Source: Kibdelosporangium persicum
Lineage (GTDB): Bacteria; Actinomycetota; Actinomycetes; Mycobacteriales; Pseudonocardiaceae
Length of the DNA stretch: 64,000 nt
Direction of reading: 5' to 3'
Assembly: GCF_013280595.1 (NCBI RefSeq)
Contig: NZ_JAAATY010000010.1
Span: 186,001-250,000 of the forward strand
Every line of letters begins with the position of its first letter. The first letter of the stretch is position 1. The translations under genes were made by a program, and so were the position numbers. A model generated the notes under the pieces. That model did not search any database, was not told where the DNA came from, and saw only the letters and a program-made list of their open reading frames with translations. This document shows, piece after piece, positions 1-64,000 of this stretch.

Positions 1-2214
1 CGCGATCCGGCGGACCCGCACCTGAGCGGCCGACAGTTCCTCGTGCAACGCGTCCAGTTCGGCCGGATCACCCGACACCACAACGGACTTCGGGCCGTTC
101 ACGGCCGCGATCGAGACCCCGGGCCGAAGCCTGGGCTCCACCTCGGCGACCGGGAGCCCGATCGACATCATCCCGCCCGCCCCGGCCAAGGTCCGGGCAA
201 TGGCCTGGGAGCGCAGCGCGACGACCCGTGCTCCGTCCTCAAGGGACAGTGCACCCGCGACGACGGCGGCGGCGATCTCGCCCTGCGAGTGTCCCACCAC
301 CGCGTTCGGCTGCACGCCGTAGGAATCCCAGAGCGCCGCGAGCGACACCATGACGGCGAACGAGACCGGCTGCACGACGTCCACCCGGTCCAGGCTCTCG
401 GCGCCGCGCACCACGTCCAGCAGCGACCAGTCCACGTACGGCTCCAGCGCCGCCGCACACTCGGCCAGCCGCCGGGCGAACACGGGCGACTCCTCGGCCA
501 GGCGTGCGCCCATCCCGACCCACTGTGATCCCTGGCCTGGGAACACCAGCGCCACCTTGCCGCCGATCAACGCGGCACGGACCGGCGCGTCGCCCTCGGC
601 GAGGTCCGCCAGCCCCGCACGCATTTGCTCGAGATCCCGGCCGACCACCACAGCTCGCCGGTCGAACGCCGCCCGGCACGTTGCGAGCGTGTACCCGACG
701 TCCACCGGGTCCTGATCCGCAACGAACGACAGCAACCGGGCGGCCTGTCCCCGCAGCGCGCCTTCGCTCGCGCCCGACAGCACCCAGGGCACGACGCTCG
801 GTTCCCGCTGCGCCGCCACGCTTTCCTCAACGGGAGGTTGCTCCAGGACCACGTGCGAGTTGGTGCCGCTGATACCGAACGACGACACGGCGGCCCGTCG
901 CGGGCCGTCGGTGTCCCATGGCACCGCGTCAGTCAGCAGCTCGACCTGCCCGGCGGTCCAGTCCACGTGTGGCGACGGCGCGTCCACGTGCAGTGTCCGC
1001 GGCAGCACGCCGTGCCGCATCGCCATCACCATCTTGATCACACCGGCGACACCGGCGGCCGCCTGGGTGTGCCCGAGGTTGGACTTGACCGATCCCAGCC
1101 ACAACGGCCGTTCCCGCTCCTTGCCGTACGTCGCCAGGAGAGCCTGTGCTTCGATCGGATCGCCGAGAGTCGTACCGGTGCCGTGCGCCTCCACGGCGTC
1201 CACATCGGACGGTTTGAGCCGGGCGTCGGCCAGCGCTGCCCGGATCACCCGCTGTTGCGACGGGCCGTTCGGGGCGGTGAGCCCGCTGGAGGCGCCGTCC
1301 TGGTTCACCGCGGTTCCCCGCACGACGCCGAGCACCCGGTGCCCGTTGCGCCGTGCGTCGGAAAGCCGTTCCAGGAGCAGAATCCCGGCGCCTTCGCCCC
1401 ACGCGGTGCCGTCCGCGGCGGCCGCGAAGGCCTTGCACCGGGCGTCGGCCGCCAGCCCGCGCTGCAAGCTGAAGTCGATGAACGTTTCCGGTGTGGACAT
1501 CACCGTCACACCACCGGCCAACGCCAGCGAACACTCCCCCGACCGCAACGACCGCACCGCCCAGTGCAACGCCACCAACGACGACGAACACGCCGTATCC
1601 ACAGTGACCGCAGGGCCTTCGAGGCCGAGCGTGTAGGCGATCCGGCCGGACAGGACGCTTCCCGCAACGCCGTTGCCGATGAATCCGGCGACCTCCTCGG
1701 GAATATCGCGCATCCACGAGCCGTAGTCGTGGTACATGACACCGGCGAACACCCCGGTGGCCGTGCCGCGCAACGAGCCCGGATCGACACCGGCCCGTTC
1801 GAACGCCTCCCAGCACACCTCCAGCAGCAGCCGCTGCTGCGGGTCCATCGCCACGGCCTCACGCGGCGAGATGCCGAAGAACGCCGGATCGAAGTCCGCC
1901 GCGTCGTGCAGGAAGCCGCCCTCGCGCACGTACGACTTGCCGGCCTTGCCCGGCTCCGGGTCGTACAAGCCGTCGACGTCCCAGCCGCGATCGGCCGGGA
2001 AGCCGGTGATCCCGTCCGCGCCTTCGGACACCAGCCGCCACAGGTCCTCGGGCGAGGTCACCCCACCCGGGTACCGGCAGGCCATGCCCACGATGGCGAT
2101 CGGAGCCCGCTCCCGTTCCTCGGCCTCGCTCAGCCTGCGCTTGGCCTCGCGCAGGTCGGCGGTGGCGCGCTTGAGGTAGCTGAGCAGTTTTTGGTCGTTC
2201 TCTTCGCCTGCCAC
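1..2214 (-). CDS. Type I modular PKS, N-terminal part (docking-KS-AT...), truncated by window edge
   Basis: The reading frame is open from a GTG at 2214 to the left edge (738 codons). It opens with a coiled-coil docking segment (residues 1-35, [16 protein letters not shown]), so it receives a chain from another PKS protein and is not a loading module. A ketosynthase follows at about 36-460, with the TACSSS active-site motif near residue 205. The acyltransferase begins near 545 and shows RVDVVQ and GHSQGE (about 643), both typical of methylmalonyl-specific ATs; the diagnostic YASH/HAFH segment lies beyond the edge. The gene starts about 50 nt downstream of a TAGGGG-type promoter and is divergent from the type II thioesterase. 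The number of modules and the reductive domains cannot be seen. Confidence 0.95.
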
Positions 2215-2270
2215 AATAGAATTCCTCAACGGCTCGCCCCGGCCTTCTGCAACACCCAATTCGTTCGCAA

Positions 2271-2305
2271 ACGGTACCCACGCCGTTTTGACCATGGCAC
2301 CCCTA
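2271..2305 (-). promoter_or_regulatory. TAGGGG-type promoter for the PKS gene at 2214
   Basis: Read on the minus strand: TAGGGG (2305-2300), -35 hexamer TGCCAT (2299-2294), a 17 bp spacer, then -10 TACCGT (2276-2271). The predicted transcript start is near 2264, about 50 nt before the GTG start. The architecture is shared with eight other promoters in this window. This is inferred from sequence only. Confidence 0.7.
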
Positions 2306-2338
2306 GCGTGCCGCGGTCAGCGGGGATTCCAGGCCAGG

Positions 2339-2373
2339 TAGGGGTTGCGTGCGGCGAGGGGCGCTGGCACGTT
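2339..2373 (+). promoter_or_regulatory. TAGGGG-type promoter for the type II thioesterase
   Basis: TAGGGG (2339-2344) abuts -35 TTGCGT (2345-2350). A 17 bp spacer leads to -10 CACGTT (2368-2373), ending in the block CTGGCACGTTC that recurs at 42965 and, with one change, at 47264. It lies back to back with the PKS promoter at 2271-2305. Confidence 0.65.
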
Positions 2374-2421
2374 CACCGTAGAATTCGCAACAGTCGTGTG
2401 CGCGAGAATGAGGGCTCCAGA

Positions 2422-3213
2422 ATGAGCGGTGCGGAAAACATGACACTGGCACCCGGCGAAACAAGCGCATGGATTCGACGCTTTCACCCGGCACCGGAGG
2501 CCCGCACGCGGCTGGTGTGCCTGCCGCACGCCGGCGGCTCCGCACCGTATTTCTTTCCGGTGTCCAGGGCACTGGCGCCGGACATCGACGTACTGGCCGT
2601 CCAGTACCCGGGGCGGCAGGACCGGCGTGCGGAGAAGTGCATCGACAACATCGCCGAACTGGCCGACCACGTGGCGGGTCAGCTCACGGCGTGGGCCGAC
2701 AAGCCGCTGACTCTCTTCGGGCACAGCATGGGCGCGACGCTGGCGTTCGAGGTGGCCCGGCGGCTCGGCCCGGAGATGACGGTGCTCGGCGTGATCGCGT
2801 CCGGCCGATGTGCGCCGTCCAGCACGCGCTTCGACAACGTGCACAACCTCGACGACACCCGCCTCCTGGGCGAGTTACGGCTGTTGAGCGGCACTGACGC
2901 CCAGATCCTCGGTGACGAGGAGATCGTGCGGATGGTCCTGCCTGCGATCCGTGCCGACTACACCGCCGCGGAGACCTACCGGTGCGACCCCGGCGTCCGC
3001 ATCCCCTACCCGATCCTGACCATGATCGGCGACGACGATCCACGCGCCTCTCTCGACGAGGCCAGGGCGTGGGCCGGGCACACCGAGGCGGAGTTCGGCA
3101 TGCGGATCTTCCCCGGCGGCCACTTCTACCTGAACGACCACGCGGACGCCGTGATCACCACCGTCGCCGGGCAGATCGGCACCTGGTCGGCCGCTGTCTC
3201 CCCGGTGCGCTGA
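2422..3213 (+). CDS. Type II (editing) thioesterase, alpha/beta hydrolase
   Basis: The protein has 263 residues, the usual size for discrete thioesterases that hydrolyse misprimed or stalled acyl groups from PKS carrier domains. It shows VCLPHAGGSAPYFFP near the N-terminus, the nucleophile elbow GHSMG (about residue 95), and the catalytic His in FPGGHFYL near the C-terminus. The ATG at 2422 was chosen because GAGGG precedes it at good spacing and the upstream part of the open frame has no domain match. It is a single gene under its own TAGGGG-type promoter, divergent from a PKS gene, which fits a housekeeping role for this assembly line rather than macrocycle release; release is assigned to the TE fused to the PKS at 31483. 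Confidence 0.93.
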   Translation: MSGAENMTLAPGETSAWIRRFHPAPEARTRLVCLPHAGGSAPYFFPVSRALAPDIDVLAVQYPGRQDRRAEKCIDNIAELADHVAGQLTAWADKPLTLFGHSMGATLAFEVARRLGPEMTVLGVIASGRCAPSSTRFDNVHNLDDTRLLGELRLLSGTDAQILGDEEIVRMVLPAIRADYTAAETYRCDPGVRIPYPILTMIGDDDPRASLDEARAWAGHTEAEFGMRIFPGGHFYLNDHADAVITTVAGQIGTWSAAVSPVR

Positions 3214-3229
3214 ATCGCCAGAGCCTGCC

Positions 3230-3265
3230 GAGACGCCCGGCCGGGGTATCCCAGCCGGGCGTCTC
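3230..3265 (+). terminator. Terminator hairpin after the thioesterase gene
   Basis: A perfect 12 bp stem GAGACGCCCGGC / GCCGGGCGTCTC encloses a 12 nt loop, 17 nt after the stop codon of the thioesterase gene. Confidence 0.75.
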
Positions 3266-3355
3266 TCGTTCATCCGTTCATCCCAGGGTGTTTCACCTGC
3301 GTGGACGGCGCATGAACCACCTGCCGCCAGCAGAACGCCACCACCGGTGAGGATG

Positions 3356-3400
3356 CCCCTTTCCGCCCCGGCGAGGGGGGTTTCCGTGGGCGGAAAGGGG
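3356..3400 (-). terminator. Terminator hairpin after the ABC exporter operon
   Basis: A perfect 13 bp stem CCCCTTTCCGCCC / GGGCGGAAAGGGG with a 19 nt loop lies just past the stop of the minus-strand permease gene. With the hairpin at 3230-3265 it separates the convergent units. Confidence 0.7.
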
Positions 3401-3419
3401 CTGGGAAGGTGGTTCGTGG

Positions 3420-4217
3420 CTACCCGCGGGTGCGCCGGTTGAAAACGCGGACCGTCAGCAGCGCGGTCAGCACCAGGATCGGCACCCACCAGACGAGGGC
3501 CATCCAGGCGTTGTCGCCCAGCGGCGTGCCGATCAGCAACGACCGGATCGCGTTCACCACCGGCGTGAACGGCTGGTAGTCGACAAATGCCCGCAGCACT
3601 GACGGCATGCTCTCCGACGGCACGAGCGCGCTGCTCGCGTACGGGAGGAACACCAGGATCATCGCGTAGCCGCTCGCGGCCTCGACGCCGCCCGCGACCA
3701 CGCCGAGCAGGGTGGCGAGCCACGAGATCGCGGCCATGAACAGCACCAGCAGTCCGGCCGCCGCGAGCCATTCGCCGATGCCCGCCGTGGGCCTGAAGCC
3801 GACCACCATGCCGAGCCCGACCACCAGGATCACCGAGAGGACGTTGCGCAGCACCGAGGACACCACGTGCCCGACCAGCACCGAGAAGCCGAACATCGGC
3901 ATGGAACGGAACCGTTCCACGATGCCGTTCTGCAGGTCGTTGGCCACGCCCACGGCCGTGGCCGTCGCGCTGAACGCCACGCTGAGCACGACGACGCCGG
4001 CGATCACGTAGTTGACGTAACTCGGCCCGCCGGTGTTGATGGCGCCGCCGAACAGGTACCGGAACAGCAGCAACAGCATGATCGGCAGGGCGATCGCCTG
4101 GATGATCTCGTCGACGTTCCTGGTGAGGTGCCGCATGCTCCGGCGGATGAGCACTCGGCAGTCAGCGAGGGCGTGGCCGAACGAGGAGCGCTCCTGCGCC
4201 GCGATGGCCTGGGTCAT
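3420..4217 (-). CDS. ABC-2 type exporter, membrane (permease) subunit, DrrB-like
   Basis: The protein has 265 residues: a short cytoplasmic N-terminus followed by about six hydrophobic segments (first [19 protein letters not shown], then [18 protein letters not shown], and a C-terminal [17 protein letters not shown]). This is the ABC-2 permease fold of DrrB-type drug exporters. Its ATG overlaps the stop of the ATPase gene (ATGA), so the two are translationally coupled and form one exporter. The probable job is export of, and self-resistance to, the glycosylated polyketide; the substrate is an inference from location. The unit lacks the TAGGGG-type promoter of the biosynthetic operons and is more likely controlled by the divergent TetR protein. 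Confidence 0.9.
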
Positions 4218-5143
4218 TTCACAGCTCCCGGGGACTTGCTGGTCAGGGTGCGGAACACGTCGTCGAGGGTCGGCTGGTGCAGGGCGATCTGCCGAACCTC
4301 CAGCCCGGCCTCGGCCATCTGGTTCAGCAGGTGCCGGACGTCACCGGCGCTGTGCACGGGCACGCTGATGGTCTGCTGGTCGACCCGCTCGCCGCCGGAC
4401 AGCGCCTGCGCCTTCTGGATGTCGACCGGGTCGACGGTGAGTTCGGCGCGCTCGGCGCCGACCTGGCGCTTGAGCTCGCTCGCGGTGCCCTCGGCGACCA
4501 CCCGGCCCTGGTCGATCACGGCGATCCGGTTCGCGAGCTGGTCCGCCTCTTCGAGGTACTGGGTGGTCAGCAGGACCGTGGTGCCCGCCGCCATCAGCGA
4601 GCGGATGGTCTCCCACATCGCGATCCGGGCCGTGGGGTCCAGGCCGGTGGTCGGCTCGTCGAGGAACAGCACCGGCGGCCGGTTGATCAGGCTGACCGCG
4701 AGGTCCAGCCGGCGCCGCATGCCGCCCGAGTACGTCTTCGCCGGCCGGTCCGCGGCCTTGACCAGGTCGAACTGGTCAAGCAGCTCAGCGGCCCGCTGTT
4801 CGGCCCCGGCCCGGCTGATGCGGAACAGCTGGCCCATCATCACCAGGTTCTCCCGCCCGGTGAGCAGTTCGTCCACCGCGGTGTCCTGGCCGGTCAGCCC
4901 GATGATCCCGCGCACCGCCCGGGCCTGGGTCGTGACGTCGCGGCCCTCGATGGTGGCCGTGCCGCCGTCCGCCTTCAGCAGCGTGCTCAGAATGCGGACA
5001 GTCGTGGTCTTGCCCGCGCCGTTGGGCCCCAACAGTCCCAGCATGGTGCCGCGTTCGACCCGGAGGTCGATCGATTCCAGGACCGTCACGCTACCGAACG
5101 ACTTACGCAGTCCTCTTGCCTCGATCGCGTAACTGCTCACCAC
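4214..5143 (-). CDS. ABC exporter ATP-binding subunit, DrrA-like
   Basis: The protein has 309 residues. Walker A is [10 protein letters not shown] (about 40-49), the signature is [12 protein letters not shown], Walker B is [13 protein letters not shown], and the H-loop region reads [12 protein letters not shown]. The C-terminal extension ([13 protein letters not shown]... [12 protein letters not shown]) is the small domain typical of DrrA-type ATPases. It powers the permease encoded immediately downstream. The start at 5143 ([11 protein letters not shown]) places the first beta strand at the usual distance from Walker A; no alternative is clearly better. The gene is divergent from tetR across 101 bp. 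Confidence 0.93.
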
Positions 5144-5166
5144 CCGGTCACACCTCCCGTACCAAG

Positions 5167-5208
5167 AACTGTTTATGGCCTATACTCACGTTTAAGTGAT
5201 ACACAGTT
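5167..5208. promoter_or_regulatory. Probable TetR operator between exporter and tetR
   Basis: The short divergent region contains nested inverted repeats: outer arms AACTGT (5167-5172) and ACAGTT (5203-5208), and an inner imperfect pair TATACTCAC / TAAGTGATA (5181-5201). It is AT-rich relative to its surroundings. Its position suits repression of both directions by the TetR-family protein. Binding is inferred. Confidence 0.55.
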
Positions 5209-5244
5209 GCTGAGAGGATGTCAACCGGCGAGCAACGGAGAACC

Positions 5245-6009
5245 ATGCCAGCGGAGCGAAACGGCAGGGCCGGCCAGGTGACCAGCATGGAATTGCTGTG
5301 GGGTGACCGGGCCCAGCCGAGTAGGGGTCCCCGGCCGGGCCTCTCGGTGGAGAAAATCGCCACCACGGCCATCGAGATCGCCGACGAGGAAGGCCTCGAC
5401 GCGCTGTCCATGCAGCGCATCGCCAGCAAACTGGACTACTCGGCGATGTCGCTGTACCGGTACATCCCGGGCAAGGACCAGCTGATCGACGTCATCTACG
5501 ACACCGCGCTGGGCCAGCCGCCCGCCGACCTCGGCGAGGACTGGCGGTCAGGCGTCAGCGCGTGGGTGCGCGGCATGTTGTCGGTGTACGCGCAACACCC
5601 CTGGCTGCTGCGGATCAGCGTGAGCAACCCCCCGCTCGGCCCCAACCAGCTGACCTGGTTCAACTCGCTGCTCGAACTGGTCTCCGACATCGGCCTGGCC
5701 GAGGACGAGATGGTCCACCTGGTCATGTTCGCCACGTGCGCGGTCCGCGACCTGGCCAGGGTGTCCACCGAGCTCGCCCAGGGCCAGCAGCGCAGCGGCG
5801 GCTCGGTGGAGGAGATGGGTGAGGGGTACGCGCTGGCGATGAAGCGGTTCGTCGACGACACGCGGTTCCACGCCCTCGCGAAGGTGGTGTCGGCCGGCAC
5901 TTTCGAGCCGAGCGACACCCCCTACAACGAGATCATGCCCAGTCTGGATTTCGGGCTGCAGCGCCTGCTGGACGGCGTGGAGAGCTACGTCAACTCCCGC
6001 AAGGGCTGA
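5245..6009 (+). CDS. TetR-family transcriptional repressor of the exporter
   Basis: The N-terminal helix-turn-helix reads SMQRIASKLDYSAMSLYRYIPGKDQLIDVIYD, preceded by LSVEKIATTAIEIADEEGLDALS. The C-terminal ligand-binding domain is variable, as usual. Three in-frame ATGs are possible. 5218 has its purine tract directly against the start codon, 5245 has GGAG four bases upstream, and 5287 (MELLWGDRA) has AGGTG and would resemble the start of many relatives. I chose 5245 with low certainty. By analogy with divergent tetR/exporter pairs it should release the operator when it binds the cluster product or an intermediate. Confidence 0.88.
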   Translation: MPAERNGRAGQVTSMELLWGDRAQPSRGPRPGLSVEKIATTAIEIADEEGLDALSMQRIASKLDYSAMSLYRYIPGKDQLIDVIYDTALGQPPADLGEDWRSGVSAWVRGMLSVYAQHPWLLRISVSNPPLGPNQLTWFNSLLELVSDIGLAEDEMVHLVMFATCAVRDLARVSTELAQGQQRSGGSVEEMGEGYALAMKRFVDDTRFHALAKVVSAGTFEPSDTPYNEIMPSLDFGLQRLLDGVESYVNSRKG

Positions 6010-6018
6010 TCCGATCGG

Positions 6019-9000
6019 TCAGTCCACAGCCTCCACGCCACCCAGCGCCATGCTGATCAGCGCCTCGCTGTCCATCGCGTCGATCGACTCCTGGTCCCCG
6101 CCGGCGTCGGCCGTTGCCTGCTCGGCCCGCACGCCGGCGAGTTCGAGCAGGCTGTCCAGCAACCCGGCGTCCCGCAACCGGGACACCGGAATCGACGCCA
6201 GGATCTCACGCAGATCGTCCTCGGTCACCGCCTCAGCCGTCTCCTCCGCCGGGATGAGCTCCGTGCCCAGGTGCTCGGCCAGGACGCGCGGGCTGGGATA
6301 GTCGTAGATCATCCCGGCGGGCAGCTTCAGGCCCGTGACGAGCGTGAGCTTGTTGCGGAAGCCCATCGCGGACAGCGAGTCGAAGCCCACCTCGTTGAAC
6401 GGCCGGTCGGGGTCGATCTCCCCGGCGCCGGAGTAGCCCAGGATGCCGGCCGCGTGTGTCCGGACCAGGTCCAGCAGCGTGGGCATCCGCTTGTGCGGCG
6501 GCATCTCGGCCAGCCGCTCCCGCAGCGAACGACCCTCCACCGGGGCGTCCTGCGCCGCGCGCCGGGACCGCACGAGACCGCGGAACAAGGCGGGCAGTTC
6601 GTCGGCCGCCTGGTCCGCCCACGCTCGGGTGTCCACTCGGATCGGCAACAGCAGCGCCTCACCGAGCGCGGTGGCCGAGTCGAGCAGCGCCAGCCCTTCC
6701 TTTGTGGACAGAGCGCCGATGCCGGTGCTCGACAGCCGCGACGTGTCGGCCTTGCCCGCCATGCCGTCCTCGCCGGTGTCCCACAGGCCCCACGCCAACG
6801 ACGTTCCAGCCAGCCCGGCTGCCCTGCGCCGGGCGGCCAACGCGTCGAGGAACGCATTGGCAGCCGCGTAACTGCCCTGTCCGGGGGCACCGAGCACACC
6901 GGCGGCCGAGGAGAACAGCACGAACGCCGAAAGCCCTTCGGTCAGCTCGTGCAGGTTCAGCGCGGCGTCCACCTTCGGGCGTAGCACCGCGTCCACACGG
7001 TCCGGGGTGAGTGACGTGATCACCCCGTCGTCGAGTACACCGGCCGTGTGCACTACAGCGGTGACGGGATGCTCGGCGAGCATCGCGGCCACGGCGTCAC
7101 GGTCGGCGACGTCGCACGCGACGAGCGCCACCTGCGCACCGAGCCCGGTCAGTTCCTCTCGCAACTCGACGGCGCCGGGCGCGTCCGGGCCACGGCGGCT
7201 GGCGAGGACCAGGTTGCGGACGCCGTGCTCACCAGCCAGGTGCCGGGCGACCGCACTGCCAAGTGCACCGCTCGCGCCCGTGATCAGCACAGTGCCTTCG
7301 GAATCCCACGGTTGGCCCGTACCGGCGGCGACCCGGACCATGCGCGGCACGCGGACCATGCCGCGGCGAAGCGCCGACTGCGGCTCACCGGTGGCCACGG
7401 CGGTGGGCAGCATCCGGATCGACACGTCGATCATGCCTTCGTCGGCGTCCAGGTCCACCAGCACGATCCGGTCCGGGTGCTCGGCCTGGGCCGACCGCAC
7501 CAGCCCGGACACCGCGGCACCGGCCAGGTCGCCGGGGTTCTCGTCGTCACACGCCACCGCTCCCCTGGTCACCACGACGAGCCTGCCGCCGGGCCGGGCC
7601 AGGAAGTCCTGCATCACACCGAGAACCCGGTGGACCTCGCTGTGGACATCGCTGTGGGCATCGCCGCCGCAGGGCACGAGCAGCACACCGGTTTCCGGTA
7701 TGCCGGTGACGATCGGGGCGCCGAGCGCGCCGGCCAGGCCCCAGCGGTCCGGCCCGAGCAGGCTCCAGCCGGTCACGTCGGTCACTTCGTCCACTACGGA
7801 CCGCTGCCAGTCCACACCGAACAACGTGTCCGCGGCGGGCGGTGCGGCGGCTGGCCGGGCCTGGGCCGTCGACATCGGCCGCAGCAGCAGCGACCCGATC
7901 GACAGCACTGGCTGGCCGGTGGTGTCGGCGATGTCCAGGGACACCGTGCCGGTCCCGGCTGGCCGGACGTGCACCCGCAGGTTGCCGGTGCCGACCGCGT
8001 GCAGGCCCACCCGTTCGAACGAGAACGGCAGAACCGGCTCGTCACCGGCGGAGCCGCCACAGCCGATCGCGTGCAGCGCGGCGTCCAGCACCGCCGGATG
8101 GATGCCGTACTTGTCCACTTCGGACTGTACGGTGGCCGGGACGGCCACCTCGGCGAAGGTCTCGTCTCCGCGCTTCCACGCGGCGCGCAGCCCCTGGAAA
8201 GCCGGGCCGTACCCCAGTCCCTGCTCGGTGAGGCCGGCGTACATGCCGTCCAGCGGCACCTGCTCGGCACGCTCCGGCGGCCACTCGGTCAGGTCGAACG
8301 ACGCCCGCCCGCCATCCGGTGCCAGCACGCCGGTGGCGTGCCGGGTCCACGGCACGTGTTCACCGGCATCCTCGGTCCGTGAGTGCACGCTGAACCGGCG
8401 GCTGCCGGTCTCGTCCGGCGCGCTCACAGCGAACTGGACACGCACACCGGCACGGTCCGGCACCACCAAGGGCGCCTCGATGGTCAGTTCCGCCACCAGC
8501 CCGCAGCCGACCTCGTCCCCGGCACGGACCGCCATCTCCACCAGACCGGTGCCAGGGAACAGGATCGCGCGGCCGACCACGTGATCGGCGAGCCACGGGT
8601 GGGTGCCGACCGAGAGACGGCCGGTGAACAGCAGGCCGTCGGCGTCGGCGAGGTCGATCGCCGACCCCAGCAGCGGGTGTTCTTCGGGGCCAAGGCCACC
8701 GGCGACGGTCTCCAGCCAGTACCGCTGGCGTTGGAACGGGTACGTCGGCAATTCGACCAGGCGCCGCTCGCCGAACACGGCCTTCCAGTCCACGCTGACA
8801 CCGTCGCAGTGCAGGCGGCCGAGTGCGGTCAGCACCGAGTCCGGCTCGGCGTGGTCCTTGCGCAGCACCGGCGTGACCACCACGTCCTCCACGGCTTCGT
8901 CGGCGAGAGCGGCGAGGGTGCCGCCGGGGCCGACCTCCACGAACCTGGTCACCCCGAGGGCGTCCATCGTCTTGATGGCGTCGTGGAACCGTACCGGCTG

Positions 9001-12000
9001 ACGGACCTGCCGGACCCAGTACTCAGGCGTACAGAGGTCCTCGTCCGCGGCTCCGGTCACAGTGGACACGATCGGGATACGCGGCGGTGAGAACGTCAGT
9101 TTCCCCGCCACCCGGGCGAAGTCGTCCAGCATCGGGTCCATCGAGGACGAATGGAACGCGTGCGACACCCGCAACCGCCGGGTCCGCTCGAAGCCCTCGG
9201 CCATGGCGACGACCGCCTCCTGCGCGCCCGAGACGACCACCGAGTTCGGGCCGTTCACCGCGGCGATGTCCACCCCTGCGGTCAAGGCGGCCCGCACCCG
9301 CTCCTCGGACGCGGCGATCGCCACCATCGCGCCTCCCGCCGGCAACGCCTGCATCAGCTGGGCTCGCGCGGTGACCAGGGTGCAGGCATCGTCCAGGGAC
9401 AGCACGCCCGCCACGTGCGCGGCGGCCAGTTCGCCGATCGAGTGCCCGGCCACGAAGTCCGGCTTGATCCCCCACGACTCCAGCAACCGGTACAGCGCCA
9501 CCTCGACCGCGAACAACGCGGGCTGGGTGTGACCGGTCTGGTTCAACGCTTCGGGATCGTCGCCCCACAACACGCCGGACAGGTCAGCGTCCAAACGGGA
9601 CAGGACCTGGTCGAGGGCGGCGGCGAACACCGGGAACCGCCCGGCCAGCTCCCGGCCCATGCCCAGCCACTGGGAACCCTGGCCGGAGAACAGGAATCCG
9701 GTCCTGCCGCCCGAACGGGCCACGCCGTCCACGACGCCGGGCGCGTCCTCGCCGTCGACCAGCGCCATCAGGCCACGCAGGAACTCCGGGTACCGGCTGC
9801 CGACCACCGCCGCGCGGTACTCCAGCGCGGCCCGTGCGGTCGCCAGCGAGTAGCCGACGTCCGCGAGGTTCCGCTCGGGGTCGTCGTTCAGGTAGTTCAA
9901 CAGTTGCTCGGCCTGCGCGGCGAGCGCGGCCCGGCTGCGGCCGGAGATCAGCCAGGGCACGCTGCCGGGCTCCGCTTCCTCCGGTCGCGGTGCCACGGCA
10001 GGCGGCTCCTCGATGATCACGTGCGCGTTGGTCCCGCTGACGCCGAACGACGAGATCCCAGCCCGGCGCGGGTGGCCGTTGGCCTGCCACGGCACGGCCT
10101 CGGTCAGCAGCCGGACGTTGCCGGCCGACCAGTCCACCTCCGGCGACGGCTCGGTCACGTGCAGCGTCCTGGGCAGCTCCTCGTGCCGCATGGCCAGCAC
10201 CATCTTGATGATGCCCGCGGCACCGGCGGCGGCCTGGGTGTGACCGAGGTTCGACTTCACCGAACCGATCCACAGTGGACGGTCTGCCTGGCCGTAGGTG
10301 GCCATCAGGGCCTGTGCCTCGATCGGGTCGCCGAGCTTGGTCCCGGTGCCGTGCGCCTCGACGGCGTCCACATCGGACTCGGTCAGGCCCGCGGCGGCCA
10401 GCGCCTGGCGGATCACCCGCTGCTGGGCGGGACCGTTCGGCGCGGTCAGCCCGTTGGACATGCCGTCCTGGTTCACCGCGCTGCCCCGCACCACGGCGAG
10501 AATCGGATGCCCGGCGCGCTGTGCGTCCGACAGACGCTCGAGCACGATCAGCCCGACGCCCTCCGACCAGGAGGTGCCGTCGGCGTCGGCCGAGAACGCC
10601 TTGCACCGCCCGTCCGGCGCGAGACCGCCCTGACGGCTGAACTCGACGAAGGAGTCCGGCGCCGCCATCACCGCGACGCCGCCCGCGAGCGCCAGCGAGC
10701 AGTCGTCCTGCCGCAGTGCCTGCGCCGCGAGGTGCAGCGCCACCAACGATGACGAGCACGCCGTGTCCACGCTGACGGCAGGTCCGGCGAGCCCGAGGCT
10801 GTACGCGACCCGTCCGGTCACGATCGAGCCGGAACTGCTGGCGCCCGCGTAGTCGTGGTACTGCACACCGGCGTAGACACCGGTCTTGCTGCCCCGCAAC
10901 GACTGCGGGTCGATCCCGGCCCGCTCCAGCGCCTCCCACGCCGCCTCCAGCAGCAGCCGCTGCTGCGGGTCGATCATCGGCGCTTCCTTGGGCGCGACGC
11001 CGAAGAAGCCCGGGTCGAACTCGCCCGCGTCGTAGATGAACCCGCCTTCCCGCACGTAGCTCGTGCCGGGACGACGGCCGTCCGGGTCGAACAGCCCGTC
11101 GACGTTCCAGCCGCGGTCGGCCGGGAACTCGCCGATCGCGTCGCCTCCTTCGGCGAGCAACCGCCACAGGTCGTCGGGCGAACGGACACCGCCGGGCAAC
11201 CGGCAGGCCATCCCGACGATCGCGATCGGCTCGTCCTGACCGTTCGACCGGACCGTGACGGGTGCCGGCCCACGCGATCCGGACAGTTCCTCCTCCAGGT
11301 GACCGGCGAGCGCGTCCGGCGTCGGGTAGTCGAAGATCAACGTGGCCGGCAGCCGCAGCCCGGTCGCGGTGTTCAGGCCGTTGCGCAGCTCGATCGCGGT
11401 CAGCGAGTCGAAGCCGAGCTGGTGGAACTCCAGGGACGGATCGATGTCGGCCGCCGACTCGTGCGCGAGCACCGTGGCCGTGTGCGCGCGGACCAGGTCC
11501 AGCACGGCCGCACGGCGGTCGTCGGCGGGCATCTGGGCGAGCAGGTCGCTGAAGGACGACGAGGTCCGTTCGGCCCCACTGGCCGCGACCCGGCGCGATC
11601 CGCCGCCGACCAGGCTCTGCAACGCCTTCGCACCGGACGTCCGCAACGCGCCGAAGTCGAGTTTGACCGTCACGGCCGTGGGGTCGTCCGTACCGAGCGC
11701 GGCGTCGAACAGTGCGAGCCCGTCCGCCGGGGACAACGGGAGCATTCCGCTGCCCGCGTGCCTGGCCGTCTCCCCCATCCCGCCGACTTCGCTCCACAGG
11801 CCCCACGCCAGCGACAACGCGGGCTGCCCAGCGGCCCGGCGGTGAGTGGCGAGGGCGTCCAGGAAGGCGTTCGCCGCGGCGTAGTTGGCTTGCCCCGGCG
11901 CGCCGAGCACGCCGGAAACCGAGGAGTACAGCACAAAAGCCGAGAGCCCGTCAGTCAGCTCGTGCAGGTTGAGCGCGCCGTCGACCTTCGGCCGCAGCAC

Positions 12001-15000
12001 CGCGTCGAGCCGTTCCGGAGTGAGCGCGGTCAGCACGCCGTCATCAAGGACGCCGGCGGTGTGCACCACGGCAGTCAACGGGTGCTCCGCCGGGATCTCG
12101 GCGAGCACCGCGGCCAACGCCTCCCGATCCGCGACGTCACAGGCGATGGCCCGCACGTGCGCGTCGAGCTCGGCCAACCCGTCCGGTGTCGCGCCGCTGC
12201 GGCTGAGCAGCAGCAGGTTCCGGACGCCGTGCTCGGTGACCAGGTGCCTGGCGAGCACCCCGGCCAACGCACCCGAACCGCCCGTGATCAGCACCGTGCC
12301 GGTCCCGGCGTCGCCGCCGAACCGCGGCGCACCTCCGGCCGGGCTGACGCGTCCCAGCCTTGCCGCGTACGGCACGCCATCGCGGACCGCAACCTGCGGT
12401 TCGCCGGCCGTGATCACCGCGGGCAGCACGTCGTTGACCGTTTCCATGTCGTCGACGTCCAGCAGCACCAGCCGGTCCGGGTGCTCCGACTGGGCCGACC
12501 GGATCAGGCCCCACACCGCCGCACCGGCGAGATCCCGCACCGGCTCGCCGTCGACGGAGACAGCCCCGCTGGTCAGCAGCACCAGCGTGGTGGGCCCGGT
12601 GGCCTCGGCGAGCAACCAGGACTGCACAGCCTCCAGCACGTGCCGGGTCGCTGTCCGGACGGCTTGCGCGTCCATGCCCCGCTCGCTGCGCAGCAGCACG
12701 ACCTCCGGCCCGGCTTCCGCGGGCCTGGCCGGGATCGGCCGCCACTCCAGCCGGTACAGCGGGCGACTCGCCGCCGCCCCGGGCGCCAGGGCGCGGAACA
12801 CGTTCGACTCGATGGACGCGACCGGGCCACCGGCGGCGTCCGCGAGGGTCACCGCGAAGGTCTCGGGTGCGGTCTGGGTGAACCGCACCCGCAGCGCCGA
12901 AGCGCCGCTGGCGTGCAGTTCAACACCTGACCAGGAGAACGGGACGAGCCCGACACCTCCGTCACCGTCCCCGGCGGCCCGCAACGCGTGGGTCGCCGCG
13001 TCGAGGGCGGCCGGGTGCAGGCCGAACCGCTCGGCACCGTGCGGGGCGTCCTCGGGCAGGCGCACCTCGCCGAAAATCTCGTCACCACGGCGCCACGCCG
13101 CGTGCAGCGAACGGAAGACCGGGCCATAAACCAGGCCTGTACCCGCGAAGTTGTCGTACAGCTCGTCCAACGCGACCGGCTGCGCGTTCTCCGGCGGCCA
13201 CGGTGTCAGTTCGGCGCCGGGACGGCCGGTTGCCGGGGCCAGTGTCCCGGCGGCGTGTTGTGTCCACGGCTCGTCCGGCAGGGCGTCTTCCGGCTGCGCG
13301 TGCACGGTGACAGCGCGGCATCCGACCTCGTCGGCAGCGCCCACGGTGAGCTGGACGCGCACACCGCCGTGGCGGGGCAGCACGAGCGGGCTGCTCAGCG
13401 TCAACTCCTCGATGCGACCGCATCCGACCTGGTCACCGGCCTGCACCGCGAGTTCGACGAACGCGGTGCCCGGCACCATGATGTCCTCGCCGACCACGTG
13501 ATCCGCGAGCCACGGCTGCTGCCCGGCCGACAACCGGCCGGTCAGGACCACACCGTCGGTTCCGGCGAGTGTGATCGCCGCGCCCAGCAACGGGTGCCCG
13601 GCGGCGTGCAGCCCGGCGGAGGCGACCTCGTCCGGCCCGCCGCGACGTTCGAGCCAGTACCGCCGGTGCTGGAACGCGTAGGTCGGTAGCGGAATCCGCC
13701 GTGCGCCCCGGCCGGCGAACACAGCCTCCCAGTCCGGGTCGACGCCGCCCACGTACAGCTCCGACAACGCCGTCAGCACGGCGCCCGCCTCGGCTCGGTC
13801 CTTGCGCAGCAAGGGAAGCACGGCGGCTTCGGCGGTCAGGCATTCCCGGGCCAGCGGAGCCAGCACGCCATCCGGCCCGACCTCGACGAACCGGGTCGCA
13901 CCGGCAGCCTCCAGCGCACCCATGCCGTCACGGAACCGGACCGCGTCGCGGACGTGCCGAACCCAGTACTCCGGAGTGCGCAGCTCGTCGGCCGTCGCCA
14001 GTTCACCGGTCACATTGGACACGACCGGAATCCGCGGAGCCTGGTAGACCAAGCCTTTCGCCACGGACGTGAACTCGTCGAGCATGTCGTCCATGCGGGG
14101 CGAGTGGAACGCGTGCGACACGCGCAGCCGTTTGTTCTTACGCCCCAACCGCTCCGCGATCGCCAGGACAGCGTCCTCATCGCCCGACACGACAACGGAC
14201 GTCGGGCCGTTGATCGCCGCGATGCTCACCCGCTCGGTCAGCAGCGGGCGCACCTCGTCCTCGGTCGCCTGGACCGCGACCATGGCGCCACCGGACGGCA
14301 ACGCCTGCATGAGCTTGCCGCGTGCGGCGACCAGGGCGCACGCGTCCGCCAGCGAAAGCACTCCGGCGACGTGTGCCGCGACCAGTTCGCCGATGGAGTG
14401 GCCCATCAGCAGATCCGGTGTGACGCCCCAGGATTCGAGCAGCCGGAACAGCGCGACCTCGACGGCGAACAACGCGGGCTGCGTGTATTCCGTCTGGTCG
14501 AGCAGTTCGCCGTCTCCGAAGACCACGTCCCGCAGCGGACGGTCGAGGTGCTCGTCGAAGACGCCGCACACGGTGTCCAGGGCCTCGGCGAAGACCGGGA
14601 AGATCCCGTGCAGCTCGCGGCCCATGCCCGCGCGCTGGGCGCCCTGCCCGGAGAACAGGAACGCCGTCAGCCCCTGGCTCACCGACCCGGTGATCACACC
14701 GGGTTCGCCGTGGACGAGCGCGTCGAGGCCCCGGCCGGCTGTGGCGGAATCCGTGGCGAGGACCACCGCACGGTGTTGCAGCGGTGATCTGGTGGTGGCA
14801 AGCGAGTACCCGAGATCCAGCGTTCCCACAAAGTCCACAATGGACTTGAGGCGTTCGGCCTGCGCCCGCAGGGCCGCGGCGCTCTGCCCGGTGACAGGCA
14901 GCGGAACGGCCACGTCGGCAGGCCAGTTCGGCGGCTCGACCGGCGTGGGCTCCTCGTCCGGTGCCTCTTCGAGGATCACGTGCGCGTTGGTGCCGCTCAC

Positions 15001-16347
15001 GCCGAACGAGGACACTCCGGCGCGTCGGGGATGTCCGGCCCGGTCCCAGGGGCGCTCGTGGTCCAGCAGCCGGACCGCGCCCGCCGACCAGTCGACCTCG
15101 CCGGACGGGCTGGACACGTGCAACGTCCTGGGCAGCACCCCGTGCCGCATCGCCAGCACCATCTTGATGACGCCGCTGATCCCGGCCGCGGCCTGGGCAT
15201 GCCCGATGTTGGACTTGACCGAGCCGAGCCACAACGGGCGGTCCGCCGGACGGTCCGCGCCGTACGTGGCGAGCAGGGCGCTCGCCTCGATCGGATCACC
15301 GAGCGTGGTGCCCGTGCCGTGGCCCTCCACCGCGTCGACTTCGGTGGGGGAAAGCTGTGCGTTGGTCAGTGCCTGCCGGATCACCCGCTGCTGGGAAAGC
15401 CCGTTCGGAGCGGTGAGCCCGTTGGACGCACCATCGGAGTTGATCGCCGAGCCGCGCACGACCGCGAGGATGGGATGACCGTTGCGCCGCGCGTCGGACA
15501 GCCGCTCCAACAGCAACGTCCCGGCGCCTTCCGACCAGCCGGTGCCGTCCGCGTCGTCCGAGAACGCCTTGCACCGCCCGTCCGGGGCGAGCCCCCGCTG
15601 CCTGCTGAAGGCCTGGAACGGAGAAGGCGTCGCCATCACCATCACGCCACCGGCGAGCGCGAGCGAGCATTCCCGCTGCCGCAACGCCTGACAGGCCACG
15701 TGCAGCGCCACCAGCGACGACGAACAAGCCGTGTCGATCGTGACGGCCGGGCCTTCGAGACCCAGCGAGTACGCGATCCGGCCGGAGATGACCGAACCTG
15801 CGGTGCCCGTGCTGAGGTAGTCGTCGCCGACGTCGGCCATGTGCGTGGGCGCTACGCCGTCGTAGTAGTCCTGGCTGCCGCTGCCGATGAACACACCCAC
15901 GGCCGCTGCCCGCAACGAGTGCGGCGCGATCCCGGCCCGCTCGACCGCCTCCCAGGCCAGTTCGAGCGCCATCCGCTGCTGCGGATCGATCGCCAACGCC
16001 TCCCGCGGCGAGATGCCGAACAGGCCCGCGTCGAAAGCACCGGCGTCGTGGACGAACCCGCCCTGGCTGACGTAACTGGTGCCCGGCCGGTCCGGGTCGG
16101 CATCGAACAGGCTGCCGGCGTCCCAGCCACGGTCGGTGGGGAACGGGCCGATCGTGTCCACGCCTTCGGCGACCACCCGCCACAGGTCCTCCGGCGACCG
16201 GACGCCACCGGGGAAACGGCAGCTCATCGAGACGATCGCGATCGGCTCCTGCTCGGCGGTCTCCAGCTCGCGCAGCCGTTCGCGGGTCTGGTGCAGCGTC
16301 GCGGTGACCCGCTTGAGATAGCCGACGAGTTTCTCTTCGTTGTCCAT
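6019..16347 (-). CDS. Type I PKS, two modules: KS-AT(mal)-DH-KR-ACP-KS-AT(mal)-DH-KR-ACP
   Basis: The protein has 3442 residues with no loading domain and no thioesterase. Approximate order: N-terminal coiled-coil docking 1-33, KS1 35-455 (TACSSS at about 206), AT1 560-860 (GHSIGE, HAFH: malonyl), DH1 920-1190 ([22 protein letters not shown]), KR1 1345-1530 (AGVLDDG: B-type), ACP1 1615-1690 ([11 protein letters not shown]), KS2 1705-2110, AT2 2215-2510 (GHSIGE, HAFH: malonyl), DH2 2560-2830 ([21 protein letters not shown]), KR2 3015-3195 (AGVLDDG: B-type), ACP2 3285-3360, C-terminal docking 3375-3442. All catalytic residues I checked are present. B-type KR plus DH predicts two successive trans double bonds, a conjugated diene. 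The ATG at 16347 directly follows the stop codon of the upstream PKS gene (TAGATG), so the two are co-transcribed and probably consecutive in the assembly line. Confidence 0.95.
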
Positions 16348-21114
<4,767 letters not shown>

Positions 21115-21221
21115 CGCGGCCCCGTTCACGAGATGCCCAATTCGTCCGGTTCGACAGGGGACGAGCTCGTCATCCGTGGCGGACCCGAGGTCCCGTTCGA
21201 AACGCCGAAGCGCCACGCCGA

Positions 21222-21288
21222 ACGCTACCCAGCGGGAGAACCCGCACCCACCCCTAAAACTCGGCGCGCCCGGCCGGACGCCCCCTTA
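21222..21288 (-). promoter_or_regulatory. TAGGGG-type promoter for the two-gene PKS operon (21114 to 6019)
   Basis: On the minus strand: TAGGGG (21256-21251), -35 TGGGTG (21250-21245), a 17 bp spacer, -10 TAGCGT (21227-21222). The predicted start is near 21215, giving a leader of about 100 nt. A second, related box (TTAAGGGGG, 21290-21281) sits 31 bp upstream on the same strand. The promoter lies between the GT-like gene and the PKS gene, so the PKS operon does not depend on read-through. Confidence 0.72.
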
Positions 21289-21298
21289 AGCAGCGCGG

Positions 21299-22273
21299 TC
21301 AGCGGGCGCGCGATCCGGCGATGCGTGCCAGTTCCGGCACGAGCTCTCGCGGCGAAGGCATCGCCGCCATCTCCGCGCCCAGCCGCCGCGCGTTCTCCGG
21401 CAGGCTTGCGTCGTCCACAAGCTTCTCGAGCGCCGGTCCGTCCGCTTGCCCGGCGACGAGACCGGCGCCGTGCTCCGCGATCCGCGCGGCGAGCCCCGAA
21501 GCGCCGACCGCCAGCTGCGGCAGGCCGTTCGTCAACGCGGCCATCGCCTGCGCGGCGGTGCCGTCGTGCACGATCGCGGCGCACGTGGGCAACACCGCGT
21601 CCACCGGGACGGCGTCGAAGAACCGGACGTTCGCGGGAATGGTTGTCCCGGACGGGATCTGGTCTTCGGCGAGCGTGCAGACCAGCTCAATCCTCAGCCG
21701 CGCCGCCGTGTCGAACAGCGCTGGATCAAGCACCGTGCCGGACAGCCCGGCGGCATCCTGCGTGGTCACAAGCACGCGGCGCCTGCGCGGTTTGCGGCGC
21801 AGCCACGCGGGAATCACCGACGGTCCCGAGTAATGCACGTAACGGACCGGCAGATGGCCGGTGTCCTCCGGTGCTCGCAGCGACGGGGGAAGGCAGTTCA
21901 CGGTCGCGTCCGGTACGGGACCACCAGCCGGGCCGTCGTCGTCGGACGGGTTGAGCACCCGGACGCTTGCCGCCCCGACCGCCCGCGCCACTTCAGCCCC
22001 CGCGGGGGCGTGCGCGTCCCACACCACCAGGCTCGGTCGCCACAGCGCCGCGTAGGACGTCAGATCGTCCACATCGGACTCGCCGGCCAGCCGGTCACCC
22101 GAGCCGTCAGTGCCCGCGGCGACAGCGACGAACCCGGTCGTCGTGATCGTCTCGGTGAACTTGGGCCGCCCGGCGATCTGCACCTCGTGCCCGGACGTGC
22201 GCAGTGCCCACGCCAAAGGCATCAGGTTGTGCAGTCGCGCAGTCGAAGGCGGCGCGGCCAGCAGAACGCGCAT
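21299..22273 (-). CDS. Compact EryCIII/DesVII-family glycosyltransferase-like protein, probably non-catalytic
   Basis: The protein has 324 residues; active members of this GT-B family are about 400-430. The N-terminus MRVLLAAPPSTARLHNLMPLAWALRTSGHEV is clearly of this family. However, the position holding His in the intact paralogue (KAHMYNVVSLAW at 29146) is Arg here (ARLHNLMPLAW). The donor-binding segment, HQAGFGT in the intact paralogue, is HDGTAAQ. The following PDPFWDE-type sugar-contact block is missing (GLPQLAVGASGLAARI). I therefore read it as a degenerate partner protein for another glycosyltransferase, but a changed catalytic mechanism cannot be excluded. GGAAGGG precedes the ATG. 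It is transcribed alone from a TAGGGG-type promoter and is divergent from the deoxysugar operon. Confidence 0.85.
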   Translation of the reverse strand: MRVLLAAPPSTARLHNLMPLAWALRTSGHEVQIAGRPKFTETITTTGFVAVAAGTDGSGDRLAGESDVDDLTSYAALWRPSLVVWDAHAPAGAEVARAVGAASVRVLNPSDDDGPAGGPVPDATVNCLPPSLRAPEDTGHLPVRYVHYSGPSVIPAWLRRKPRRRRVLVTTQDAAGLSGTVLDPALFDTAARLRIELVCTLAEDQIPSGTTIPANVRFFDAVPVDAVLPTCAAIVHDGTAAQAMAALTNGLPQLAVGASGLAARIAEHGAGLVAGQADGPALEKLVDDASLPENARRLGAEMAAMPSPRELVPELARIAGSRAR

Positions 22274-22301
22274 CGGAACCCTTCCCTAGTCGGACGCCCG
22301 G

Positions 22302-22336
22302 ACGATATCCCGGGCCCGCCGCCCAGCGGACCCCTA
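22302..22336 (-). promoter_or_regulatory. TAGGGG-type promoter for the GT-like gene at 22273
   Basis: On the minus strand: TAGGGG (22336-22331), -35 TCCGCT (22330-22325), a 17 bp spacer, -10 TATCGT (22307-22302). The expected leader is about 22 nt. It is paired back to back with the deoxysugar operon promoter. Confidence 0.7.
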
Positions 22337-22350
22337 AGGACGGGCGTTGG

Positions 22351-22448
22351 TAGGGGTACGCCTGCTCGATGACCGAGCACGGCCCACCCGGCAGGCCGCC
22401 GACCGGGCTGGTTAGGGGTTGGCCGGGTTGTCGGCACGGCCATAGGCT
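22351..22448 (+). promoter_or_regulatory. TAGGGG-type promoter for the deoxyaminosugar operon, with an extra upstream box
   Basis: TAGGGG (22413-22418) abuts -35 TTGGCC (22419-22424). An 18 bp spacer leads to -10 TAGGCT (22443-22448). A second TAGGGG (22351-22356) lies 62 bp upstream in the same orientation and has no matching -10 of its own. The predicted leader before the ATG at 22556 is about 100 nt. Confidence 0.68.
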
Positions 22449-22555
22449 CGGCGGCGATCACGCCACGAAGCCGTTTCCCGGCCTCGTCGCCCCAAGCCAT
22501 TCCCCCGGGACTTCTTCCGGATGAGGACACCATTTCCGTCCGCCGAGGTGATGAG

Positions 22556-23851
22556 ATGTCAGAGACGTTCGCCGGACCGGCTGTGAGCATCGACCGGTTC
22601 CACTCCTGGTGGGCAGAGCAGGACGGGCAGAACAAGTACGAGGTGCGGCGCATCCCGTTCGACGAGTTCGACCGGTGGCGGGTCGACCCGGTGACCGGTG
22701 ACATCCGGCACGACTCCGGCCGGTTCTTCACCGTCGAAGGGCTGCGGGTGCGCTCCGAGCGCGGCCCGGTGCCCGAGTGGTCGCAGCCGATCATCAACCA
22801 GCCCGAGATCGGCATCCTCGGCATCCTGGTCAAACGGTTCAACGGCGTGCCGCACTGCCTGATGCAGTGCAAGATGGAACCGGGCAACATCAACATCCTG
22901 CAGCTGTCGCCCACCGTGCAGGCCACCCGCAGCAACTACACGAAGGCCCACAACGGCGCCGACGTGACCTATCTGGAGTACTTCGTCAAGCCCCGCGGCG
23001 GACGGGTGCTGGTGGACGTGCTGCAGTCCGAGCACGGATCGTGGTTCCTGCGCAAGCGCAACCGCAACATGGTGGTCGAGATCGACGAGGAGATCCCCGT
23101 CGCCGAGGGCTTCTGCTGGCTCACCCTGGACCAGATCGGCGAACTGCTGCGGGTGAACAACCTGGTCAACATGGACTCCCGGACAGTGCTTTCCTGTCTG
23201 CCCAACGGTAACGCGCAGGCAGCCGACGACACCCAGCTGCGCAGCTGGTTCACCGAGATCTGTGCGTCGCACAACGTGCAGACGGAGGCGATCCCACTGG
23301 CCGAAGTGGACGGCTGGCACCGGTCGGCTGACGAGATCCGGCACGACGAGGGCCTGCACTTCAAAGTGGTCGGAGTGTCCGTGCAGGCCACCAGCCGCGA
23401 GGTCGCCCAATGGACGCAGCCGATGTTCCAGCCCTGCGGCATCGGTGTGGTCGCCTTCGTCATCCGTTACGTCGACGGCGTGCTGAACGTCCTGGCGCAC
23501 GCCCGTGCCGAACCCGGGTTCGTCGACGTGGTCGAGATCGGGCCGACAGTCCAGTACCAGCCGTCCAGCTACCCCAACGGTGAGCCGCCGTTCGCCGACC
23601 TGATCCGGCGCGCGCCCGCCGAGCGGATCCACTACGACGCCATCCTGTCCGAGGAAGGCGGCCGCTTCTACCAGGCGGAGAACCGGTACGTGGTGGTGGA
23701 ACTGGACGACGGCATCCCCGACGACCTGCCCGAGGACTACCGCTGGCTGACGCTGGACCAGCTCTCCGGTCTGCTGGCGCACCGCAACTACCTCAACATC
23801 CAGGCCCGCACGCTGGTCAGCGTCATGCGCCTGACCCTGGGACTGCACTGA
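22556..23851 (+). CDS. NDP-4-keto-6-deoxyhexose 2,3-dehydratase (SpnO/TylCVI-type)
   Basis: The protein has 431 residues and belongs to the NDP-hexose 2,3-dehydratase family, which removes the C-2 hydroxyl of TDP-4-keto-6-deoxyglucose as the first step to 2-deoxysugars. The family hallmark, an internal tandem duplication, is plain. The first half carries FHSWWAEQDGQ and EWSQPIINQPEIGILGILVK. The second half repeats it as LRSWFTEICASH and QWTQPMFQPCGIGVVAFVI. Each half ends in a WLTLDQI/L...NLVNMDSRT / NYLNIQART block. It is the first gene of a four-gene operon and overlaps the next gene by one base (TGATG). GAGGTGATG precedes the start. The TDP-glucose synthase and 4,6-dehydratase needed before it are not in the window. 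Confidence 0.95.
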   Translation: MSETFAGPAVSIDRFHSWWAEQDGQNKYEVRRIPFDEFDRWRVDPVTGDIRHDSGRFFTVEGLRVRSERGPVPEWSQPIINQPEIGILGILVKRFNGVPHCLMQCKMEPGNINILQLSPTVQATRSNYTKAHNGADVTYLEYFVKPRGGRVLVDVLQSEHGSWFLRKRNRNMVVEIDEEIPVAEGFCWLTLDQIGELLRVNNLVNMDSRTVLSCLPNGNAQAADDTQLRSWFTEICASHNVQTEAIPLAEVDGWHRSADEIRHDEGLHFKVVGVSVQATSREVAQWTQPMFQPCGIGVVAFVIRYVDGVLNVLAHARAEPGFVDVVEIGPTVQYQPSSYPNGEPPFADLIRRAPAERIHYDAILSEEGGRFYQAENRYVVVELDDGIPDDLPEDYRWLTLDQLSGLLAHRNYLNIQARTLVSVMRLTLGLH

Positions 23852-24837
23852 TGACCACGGTGACGAATCCGGTCCGGTTCGGTGTCCTGGGCTGCGCCGA
23901 CGTGGCCTGGCGGCGCACGTTGCCCGCGTTCGCCGAGTCCGCCACGGCCACCGTGACCGCGGTCGCCAGTCGTGACAAGGACAAAGCCCGGCGCTTCGCG
24001 GACCGATTCGAGTGCGAAACCGTGCTGGGATACGACGCGCTGCTCGACCGTTCCGACATCGAGGCGGTGTACATCCCGCTGCCGACCGGACTGCACCACG
24101 AGTGGTGCGCGAAGGCGTTGCGGGCGGGCAAGCACGTGCTGGCCGAGAAGCCGCTCGCCACCACCCACCAGCAGGCGGCCGAACTCGCCGGGCTCGCCCG
24201 CGAGACCGGCCTCTGCCTGATGGAGAACCGGATGTTCGTCCAGCACACCCAGCACGACGCCGTGCGCAAACTGGTGGCCAACGGCGAACTGGGCGAGCTG
24301 CGCGTGTTCAACAGCACCATGGCGTTCCCGCCACTGTCCGCCCAGGACGTGCGGTACCGGCCGGACCTCGGCGGCGGTGCGCTGCTGGACGCCGGGTTCT
24401 ACCCGCTGCACGCGGCCATGCTCTTCCTCGCCGAGCCGCTGGAAGTGCTCGGCGCGAACCTGCGCCGCGACCCGGTGTCCGGAGTGGACGTTCGAGGCAG
24501 TGTCCTGTTGCGAGCCGGTGACGGCGTGACCGCGCATCTGACGTTCGGCTTCGAGCACAGCTACCGGTCGCACTACGAGCTGTGGGGCAGCCGCGGCCGG
24601 CTCACCCTGGAACGGGCCTTCACGCCGCCACCGGACTTCCAGCCGGTGATCCGGGTGGAACGCCAGGACGGGACCGAGCAGATCACCCTGCCGCCCAGCC
24701 ACCAGTACCGCGACACCATCGACGCCTTCACCACCGCGGTACGCGACGGTGTCCCGCTCGACGCACACCTGGAAACCGCCGTGCGCGGCGCCGCCCTGAT
24801 GGATGCCGTCCGAACCGTGAACCAACCCCTGGAGTGA
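23851..24837 (+). CDS. NDP-3,4-diketo-2,6-dideoxyhexose 3-ketoreductase (SpnN-type, Gfo/Idh/MocA fold)
   Basis: The protein has 328 residues. The N-terminal Rossmann fold reads FGVLGCADVAWRRTLPAF, followed by the Gfo/Idh/MocA signature AGKHVLAEKPLATT near residues 90-105. Enzymes of this family next to a 2,3-dehydratase reduce the unstable 3,4-diketo intermediate at C-3. The stereochemistry at C-3 cannot be read with confidence and matters little if the hydroxyl is then removed by the downstream 3-dehydratase. Start and stop codons overlap those of the preceding gene, and the next gene begins three bases after its stop, so the operon is tightly coupled. Confidence 0.93.
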   Translation: MTTVTNPVRFGVLGCADVAWRRTLPAFAESATATVTAVASRDKDKARRFADRFECETVLGYDALLDRSDIEAVYIPLPTGLHHEWCAKALRAGKHVLAEKPLATTHQQAAELAGLARETGLCLMENRMFVQHTQHDAVRKLVANGELGELRVFNSTMAFPPLSAQDVRYRPDLGGGALLDAGFYPLHAAMLFLAEPLEVLGANLRRDPVSGVDVRGSVLLRAGDGVTAHLTFGFEHSYRSHYELWGSRGRLTLERAFTPPPDFQPVIRVERQDGTEQITLPPSHQYRDTIDAFTTAVRDGVPLDAHLETAVRGAALMDAVRTVNQPLE

Positions 24838-24839
24838 CC

Positions 24840-26189
24840 ATGGCGGACAGTTCGACCAACTCTGCCGCGTCGACCGGCACCGACACCAGCGCCGCGACCA
24901 AGACCGCGATCCTGGAACTGGTCCGCAAGTACGACAAGGAAGTCAGCCCGTACCGCGGGTTCCAGCCCGGTGTCACCCCGATCCTACCTTCGGGCGCGGT
25001 GCTCGACGAGGACGACCGGGCCGCGCTGGTCGAGGCCGCGCTGGAGATGCGGATCGCCGCCGGCGTGTCGACACGCAGGTTCGAACGCCTCTTCGCCCGC
25101 AAGCTCGGGCTGCGCAAGGCACATCTGACCAACTCCGGTTCCTCGGCCAACCTGCTGGCGCTCTCCGCGCTGTGCCAGCCGGAACTGGAGGACACCCGGC
25201 TGATGCCCGGGGACGAGGTGGTCACCGTCGCCGCCGGCTTCCCCACCACGGTCAACCCCATTGTCCAGAACGGCCTGAAGCCGGTGTTCGTGGACATCGA
25301 ACTGGGCACGTACAACACCACCGCGGAACGAGTCGCCGAGGCGATCGGCCCGCGCACCCGGGCGATCATGATCGCGCACGCGCTGGGCAACCCGTTCCCG
25401 GCCAAGGAGATCGCCGACATCGCCGAGGAACACGGCATGTTCCTGGTCGAGGACAACTGCGACGCGGTCGGCACCACCTACCAGGGCAAGCTGACCGGCG
25501 GATTCGGCCACGTGAGCACGGTGAGCTTCTACCCCGCCCACCACATCACCGCGGGTGAGGGCGGCTGCGTGCTCACCGACAACCTGGCGCTGGCGCGGGT
25601 GATCGAGTCACTACGGGACTGGGGCCGGGACTGCTGGTGCGAGCCGGGTGAGAACGACACGTGCCACAAGCGGTTCGCCTACCAGATGGGCGACTTGCCG
25701 TACGGCTACGACCACAAGTACATCTTCTCGCACATCGGCTACAACCTGAAGGCGACCGACACCCAGGCCGCCCTCGCGTTGACCCAGCTGGCCAAGCTCG
25801 ACGAGTTCGGCGCCGCACGCCGCGCGAACTGGCGCCGGTTGCGCGAGGGCTTGGACGGGCTGCCCTGGCTGCTGCTGCCATCGGCCACACCGGACAGTGA
25901 CCCGAGCTGGTTCGGTTTCGTCGTCACGCTCGAGCAGGACGCGCCGTTCACGCGGGCGGAGATCGTGAACTTCCTGGAGTCCCGCCGGATCGGCACCCGG
26001 CTGCTGTTCGCCGGGAACCTCACCCGTCACCCGGCGTACCTGAACCAGCCCTTCCGGGTGTCGGGTGAGCTGACCAACAGCGACATCGTCACCGAGCGCA
26101 CCTTCTGGGTGGGTGTCTACCCGGGGATCACCGCCGAGATGACGGACTACGTGATCGAGTCCTTCCGCGACTTCATCAGCAAGCGGTGA
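24840..26189 (+). CDS. NDP-4-keto-hexose 3-dehydratase, [2Fe-2S]/PLP type (SpnQ/E1-like)
   Basis: The protein has 449 residues with the DegT/aspartate-aminotransferase fold. The usual PLP lysine is replaced by His (SFYPAHHITAGEGG), the hallmark of C-3 dehydratases such as SpnQ, ColD and E1 of ascarylose synthesis. Four cysteines fit the C-X57-C-X-C-X7-C cluster motif exactly: Cys in EDNCDAVG, then CWC, then the Cys of NDTC. That places it with the iron-sulfur, one-electron enzymes (SpnQ, E1) rather than the cluster-free ColD. It should remove the C-3 hydroxyl to give a 2,3,6-trideoxy-4-keto sugar. No dedicated reductase partner is seen, so cellular ferredoxin/flavodoxin reductase is probably recruited. 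Confidence 0.95.
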   Translation: MADSSTNSAASTGTDTSAATKTAILELVRKYDKEVSPYRGFQPGVTPILPSGAVLDEDDRAALVEAALEMRIAAGVSTRRFERLFARKLGLRKAHLTNSGSSANLLALSALCQPELEDTRLMPGDEVVTVAAGFPTTVNPIVQNGLKPVFVDIELGTYNTTAERVAEAIGPRTRAIMIAHALGNPFPAKEIADIAEEHGMFLVEDNCDAVGTTYQGKLTGGFGHVSTVSFYPAHHITAGEGGCVLTDNLALARVIESLRDWGRDCWCEPGENDTCHKRFAYQMGDLPYGYDHKYIFSHIGYNLKATDTQAALALTQLAKLDEFGAARRANWRRLREGLDGLPWLLLPSATPDSDPSWFGFVVTLEQDAPFTRAEIVNFLESRRIGTRLLFAGNLTRHPAYLNQPFRVSGELTNSDIVTERTFWVGVYPGITAEMTDYVIESFRDFISKR

Positions 26190-26206
26190 CAGGAGTGCAC
26201 ACGACC

Positions 26207-27397
26207 ATGCCCCGCGACCTCGCGATCCTGGGTGGCGAACCGTTCTTCGTCCAGCCCCTGCACGTCGGCCGGCCGAACGTCCCGGACGAGCGGAAGGTGA
26301 TGGAGCGGATCCAGCAGGCGATCGACCGTCGCTGGCTGACCAGCTTCGGCCCGCTGGTCAAGCAGTTCGAGCACGACCTCGCGTTGACCGCGGGCGTCAA
26401 GCACTGCATCGTCACCTGCAACGCGTCGATCGCGTTGCAGGTGCTGATCCGGGCCGGCGGCCTGCGCGGTGAGGTGATCCTGCCGTCGTTCACGTTCATC
26501 GCGACGGCCCACACCCTGTTGTGGGAGGGGATCACGCCGATCTTCTGCGACATCGACGAGGACACCGGGAACATCGACCCGGACCACGCCGCCCGGCTGA
26601 TCACCCCGAAGACCACCGGGATCATGGGCGTGCACCTGTGGGGCCACCCGGCACCCACCGAGCAACTGGCGGACCTGGCCGGCGCACACGGCCTGCGGCT
26701 GTTCTACGACAGCGCGCACGCCATCGGCAGCTCCCGCCTCGGCCGCCCGGTCGGGAACTTCGGGGACGCGGAGGTCTACAGCTTCCACGCCACGAAGTTC
26801 ATCAACTCCTTCGAAGGCGGCGCGATCGTCACCAACGACGACGAGCTCGCCGAGCGAGTGCGTTCCATGCACAACTACGGCCGTGGCGAAGGCGAGTACG
26901 TGTCGTCGATCGGCACCAACGCCAAGATGACCGAGGTAGCGGCGGCGATGGGTATTACCTCACTGGAGAACATGCCGTACCTGATCGACGTCAACCGCGA
27001 ACGTTTCGAGCACTACAGGGCCGGTCTCGCCGGTGTCCCTGGCGTCGAGCTGCGTTGCCCGAGCCGGGAGAACACGGTCAACCACCAGTACATCGTGTTC
27101 GAAGTGGACGAAGCGGAAGCCGGACTGAGCCGGGACGAACTGGTGGCGACGCTTCTGGCGGAGAACGTGCTGGCACGCACCCACTTCCACCCGGGCTGCC
27201 ACCGCACCGAACCCTACGTCCACGACCAAGCCACCTACGCTCCGCTCCCCCTGCCGCACAGTGAGGCACTCAGCGACCGCGTGGTCATGCTGCCGACGGG
27301 TACCGGGATCACGCTGACCGAGGTAGGCCAGGTCTGCGACATCATCCGGCAGGCCGTGGCACAAGCCCCCGCCATCAGAGCCGCCAGCCTCGCCTAG
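26207..27397 (+). CDS. PLP-dependent NDP-4-keto-deoxysugar aminotransferase (SpnR-like)
   Basis: The protein has 396 residues, DegT/DnrJ/EryC1 family, with the PLP lysine intact in SFHATKFINSFEGGAI and the upstream Asp in YDSAHAIGS. Placed after the 2,3-dehydratase, 3-ketoreductase and 3-dehydratase, it should transaminate C-4 of the 2,3,6-trideoxy-4-keto sugar, as SpnR does in forosamine formation. The ATG at 26207 (MPRDLAILGGEPFF) was chosen because family members start shortly before this segment and AGGAG lies upstream; a GTG at 26186 overlapping the previous stop is possible. No N-methyltransferase follows in the operon, so methylation, if any, is encoded elsewhere. Confidence 0.93.
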   Translation: MPRDLAILGGEPFFVQPLHVGRPNVPDERKVMERIQQAIDRRWLTSFGPLVKQFEHDLALTAGVKHCIVTCNASIALQVLIRAGGLRGEVILPSFTFIATAHTLLWEGITPIFCDIDEDTGNIDPDHAARLITPKTTGIMGVHLWGHPAPTEQLADLAGAHGLRLFYDSAHAIGSSRLGRPVGNFGDAEVYSFHATKFINSFEGGAIVTNDDELAERVRSMHNYGRGEGEYVSSIGTNAKMTEVAAAMGITSLENMPYLIDVNRERFEHYRAGLAGVPGVELRCPSRENTVNHQYIVFEVDEAEAGLSRDELVATLLAENVLARTHFHPGCHRTEPYVHDQATYAPLPLPHSEALSDRVVMLPTGTGITLTEVGQVCDIIRQAVAQAPAIRAASLA

Positions 27398-27713
27398 CGT
27401 AGCCAGCAAGGTTCGCGCGGCGAGTTCCTGGGGGCGGCGCGGTTTGACACGGGAACCGCGCAGGCGGCCTCGGAGAGGTAGGCCGGGGACGCCAATGCTC
27501 GAACCCGAAGTTCAGCCGCCGGGCCTCTGGAGCACCGGCAAGTTTTCGGCCGCCCTGACCCGGGTAAAACCGCGCCGCCTCTGGGAGGCTCCCAGCAAAG
27601 GGCGACGCCCGAGGACAGGTGAACGCAGAAGCACCCAACCGGCGATGATGGCCCCGCGTCACACCGCGCCGCATCCCAGGAACAAGCCCCGACGGGAATT
27701 TCAGGCTGCCGCG
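27398..27713. other. Intergenic stretch between convergent operons, no gene seen
   Basis: The stretch from the aminotransferase stop to the tandem repeats carries no open frame with a recognisable domain or ribosome site. Its composition is mixed, and nothing beyond ordinary short repeats is apparent. The tandem repeat and a strong terminator occupy the rest of the gap up to 27862. Confidence 0.6.
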
Positions 27714-27797
27714 AAGGTCGACACGGGGTGCCGCGAAGGTCGACACAGGGTGCCACAAAGGTCGACACAGGGTGCCGCAAAGGTCGACACGGGTCGG
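27714..27797. repeat. 22-bp tandem repeat, three full units and a partial fourth
   Basis: AAGGTCGACAC begins at 27714, 27736, 27758 and 27780, an exact 22 bp period. Each unit continues with (G/A)GGGTGCC(G/A)C and differs at only a few positions; the fourth unit stops after AAGGTCGACACGGGT. The core GTCGAC is palindromic. The array sits between two convergent operons, just before a strong hairpin. There are no unique spacers between units, so it is not a CRISPR array. Confidence 0.9.
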
Positions 27798-27818
27798 TGG
27801 AGGCGTTCCTGCGTGCTT

Positions 27819-27852
27819 GCCCACCTTGGCGTCCCTGCTCGCCAAGGTGGGC
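27819..27852. terminator. Strong bidirectional terminator between convergent operons
   Basis: A perfect 13 bp stem GCCCACCTTGGCG / CGCCAAGGTGGGC with an 8 nt loop, 11 bases from the stop codon of the minus-strand glycosyltransferase gene and downstream of the plus-strand sugar operon. Confidence 0.8.
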
Positions 27853-27862
27853 ATCTCGCTGG

Positions 27863-29146
27863 CTAGGCCCGGCCTCGGTTCAGCCGCGTGAGCTCCTCAA
27901 GTCGCGGAATGATGTCGTGCGGTGTCGGCGCGGCCAGCAGATCCTGCTGGATCTCCCCGGCGTGGTACCGGTACGACGGGTCTTCGAGGATCGTGGCCAG
28001 CTTCGTGCGCAGGGCTTCCGGGGTGAACTCCGCGGGCGCCAAGGTCAGCCCGGCGCCGCGCTGCTCGAACAGCCTGCCGCATTCCGCTTCGTCCCAGAAC
28101 GGGTCCGGGATCACGATGCTCGGCACGCCGTGCGTGACCGCGTTGGTGTGCGTGCCGAAACCCGCCTGGTGCACGATCGCCGAACAGCTCGGCAGCAGTT
28201 CGTTCAGCGGTACGAAGTCCACGACGGTGACGTTGCCGGGGATCTTGGCGGAGTCGAGCTGGCTGGCGTCGAGCGTGGCGATCAGCTCGATGTCCAGTTC
28301 GGCCAACGTGGTCAGCAGCTCCCCGGTGGACACCATCGCCCCGCCGAGCAGTTCCCGCATGGACACGCCCAGCGTCAGGCAGACCCGTGGTTTGTCCGGT
28401 CTGGTGTAGACCCAGCTCGGGATGGTGGTGGGACCGTTGTACGGCACGGCACGCATCGACACCGTGGGAAGCTTGGTGGGCAACGCCATCCAGGACGGCA
28501 TCGGGTCGATGGTCCACTGGCCGGTGAGCAGCTCGGTCGCCATCGACGGCTGGTACTCCACGCCGATCCTGGACAGCCGCCCGGTGAACCAGTCGGTCAA
28601 CGGATCGTCCTGCTGCTCCGGCGGTTGCCGGTCGTACAGCTGCCGGAAGTCGTCGTACAGCCGGTTGACGTAGTCCAGCCCGAACAGCAGCCGGGCGTGC
28701 GCCGCCCCGCTGGCGATGGCGGCGATCGGCCCAGCGAAGGTCAGGGCGTCCCAGACGACCAAATCCGGTTGCCACGCGCACGCGAACTTCACCATGTCGT
28801 CCACAAAGGACTGGTCGGCGAGGAACTCGTACCGGACGCCGCATGCGAGGGTGAACTCGCCGAGCACGTGGTCCCAGCCCTGGCGCAGCTGCTCCTCGTG
28901 CGGCGCCGACAGGCCACGGCTGAGCACCTCCTGGTTCCAGGTGCCCTTGCCCTGCCAGGATCCGCCCATGTCCAGCGCGTTGCCCACGGCCACGGCAGGC
29001 AGTCCGGTCGACGTGATCATGTCGACCAGGTCCGGATGCCCGGCGACGTAGACCTCGTGACCGGCCGCCCGCATGGCCCATGCCAGCGACACCACGTTGT
29101 ACATGTGTGCCTTGGACGCGAACACCGTGAACAGAACCCGCATCAT
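27863..29146 (-). CDS. Glycosyltransferase, EryCIII/DesVII family (intact)
   Basis: The protein has about 427 residues, full length for macrolide glycosyltransferases that need a P450-like activator. The N-terminal segment ASKAHMYNVVSLAWAMRAAGHEV carries the putative catalytic His. DLVVWDALTFAG follows mid-domain, and the C-terminal donor site reads HQAGFGTHTNAVTHGVPSIVIPDPFWDEAE. It is the only one of the three glycosyltransferase-like proteins here with all of these. The start codons ATGATG overlap the stop of the activator gene (29143-29146), so the two are co-translated. It probably transfers the TDP-aminodeoxyhexose made by the 22556-27397 operon; the acceptor position and the choice of sugar are not readable. 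It is the last gene of the operon that begins with the terminal PKS. Confidence 0.93.
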   Translation of the reverse strand: MMRVLFTVFASKAHMYNVVSLAWAMRAAGHEVYVAGHPDLVDMITSTGLPAVAVGNALDMGGSWQGKGTWNQEVLSRGLSAPHEEQLRQGWDHVLGEFTLACGVRYEFLADQSFVDDMVKFACAWQPDLVVWDALTFAGPIAAIASGAAHARLLFGLDYVNRLYDDFRQLYDRQPPEQQDDPLTDWFTGRLSRIGVEYQPSMATELLTGQWTIDPMPSWMALPTKLPTVSMRAVPYNGPTTIPSWVYTRPDKPRVCLTLGVSMRELLGGAMVSTGELLTTLAELDIELIATLDASQLDSAKIPGNVTVVDFVPLNELLPSCSAIVHQAGFGTHTNAVTHGVPSIVIPDPFWDEAECGRLFEQRGAGLTLAPAEFTPEALRTKLATILEDPSYRYHAGEIQQDLLAAPTPHDIIPRLEELTRLNRGRA

Positions 29147-30432
29147 CCACCCGCCTTCACAGGGCAACGCGCCATCGAACCGGCTACCGGCGACCGCATG
29201 TACCGCACCACGTCTCCTGCCATGTCCAATCGGGACACTCCGGTGACGAGCGCACGAGTCGCCTCGGCGGCCAGCACCCGCACGACCGGGGCGACGAACC
29301 GCGTCGGCAGGTCATCCAATGTCAGGTGCGCCGCGGGATCGGTTCTGGTGATCCGGAACGTGCCGGGGTCGGCGAACACCTCGGGGTCCCGGTTGGCCCC
29401 GTCGAGCAGCACGACGACCTGATCGCCCGCGTTGACCCGGAGCCCGGCCACCTCGGCGTCCTCGCCGGCGATCCGGCTGGCGATCCGGACCGGCGGGTCG
29501 TACCGCAGGGTCTCCTCCACGGCCGCACCGGCGAGCGACGGGTCGGCCCGCACGAGGTCCCACTGGTCCGGCCGACGGTGCAACGCGAGGACCGTGTCGC
29601 AGATCAGGTTCGAGGCCACGTGGGTGCCGACCACCATCGTCAACAGGCAGGCCGACAGCACGTCCACGGTGGACTGTTCGGTTCCGTTCACCCGGCGCAA
29701 CACCTCGTCGGCCAACTGGCGGCCGTCGAGCAGTTCGACGAGCATGGCCTTGATGCCGTCGAACGAGGCGATCAGCCGGCGTGTCGCCGCCAAGGTCGGC
29801 GGGCACAGCAGGGCGTCCAGCACCGGAACGGTGCCCATGACCAGTTCGGCGAACCGCGGCCGGGTCTCCACCGGCAATCCGATCAGGTCGGCGAGCGCGG
29901 TGATCACGCCCGGCCGGGCGAAGCCGGTCATCAGATCGAACTCGCCGCCGAGGTCCCCGGCGCGCTCGGCGAAGACGCCGGCGACCTGCCCGCGGCGCAG
30001 GTTCACCGCGGCCGGGCCGAAAACCGGGTCGGTGAGCTGGTGCAGCCGGTCGTGGTCGTCGTGGTCCAGGCCGAACGTGGTGTCGTCGACCGCGAGCACG
30101 TGTTTCGGTGTCGTCGCGGCGTCGAGGGTGAAGATCCGCTTGCGGCGACGGGCATCCCGGGCGTGCCGTCTGGTCAGCCGCCGGTCGGACAGGATGGCGG
30201 TCCCGGCCGGGTGCGAGACCGTGACCCACACGTCGATGTCGCTCTGGCGCAATGCCGGTTGACCGCGCATGGCCTCGTACAGGGAATGCGGGTCGATGCC
30301 TTGTGCACGAAGGAGAAGGGCAAGAGGCACGCCGCGGTCGCCGTTCATCCAGTGCACGCCGCGCACCGTGAGCAGGTGCCGGGCGAGGTCGCTGTCGGAG
30401 AAGAGTCTCGGGTCGATCTGGTTCCTGGTCAC
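29143..30432 (-). CDS. P450-like glycosyltransferase activator (EryCII/DesVIII family)
   Basis: The protein has 429 residues from the GTG at 30432, with the cytochrome P450 fold but no heme ligand. The ExxR motif is kept (EETLRYDPPV), whereas the heme-binding loop with its Cys is gone; the corresponding region reads HLTLDDLPTRFVAPVVRVLAAEA. Such proteins bind and stabilise their cognate EryCIII/DesVII glycosyltransferase rather than oxidising anything. The GTG overlaps the stop of the upstream GT-like gene (GTGA), and its stop overlaps the start of the intact glycosyltransferase gene, so all three are made from one coupled message. The short distance to the intact glycosyltransferase gene makes that protein the expected partner. 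Confidence 0.92.
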   Translation of the reverse strand: MTRNQIDPRLFSDSDLARHLLTVRGVHWMNGDRGVPLALLLRAQGIDPHSLYEAMRGQPALRQSDIDVWVTVSHPAGTAILSDRRLTRRHARDARRRKRIFTLDAATTPKHVLAVDDTTFGLDHDDHDRLHQLTDPVFGPAAVNLRRGQVAGVFAERAGDLGGEFDLMTGFARPGVITALADLIGLPVETRPRFAELVMGTVPVLDALLCPPTLAATRRLIASFDGIKAMLVELLDGRQLADEVLRRVNGTEQSTVDVLSACLLTMVVGTHVASNLICDTVLALHRRPDQWDLVRADPSLAGAAVEETLRYDPPVRIASRIAGEDAEVAGLRVNAGDQVVVLLDGANRDPEVFADPGTFRITRTDPAAHLTLDDLPTRFVAPVVRVLAAEATRALVTGVSRLDMAGDVVRYMRSPVAGSMARCPVKAGG

Positions 30433-31406
30433 GCGAGCCCCACCAGTTCCGGCACGATGTCCTGTGGGCTGGGCCTGCCCAGCATCTCCGCGCGCAGCGC
30501 CGCCGCACCGTCCTTGATGGACTCGTCGGCGAGCAGTCTGGCGACTTGTCCCGGCAACGACTCCGCGTCCGCCGCCAGGCCCGCGCCGCATTTCTCGATC
30601 TCGGTCATGTCACCAGCCATCCCCAGTTGCGGTACGCCGTGCACGACCGCGGTACTGATCGCTTTCATGTCGCCGTCGTGGACCACCGCGGAACACCCGG
30701 GCAGCAGGACGTTCAGCGAGAGGTGGTCCAGCAGCCGGATGTTGTCCGCGATCCGCGCCTCCGGCGGAATCCGCCGGGTGTCGAGCGTCGCGATCACGTC
30801 GACGTCCAGGTTCGCCAAGGCGGCGAACACGGCCGTGCTGGCGGACGGCCGCTCCAGTGCGACGGCGACTCTCGGGCGCCGTGGTTTTTTCTGCAGCCAG
30901 GCGGGATACACCGCGACGCCGTCGTAAGGCACATAACGAACGGGCCGGTAACCGACATCGACCGGAAAGCGGAAACAGGCGGGTGTGGGGTCGACCGTCG
31001 CGTGCCCCAGCACGAACTCGCCCAGCCGGTCCGCGAACGGATGCTCCCGTGACTGCTGCCACCTCGGCCCGGCATTATCCGGCGTGGACAGTACACGGAC
31101 GTGCGGCACGCCGAGCGACGTCGCCGCGAGCGGTCCTTCGAACGTGTCCGCGTCCCACACCACCAGGTCCGGCCGCCACACCTTGGCGAACTCGACCAGA
31201 TCGGCGAGCATGTGGTCGTTCACCGGCGCCGACACCGGCTCGCCGCCTGTTTCCACGGCGGTCAGGCCGCTCCGTTTCGTCACGGGCGCGAGGCCAGGCA
31301 GGCTGGCGACGCATAGTTCGTGACCGGTGGTGCGCAGGGCCCACCCGAGCGGTACCAGGTTGTACAGCCGGGCGGGCACGGCGGCGGTCGTGACAAGAAC
31401 GCGCAT
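30429..31406 (-). CDS. Second compact glycosyltransferase-like protein, probably non-catalytic
   Basis: The protein has 325 residues from the ATG at 31406, preceded by GAGAGG. It resembles the protein at 22273 more than the intact enzyme at 29146. The N-terminal segment VPARLYNLVPLGWALRTTGHEL has Arg where the intact enzyme has the putative catalytic His. The donor site is reduced to VVHDGDMKAISTAVVHGVPQLGMAGDM, and the PDPFWDE-type block is absent. It still has DLVVWDADTFEG and the C-terminal family ending PSPQDIVPEL. It is translated in overlap with the P450-like activator. A scaffold or chaperone role for a catalytic glycosyltransferase is the likeliest reading. Confidence 0.85.
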   Translation of the reverse strand: MRVLVTTAAVPARLYNLVPLGWALRTTGHELCVASLPGLAPVTKRSGLTAVETGGEPVSAPVNDHMLADLVEFAKVWRPDLVVWDADTFEGPLAATSLGVPHVRVLSTPDNAGPRWQQSREHPFADRLGEFVLGHATVDPTPACFRFPVDVGYRPVRYVPYDGVAVYPAWLQKKPRRPRVAVALERPSASTAVFAALANLDVDVIATLDTRRIPPEARIADNIRLLDHLSLNVLLPGCSAVVHDGDMKAISTAVVHGVPQLGMAGDMTEIEKCGAGLAADAESLPGQVARLLADESIKDGAAALRAEMLGRPSPQDIVPELVGLA

Positions 31407-31482
31407 GAAGCCTCTCTCAGACGGTGGCCGGCCACCCCTGTCCCGGGGCGGCCGACCCCTGTTGCGCCGATCGGCCTGACGG

Positions 31483-42729
<11,247 letters not shown>

Positions 42730-42847
42730 GCCCACGTAACCCTCGCGTTTGCCGTCGCGGACCCGCTCGCGCGCGCCGGCGATTTTTCGGAAATCTCGGC
42801 GAAACCGCACGACTCAACCGCGTCAGTTGGTTGTATTCCAGCGAGCC

Positions 42848-42882
42848 ACATTACGAGCGCGGGCACCGCACACCCACCCCTA
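42848..42882 (-). promoter_or_regulatory. TAGGGG-type promoter for the terminal PKS/glycosyltransferase operon
   Basis: On the minus strand: TAGGGG (42882-42877), -35 TGGGTG (42876-42871), a 17 bp spacer, -10 TAATGT (42853-42848). A second box, AGGGGT (42903-42898), lies 21 bp upstream. The predicted leader is about 112 nt. Confidence 0.72.
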
Positions 42883-42939
42883 GCCGGTCCCCCGGCACCC
42901 CTGGAGCGCATCCGGCGGCTCGCCGCCCGCCGGAGCCGC

Positions 42940-42974
42940 TAGGGGTTGTCGGCCCATTGGGCGGCTGGCACATT
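42940..42974 (+). promoter_or_regulatory. TAGGGG-type promoter for the methoxymalonyl-ACP operon
   Basis: TAGGGG (42940-42945) abuts -35 TTGTCG (42946-42951). A 17 bp spacer leads to -10 CACATT (42969-42974), within the block CTGGCACATTC shared with the thioesterase promoter. The whole 42730-43037 gap is accounted for by this divergent promoter pair and the two leaders. Confidence 0.7.
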
Positions 42975-43037
42975 CGTGCCCTGAATGCGGGGCGCACCCA
43001 TTTCGGAAATCGGCCCGCCGGGAACCATGGAGCTCGA

Positions 43038-43904
43038 GTGACGACCGATCAGCAGTTCCACCGAATCGCGGTACTGGGTGCCGGAGTCATGGGATCCGGA
43101 ATCACCACACTGGCCCTCGGCAGTGGTGTGTCCGTCGACCTGGTCGACGTCGACACCCGGACCCTGGACCGGGCCCGGTCCGGCATCCGCACCCAGTTGC
43201 GGCACGCGCAGTTGCTCGGCGCCCTGCCCGGCGACCGGCCACAGGGCGAGCTGACCACCAGCGTCTCGATGTCCGGGCTGGCGCACGCGGACGCGGTGAT
43301 CGAGGCGATCACCGAGGACGCCGGGCTCAAGGCCAAGGTGCTCGGCGAGGTGTCCGAACTGGTCCGTCCGGGCACGCCGGTCATCTCCAACACGTCGGGC
43401 ATCCCGATCGACGAGCTCGCCGGGGCGGTGCGGCGCCCGGAAGACCTGCTGGGCACGCACTTCATGAACCCGACGTACCTGATCTCCATGGTCGAGGTGA
43501 TCCGGGGCCCGCGCACCGGTGACGCCGTGCTGGCCGCGACCCAGGCCCTGCTGACGACGCTGCGCCGCAAGGCCGTGGTGGTACGCGACGCGCCCGGGTT
43601 CGTCACCAGCCGGCTGCTGCATCCGATGATCAACGACGCCGCACGGATCGTCGCCGAGGGAACGGCGACGGTGGAGGACGTCGACACCCTGATGCAGGGG
43701 TGCCTCGGTCACCCCACCGGACCGCTGCGCACGGCCGACCTCATCGGCATCGACAACCTCGTCGACGCCCTCGACGCACTGTACGAACGCACGGGCGAGA
43801 AGCGGAACAGCCCGTGCGAACTCCTGCGCGAGAAGGTGCGCGCGGGTGAACTCGGTCGTAAGTCCGGCCGGGGTTTCTACGACTACGGAGAAGGTATCTC
43901 GTGA
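43038..43904 (+). CDS. fkbK: 3-hydroxyacyl-ACP/CoA dehydrogenase for methoxymalonyl-ACP (FkbK-like)
   Basis: The protein has 288 residues from the GTG at 43038, which has GGAG five bases upstream. The N-terminal NAD fold (IAVLGAGVMGSGITTLAL) and the C-terminal helical domain of the 3-hydroxyacyl-CoA dehydrogenase family are complete, with SNTSGIPIDEL and GTHFMNPTYLISMVEVI. In the methoxymalonyl pathway it oxidises the ACP-bound hydroxyl group of the glyceryl unit. It is the first of four overlapping genes and ends in a GTGA overlap with the ACP gene. The symbol follows the FK520-type naming; it is an orthologue by context and family, not by a database match. Confidence 0.93.
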   Translation: MTTDQQFHRIAVLGAGVMGSGITTLALGSGVSVDLVDVDTRTLDRARSGIRTQLRHAQLLGALPGDRPQGELTTSVSMSGLAHADAVIEAITEDAGLKAKVLGEVSELVRPGTPVISNTSGIPIDELAGAVRRPEDLLGTHFMNPTYLISMVEVIRGPRTGDAVLAATQALLTTLRRKAVVVRDAPGFVTSRLLHPMINDAARIVAEGTATVEDVDTLMQGCLGHPTGPLRTADLIGIDNLVDALDALYERTGEKRNSPCELLREKVRAGELGRKSGRGFYDYGEGIS

Positions 43905-44191
43905 CGATCAACGAGGCCGCCACGCCGGCGCTGGCGGCGCAGATCCAGGCCGGGCTGCTGGCCTTCCTCGAGGCCAAGACGAAGCAGGTCGTCGCGCCCG
44001 GCCAGGACATCTTCGGCACCGGGCTGGCCACGTCCATGTTCGCGCTCGAACTGGTGGTCCACCTCGAAGGCACCTACGGCATCGAGATCGCCGGTCCGGA
44101 CCTGCGGCTGGAGCACTTCCGGACGGTCGAGAAGATGACGGCGCTGACGCTGCGGCTGAAGGCCGAAGCCGAGTCGACCGACAGTGCCTGA
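43901..44191 (+). CDS. fkbJ: Discrete acyl carrier protein for methoxymalonyl-ACP (FkbJ-like)
   Basis: The protein has 96 residues from GTG 43901, overlapping the preceding stop. The carrier motif is divergent (FGTGLATSMFALELVVHLE), with Ser42 of ATSMFALEL as the phosphopantetheine site in place of the usual DSL. This divergence is what is seen in the dedicated carriers that hold the glyceryl-derived unit while it is oxidised and methylated, before the AT of the PKS takes it. It overlaps the next gene by eight bases. Confidence 0.92.
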   Translation: MTINEAATPALAAQIQAGLLAFLEAKTKQVVAPGQDIFGTGLATSMFALELVVHLEGTYGIEIAGPDLRLEHFRTVEKMTALTLRLKAEAESTDSA

Positions 44192-45293
44192 CCAGCTCGC
44201 GGACGAACGTGCCCTGATCACCGGTCTCGTCGACGGCAACGCCGGGCGATGGGACCTCGACGGGCTGATTCCTGAAGACCTGCTGCGCGACCTTGGCGCA
44301 CGCGGGTTGTTGTGCGCGCAGGTCAAGCCGTCCTACGGCGGCCTCGGACTCGACAGCGCGACAAACGGTGAGCTGACCGCGCACACCGGCAGTCTCTGCA
44401 GTTCGCTCCGCAGTGTGCAGACGTCCCAGGGAATGGCCGCGTGGGCGATCTCGCGGCTCGGCGACGCGGACCAGCGCCGCACCCACCTGCGCGCTCTCAC
44501 GAGCGGTCAGCTCGCGGCGGTGGCGTTCAGCGAACAGGACGCCGGCAGCGACCTTTCCGCGATGAGCACCCGAATCCAGCGAAGTGGCGACTCCGTCGTC
44601 GTCGACGGCGCGAAGAAGTGGATCACCGCGGCGCGGTACGCGGACCTGCTGGTCGTGTTCGGCCAGTACGAGGACAGCGCCGCCGCCGTGGTCGTGCCGC
44701 GCTCGGCTCCAGGCGTCACCGTCGACGTCATCGCCGACCCGCTCGGCTGCCGCGCGGCGGGCCACGCCAACGTCCGGCTCGACTCGGTCCGGCTGCCCGC
44801 CGCCAGTCTGCTCGGCGGCGGCGGACACCCCCTATCGCTTCTGGTCACCACCGCGTTGACCTACGGCCGGATGTCGGTCGCGTGGGGTTGCGTCGGGATT
44901 CTGCGGGCCTGCCTGCGTGCGGCTGTCCGGCATGCGTCGTCCCGCAAGCAGTTCGGTACGCCGCTCACCGGGCATCAGCTCGTCGCGCGGCATCTCGCCG
45001 ATCTGTTCGTGGCGGAACAGGGCGCGACCCGCGCGTGCGAGCACGCAAGTCGTTGCTGGGACAGCAAATCACCCGAAGTCGCGACCGCGGCCGTGCTGGC
45101 CAAGTACGTGAGTTCACGCAACGCGGCGACCGCCGCGGCGTCCGCGGTCCAGGTGCTCGCGTCGGCCGCCGCCCAGGACGGGCACGTGGTCGCCAGGGCG
45201 TACCGGGACGCGAAGCTGATGGAAATCATCGAGGGCAGCACCGAGATCTGCCAGCTGGTGCTGGCCGAACACGCTGTCACCACCACCCTGTAG
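44184..45293 (+). CDS. fkbI: Acyl-CoA/ACP dehydrogenase for methoxymalonyl-ACP (FkbI-like)
   Basis: The protein has 369 residues of the flavin-dependent acyl-CoA dehydrogenase family: FSEQDAGSDLSAMSTR and KKWITAARYADLLVVFG in the flavin-binding core, RKQFGTPLTGHQLVARHLAD in the C-terminal helices, and the catalytic Glu region IIEGSTEICQLVLAE. In this pathway it carries out an oxidation on the ACP-linked three-carbon unit leading to the hydroxymalonyl stage. The GTG start overlaps the end of the ACP gene, and it is followed 14 bases later by the FkbH-like gene. Confidence 0.93.
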   Translation: MPDQLADERALITGLVDGNAGRWDLDGLIPEDLLRDLGARGLLCAQVKPSYGGLGLDSATNGELTAHTGSLCSSLRSVQTSQGMAAWAISRLGDADQRRTHLRALTSGQLAAVAFSEQDAGSDLSAMSTRIQRSGDSVVVDGAKKWITAARYADLLVVFGQYEDSAAAVVVPRSAPGVTVDVIADPLGCRAAGHANVRLDSVRLPAASLLGGGGHPLSLLVTTALTYGRMSVAWGCVGILRACLRAAVRHASSRKQFGTPLTGHQLVARHLADLFVAEQGATRACEHASRCWDSKSPEVATAAVLAKYVSSRNAATAAASAVQVLASAAAQDGHVVARAYRDAKLMEIIEGSTEICQLVLAEHAVTTTL

Positions 45294-45307
45294 CTCATGG
45301 AGGACTC

Positions 45308-46402
45308 GTGCCCGATCGGCCGACCATGATCAAATGCCTGGTCTGGGACCTGGACAACACGTTGTGGGACGGGACGCTGCTGGAGGACGAGCAGGTCGAG
45401 TTCGCCGAGGCGGTCCGTGACGTGGTCCGTGCCCTGGACTCGCGCGGCATCCTCCAGTCCGTGGCCAGCAAGAACGACCACGACCTCGCCTGGCGCAAGC
45501 TGGAGGAGCTCGGCGTGGCCGAGTACTTCGTCGTGCCGCGGATCGGCTGGGGCCGCAAGTCCGACTCGGTCAAGGCGATCGCCGACCAGCTGAAATTCGC
45601 GCTCGACACCATCGCGTTCGTCGACGACCAGCCGGCCGAGCGAGCCGAGGTCGCGTACCACCACCCCGCCGTGCGCTGCTACTCCGCCGAGGACGTGCTC
45701 ACGCTGACCGGGCTGCCGGAGTTCAGCCCGGCGACCGTCACGGTGGACTCCGCCCGGCGCAGGCAGATGTACCAGGCCAACATGCGGCGGGAACAGGAAC
45801 AGGCCGCGTTCACCGGCCCGGACGAGGATTTCCTCCGGTCACTGGACCTGGTCATCCGGATCGGCCGGGCAGGTGACGAGGAGATCACCCGCGTCGAGGA
45901 GCTGACGCTGCGCACCAGCCAGATGAACGCCACCGGCGTGCACTACCCGGACTCGGTGCTGCGGTCCCTGATCGACGACCCGCGCCACGAGGTGCTGACC
46001 GCGACCATGTCCGACCGGTTCGGGCCGCACGGCGCGGTCGGCGTGCTGCTGCTGGAAAAGCACCCGTCGGTGTGGAACCTCAAGCTGCTGGCCACCTCGT
46101 GCCGGGTGGTCAGCTTCGGGGCCGGATCGGTGATCCTGAACTGGATCAGCGACCAGGCGGCACGGGCGGGTGTGCACCTCGTGGCCGACTTCCGGCGCAC
46201 CGAACGCAACCGGATGATGGAAGTGGCCTACCGCTTCGCCGGCTACGAGACCAGTTCGTGCGCGTGCGTCGCCGAAGTCAGCCGTGACGGCCGCGACGAC
46301 ATCGAACTGCTCCACCTGGTTCCCGCCAGGCAGGCTCCGCCGTCCACCATGACTTTGACCGCCCCGGATCTCGCCGCCGGCCCGTTGACGGCGGCGCACT
46401 GA
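45308..46402 (+). CDS. fkbH: FkbH-like HAD-superfamily glyceryl transferase/phosphatase
   Basis: The protein has 364 residues. The N-terminal HAD domain has the phosphoaspartate motif WDLDNTLWDG and the later FVDDQPAERAEV. The C-terminal half is the acyl-transfer-like domain typical of FkbH proteins (LTLRTSQMNATGVHY, MSDRFGPHGAVGVLLL, NRMMEVAYRFAGY). Such enzymes load 1,3-bisphosphoglycerate onto the discrete ACP with dephosphorylation, the committed first step of methoxymalonyl-ACP synthesis. The GTG at 45308 has GGAGG at ideal spacing; an internal ATG at 45326 is less well placed. Confidence 0.95.
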   Translation: MPDRPTMIKCLVWDLDNTLWDGTLLEDEQVEFAEAVRDVVRALDSRGILQSVASKNDHDLAWRKLEELGVAEYFVVPRIGWGRKSDSVKAIADQLKFALDTIAFVDDQPAERAEVAYHHPAVRCYSAEDVLTLTGLPEFSPATVTVDSARRRQMYQANMRREQEQAAFTGPDEDFLRSLDLVIRIGRAGDEEITRVEELTLRTSQMNATGVHYPDSVLRSLIDDPRHEVLTATMSDRFGPHGAVGVLLLEKHPSVWNLKLLATSCRVVSFGAGSVILNWISDQAARAGVHLVADFRRTERNRMMEVAYRFAGYETSSCACVAEVSRDGRDDIELLHLVPARQAPPSTMTLTAPDLAAGPLTAAH

Positions 46403-46419
46403 CCCCTGAAGGCCCCGAC

Positions 46420-46449
46420 GGCCCGGAGCGCGGTCAGCGCTTCCGGGCC
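46420..46449. terminator. Terminator hairpin between convergent fkbH and fkbG
   Basis: GGCCCGGAGCGC pairs with GCGCTTCCGGGCC (one bulged base, 5 nt loop). It overlaps the 3-prime end of the minus-strand fkbG gene and can serve both directions. Confidence 0.6.
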
Positions 46450-47114
46450 AGGGTGATGCCGTCGGCGAACGGCAGCATCGAGATGTCGACCCGGTCGTCG
46501 TCCCGGAGCAAGGTGTTGAGCTCCCGGATGGCGGCCGTTTCCGCGTCCTGGGCGGCCGGGTCGGCCACCCTGCCGAAGAACAGCGTGTTGTCCACGACGA
46601 TGAGGCCACCCGGCCGCACCAACGGCAGGACGTCCTCGTAGTAGCGCGGGTAGTTCGTCTTGTCCGCGTCGATGAACGCCAGATCCACCGTGCCGGTCAC
46701 GCCTTCGTCGCGCAGCCGCGCGAGAGTCGCCGTGGCGTCCCCGACCATGAGCTCGATCCGGTCGGCCACCCCGGCCCGCTCCCAGTAGGACCGGCCGATC
46801 TTCGCCCACCGGGGGGTGATGTCGCACGTGATCACCCGGCCGCCCGGTGGGAGCGCGCGGGCCAGGCACAGCGTGCTGTACCCGGTGAACGTGCCGATCT
46901 CCAGCACCGTGCGCGCACCGATCAGACCGGCCAGCAAGGAAAGCAGCTGCCCTTCCTCGGCCAGCACCTGCATCGCCGTCCCGGCAGGCAGCTGCGCGGT
47001 CTCCTCGCGCAGCCCGGCGAGGATCTCGTCCTCGCGCAGCGAAACGTCCCGAACATAGGACAGCAGCTCACGCCCGGCCGTCACCTGATCCGCCACAGTC
47101 AACTCCATCGTCAT
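46434..47114 (-). CDS. fkbG: SAM-dependent O-methyltransferase for methoxymalonyl-ACP (FkbG-like)
   Basis: The protein has 226 residues of the class I, caffeoyl-CoA O-methyltransferase-like fold: [20 protein letters not shown] (SAM motif I), [13 protein letters not shown], and [32 protein letters not shown]. It methylates the hydroxyl of the ACP-bound hydroxymalonyl unit. It completes the five-function methoxymalonyl set but is on the opposite strand with its own TAGGGG-type promoter. Two starts are possible, 47114 (MTMEL) and 47108 (MEL); neither has a clear ribosome site, and the predicted leader is only 13-19 nt. Confidence 0.92.
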
Positions 47115-47133
47115 GAGCCAGTTCTGGTTGGCG

Positions 47134-47169
47134 ACACTACGAGCTGACGCGCCGCGCACCCCACCCCTA
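47134..47169 (-). promoter_or_regulatory. TAGGGG-type promoter for fkbG, with a second adjacent box
   Basis: On the minus strand: TAGGGG (47169-47164), -35 TGGGGT (47163-47158), an 18 bp spacer, -10 TAGTGT (47139-47134). A second box (TTAAGGGGG, 47182-47174) lies 11 bp upstream in the same orientation. Confidence 0.7.
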
Positions 47170-47237
47170 CCGACCCCCTTAACAAGCGCGCACGGTCACC
47201 GAGAAATCAGCCAAACCGCAGGTGAAGCTGCAATTGG

Positions 47238-47273
47238 TAGGGGTTGTGCGACCGGTCCGCGCGCTGGCAGATT
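47238..47273 (+). promoter_or_regulatory. TAGGGG-type promoter for the amino-pentose operon
   Basis: TAGGGG (47238-47243) abuts -35 TTGTGC (47244-47249). An 18 bp spacer leads to -10 CAGATT (47268-47273) within CTGGCAGATTC. It lies back to back with the fkbG promoter. Confidence 0.68.
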
Positions 47274-47601
47274 CGAGCGTCGTCGGCGCCACCAGGACCA
47301 GGATTCCAGCGGGGCCGTTGGGGGCTACGCACTCGCTACACGGTTCGAGGTCTGCCTTGACATGAGTATTCCGACAGCACCGGTGGGATTCGGCGACGAC
47401 GCCGGCACGACGCACACCCGCCTGGTCGGGGAGCACCGCGGGACCGCGGGCTCCGCCGGCGAAGCCGCCCCACCGGACAGCACGCGACACCGGCTGGCCG
47501 AAACCCGCGCGGGCGCGCCACCGCGCCGCGGCGGGCACACCACCATCCCGCACTGATCGTCGATGTGACCATTGCCGGCCTGCCACCCGAAAAGGATCGC
47601 G
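47274..47601 (+). other. Long leader of the amino-pentose operon with a possible small ORF
   Basis: If transcription starts near 47280, the leader before the ATG at 47602 is about 320 nt, far longer than the other leaders in this cluster. It contains one open frame of 64 codons (47362..47556, beginning MSIPTAPVGFGDD) with only a weak GAGG upstream and a low-complexity sequence. I recognise no domain in it and do not call it a gene. No riboswitch pattern was recognised. Confidence 0.4.
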
Positions 47602-48282
47602 ATGCACCGAACGATACGCAGATTATTGGTCGTCGCCGCCCACGGCGACGACGAGACCCTGGGCGCGGGCGGGACGCTCGCGAAGCTGGCCGACGACGGC
47701 GTGCGGATCAGCCTGTGCGTGCTCTGCGACGACGACGGGTCCCGATCCGAGACCGGGCAGGGCGTGACCAACCGCGTCCCGGCGATCGAGGCGGCCGCGA
47801 AGATCCTCGGCATCGAACGGCTGGCCGTCCACGAGTACGGCGACAACCGGCTGGACACCGTGGGCCAGTTGGAGCTGAACCGGGTGTTCGAACGGGAAGT
47901 ACGCGAGTTCGAGCCGGACACGGTGTTCGCGCCGAGCCTGAGCGACCTGAGCCTGGACCACCAGCTGGTGAGCCGGGCGGCCCGCGTGGCCGGCCGGGCA
48001 GGCCGTGGGCCCGTGCGGGAGATCCGGTGCTTCGAGGTCCGGTCCGCGACCGACAGCGGTGAGGCCGCGGGCCTGCCGGTCTTCCGGCCGAACTGCTGGC
48101 AGCCGCTGGCCGAGTCCCACCTGGAGCGCAAGCTCGAGGCGCTGCGGGCCTATGGCGACGAACTGCAGCAGTGGCCCAGCCCGCGCAGCGAGCGGGGCGT
48201 CCGCGCGCTCGCCGAGTACCGCGGCTCGCAGGTCTCGACCGCCTACGCCGAGGCGTTCGAACTGCTCAGAGTGGTCCTCTGA
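47602..48282 (+). CDS. PIG-L/LmbE-family N-acetyl-sugar deacetylase
   Basis: The protein has 226 residues. The zinc motif of the family appears as AHGDDETLG (usually AHPDDE; Pro is Gly here, metal ligands kept), followed by the SLDHQLVSRAA segment with the third ligand. ATG 47602 has AAGGA at good spacing. Family members deacetylate GlcNAc-containing small molecules, for example in mycothiol or teicoplanin synthesis. As first gene of an operon with a UDP-HexNAc dehydrogenase and a decarboxylase-type SDR, it probably removes the N-acetyl group to leave a free 2-amino pentose. Whether it acts on the nucleotide sugar or after glycosyl transfer cannot be told from sequence. Confidence 0.9.
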   Translation: MHRTIRRLLVVAAHGDDETLGAGGTLAKLADDGVRISLCVLCDDDGSRSETGQGVTNRVPAIEAAAKILGIERLAVHEYGDNRLDTVGQLELNRVFEREVREFEPDTVFAPSLSDLSLDHQLVSRAARVAGRAGRGPVREIRCFEVRSATDSGEAAGLPVFRPNCWQPLAESHLERKLEALRAYGDELQQWPSPRSERGVRALAEYRGSQVSTAYAEAFELLRVVL

Positions 48283-48316
48283 GGACCGGACACCGCGAGC
48301 GACAAGGGGTTTGAGA

Positions 48317-49579
48317 ATGCCGGAGATTTCCTCCGTCGCGGTCATCGGCATGGGCTACGTCGGCCTGCCGACCGCGTTGGGCCTGCACGCGGGCGGAGTA
48401 CGCGTCCTGGGGATCGACCGCGATCCGGATCGCCTCGCGGCGATCCGGCGACGCGCCGTCGACCTGATCGATGCCGATCACCTGCGGCTGGCGAAGTCGT
48501 TGGGGCAGGACGGTTTCGAGCTCACCGCCGACCTGTCCAGGCTGGCCGAGGCGGACGCGGTGATGGTGTGCGTGCCCACGCCGGTGGACCGTTACCTGTT
48601 GCCGGACCTCGGTCCGTTGCAGGGGGCGTGCGACACACTCGTGAAGTACGCGCGGCCGGGTCAGACGCTGATCCTGACGTCGACGAGCTTCGTCGGCACC
48701 ACGGCCAGGATGCTGGTGAACCCGTTGATCGATCGTGGTTTCACGATCGGCACCGACATCTTCGTGGCCTCCAGCCCGGAACGGATCGATCCGGGCAACG
48801 TCACGCACACCCAGCGGGAGACGCCCCGGGTGCTCGGCGGGGTCACCGCACAGTGCACAGCGATGGCGGCCCAGGTGATCGAGGTGCTGGCGTCGCAGAC
48901 CCACCGGGTGCGGTCCCCCGAGGTCGCCGAGATGACCAAGCTGTACGAGAACACCTTCCGTGCGGTGAACATCGCGCTGGCCAACGAGTTCGCCGACATC
49001 TGCGCCGGGCTGGAGCTCGACCCGATCGAGGTGATCGACGCCGCGGCGACCAAACCGTACGGGTTCATGGCCTTCCACCCCGGCCCCGGGGTCGGCGGGC
49101 ACTGCATCCCGTGCGACCCGCACTACCTGCTCTGGCAGCTGCGCGAAACACGGACCGCGGCGCCGTTGGTGAACCAGGCGATGACCGCCATCGCCGAGCG
49201 GCCCAAGACTGTGGTGGACCGCGTGCAGGGTGCGCTTTCACTGGCGGGCAAGGGAATGGCCGGAATCCGCGTCCTCGTGGTCGGCGTGTCGTACAAGCCC
49301 GGCGTGCTGGACGTGCGGTCGTCTTCGGCCCTGGAGATCATCGCGGGCCTGGCCGAGCGCGGGGCGAAGGTCGACTACTTCGACCCGCTGATCGCCCGGG
49401 TGACCCTGCCGGACGGCACCACAATGGACAGTGTGGTCCGGCCGCAGGGCACGAACTGGGACCTCGTGCTCGTCCACACCGTCCAACCCGGACACGACTA
49501 CGGCTGGACCGCCGACTGCCCGATGCTGGTCGACGCCACCTACCGGTTCGAGTCCGCCGACGCCAGCCAACCCGTGTGA
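48317..49579 (+). CDS. UDP-N-acetylhexosamine (or UDP-glucose) 6-dehydrogenase, WbpA/WecC-type
   Basis: The protein has 420 residues of the UDP-glucose/GDP-mannose dehydrogenase family: NAD fold VAVIGMGYVGLPTALGL, VCVPTPVDR, ASSPERIDPGN, AEMTKLYENTFRAVNIALANE, and the catalytic Cys in PGPGVGGHCIPCDPHYL. The C-terminal domain carries VLVVGVSYKPGVLDVRSSSALEI. The YENTFRAVNIALANE and PGPGVGGHCIP blocks resemble WbpA/WecC-type enzymes acting on UDP-HexNAc more than short UDP-glucose dehydrogenases. With the flanking deacetylase this favours UDP-GlcNAc to UDP-GlcNAcA, but UDP-glucose remains possible. It is the middle gene of the three-gene operon. Confidence 0.9.
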   Translation: MPEISSVAVIGMGYVGLPTALGLHAGGVRVLGIDRDPDRLAAIRRRAVDLIDADHLRLAKSLGQDGFELTADLSRLAEADAVMVCVPTPVDRYLLPDLGPLQGACDTLVKYARPGQTLILTSTSFVGTTARMLVNPLIDRGFTIGTDIFVASSPERIDPGNVTHTQRETPRVLGGVTAQCTAMAAQVIEVLASQTHRVRSPEVAEMTKLYENTFRAVNIALANEFADICAGLELDPIEVIDAAATKPYGFMAFHPGPGVGGHCIPCDPHYLLWQLRETRTAAPLVNQAMTAIAERPKTVVDRVQGALSLAGKGMAGIRVLVVGVSYKPGVLDVRSSSALEIIAGLAERGAKVDYFDPLIARVTLPDGTTMDSVVRPQGTNWDLVLVHTVQPGHDYGWTADCPMLVDATYRFESADASQPV

Positions 49580-49602
49580 GCCGTCTTGAAAGGACACGAC
49601 CT

Positions 49603-50565
49603 GTGCGCTGCCTGATCACCGGAGGTGCCGGCTTCATCGGCTCGCACCTGACCGAGCACCTGCTTGGCCTCGGTCACGAGGTGGTCGTCCTCGACGACCT
49701 CAGCACCGGCAGCGAAAGCAACCTCGCCGCGTTCGCGGACGATCCCCGGCTGCGGTTCGTCCGGGGATCGGTGTGCGACCGGGACGCGGTGGACAGCTGC
49801 ATGGCCGGGGTGGACGCGATCTACCACCTGGCCGCGGCCGTCGGGGTGTTCACCATCCTCGGCAAGACCCTGGAGAGCCTGCGTACCAACCTCAACGGCA
49901 CGGAAACCGTGCTGGAGGCGGCACGTGCGCACGATGTGCCGATCCTGGTCGCGTCGACCAGCGAGATCTACGGCAAGAACACCGCCGACGGGCTCACCGA
50001 GGACGCCGACCGGATCGTCGGCTCACCGCTGGTGAACCGGTGGTCGTACGCCGAGGCGAAGGCCCTGGACGAGACGCTGGCCTACCTGTACGGGATCGAG
50101 TACGGGGTCAAGACCGTGATCGTGCGGTTGTTCAACACGGTCGGCCCGCGGCAGAGCGGCCGTTACGGCATGGTGATTCCCCGGTTCGTCGGGCAGGCGC
50201 TCGCCGGCGAGCCGATCACCGTGTTCGGCGACGGCCAGCAGGTCAGGTGTTTCTGTCACGTGCTCGACGTGGTGCCGGCGCTCGTCGCACTCCTTGAGGA
50301 CGAGGGCGCGCACGGCACCGTCTACAACCTCGGCAGTTCGGAACAGGTCAGCATCGCCGACCTCGCGCACAAGGTCATCGCGGCGACGGACTCGTCGAGC
50401 ACGGTGGTGAAGGTCCCGTACGAGCAGGCGTACGGCGCCGGCTTCGAAGACATGCAGCGCCGCATCCCGGATTGCGCGAAGGCACGCGACCGGGTCGGCT
50501 TCCGGCCGCGGCGCACCCTCGACGACATCATCCGGTCGGTGGTCGCCGAGCATCGCCTGCCCTGA
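49603..50565 (+). CDS. NAD-dependent SDR, probable UDP-(N-acetyl)glucuronate decarboxylase
   Basis: The protein has 320 residues of the extended SDR epimerase/decarboxylase family: GGAGFIGSHLTEHLL (NAD binding), STSEIYG, catalytic YAEAK (WSYAEAKALDE), and VRLFNTVGPRQSGRYGMVIPRF. The gene starts at GTG 49603 with AAAGGA upstream. Following a C-6 dehydrogenase, decarboxylation at C-6 to a UDP-pentose (UDP-xylose or UDP-2-acetamido-xylose) is the most economical role, as for CalS9-type enzymes; a 4-epimerase is the main alternative. Together with the deacetylase the operon would supply a xylosamine-type sugar. Confidence 0.87.
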   Translation: MRCLITGGAGFIGSHLTEHLLGLGHEVVVLDDLSTGSESNLAAFADDPRLRFVRGSVCDRDAVDSCMAGVDAIYHLAAAVGVFTILGKTLESLRTNLNGTETVLEAARAHDVPILVASTSEIYGKNTADGLTEDADRIVGSPLVNRWSYAEAKALDETLAYLYGIEYGVKTVIVRLFNTVGPRQSGRYGMVIPRFVGQALAGEPITVFGDGQQVRCFCHVLDVVPALVALLEDEGAHGTVYNLGSSEQVSIADLAHKVIAATDSSSTVVKVPYEQAYGAGFEDMQRRIPDCAKARDRVGFRPRRTLDDIIRSVVAEHRLP

Positions 50566-50595
50566 GCGTCCCCACCGTCGTTCACAATCGCTTCA

Positions 50596-50931
50596 TCAGC
50601 GCGTCATGGCCTCGTCATGGCCCGCCGTTCCCACTGCCGAGGCCGCCGTCATGGCGGCCTCGGCAGTGGCACGTTCGAGTACGCCCGCGTCGCACAGGTC
50701 CTCTACCCACGTCACCATGTGGCTGTACGTGGCCACAGGGTCGACGTCCCACATCGTGGCCAGCGTCGCCGCGGCCTTGGCGACGTCGCCTGAGCTCTGG
50801 TTGAGCGCGATCCACATGGCGGTGCCGGCCGGCCCATAACGCAGCTGCGCACCAGTGGTACTTGAGGACAATTTAAGGTGGCCGGTCGGCAAAATCCTCG
50901 GAGTTACGTCCGCCGCCGTGCTTACCATCAT
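50596..50931 (-). CDS. Stand-alone PqqD-family (RiPP recognition element-like) protein
   Basis: The protein has 111 residues from ATG 50931, which has GGAGGG at good spacing; a GTG at 50946 is also open. The PqqD pattern is clear: LSSSTTGAQLRYGPAGTAMWIALNQSSGDVAKAAATLATMWDVDPVATYSHMVTWVEDLCDAGVL, a small winged-helix domain that in RiPP pathways binds leader peptides. No radical-SAM enzyme, precursor peptide or peptidase is visible nearby. It is divergent from the LAL regulator and convergent with the amino-pentose operon. Its role in a polyketide cluster is unknown. The C-terminal Ala-rich tail coincides with a strong hairpin that probably terminates the opposite operon. Confidence 0.88.
   Translation of the reverse strand: MMVSTAADVTPRILPTGHLKLSSSTTGAQLRYGPAGTAMWIALNQSSGDVAKAAATLATMWDVDPVATYSHMVTWVEDLCDAGVLERATAEAAMTAASAVGTAGHDEAMTR
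50631..50669 (+). terminator. Perfect 17-bp hairpin inside the 3-prime end of the pqqD-like gene
   Basis: CCACTGCCGAGGCCGCC, a 5 nt loop (GTCAT), then the exact complement GGCGGCCTCGGCAGTGG. It begins 66 bases past the stop codon of the amino-pentose operon and is the best candidate terminator for it, although it lies within the coding region of the convergent gene. Confidence 0.7.
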
Positions 50932-51018
50932 CGAGCCCTCCCACAACCTTGTCGTCGCTGTTCACCAAGCTTCTCCGTTACCGGGCGGAAAAGACATGGA
51001 GATCGCACCCGATTGACA

Positions 51019-51036
51019 GGTAGGACTATCCCTACC
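51019..51036. promoter_or_regulatory. GGTAGG-N6-CCTACC palindrome upstream of the LAL regulator
   Basis: A perfect inverted repeat of six-base arms (51019-51024 and 51031-51036), about 90 bp before the regulator start and 90 bp before the pqqD-like gene on the other side. Its arms share GGTAGG with the cluster promoter boxes (GGTAGGGG). A TTGACA hexamer (51013-51018) adjoins it, but I find no convincing -10 at 16-18 bp. Autoregulation is possible. Confidence 0.5.
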
Positions 51037-51125
51037 TCCGCCCGGGTGGTTGCCGGATGCCGGGCGAGATAACCCACGGTGTATATCGATCCGATAACGG
51101 TGGCCGCTGACAGAGGACTTCTGAT

Positions 51126-54011
51126 ATGGTATCTGCCACCACCGGGATCGACACTCAAGCCACTTCTGGGGGAAGTAGATTGAGGTATGGCAACCCTTGG
51201 AGCACTCGATTAGAGATCGACCTCCACGACGCGCGCGACTATTTGCAGAAGCAATTCGCGCACAGTTCATCCGGGTCCGGTCGAGTCGTGATGGTGAATG
51301 GGGGATTCGCCAGCGGAAAGACCGCCGTACAGCACGACCTGCTCGAGGACGCCGTCAAGGCGGGTGCCCTGACGCTTCGCGCGACCGGCGCGCCGGACGA
51401 GCAGCACATCGGCGGCGCCGTCATCGACCAACTGCTGGCAAACTCCTCGTTACCGCACGACATACCGCATCGGGTCGGCACAACGCTGCTGCTCTGGGGC
51501 CGCGAACAGGGCGATGACCAGGCAAGACAGCACGCCGAGCAGTCCAGCGGCCAGGTCGTGCGCAACGTCTGCGACTCGCTGCTCGAGCTGGCGCGGGAGC
51601 GGCCCGTGGTCATCGGGGTCGACGACCTGCAGTTCGCCGACGAAACCTCGCTGAAGCTGCTCATGCAGCTCCAGCGCCGTATCCGGTCGACCAAGCTGCT
51701 CATATTGCTGAATCAGCCGAATTCTCCACGCACGACGAATTTACGGCTGACGAGCTTTTTCTCACGGCAACCCTGTTACTATTCGGTACACCTGACGCCC
51801 ATGTCCGAGCAGGCAATCGGTGCGATGTTCGCCGAATCACTGGACGAGCGCGTCGACAATGATCTTCCGGGCCGCGTCCACGCATTAAGCGCCGGTAATC
51901 CGATGCTGACGAACGCGTTGGTCGACGATTACCGGAAAGGCAACCGGGACGGGCAGCCCGCCGTTGGCGCCGCCTACACCCGCGCGGTGTACGCATTGCT
52001 CGATCGTCCGGACAGCCAGCTCCTCGAAACAGCGGCCGCCGTGGCGGTGCTCGGCGAGCAGAGCGACCCTGAATTGATCGCCAAACTCACCGGCTCCGAC
52101 TCGGAGACCGTTAACGACATACTAGCTGCCCTGGATCACGGTGGCTTGCTCACAAGTTGCAGGTTCCGGCATCCGGCCGCCGAGTCGGCCGTGCTCGACA
52201 CGCTCCGTCCGGCGGCCCGCGCCAAGCTGCACGCCCGGGCCGCCGAGCTGAAGTACCGCGCCGCGGCGTCCGCGACCGAGGTGGCCGCCCACCTGGTCGC
52301 GGCGGGCGAGGCATCCGGCGAGTGGTCGACGGCGGTACTGCGGTCCGCGGCCGAGCAGGCCATGGTCACCGACAACGTCCAGTTCGCCACCAAGTGCCTG
52401 GAGCTGGCGTTGTCCGCGTCCACCGACGAGCACGAACAGCGCGCCATCCGGCAGTCGTTCGTGTGGAGCACCTGGCGGCTCAACCCGTCCGCGGTGGCGC
52501 CGTACGTGTCGACGCTGCGGGAGGCGGCCTTCGACGGCACGCTCGACCAAGTCGGCTGTTTCGCGCTGATGCGCCACTCGCTGTGGCACGGCGCGCGGAC
52601 GACCTTCGTCCGGGCGCACGAGGTGCTGGCCAGTTCGCCGGAACCGATCGACCCGCAGATCGAGGCCGAACTGGACCTGGCCTACCAGTGGCACTTCGGG
52701 CCGATGGACGGCGACGTGGACGGCGAGAAGCCGGACGTGCCCGCCGACGCCGCCCCATGGAGCCGCACCGCGGGCACGGTCATCCAGGCGTGGCGGCAGG
52801 GCGGCTCCGAGGCGACCACGGCCAACGCCGAGCGCATCCTGCAGAACTGCCGTCTCGGTGACACGGCACTGGAGGCACTCGCCACGGCGATCATGGCGCT
52901 GGTGCGGGGTGGCGAGGTCGACCGGGCCGAACGCTGGTGCACGCGGCTCAGCCGGGAGGCCGAGCAACGCGGCGCGGTGACCTGGCAGGCCATGCTCGAC
53001 GCGCTCTGGGCCGGGATCGCCCTGCAGCGTGCCGACGTCGCCGCTGCGGCGGAGCGCGCCAAGGCGTCACTGGACATGCTCGGCGAGCACAACTGGGGCG
53101 TGTCGATCAGCTACCCGCTCACCACCTTGCTGATGGCCGAGGTGGCGGCGGGCGCGTTCGACGCCGCCGCCAGGACGCTGCGCCGTCCGGTGCCCGAGGC
53201 GATGTTCGACACGATCGGCGGTATGCGGTACCTGCGCGCCCGCGGTCACTTCTACCTGGCGACCAGCCGGCCGCTGGCGGCGGTGAACGATTTCCAGAAG
53301 TGTCAGCGGCTGATGCGCAAGTGGGACGCGGTCACCCCGACGCTCGTGCCGTGGCGCAGCGACCTCGCCGAGGCGAACCTCCAGCTCGGCAACGTGGCGA
53401 TGGCCCGTGAACTGGCCAAGCAACAGGTGGAACTGTCGCTCGACAAGGACCCCTATGCCTGTGGCCTCGCGCTGCGGGTGCTGGCCGTCACGAGCAGGCC
53501 GGCGGACATCCCGGTGCTGCTGGGCCGGGCGGCGAAGTGCTTCAAGGACTCCGGCCACCTGCTCGAGCTCAACCGGACCCTGAAGGCGTCCGCCAAGCTG
53601 CAAATCCCGGGGCCGCGCACGGACTTCGCCGTGGTGTCCGGCGCACGGCTGCCGGAGCGCAAGCAGGTGTCCGCGCGCGTCGTGCGCACGAAGGACATCC
53701 CGGCCGAGCCCAGCCCAGTGTCCACAACGGCGGGGTCCACACGGGACACTCAGGAACCCGCGGAACCGGTGCGCCGTGAGCAATCCGAGCCGACCGACTC
53801 GACGGTGCTCAGCGAGGCCGAGCTGCGGGTGGCACAACTGGCTGCGAACGGTCACACCAACCGGCAGATCGGCGACAGGCTGTTCATCACGGTCAGTACG
53901 GTGGAACAGCACCTGACGCGGGCATACCGGAAGCTGGGTATCAGTGGCCGCAGCGCATTGGCCGAGGAGCTGCGCGTGCGGCGTCCCCCGTTGATCACAC
54001 AAGAACGATGA
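51126..54011 (+). CDS. LAL-family (large ATP-binding) LuxR regulator, probable pathway activator
   Basis: The protein has 961 residues, the usual size of LAL regulators. The N-terminal ATPase has Walker A NGGFASGKTAVQHD (about 58-65) and Walker B PVVIGVDDLQFAD. A long helical central region follows, and the C-terminus carries the LuxR helix-turn-helix (LSEAELRVAQLAANGHTNRQIGDRLFITVSTVEQHLTRAYRKLG). GAGGA precedes ATG 51126. Three TTA leucine codons (51450, 51741, 51885) make translation depend on the bldA leucyl-tRNA if the host uses that switch. It is the only pathway-type activator in the window and marks the right edge of the cluster, so it is the prime candidate to read the TAGGGG promoter boxes. 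Confidence 0.95.
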   Translation: MVSATTGIDTQATSGGSRLRYGNPWSTRLEIDLHDARDYLQKQFAHSSSGSGRVVMVNGGFASGKTAVQHDLLEDAVKAGALTLRATGAPDEQHIGGAVIDQLLANSSLPHDIPHRVGTTLLLWGREQGDDQARQHAEQSSGQVVRNVCDSLLELARERPVVIGVDDLQFADETSLKLLMQLQRRIRSTKLLILLNQPNSPRTTNLRLTSFFSRQPCYYSVHLTPMSEQAIGAMFAESLDERVDNDLPGRVHALSAGNPMLTNALVDDYRKGNRDGQPAVGAAYTRAVYALLDRPDSQLLETAAAVAVLGEQSDPELIAKLTGSDSETVNDILAALDHGGLLTSCRFRHPAAESAVLDTLRPAARAKLHARAAELKYRAAASATEVAAHLVAAGEASGEWSTAVLRSAAEQAMVTDNVQFATKCLELALSASTDEHEQRAIRQSFVWSTWRLNPSAVAPYVSTLREAAFDGTLDQVGCFALMRHSLWHGARTTFVRAHEVLASSPEPIDPQIEAELDLAYQWHFGPMDGDVDGEKPDVPADAAPWSRTAGTVIQAWRQGGSEATTANAERILQNCRLGDTALEALATAIMALVRGGEVDRAERWCTRLSREAEQRGAVTWQAMLDALWAGIALQRADVAAAAERAKASLDMLGEHNWGVSISYPLTTLLMAEVAAGAFDAAARTLRRPVPEAMFDTIGGMRYLRARGHFYLATSRPLAAVNDFQKCQRLMRKWDAVTPTLVPWRSDLAEANLQLGNVAMARELAKQQVELSLDKDPYACGLALRVLAVTSRPADIPVLLGRAAKCFKDSGHLLELNRTLKASAKLQIPGPRTDFAVVSGARLPERKQVSARVVRTKDIPAEPSPVSTTAGSTRDTQEPAEPVRREQSEPTDSTVLSEAELRVAQLAANGHTNRQIGDRLFITVSTVEQHLTRAYRKLGISGRSALAEELRVRRPPLITQER

Positions 54012-54038
54012 GGTGACAACGCGACCTGTCCCCCTGCT

Positions 54039-54085
54039 CCGCGAGCCCTGCCCCGAGACCCTGCCGACCGGGACGGGGCTCGCGG
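54039..54085 (+). terminator. Terminator hairpin after the LAL regulator
   Basis: A perfect 10 bp outer stem CCGCGAGCCC / GGGCTCGCGG, 28 bases after the stop codon. Confidence 0.65.
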
Positions 54086-54565
54086 ACCGCTCTCGCGTGA
54101 CACCGATCCGAACCGCACCCTCCACTCAGGACGAGTCCGGTCGGGACAGGCGAGGCCGGGGCCATACCCACCCGGACCCGCCTGTATGCCTGTCGTTGAG
54201 CGCTGTGGTGTTGGCCTGCTTGCCGGGAAGCGACTCTCGTCGCCCTGCAACAAGGTAGCCAGATTCCGGTGCCCCTCCGGGTGTATCGGGGCACCCGCCC
54301 GTGGGATGTACGAATCCGCAGCACGTCACATGGTTCCGGCTTCAAACATCACAAAGTCCGGACATCGGCCGGCCAGCCGTTCCCTCTGACGGGCAATGCC
54401 GCCGCACCGCCTGCCACGCTGTGTCATGTCCCGGCCTTACGGAAGTCGCTCGTGCGGCGGACATCACGAAGCCGATGAAGATCAGGGCTCACCGCGTTCA
54501 CGGCGTCGGGGAACGCCGACATCCACTTCGGCGTTGGCGGAACGTGACGCGTCCGCCTGACCGCT
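54086..54565. other. Intergenic stretch at the right border of the cluster, no gene seen
   Basis: Several short open frames exist on both strands, but none has a ribosome site or recognisable domain. No integrase, tRNA or direct-repeat boundary was seen, so there is no visible mark of recent insertion at this edge. Confidence 0.55.
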
Positions 54566-55633
54566 TCAGCGTTCGAAGGGGTCCCACCACCGCGAGATAC
54601 TGGGCAGGGCAAGCGGTTCAGGACTGCTGTCGCGCGGCTCGTCGGTGGTGGTGACCTTGACGGTGATCGGTTGCGGGGACGGGATGCCGTTGCTGAGGTA
54701 ACGGGGAACCCTTGCCGCCCAGTCGATGTTGCCGCGGATGGCGTGGCAGAGGTCGGTGAGGTAGCGGTTCAGTTCCGGACCCGCTCCGGCGAGCACACGC
54801 TCGCGGAGCCGCAGGAACCGGACCATGATGCGATCGCGGATCTCCACGCCGCGGCGAATCGCCTCCGCTGCCGAGCTCCGTTCTTGGTGCATGAGGACAT
54901 TCACGATGTTCTGATCGGTGTGCGCCTCCTGCACTTCCTTGCGGTAGGAGTGCAGGTCGTTGTCCAGTGCGGCGACCAGCTGCGTCATCTCGGTCAGCGC
55001 CTGCACGGCCGGTGAGTCCATCTCGCGTGCCGGGACTTCTTGGTTGTTGGCGATTTCCAGCAGTGCGATGGTGGGCGGACCACCCGCGCTGCCCAGCCGC
55101 ATGGTCAGGTATTCGTCCAGTGCGGGCATGTGGCCTTGCGCCTGGTTGCCGATCTGCCATGCCACGGAGTACAACCAGTGGCGATGCGCGTCCATGAAGC
55201 GGCGCACCTGGGTCGGTGTGGCGAAGGCACGCATCCGGGTCATGATGTCGTGCAGTGCCTTGGCGAACGGCTCAGTCGGCACGACGGAACTCGTCATCGA
55301 CCGCTGCAACTGCCCGGCCATCGCCAGGAACGCCGAGGGGTCGGCGCTGAGCGGTCCGCTGTCGCAGCACGCGTCGTCGAACGCGAAACCCCAGTACACC
55401 CACAACGCCGCGACCAGAAGGCCTTCGCTGCCCGCCGTTGGTGCGAAACGCGCGTAGAACTCGGCACTGTTGGTCCCGAGAATCCGGGTCCGGTCCCGTC
55501 CGGACCGATACAGTCCAATGTGGTCGATCCAGGCCACCGCCCGGCATTCCACTTCGTCCACCGCCGGGTTGATGGCGGACGGGATCGGGCAGTAGAACAA
55601 CGGCGGTTCGAAGTCCGGCTCGGTGATCGTCAT
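54566..55633 (-). CDS. Class I terpene synthase (probably sesquiterpene)
   Basis: The protein has 355 residues of the bacterial class I terpene cyclase family. The first metal-binding Asp-rich motif is FAFDDACCD (about residues 87-95), the second is NDLHSYRKE, an exact ND..S...E motif, and the C-terminal RY pair (VPRYL) is present. The size and single alpha domain fit a sesquiterpene cyclase using farnesyl diphosphate; the product cannot be predicted. The start ATG has AGGGGA five bases upstream. The gene is alone, with no neighbouring P450 or prenyl synthase, and lies outside the polyketide cluster. Confidence 0.94.
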   Translation of the reverse strand: MTITEPDFEPPLFYCPIPSAINPAVDEVECRAVAWIDHIGLYRSGRDRTRILGTNSAEFYARFAPTAGSEGLLVAALWVYWGFAFDDACCDSGPLSADPSAFLAMAGQLQRSMTSSVVPTEPFAKALHDIMTRMRAFATPTQVRRFMDAHRHWLYSVAWQIGNQAQGHMPALDEYLTMRLGSAGGPPTIALLEIANNQEVPAREMDSPAVQALTEMTQLVAALDNDLHSYRKEVQEAHTDQNIVNVLMHQERSSAAEAIRRGVEIRDRIMVRFLRLRERVLAGAGPELNRYLTDLCHAIRGNIDWAARVPRYLSNGIPSPQPITVKVTTTDEPRDSSPEPLALPSISRWWDPFER

Positions 55634-55957
55634 CGTCTCCCCTGGGGGTCGAAACGGCTCCTTTCACCCTAAGTAGACGATCAGCGCCACCGCGATGCCG
55701 TGCCCCGAATGGACTTCTCCGTCGACCCGGTTACCGTCGGCATGCACGGCAGGTCACGATCGCGCTCACTCGGTCGAGTGAGTTACGTGCTCGGTCCGGG
55801 TGGACGTGGGGTTCCGCCTGTCACCTCCGAGCCTCGGCGATCGCCATCGTCATCAGCACGACGACCTGACGACAGTCACGCTCAGCACACCGGCGGCCAC
55901 GCAAACGGCCGGGGTGGCGAGCACGTGCGGCTCCACCCGTACCGCGACCGCGGCGCG
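55634..55957. other. Divergent region between terpene synthase and SRPBCC gene
   Basis: The region holds the terpene synthase leader, the CTCACTC/GAGTGAG inverted repeat listed separately, and an N-terminal extension of the downstream frame that I do not believe is coding. No -35/-10 pair stood out. Confidence 0.5.
55765..55782. promoter_or_regulatory. Inverted repeat CTCACTC-N4-GAGTGAG
   Basis: A perfect seven-base inverted repeat in the divergent region upstream of the terpene synthase gene. It has the size of an operator half-site pair. No regulator gene is adjacent. Confidence 0.4.
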
Positions 55958-56431
55958 ATGTGCTTCGATACTCCGGTGACCAGTAACGATGACAAGCGCG
56001 TCGTCAGCGCCACCCGCGAGATCCCGGCCCCGGCCGCGCGGATCTTCGAGCTCATCGCCGATCCGGCCCACCAGCCCCGCTGGGATGGCAACGACAACCT
56101 GGCGGAGGCGTCACCAGGACAGCGAGTCCGCGCTGTCGGCGACGTTTTCACCATGACGCTCACCTACGACGGCGTTGTCCGGGAGAACCACGTCGTCGAG
56201 TTCGAAGAGGGGCGCCGCATCGCGTGGCGGCCTGCCGAGCCGGGCCAGAAACCCCCGGGCCACCTGTGGCGTTGGGAACTGGAACCCGTCGACTCGTCGT
56301 CGACGCGCGTGACCCACACCTACGACTGGACTGAGCTGACCGACGAGAACCGCTATCGGCGCGCTCAGGAGACCACACCGGACAAACTCCGGTCCTCACT
56401 CGACCGGCTCGCGGCCCTCGCCGAAGGCTGA
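55958..56431 (+). CDS. SRPBCC (START/Bet v 1-like) family protein
   Basis: The protein has about 157 residues from ATG 55958; GTG 55976 is an alternative and the frame is open further upstream without motif. The sequence fits the polyketide-cyclase/SRPBCC ligand-binding fold: VVSATREIPAPAARIFELIADPAHQPRWDG at the N-terminus, FTMTLTYDGVVRENHVVEFEEGRRIAW in the middle, WRWELEPVDSSSTRVTHTYDW near the end, and a C-terminal helix. Stand-alone members of this type are common and mostly uncharacterised, and I cannot name a ligand. Although related folds cyclise aromatic polyketides, nothing links this gene to the modular PKS. Confidence 0.85.
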   Translation: MCFDTPVTSNDDKRVVSATREIPAPAARIFELIADPAHQPRWDGNDNLAEASPGQRVRAVGDVFTMTLTYDGVVRENHVVEFEEGRRIAWRPAEPGQKPPGHLWRWELEPVDSSSTRVTHTYDWTELTDENRYRRAQETTPDKLRSSLDRLAALAEG

Positions 56432-56496
56432 AGCCGCGAAACGCGGGGGATGTGGAACCCTGGAGGCAGGACGAGCCGACGGGGAGTGCGACGAAC

Positions 56497-56733
56497 GTGG
56501 TGATTTTCGGTTTCCGGACCAAGGTGCTGGTCCTGGCGATGCTGACGTTGCTGTGCCCCCGATGTGGGAACTCCGGGGCGCATCCCCTGCACAGGGCGGT
56601 CACGAAGTTCACGCTGTTCTTCGTGCCGCTGTTCCCGGTGCGGACCAAGTACTCGACGCAGTGCACCTTCTGCGGCCTGACCAGCCCGGTGTCCAAGGAC
56701 GAGGCGACGCGGCTGGTGCGGCAGGCGGGTTGA
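56497..56733 (+). CDS. Small zinc-ribbon protein
   Basis: The protein has 78 residues from GTG 56497 (VVIFGFRTKVLVLAMLTLLCPRCGNSGAHPL). Two CxxC knuckles (CPRCG and CTFCG) 38 residues apart make a zinc ribbon, and the hydrophobic stretch KFTLFFVPLFPVRTKYST lies between them. This arrangement is widespread in actinomycetes without a known function. GGGGAG lies upstream of the start; an earlier ATG at 56452 would add 15 residues. Confidence 0.85.
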   Translation: MVIFGFRTKVLVLAMLTLLCPRCGNSGAHPLHRAVTKFTLFFVPLFPVRTKYSTQCTFCGLTSPVSKDEATRLVRQAG

Positions 56734-56754
56734 CGAGAGGGAATGCGGTGAAAC

Positions 56755-56792
56755 GGGTCGTGAACGGAATGAGCGGTTTCCGTCCACGACCC
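56755..56792. terminator. Terminator hairpin between convergent genes
   Basis: GGGTCGTG and ACGGAA pair with TTCCGT and CACGACCC, interrupted by one A/C mismatch, around an 8 nt loop. It lies between the zinc-ribbon gene and the convergent protease gene. Confidence 0.65.
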
Positions 56793-56809
56793 TGCCCGGC
56801 GGACGGCTC

Positions 56810-57925
56810 TCAGCTGTTGAGCGTCACGCCGTACGCGGCCAGCGCCTCACCGACCGGCTGGTAGTACGAGGTCCCGCTGCCCTTGCCGGAGGTGATGCCC
56901 AGGCCCACGCTTCCGGAGAACAGGCAACCACCGGAGTCGCCGGGGTTGGCCAGTGCGTTGGTCTGGATCAGCTGGTGCACCGATCCTTCGGCGTAGTTCA
57001 CCGTGACGTTCAGCCGCTGCACCGAACCGGAGGTCAGCCGCGTGGTGCTGCCGCTCTTCTGGATCCGCTGCCCCACCGTCGCGGTCGCGTGCGAGGTGAT
57101 CCGCTGGGTCGAGCCGTTCCACAGGGTGACCGCGCCAGGCGCGCTTCCCGTGGTGTTCAGGATCAGGCCGTAGTCGTTGGTCGGGAAGCTGGCGCCCTGG
57201 GACGGACCCACGTTCCACTGGCGCACCGCGCGGGTGCAGTGCCCGGCGTCGACGATGTAGTTCTGGCCGCCCCTGTTGGTGTTGAACCCGACCGAGCAGC
57301 GGGTTCCGCCGCCGGTGATGGCCTCCCCGTTGTAGATGGCCAGCCGCATCTCACCGCTGACCCGCTCGACCCGTACCCGGTCGCCCAGCTGGTCGGCGGT
57401 GCGCAGCAGCGCGGCGAGGTCACCGCCGGTCGCCACGTCCGACACACTGAGCACGACCTGGTTGGTCTTCGGGTCCAGCCCGATCGAGGTGTGCTTGACC
57501 GCGGGCACCGATTCCAGCGCGTCCTGCGCGGAGGCCAGCGCCGCGGTGGAGTGCCGCACCAGCTTCGCCTCGGCACCGGACGCGCGGACGTCCTCCGCCG
57601 CGGCCGCGTCCAGCACGTTGACCACCGGCTTGCCCTTGGCGTCCAGGTAGCCGCCCGCGGTCCGGGCACCCAGCCGGCCGGTGACCTGGTCGAGAGTGCG
57701 CACACTGGCGTCCTGTGTCCGCAGGATCTCGACGACCGCTTCGGGAGAGATGCCCTCCTGAGCACTCAGCTCGGCGATCGCGGCCCTGGCCACTTCCGGT
57801 GCGTATCCGTCGATCCCGGCCGCCGTGGCGGTCGGGGCGACCAGGAAACCGGCGGCCGCGACACCGGCCACCAGGGTTATCGCGGAGCGGGCAACGAGAT
57901 GTCGCCCAGTGACGATCTTGCGCAT
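56810..57925 (-). CDS. Secreted S1-family serine protease (streptogrisin/alpha-lytic type) with propeptide
   Basis: The protein has 371 residues. The signal peptide is RSAITLVAGVAAAGFLVAPTATAA, with a positively charged start. The pro-domain runs from about 40 to 195 and includes the LDPKTNQVVLSVSD segment of the alpha-lytic-type propeptide. The mature protease has His in VDAGHCTR, Asp in NDYGLI and Ser in NPGDSGGCLF, all present, with disulfide cysteines around them. Such enzymes fold with the propeptide, are released by self-cleavage and digest extracellular protein. The gene is unrelated to the cluster. Confidence 0.95.
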   Translation of the reverse strand: MRKIVTGRHLVARSAITLVAGVAAAGFLVAPTATAAGIDGYAPEVARAAIAELSAQEGISPEAVVEILRTQDASVRTLDQVTGRLGARTAGGYLDAKGKPVVNVLDAAAAEDVRASGAEAKLVRHSTAALASAQDALESVPAVKHTSIGLDPKTNQVVLSVSDVATGGDLAALLRTADQLGDRVRVERVSGEMRLAIYNGEAITGGGTRCSVGFNTNRGGQNYIVDAGHCTRAVRQWNVGPSQGASFPTNDYGLILNTTGSAPGAVTLWNGSTQRITSHATATVGQRIQKSGSTTRLTSGSVQRLNVTVNYAEGSVHQLIQTNALANPGDSGGCLFSGSVGLGITSGKGSGTSYYQPVGEALAAYGVTLNS

Positions 57926-58078
57926 ACCGGCAACTCACTTTCGCAGGGGACGCGGGGTGACCGCGCCGTCAGTGGGTTGGCCCGGGCACGTTGTACGTGA
58001 CCCGGCACCGGATCACTCCGGCGTGTCCCAGCGTGTTCCTGCGAGCTTCGTCCTGCTACCACCTTTAGTCGGTTTGTG

Positions 58079-58110
58079 CCATAACCACACCTGATGACCG
58101 ATTGTTATGG
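58079..58110. promoter_or_regulatory. Inverted repeat CCATAAC-N18-GTTATGG upstream of the protease gene
   Basis: Perfect seven-base arms at 58079-58085 and 58104-58110, about 155 bp before the protease start. It could be an operator for the protease or a relic of the decayed gene to its right. Confidence 0.35.
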
Positions 58111-58190
58111 TGTGCGGCCATGCCGGGCACGTTGTCCAATCCGCACAAGCACTTACAAAGTCCCAAGTGGACAGACCTGGCGATTATGGT

Positions 58191-58856
58191 GGTTGAAAGC
58201 GCTTGCACGCCAGTCGACCACGAAGCGTCGCCTGTTCACAACGACGCAGGCCAGCGGAACGATCTCGTTTGCCTTTGTTGATTTCAGGGCGGACCCGAAG
58301 CTGTGGTCCGCGGACGACCAACATCTGTACACAGTGGACACGCGAATCCTCCGGCCGCGGTCGACCCGCGCGGGCCTCCCGGCCTGTCTCCCCCGCCGCG
58401 CCCCCAGCAGTGACCGCGGACGCCGGCTACTCGGGAGCGGCCGACACGATCCCGGCCGCGATGCTCGACGGCAACACCACCAGCGGCGGCTGGTCGAATT
58501 ACTACAACAAGCAGGCAACCGCGTTACTACCGGCCATAAGCCGTTCGCATGCCAGTGAATGGGTGTCCGTGCTGGTCTCGGCCCCACGCCGGTCGGCAGC
58601 GTCCAGGCCTACTTCACCGTCGACGCCGCCCGTTCGTTGCCCGCGTCGATCCAGGTGTCGTACTGGAACGGCCACCGCTTCGTGCCAGTACGCGACACCC
58701 GCGTCGAATGGGCGACCACGTCGAACCAACCGACAACCATCACCTTCATCCCCCGTCCGAACGAGCCGGATCAGGCTGGACATGACCAGTCGGTCACCCG
58801 GCACCGCCACAGGTTTCCTGCAGATCGCCGAACTGAAGGTCGCCCAGGGACAGTAG
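58191..58856 (+). pseudogene. Remnant of a family 2-type glycoside hydrolase with its LacI-type operator
   Basis: Pieces of one protein occur in order but in different frames. WSADDQHLYTVDTRIL (58310-58360) is the family 2 beta-sandwich motif. TADAGYSGAADTIPAAMLDGNTTSGGWSNYYN follows, then VQAYFTVDAARSLPASIQVSYWNGHRF, then RLDMTSRSPGTATGFLQIAELKVAQ, ending in a stop near 58856. The last three are the C-terminal galactose-binding-like domain, broken by two frameshifts. The catalytic barrel is absent, so most of the gene was deleted. At 58194-58207 TGAAAGCGCTTGCA, a near-perfect palindrome of LacI-regulator type, survives at the likely promoter. Family assignment rests on motif recall only. Confidence 0.7.
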
Positions 58857-58874
58857 CGGCGATGTCCTCCGGTG

Positions 58875-60305
58875 TCAGTCGGCCGGTGAAGGCGCGGGAG
58901 GGAGAATCCGGCACAGCGCTTCCAGCGCAGGTCCGTAGCCGTGGTCTGACGGGGTCGCGTAGCCGACGACCAGGCCGTCGTGGGCGGGCATGGTGGCCGC
59001 GGGGTGGCGGAAAGCCGCGAGCCCGTCCAAGGCGATGGACTGCCGGGCGGCCGCTGTGACCGCGGAATCCTCGGTTCCGGATGGAAGGCGCAGCACGGCG
59101 TGCAGTCCTGCGGCGATGCCAGTGGGTGCGATATGCGGGGCGTTGGCGGCGAGGGCGGCGACGAGGCGGTCACGGCGGGTTCGGTAATGCTGGCGCATGC
59201 GGCGGATGTGCCGGTCGTAGTGGCCGGAGTCGATGAACTCGGCGAGGGTGAGCTGGTCCACCACGCTCGCCCAGGCTTCCCGCTGCCCCTTGGCCGTCAG
59301 GACGGACGTGACAAGGTGCTCGGGCAGCACCAGCCAACCGAGCCGTAGCGCCGGTGACAGGCTTTTGCTCAACGAGCCGATGTAGACGACCCGCTCCGGG
59401 TCCAGCCCTTGCACCGCGCCGACCGGTTCTCGGTCGTAGCGGAACTCGCCGTCGTAGTCGTCCTCCAGGATCAGGCCATCGCGGGTCCGTGCCCAGTCCA
59501 CCGCACTGACGCGTCGCTGCGGGTGCAGGGGGCCGCCGGTCGGGAACTGGTGCGCCGGGGTGAGCAGCGCCGCCCGGACCCCTTTGAGACTCGCCAGCTC
59601 GTCGGTGAGCGCACCGCGTTCGTCGAGCGGAAGTGGCACCGTCCGAACGGACGCCTCCTCGAGGATCGCACGGTGAAAAGCCAGCCCGTACGACTCCACA
59701 GCCAACGGGCCACGCAGCACCCGGCCGCCGAAGAGCAGCCGCAGCGCATGGGCGAAGCCGGAACACACCACGATCCGTTCCGGCGTGGTCCGCACGCCGC
59801 GGGCACGCGTCAGGTACTCGGCCAATGCCCGGCGCAGTTCGTGACGGCCGCGCGGGTCACCAGGCCCGAAGGCCTCGTTGGGGGCGGCGTTGAGCGCGCG
59901 GCGGGCCGCGGCCAGCCAGGCCGCGCGGGGGAAGGACGCGGCATCGGGCTGCCCCTGCCTGAGGTTGTGCGTCGGCGGCGCCGCGTGGGCGGGTTTCTCC
60001 GGCACGTGCGGAAATCGGGTGGGTCCAGTGCGCGGCGCTACCTGCGTACCCGAGCCTTGCCGGGCGACCAGCCACCCTTCGGCGACCAGCTCGGAGTAGG
60101 CCTCGGCGACGGTGTTGCGCGCGAGCCCGAGGTCGGCGGCGAGGGAACGGTACGGAGGCAACCGGGTGCCCGGAGCCAGTCTGCCGTCCCGCACGGCCTC
60201 CCGTAGCGCCCGGATGAGCGTGGACCGGCGACCGCCGGAACCAGCCAGTTCCAGATGCAGGTCACTGCCGAGCCGCTCCGCCAAATTGACCCATGAATCC
60301 ACCAT
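58875..60305 (-). CDS. MocR-type regulator (GntR helix-turn-helix fused to PLP aminotransferase domain)
   Basis: The protein has 476 residues from ATG 60305 (MVDSWVNLAERLG). The N-terminal winged helix (STLIRALREAVRDGRLAPGTRLPPYRSLAADLGLARNTVAEAYSELVAEGWL) is fused to a fold-type I aminotransferase domain, with EDDYDGEFRYD and the PLP lysine in YIGSLSKSLSPALRLGW. MocR proteins sense PLP-linked ligands and regulate neighbouring genes. It is divergent from the MFS exporter gene across 46 bp and probably controls the MFS/flavin-oxidase pair. The open frame extends upstream, but the chosen start leaves the intergenic region free. Confidence 0.93.
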   Translation of the reverse strand: MVDSWVNLAERLGSDLHLELAGSGGRRSTLIRALREAVRDGRLAPGTRLPPYRSLAADLGLARNTVAEAYSELVAEGWLVARQGSGTQVAPRTGPTRFPHVPEKPAHAAPPTHNLRQGQPDAASFPRAAWLAAARRALNAAPNEAFGPGDPRGRHELRRALAEYLTRARGVRTTPERIVVCSGFAHALRLLFGGRVLRGPLAVESYGLAFHRAILEEASVRTVPLPLDERGALTDELASLKGVRAALLTPAHQFPTGGPLHPQRRVSAVDWARTRDGLILEDDYDGEFRYDREPVGAVQGLDPERVVYIGSLSKSLSPALRLGWLVLPEHLVTSVLTAKGQREAWASVVDQLTLAEFIDSGHYDRHIRRMRQHYRTRRDRLVAALAANAPHIAPTGIAAGLHAVLRLPSGTEDSAVTAAARQSIALDGLAAFRHPAATMPAHDGLVVGYATPSDHGYGPALEALCRILPPAPSPAD

Positions 60306-60351
60306 GGAAATGAACCATAGCGAAGGTCTTTCCGGGTCATAGCGTGGTGCC

Positions 60352-61824
60352 ATGACAAACGAGACCACCCTGTCCGCCCCAGCCGTCGCGAGCACCGATC
60401 GCCGAGCCGGGCCCGCGACGGGATTCCGGCGCCCGGCCGCGGCATTGGCGCTGCTGGCCTTCGCTCAGCTGATCATTTCGCTGGACTACAACATCGTGTA
60501 CGTGGCGCTGCCGCAGATCGGCTCGACGCTCGGTTTCTCGGCACAGACGCTGCAATGGGTGGTCAGCGCCTACGCGGTCGCGTTCGGTGGGTTCCTGCTG
60601 CTGGGCGGGCGGGCCGTGGATCTGTTCGGCCCGCGCCGCTTGTTCGTGCTGGGGCTGGCGGTGTACGCGGTGGCGTCGCTGGCCGGCGGTCTGGCCACCG
60701 CGCCACTGCCCTTGGTGGCGGCCCGCGCGGCACAAGGGCTTGGCGGCGCGTTGCTGTTCCCCGCGACACTGGCCCTGGTCTCGACCGGGTTCGCCGAAGG
60801 CCGCGAGCGCAACCGCGCCTACGCGGTGTGGGGCACGGCCGGTGGCAGCGGCATGATCCTCGGTTCGCTGCTCGGAGGCGTGCTGACCGACGCGTTCGGC
60901 TGGACGGCGGTCTTCTTCGTCAACGTGCCGTTGGCAGGCGCCGCCGCCCTGCTGGCCCTGCCGCTGATTCCCCGCCGCACCGCGCGGCGGACCGGCCGCC
61001 GGTTCGACGTGGCCGGGGCGCTCACCGCGACCGCCGGGTCCGCGCTGCTGGTGTTCGCGCTCGTGCAGGCACCCGAGTCCGGGTGGACAGCACTGCCCGT
61101 GCTGGCCGCCGCGGTGGCCGGCGTGCTGTTCCTGGCGGCGTTCGCGGTCATCGAGGTTCGCAGTGCCGATCCCTTGCTGCCACTGAAACTGCTGCGCCGC
61201 CGAGACCTCGGCACCGGTGCGCTGGTCACGTTCCTGTACATGGGGACGTTCGGCACGCTGTTGTACTTCCTGACTGTCTACTTCCAGGTGGTCCACGGCT
61301 ACGACGCGCTGCGCACCGGCCTGGCCTTCCTGGTGCCGATGGCCGCCATCGTCGCCGGGTCGCAACTGGGCGGGCGGCTGGCGACAGCGCGTGGCCCCCG
61401 TACCGCCATGATCGCCAGCCTGGTGGTCGGCGGCCTCGGCACACTGCTCGTCGGTGTGAGCCTGTCCACCGGTGGCTCCTACTTGGCGCTGCTGCCCGGC
61501 CTGATCGTGCTCGGCATCGGCCAGGGCGCGGGCTACACGCTGATGTTCGGCGCCGCCACCGCCGCGACTCCCGCCGACCAGCAGGGCGTGGCCTCCGCGG
61601 TCGCGTCGACCACCCAGCAGGTCGGAGGCGCCGTCGGCCTGGCCGTCCTCGTCGCCGTGGCAGGCGCCGCCACCAGCGGTCTGACCGGCGAGGCCCTGCG
61701 TACCGCCACCACCGAGGGAGTGCGCGCGGCCGTGTTCGTCGCGGCCGCCGGAATCGCCCTCACCGCCCTTGCCGCCCTCGGCTTCACCCCCACCCGTCGC
61801 CACAACACCGGCACAGCCGCCTGA
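60352..61824 (+). CDS. MFS drug exporter, DHA2 (EmrB/QacA-like, 14 TM) family
   Basis: The protein has 490 residues with about 14 hydrophobic segments. TM1 carries ISLDYNIVYVALPQIGSTLG, the family's acidic residue pattern. The loop after TM2 is the MFS motif GGRAVDLFGPRRLFV, and GSGMILGSLLGGVLTD near TM5 corresponds to the antiporter motif. It exports hydrophobic compounds using the proton gradient. It is divergent from the MocR regulator and followed 20 bases later by a flavin-dependent oxidoreductase gene, a layout typical of small detoxification units. There is no evidence that it serves the polyketide. Confidence 0.93.
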   Translation: MTNETTLSAPAVASTDRRAGPATGFRRPAAALALLAFAQLIISLDYNIVYVALPQIGSTLGFSAQTLQWVVSAYAVAFGGFLLLGGRAVDLFGPRRLFVLGLAVYAVASLAGGLATAPLPLVAARAAQGLGGALLFPATLALVSTGFAEGRERNRAYAVWGTAGGSGMILGSLLGGVLTDAFGWTAVFFVNVPLAGAAALLALPLIPRRTARRTGRRFDVAGALTATAGSALLVFALVQAPESGWTALPVLAAAVAGVLFLAAFAVIEVRSADPLLPLKLLRRRDLGTGALVTFLYMGTFGTLLYFLTVYFQVVHGYDALRTGLAFLVPMAAIVAGSQLGGRLATARGPRTAMIASLVVGGLGTLLVGVSLSTGGSYLALLPGLIVLGIGQGAGYTLMFGAATAATPADQQGVASAVASTTQQVGGAVGLAVLVAVAGAATSGLTGEALRTATTEGVRAAVFVAAAGIALTALAALGFTPTRRHNTGTAA

Positions 61825-61844
61825 ATCACGTGAAGGAAAAGATC

Positions 61845-63149
61845 ATGAACGGTGTGAACACTCTGCGCTCTGTCGTCCGCGGTCGCGTCCTGCTGCCGAA
61901 CGACTCCGATTTCGACGCCGCCCGCCGCCCGTGGAACCTCGCCGTGCAGCAACCGGTGGTGGCGGTGGTCGAGGCCGCGGACGCCGACGATGTCGCCGCG
62001 CTCGTCCGTCACGCCCGCGCCGCCGGGCTGAGCGTCGCCGTCCAGCCGAACGGGCACGGGGCCACCGGACGCACCGAGGGCACGATCCTGCTGCGCACCG
62101 GAAGGCTGGACACGCTACGGATCGACCCTGCCCGCCGCCGCGCCCACGTCGGCGCCGGTGTGCCGTCGGGCCGGGTGCAAGCCGCCACAGCGCCGCACGG
62201 GCTGACCGGCCTGCCCGGTAGTTCCCCGATCGTCAGCGTCACCGGCGTCGCCCTCGGCGGCGGACTGAGCTGGTTCGGCCGCGCCCACGGCTGGGTCGCC
62301 GACAGCGTGACCGCCTTCGACATCGTCGACACCGAGGGACAGCAGCGGCACGTCACGGCGGAAACGGACGGGGAGCTGTTCTGGGCGCTGCGCGGTGGAG
62401 GCGGGGACTTCGCCATCGTCACCGCCCTCGAACTGGCCCTGCATCCCGCGCCGCGCCTGTACGGCGGCCGCATCCTGTGGAAAGCCGACCGGGCACCCGA
62501 GGTCATGGAGGCCTACCGGCAGATCACCGCCACCGCCCCCGACGAGCTGACCGTTTGGCTGGATCTGCTGCACTTCCCCGGCGCCGACCCCATGGTCGCC
62601 GTCGACGCCACGTATCTCGGCGACGAAAGCGAAGCGCGTGATCTGCTCAGCCCACTGCATCGCCTCGCGCAGCCGTTGTCGGACACGACGCGGACCATGC
62701 CGGTCTCCGAACTCGGCACCATCACCGCCGAACCCACCAACCCCGGCCCGGGACTCTCCCGCGCGGAACTGCTGACCGAACTGGACGACGTCGCCGTCAA
62801 AGCACTGCTCGCCGACCCCATCGCCCCGCTGCTGAGCGTCCAGCTGCGGCACCTCGGCGGCGCGTTCACCCGCCCGTCCGACACGCCGCACGGCCCGCTC
62901 ACCGAGCCCTACGCCCTCTACATGTTCGGCATCCCCAGCGACCCGGCGACCGCCAAGGCCGTCGCCGCCAGACAACACGGTCTCGCGGAAGCCCTGCCCG
63001 TCAGCGGCCGCAAACCGTTGACGTTCCTCAACCCGAGCGAGTCCGTGGCCGATGCCTTCGCCCCCGGCACCGTCGCACGCCTGCGCCACCTCAAGAACCA
63101 CCACGACCCGCACAACACCATCCGCAGCAACTTCCCCGTCCACGGTTGA
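61845..63149 (+). CDS. FAD-linked oxidoreductase (PCMH/berberine-bridge-like)
   Basis: The protein has 434 residues from ATG 61845, with GAAGGA upstream. The FAD-binding PCMH domain shows VAVQPNGHGATGR with the His that usually links FAD covalently, then LPGSSPIVSVTGVALGGGLSWFGRAHG. The Cys of bicovalent berberine-bridge enzymes is Ser here, so single attachment is expected. The C-terminal HDPHNTIRSNFPV is the usual BBE-type ending. Such enzymes oxidise alcohols, sugars or aromatic substrates with oxygen; the substrate is unknown. It is co-transcribed with the MFS gene. Confidence 0.93.
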   Translation: MNGVNTLRSVVRGRVLLPNDSDFDAARRPWNLAVQQPVVAVVEAADADDVAALVRHARAAGLSVAVQPNGHGATGRTEGTILLRTGRLDTLRIDPARRRAHVGAGVPSGRVQAATAPHGLTGLPGSSPIVSVTGVALGGGLSWFGRAHGWVADSVTAFDIVDTEGQQRHVTAETDGELFWALRGGGGDFAIVTALELALHPAPRLYGGRILWKADRAPEVMEAYRQITATAPDELTVWLDLLHFPGADPMVAVDATYLGDESEARDLLSPLHRLAQPLSDTTRTMPVSELGTITAEPTNPGPGLSRAELLTELDDVAVKALLADPIAPLLSVQLRHLGGAFTRPSDTPHGPLTEPYALYMFGIPSDPATAKAVAARQHGLAEALPVSGRKPLTFLNPSESVADAFAPGTVARLRHLKNHHDPHNTIRSNFPVHG

Positions 63150-63176
63150 TGACCGGCTCCACAAGGGACAGTTCAG

Positions 63177-63202
63177 ACCGCCAGCCACCCCGGGCTGGCG
63201 GT
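63177..63202. terminator. Terminator hairpin between convergent genes
   Basis: A perfect 10 bp stem ACCGCCAGCC / GGCTGGCGGT with a 6 nt loop after the oxidoreductase gene, touching the stop codon of the convergent small membrane protein gene. Confidence 0.75.
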
Positions 63203-63402
63203 CAACCGCGGGCCGCGTCGTCGGTACGCACGCTCTTGTAGACGCCGTACAAGGTCTCCAGTCCGCCGACGATCATCAGGACCACGCCGATCTTGGACGG
63301 CGTGAAGATGAAGATCTCCTCGTCGAGCCCGAACAACCAGAGCCCCAAGCCCACCAGGAAGGTGATCGAACCGGTAATGAGCGTCTTACGGGCTGGGGTC
63401 AT
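63202..63402 (-). CDS. Small two-TM membrane protein of unknown function (DUF5708-like)
   Basis: The protein has 66 residues from ATG 63402 with GGAAGGA upstream. Two hydrophobic helices (TLITGSITFLVGLGLWLF and IGVVLMIVGGLETLYGVY) flank a short loop LDEEIFIFTPSK. I associate this pattern with a family of small actinomycete membrane proteins (DUF5708) of unknown role, from memory only. The longer upstream frame has no supporting features. Confidence 0.75.
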   Translation of the reverse strand: MTPARKTLITGSITFLVGLGLWLFGLDEEIFIFTPSKIGVVLMIVGGLETLYGVYKSVRTDDAARG

Positions 63403-63529
63403 GAGAGTCCTTCCCACCACGAGGAACTGGCGCACTGAATCGTCACCAGACCCTAGCCGGGTGCGGCCCCGCCTGGCCTCCTTCAGGTGGAGGAGACCCG
63501 CCTCCATCCTTCGACCGACCCCGGCCACG

Positions 63530-64000
63530 TCATCGACGTGGCTGGAAGTAGCGCTTCGTGATGTGCTTGCCGACGGCCTTGCCGAGAGTGGTGCCGTCGA
63601 CGTCCGCGGAGCGGAAGTGGATGCCCGCCCAGATGCGGGCTTCCACGACCTCCGCGGTGGCCTGCGAGAAGCTCCGGAAGTGCCGGGTGGTGCCGCTGTC
63701 GACGCTGAACGCGCTGAAGGAGACCTTGTCCCGGCCGAAGAAGTGGGCGTATGCCGTCATTTGCGCGGCGGTGCGGCAGGTGTGGCCGGAGGGGTAGTCG
63801 GGGTTCGGCGGGGTGACCACCAGCGGCGTCCAGGTGGGGTCCGCCGTGGTCGCGGGGTTCCCGTCGGTGCCGGCGGTTCGGATGGCGGTGATCGGCCGCC
63901 AGAAGTGCCAGAACTCCTTGTCGTTCGCGCACGCGATCGCGCCGTCCGTGCCGGTGAAGTCGGCCAGCGCGTAGAAGCGTGCGGTCTCCAGCACACTGAG
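63530..64000 (-). CDS. Vanadium-haloperoxidase-like PAP2 family protein, C-terminal part (truncated)
   Basis: The frame is open through the right edge, so the N-terminus lies outside. The visible 157 residues carry the acid phosphatase/vanadium haloperoxidase signature: KEFWHFWRPITAIR, PDYPSGHTCRTAAQMTAYAHFF, SFSQATAEVVEARIWAGIHFRSADVDG. The PSGH and R...GIHFR.AD segments supply the metal/phosphate-binding residues. Actinomycete relatives of this type are mostly secreted, uncharacterised proteins; haloperoxidase activity is not implied by sequence alone. It is convergent with nothing in view and unrelated to the cluster. Confidence 0.85.
   Translation of the reverse strand, partial: LSVLETARFYALADFTGTDGAIACANDKEFWHFWRPITAIRTAGTDGNPATTADPTWTPLVVTPPNPDYPSGHTCRTAAQMTAYAHFFGRDKVSFSAFSVDSGTTRHFRSFSQATAEVVEARIWAGIHFRSADVDGTTLGKAVGKHITKRYFQPRR

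What the first reader, a model, noticed from the sequence alone, without database searches (positions are those of the whole stretch)
2271..47273. A shared promoter grammar: TAGGGG box abutting -35, 17-18 bp spacer, (T/C)AnnnT -10, at nine promoters
Nine sites follow one layout. TAGGGG is immediately followed by a -35 hexamer, then 17 or 18 bp, then a -10. Minus-strand cases: TACCGT (2271), TAGCGT (21222), TATCGT (22302), TAATGT (42848), TAGTGT (47134). Plus-strand cases: CACGTT (2368), TAGGCT (22443), CACATT (42969), CAGATT (47268). They sit before every biosynthetic operon in the window and form four back-to-back pairs. The ABC/TetR pair and the genes right of 54011 lack it. An activator box touching -35 is the classical class II arrangement. 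The LAL regulator at 51126 is the only pathway activator present. I know of no published LAL consensus with this form, so the box may be undescribed.
Basis: partly seen in the sequence, partly recalled or inferred. Interest (0 to 1): 0.85.

Follow-up and report, generated by a model that had tools for sequence, protein, structure and literature searches.

The report
Shared activator box at antibiotic-cluster promoters
The operons of a large antibiotic-type gene cluster start with the same short DNA word at a fixed distance from the promoter, and the same arrangement recurs beside the same class of regulator gene in many other actinobacteria, so it is very probably that regulator's landing site; the core word seems to have been reported before for one relative, but its fixed position and wide use make it a handy key for predicting which genes such regulators switch on.

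Summary
All nine sites have TAGGGG followed 23 or 24 bp later by (T/C)AnnnT. The full word is TAGGGGT, the most over-represented 7-mer of the cluster (18 found, 1.16 expected), and the set continues into the 20 kb left of the window.

Around homologues of the window's LAL regulator in 25 other genomes, TAGGGGT occurs 131 times against 25.8 expected; the reversed word gives 92 against 86.9. A further neighbourhood (G389), without sites, was not in that count. At 46 of these 131 sites a -10-like hexamer starts exactly 23/24 bp downstream; other offsets are rare. Extra upstream copies are phased near 10.5 bp. Loci from a class-wide draw repeat the pattern. Other PKS-bearing DNA of the own genome has no box in 230 kb.

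Best reading: the LAL at 51126 activates the biosynthetic operons from a MalT-like class II site. Binding itself is not shown. The core is probably not undescribed: I recall SlnR (salinomycin LAL) footprints on ACCCCT (= AGGGGT) direct repeats, in a paper I could not open. New here: wide spread and fixed register to -10.

The parts
2271..2305 (-). TAGGGG box (2305-2300), gap 23, -10 TACCGT (2276-2271); before a PKS gene reading left
2339..2373 (+). TAGGGG box (2339-2344), TTG, gap 23, -10 CACGTT (2368-2373); before a thioesterase gene (2422-3213)
21222..21256 (-). TAGGGG box (21256-21251), gap 23, -10 TAGCGT; before PKS genes 16348-21216 and 6019-16347
22302..22336 (-). TAGGGG box (22336-22331), gap 23, -10 TATCGT; before a glycosyltransferase-family gene (21299-22273)
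22351..22357 (+). additional TAGGGGT without a -10 in register, 62 bp upstream of the 22413 box
22413..22448 (+). TAGGGG box (22413-22418), TTG, gap 24, -10 TAGGCT (22443-22448); before deoxyaminosugar genes (22556 onwards)
42848..42882 (-). TAGGGG box (42882-42877), gap 23, -10 TAATGT; a further AGGGGT copy 21 bp upstream; before PKS gene 31483-42810
42940..42974 (+). TAGGGG box (42940-42945), TTG, gap 23, -10 CACATT (42969-42974); before 3-hydroxyacyl-CoA and acyl-CoA dehydrogenase genes
47134..47169 (-). TAGGGG box (47169-47164), gap 24, -10 TAGTGT; a further AAGGGG copy 11 bp upstream; before an O-methyltransferase gene
47238..47273 (+). TAGGGG box (47238-47243), TTG, gap 24, -10 CAGATT (47268-47273); before PIG-L deacetylase, UDP-sugar dehydrogenase and epimerase/decarboxylase-like genes
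51126..54011 (+). LAL regulator, 961 aa, AAA_16 (res. 40-193) and LuxR/GerE HTH (res. 894-946); proposed reader of the boxes; no box before it

Best explanation
TAGGGGT is the operator of the cluster-situated LAL regulator encoded at 51126-54011. [quoted passage not shown] There it contacts RNA polymerase at a promoter with a poor or partial -35 (class II activation, as at MalT promoters). Further AGGGG copies one or two helical turns upstream at some promoters probably take further protomers, as expected of an ATP-dependent oligomeric activator. One regulator thus switches on the PKS, sugar, extender-unit and tailoring operons together, but shows no box before its own gene. Shown: the boxes, their enrichment, the fixed register to -10 across genomes, the association with LAL genes, the phasing. 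Inferred: that the LAL binds, that the -10s are used, the class II contact and the oligomer.
For: Enrichment around LAL homologues in 25 other genomes: 131 against 25.8, reversed-word control 92 against 86.9; 18 of 25 neighbourhoods at p < 0.05 uncorrected. Register: 56 of 149 boxes (46 of the 131 outside the own genome) have (T/C)AnnnT at gap 23/24, mean 0.95 per offset over gaps 8-21 and 27-32; 44 of 117 after dropping similar promoters. Further 27 LAL loci: 28 boxes against 4.9, 6 of 28 in register. No box in 230,300 bases of other PKS-bearing own DNA. Phased upstream copies, R = 0.64, n = 30. Named relatives L001 (LAL 58% identical) and L002 (48%) have the layout. Precedent: in Actinoplanes a MalT-like activator's motif overlaps -35 and ends 34.4 +/- 1.0 nt before mapped starts (PMC7567727, abstract and passages).
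Against: No binding or transcript data. Seven of 25 LAL neighbourhoods are not enriched (G342, G322, G294, G377, G204, G224, G174) and an eighth, G389, fetched but left out of that count, has 0 in 40 kb. The second LAL of the own genome (C13, 35% identical), although next to PKS genes and with a very similar recognition helix, has 1 box in 100 kb. Of 149 boxes 93 lack a -10-like hexamer in register. Known LAL-type sites differ in form: MalT GGGGA(T/G)GAGG, Actinoplanes TCATCC-N5-GGATGA, a putative inverted repeat for FkbN.
Confidence: 0.8

Rival explanations
1. The box is read by another regulator, encoded elsewhere, that co-controls such clusters, and the LAL acts differently.
For: Several LAL neighbourhoods, including the own C13 one, lack the box; binding is unproven. 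A TetR-like gene (5218-6009) is also in the cluster.
Against: Genomes were chosen by homology to the LAL alone, and the box is enriched around that gene; the TetR-like gene has no such box in its own promoter gap, and TetR proteins usually bind palindromes and repress (general knowledge).
Confidence: 0.13
2. TAGGGGT is part of the promoter itself, the upstream element of an alternative sigma factor.
For: Fixed distance to -10.
Against: 23/24 bp is too long for a -35 to -10 spacer, while the hexamers fit an ordinary 17/18-bp spacing; box copies also occur in phased tandem upstream and, as at 22351, without a -10; the association is with LAL genes.
Confidence: 0.05
3. Chance or shared ancestry of a few promoters.
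For: TAGGGG alone is only about two-fold enriched in the window; related clusters share promoters.
Against: Reversed word at expectation; first of 12,364 7-mers; 44 of 117 sites keep the register after dropping similar promoters.
Confidence: 0.02

Closest known systems
SlnR, LAL activator of salinomycin biosynthesis (Zhu et al. 2017, doi 10.1007/s00253-016-7918-5; paper not held, its motif is recalled)
   Same: LAL activator of a type I PKS cluster; recalled footprint consensus is a direct repeat of ACCCCT, i.e. AGGGGT on the other strand; recalled not to activate its own gene.
   Different: Here the core is TAGGGGT, often a single box, with a 23/24-bp register to -10; SlnR sites were not seen and not aligned.
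MalT boxes of E. coli/Klebsiella and the MalT-like regulator of Actinoplanes (PMC7567727, abstract and passages)
   Same: LuxR-type ATP-dependent large activator, G-rich box overlapping/abutting -35, similar distance to the start site; direct-repeat pairs in the enterobacterial case (title of Vidal-Ingigliardi et al. 1991, seen in a reference list).
   Different: Box sequence: GGGGA(T/G)GAGG or TCATCC-N5-GGATGA against TAGGGGT; sugar regulon or MRLGR against a PKS cluster.
PimM-type PAS-LuxR operators (consensus CTVGGGAWWTCCCBAG, recalled)
   Same: LuxR-type HTH, TAGGG-like half-site, polyketide activator.
   Different: Inverted repeat; the nine boxes here have no inverted partner directly downstream.

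Membership tests
LAL regulators (regulator at 51126) | Large protein with N-terminal AAA/Walker ATPase domain | tested here: met
   961 aa; PF13191 AAA_16 E 7.6e-12, residues 40-193
LAL regulators (regulator at 51126) | C-terminal LuxR-type HTH | tested here: met
   PF00196 GerE E 3.2e-12, residues 894-946
LAL regulators (regulator at 51126) | Activates the adjacent cluster | not testable with these tools
   needs deletion or reporter data
SlnR-type LAL operator | AGGGGT core (recalled) | tested here: met
   nine of nine promoter boxes read TAGGGGT; the definition itself is recalled
SlnR-type LAL operator | Direct repeat of the core | tested here: inconclusive
   In the window a second AGGGG copy stands 11 bp upstream at 47169 and 21 bp upstream at 42882; across genomes copies are phased but occur at a minority of boxes
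MalT-like class II activation | Box at fixed position abutting -35 | tested here: met
   gap 23/24 to the -10-like hexamer; start sites not mapped
MalT-like class II activation | MalT box sequence GGGGA(T/G)GAGG | tested here: not met
   boxes read TAGGGGT(T/G/C); MalT box from PMC7567727 passages
PimM PAS-LuxR operator | Inverted repeat CTVGGGAWWTCCCBAG (recalled) | tested here: not met
   no inverted partner directly downstream at the nine sites printed
SARP / SARP-LAL operator | Heptamer direct repeats such as CGGCAAG in 11-bp units | not tested
   no scan for the heptamer was run; the box differs from the PimR heptamer given in PMC5930380 (passages), and the regulator's Pfam matches are AAA_16 and GerE only

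The most novel reading that the evidence does not exclude
TAGGGGT placed 23/24 bp before the -10 is a general operator code of actinobacterial polyketide LAL regulators, carried by a nearly invariant recognition helix across several families, so that LAL regulons (silent clusters included) can be read from sequence and LALs may cross-activate each other's clusters.
Probability: 0.55. Interest if true: 0.65.

Novelty: new member of a known kind. Interest (0 to 1): 0.48.

Why it matters
LAL activators control many macrolide, macrolactam and polyether clusters, and passages that I read say that the sequences recognised by GdmRI/GdmRII have still to be elucidated (PMC6784220) and that a consensus for SCO6993 could not be predicted (PMC9628970). 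A box with a fixed register gives a testable rule: it names target operons, helps to delimit clusters (here it moves the left border by up to 20 kb), and predicts which silent clusters an over-expressed LAL should switch on.

Tried and rejected
Chance was rejected with shuffles, the reversed word, genome-wide counts and an unbiased word count. A generic PKS-promoter signal is made unlikely by 0 boxes in 230,300 bases of other PKS-bearing own DNA, 4.05 expected; that control is weak because such DNA is mostly coding. A printed LAL consensus of this form was looked for in ten literature searches. I saw none in the listings; one search listed 25 of 43 papers, one search listed 20 of 828. The paper that I recall as holding the core (SlnR) is not held. 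A search of solved structures gave 8 sequences, all HTH-only matches (GerE and response regulators), no LAL. No structure was predicted.

Left out of counts. G389 (L099, L100; 40 kb, 0 boxes) is not in the 25-genome count. Of 55 other genomes of the order with a match, 24 were counted, picked from the top of the ranking; among the top ones G327 (8.6-kb contig), G014, G393 and G378 were not fetched in full. Loci L012-L040 were listed but not pooled. The 149 boxes include the 18 of the own cluster. The class-wide expectation uses the mean rate of 10 genomes, not that of every locus's genome; five of its 28 boxes look like one recurring coding sequence, and one locus (L192) is from the own family. 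The own background contains neighbourhoods of more distant LAL homologues (on C1, C5, C8, C13, C14, C46). The recognition-helix comparison found the frames by a STVE.HL-like pattern, so part of the identity is by construction; one of 31 loci (G355) gave no match. Genome sizes other than the own are rounded in the tool's answers.
Full report
Observation. TAGGGG occurs 15 times in the window against 7.92 expected; 2 of 100 shuffles reach 15. The four plus-strand promoters (2339, 22413, 42940, 47238) have TTG overlapping the end of TAGGGGT, and three of them share GCTGG-CA(C/G)(A/G)TT. The five minus-strand ones have no -35 consensus, and two of them share GCTCG-TA(A/G)TGT. So the common elements are TAGGGGT and the -10 region; the -35 is often poor, as expected of activator-dependent promoters.

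More than chance. The whole genome (10,350,595 bases) has 182 TAGGGGT. The window plus the 20 kb to its left has 18 in 84 kb, 1.48 expected, p = 4e-14. Of the 12,364 7-mers seen there TAGGGGT is the most over-represented (18 against 1.16; next best p = 1e-5). The complete layout occurs 10 times in these 84 kb and once in 780 kb of other own DNA. By a rough coding mask the density in non-coding DNA is 122 per 100 kb in the cluster, 41 in the relatives' LAL neighbourhoods and 4.0 in the own background.

Extent. The left neighbour L043 (G000:C10:166001-186000) has six TAGGGGT; one has the 23/24-bp layout (8282, minus). Genes there include an alpha/beta hydrolase, an aminotransferase-fold enzyme, a VinK-type acyltransferase, a P450, a penicillin amidase, two AMP-binding enzymes and a carrier protein. 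With the PKS, deoxyaminosugar, O-methyltransferase and 3-hydroxyacyl-CoA/acyl-CoA dehydrogenase genes of the window this resembles a beta-amino-acid-primed glycosylated macrolactam cluster of the vicenistatin/incednine kind (recalled comparison, not tested).

Who reads it. Among the 27 frames of the window scanned against Pfam, the regulators that I identified are the LAL (AAA_16 plus GerE) and a TetR-like protein. Of 397 genomes of the order, 56 (the own included) match the LAL at E <= 1e-100. I fetched 35-100 kb around the LAL in 24 of the 55 others, plus S. atroolivaceus (found), and compared box counts with each genome's own rate. Result: 131 boxes, 25.8 expected; reversed word 92, 86.9 expected; 18 of 25 neighbourhoods at p < 0.05 uncorrected. 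Seven are not enriched: G342, G322, G294, G377, G204, G224, G174. One more neighbourhood, G389, was fetched, had no box in 40 kb and is not in the count. In the own genome 230,300 bases of other PKS-bearing DNA hold no box, 4.05 expected; the 100 kb up to and including the second LAL (C13) and its PKS hold one. So not every LAL uses the box.

Register. Over 149 boxes near LAL genes (18 of them the own cluster's), a (T/C)AnnnT hexamer starts 23 bp after TAGGGG at 21 and 24 bp after it at 35. Offsets 8-21 and 27-32 average 0.95; small excesses stand at 25 (5) and 33-35 (4, 7, 3), the latter one helical turn further on. Outside the own genome 46 of 131 boxes are in register. After dropping similar promoters 44 of 117 are; of 17 background boxes 2 are. 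A further set of 27 LAL loci from a class-wide draw gave 28 boxes in 152,490 bases, 4.9 expected, control 7 against 12.6; -10-like hits at gaps 8-39 were one at 23, five at 24 and one at 29. The streptomycete L001 (LAL 58% identical) has TAGGGG-TTGCCC-N18-CACATTCGTGCC, close to the window's 42940 promoter (N17), and Micromonospora L002 (48%) has a divergent pair of the same kind.

Architecture. Upstream of the de-duplicated boxes, further AGGGG words cluster at 9-13 (15 cases) and 20-23 bp (7 cases); the phase at 10.5 bp over 8-45 bp has R = 0.64, n = 30, p about 5e-6. Some of these are pairs of boxes counted from the downstream member. This suggests tandem protomers on one face of the DNA. 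With the usual numbering TAGGGGT ends at about -35/-36. In Actinoplanes the motif of a MalT-like activator ends 34.4 +/- 1.0 nt from mapped starts and overlaps -35 (PMC7567727, abstract and passages). [quoted passage not shown] 1991) was seen in a reference list. The recognition helix (ITVSTVEQHLTRVYRKL and close variants) is nearly the same in 30 of 31 LAL loci and 27 of 27; frames were found by a STVE.HL-like pattern, so part of this is by construction. It fits a shared box but does not explain the LALs without one.

Comparison with what is known. Passages read say that GdmRI/GdmRII sites remain to be elucidated (PMC6784220), that FkbN was given a putative inverted repeat similar to PimM's (PMC6022917), that MilR acts directly on the milA4-E and milF promoters (PMC5015266), and that LodR3 activates several promoters but could not be made soluble (PMC10100954). 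I recall that SlnR footprints define the direct repeat ACCCCT, the complement of AGGGGT; the paper is cited in PMC7105598 but not held. If that recollection is right, the core is known and this is a new member with a sharper definition. In the listings and passages that I saw, no paper states the 23/24-bp rule or its spread (searches).

Verdict. Observation confirmed and extended; LAL reading well supported but not proven; novelty moderate.

Noticed in passing
51126-54011 (TTA at 51210, 51450, 51741, 51885): The LAL gene has four in-frame TTA codons in a 70% G+C window, which in streptomycetes would suggest bldA-type control of the activator.
   Followed up: no
window 1-51000 and L043: Gene content (VinK-type acyltransferase, penicillin amidase, AMP-binding enzymes, aminosugar and 3-hydroxyacyl-CoA/acyl-CoA dehydrogenase genes) looks like a glycosylated macrolactam cluster of the incednine/vicenistatin kind (the comparison is recalled).
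   Followed up: partly
L043:8282 (-): A box with a -10 in register lies inside the 3' end of an AMP-binding gene; its predicted start falls at the ATG of the penicillin amidase gene (8240), so that transcript may be leaderless.
   Followed up: no
54566-55633 (-): A terpene synthase gene lies right of the LAL; no box precedes it, so it is probably outside the regulon.
   Followed up: no
G000:C46:51153-53285: Another LAL homologue of the own genome is matched in three pieces, the last with a TGA inside, so it may be broken or mis-assembled.
   Followed up: no
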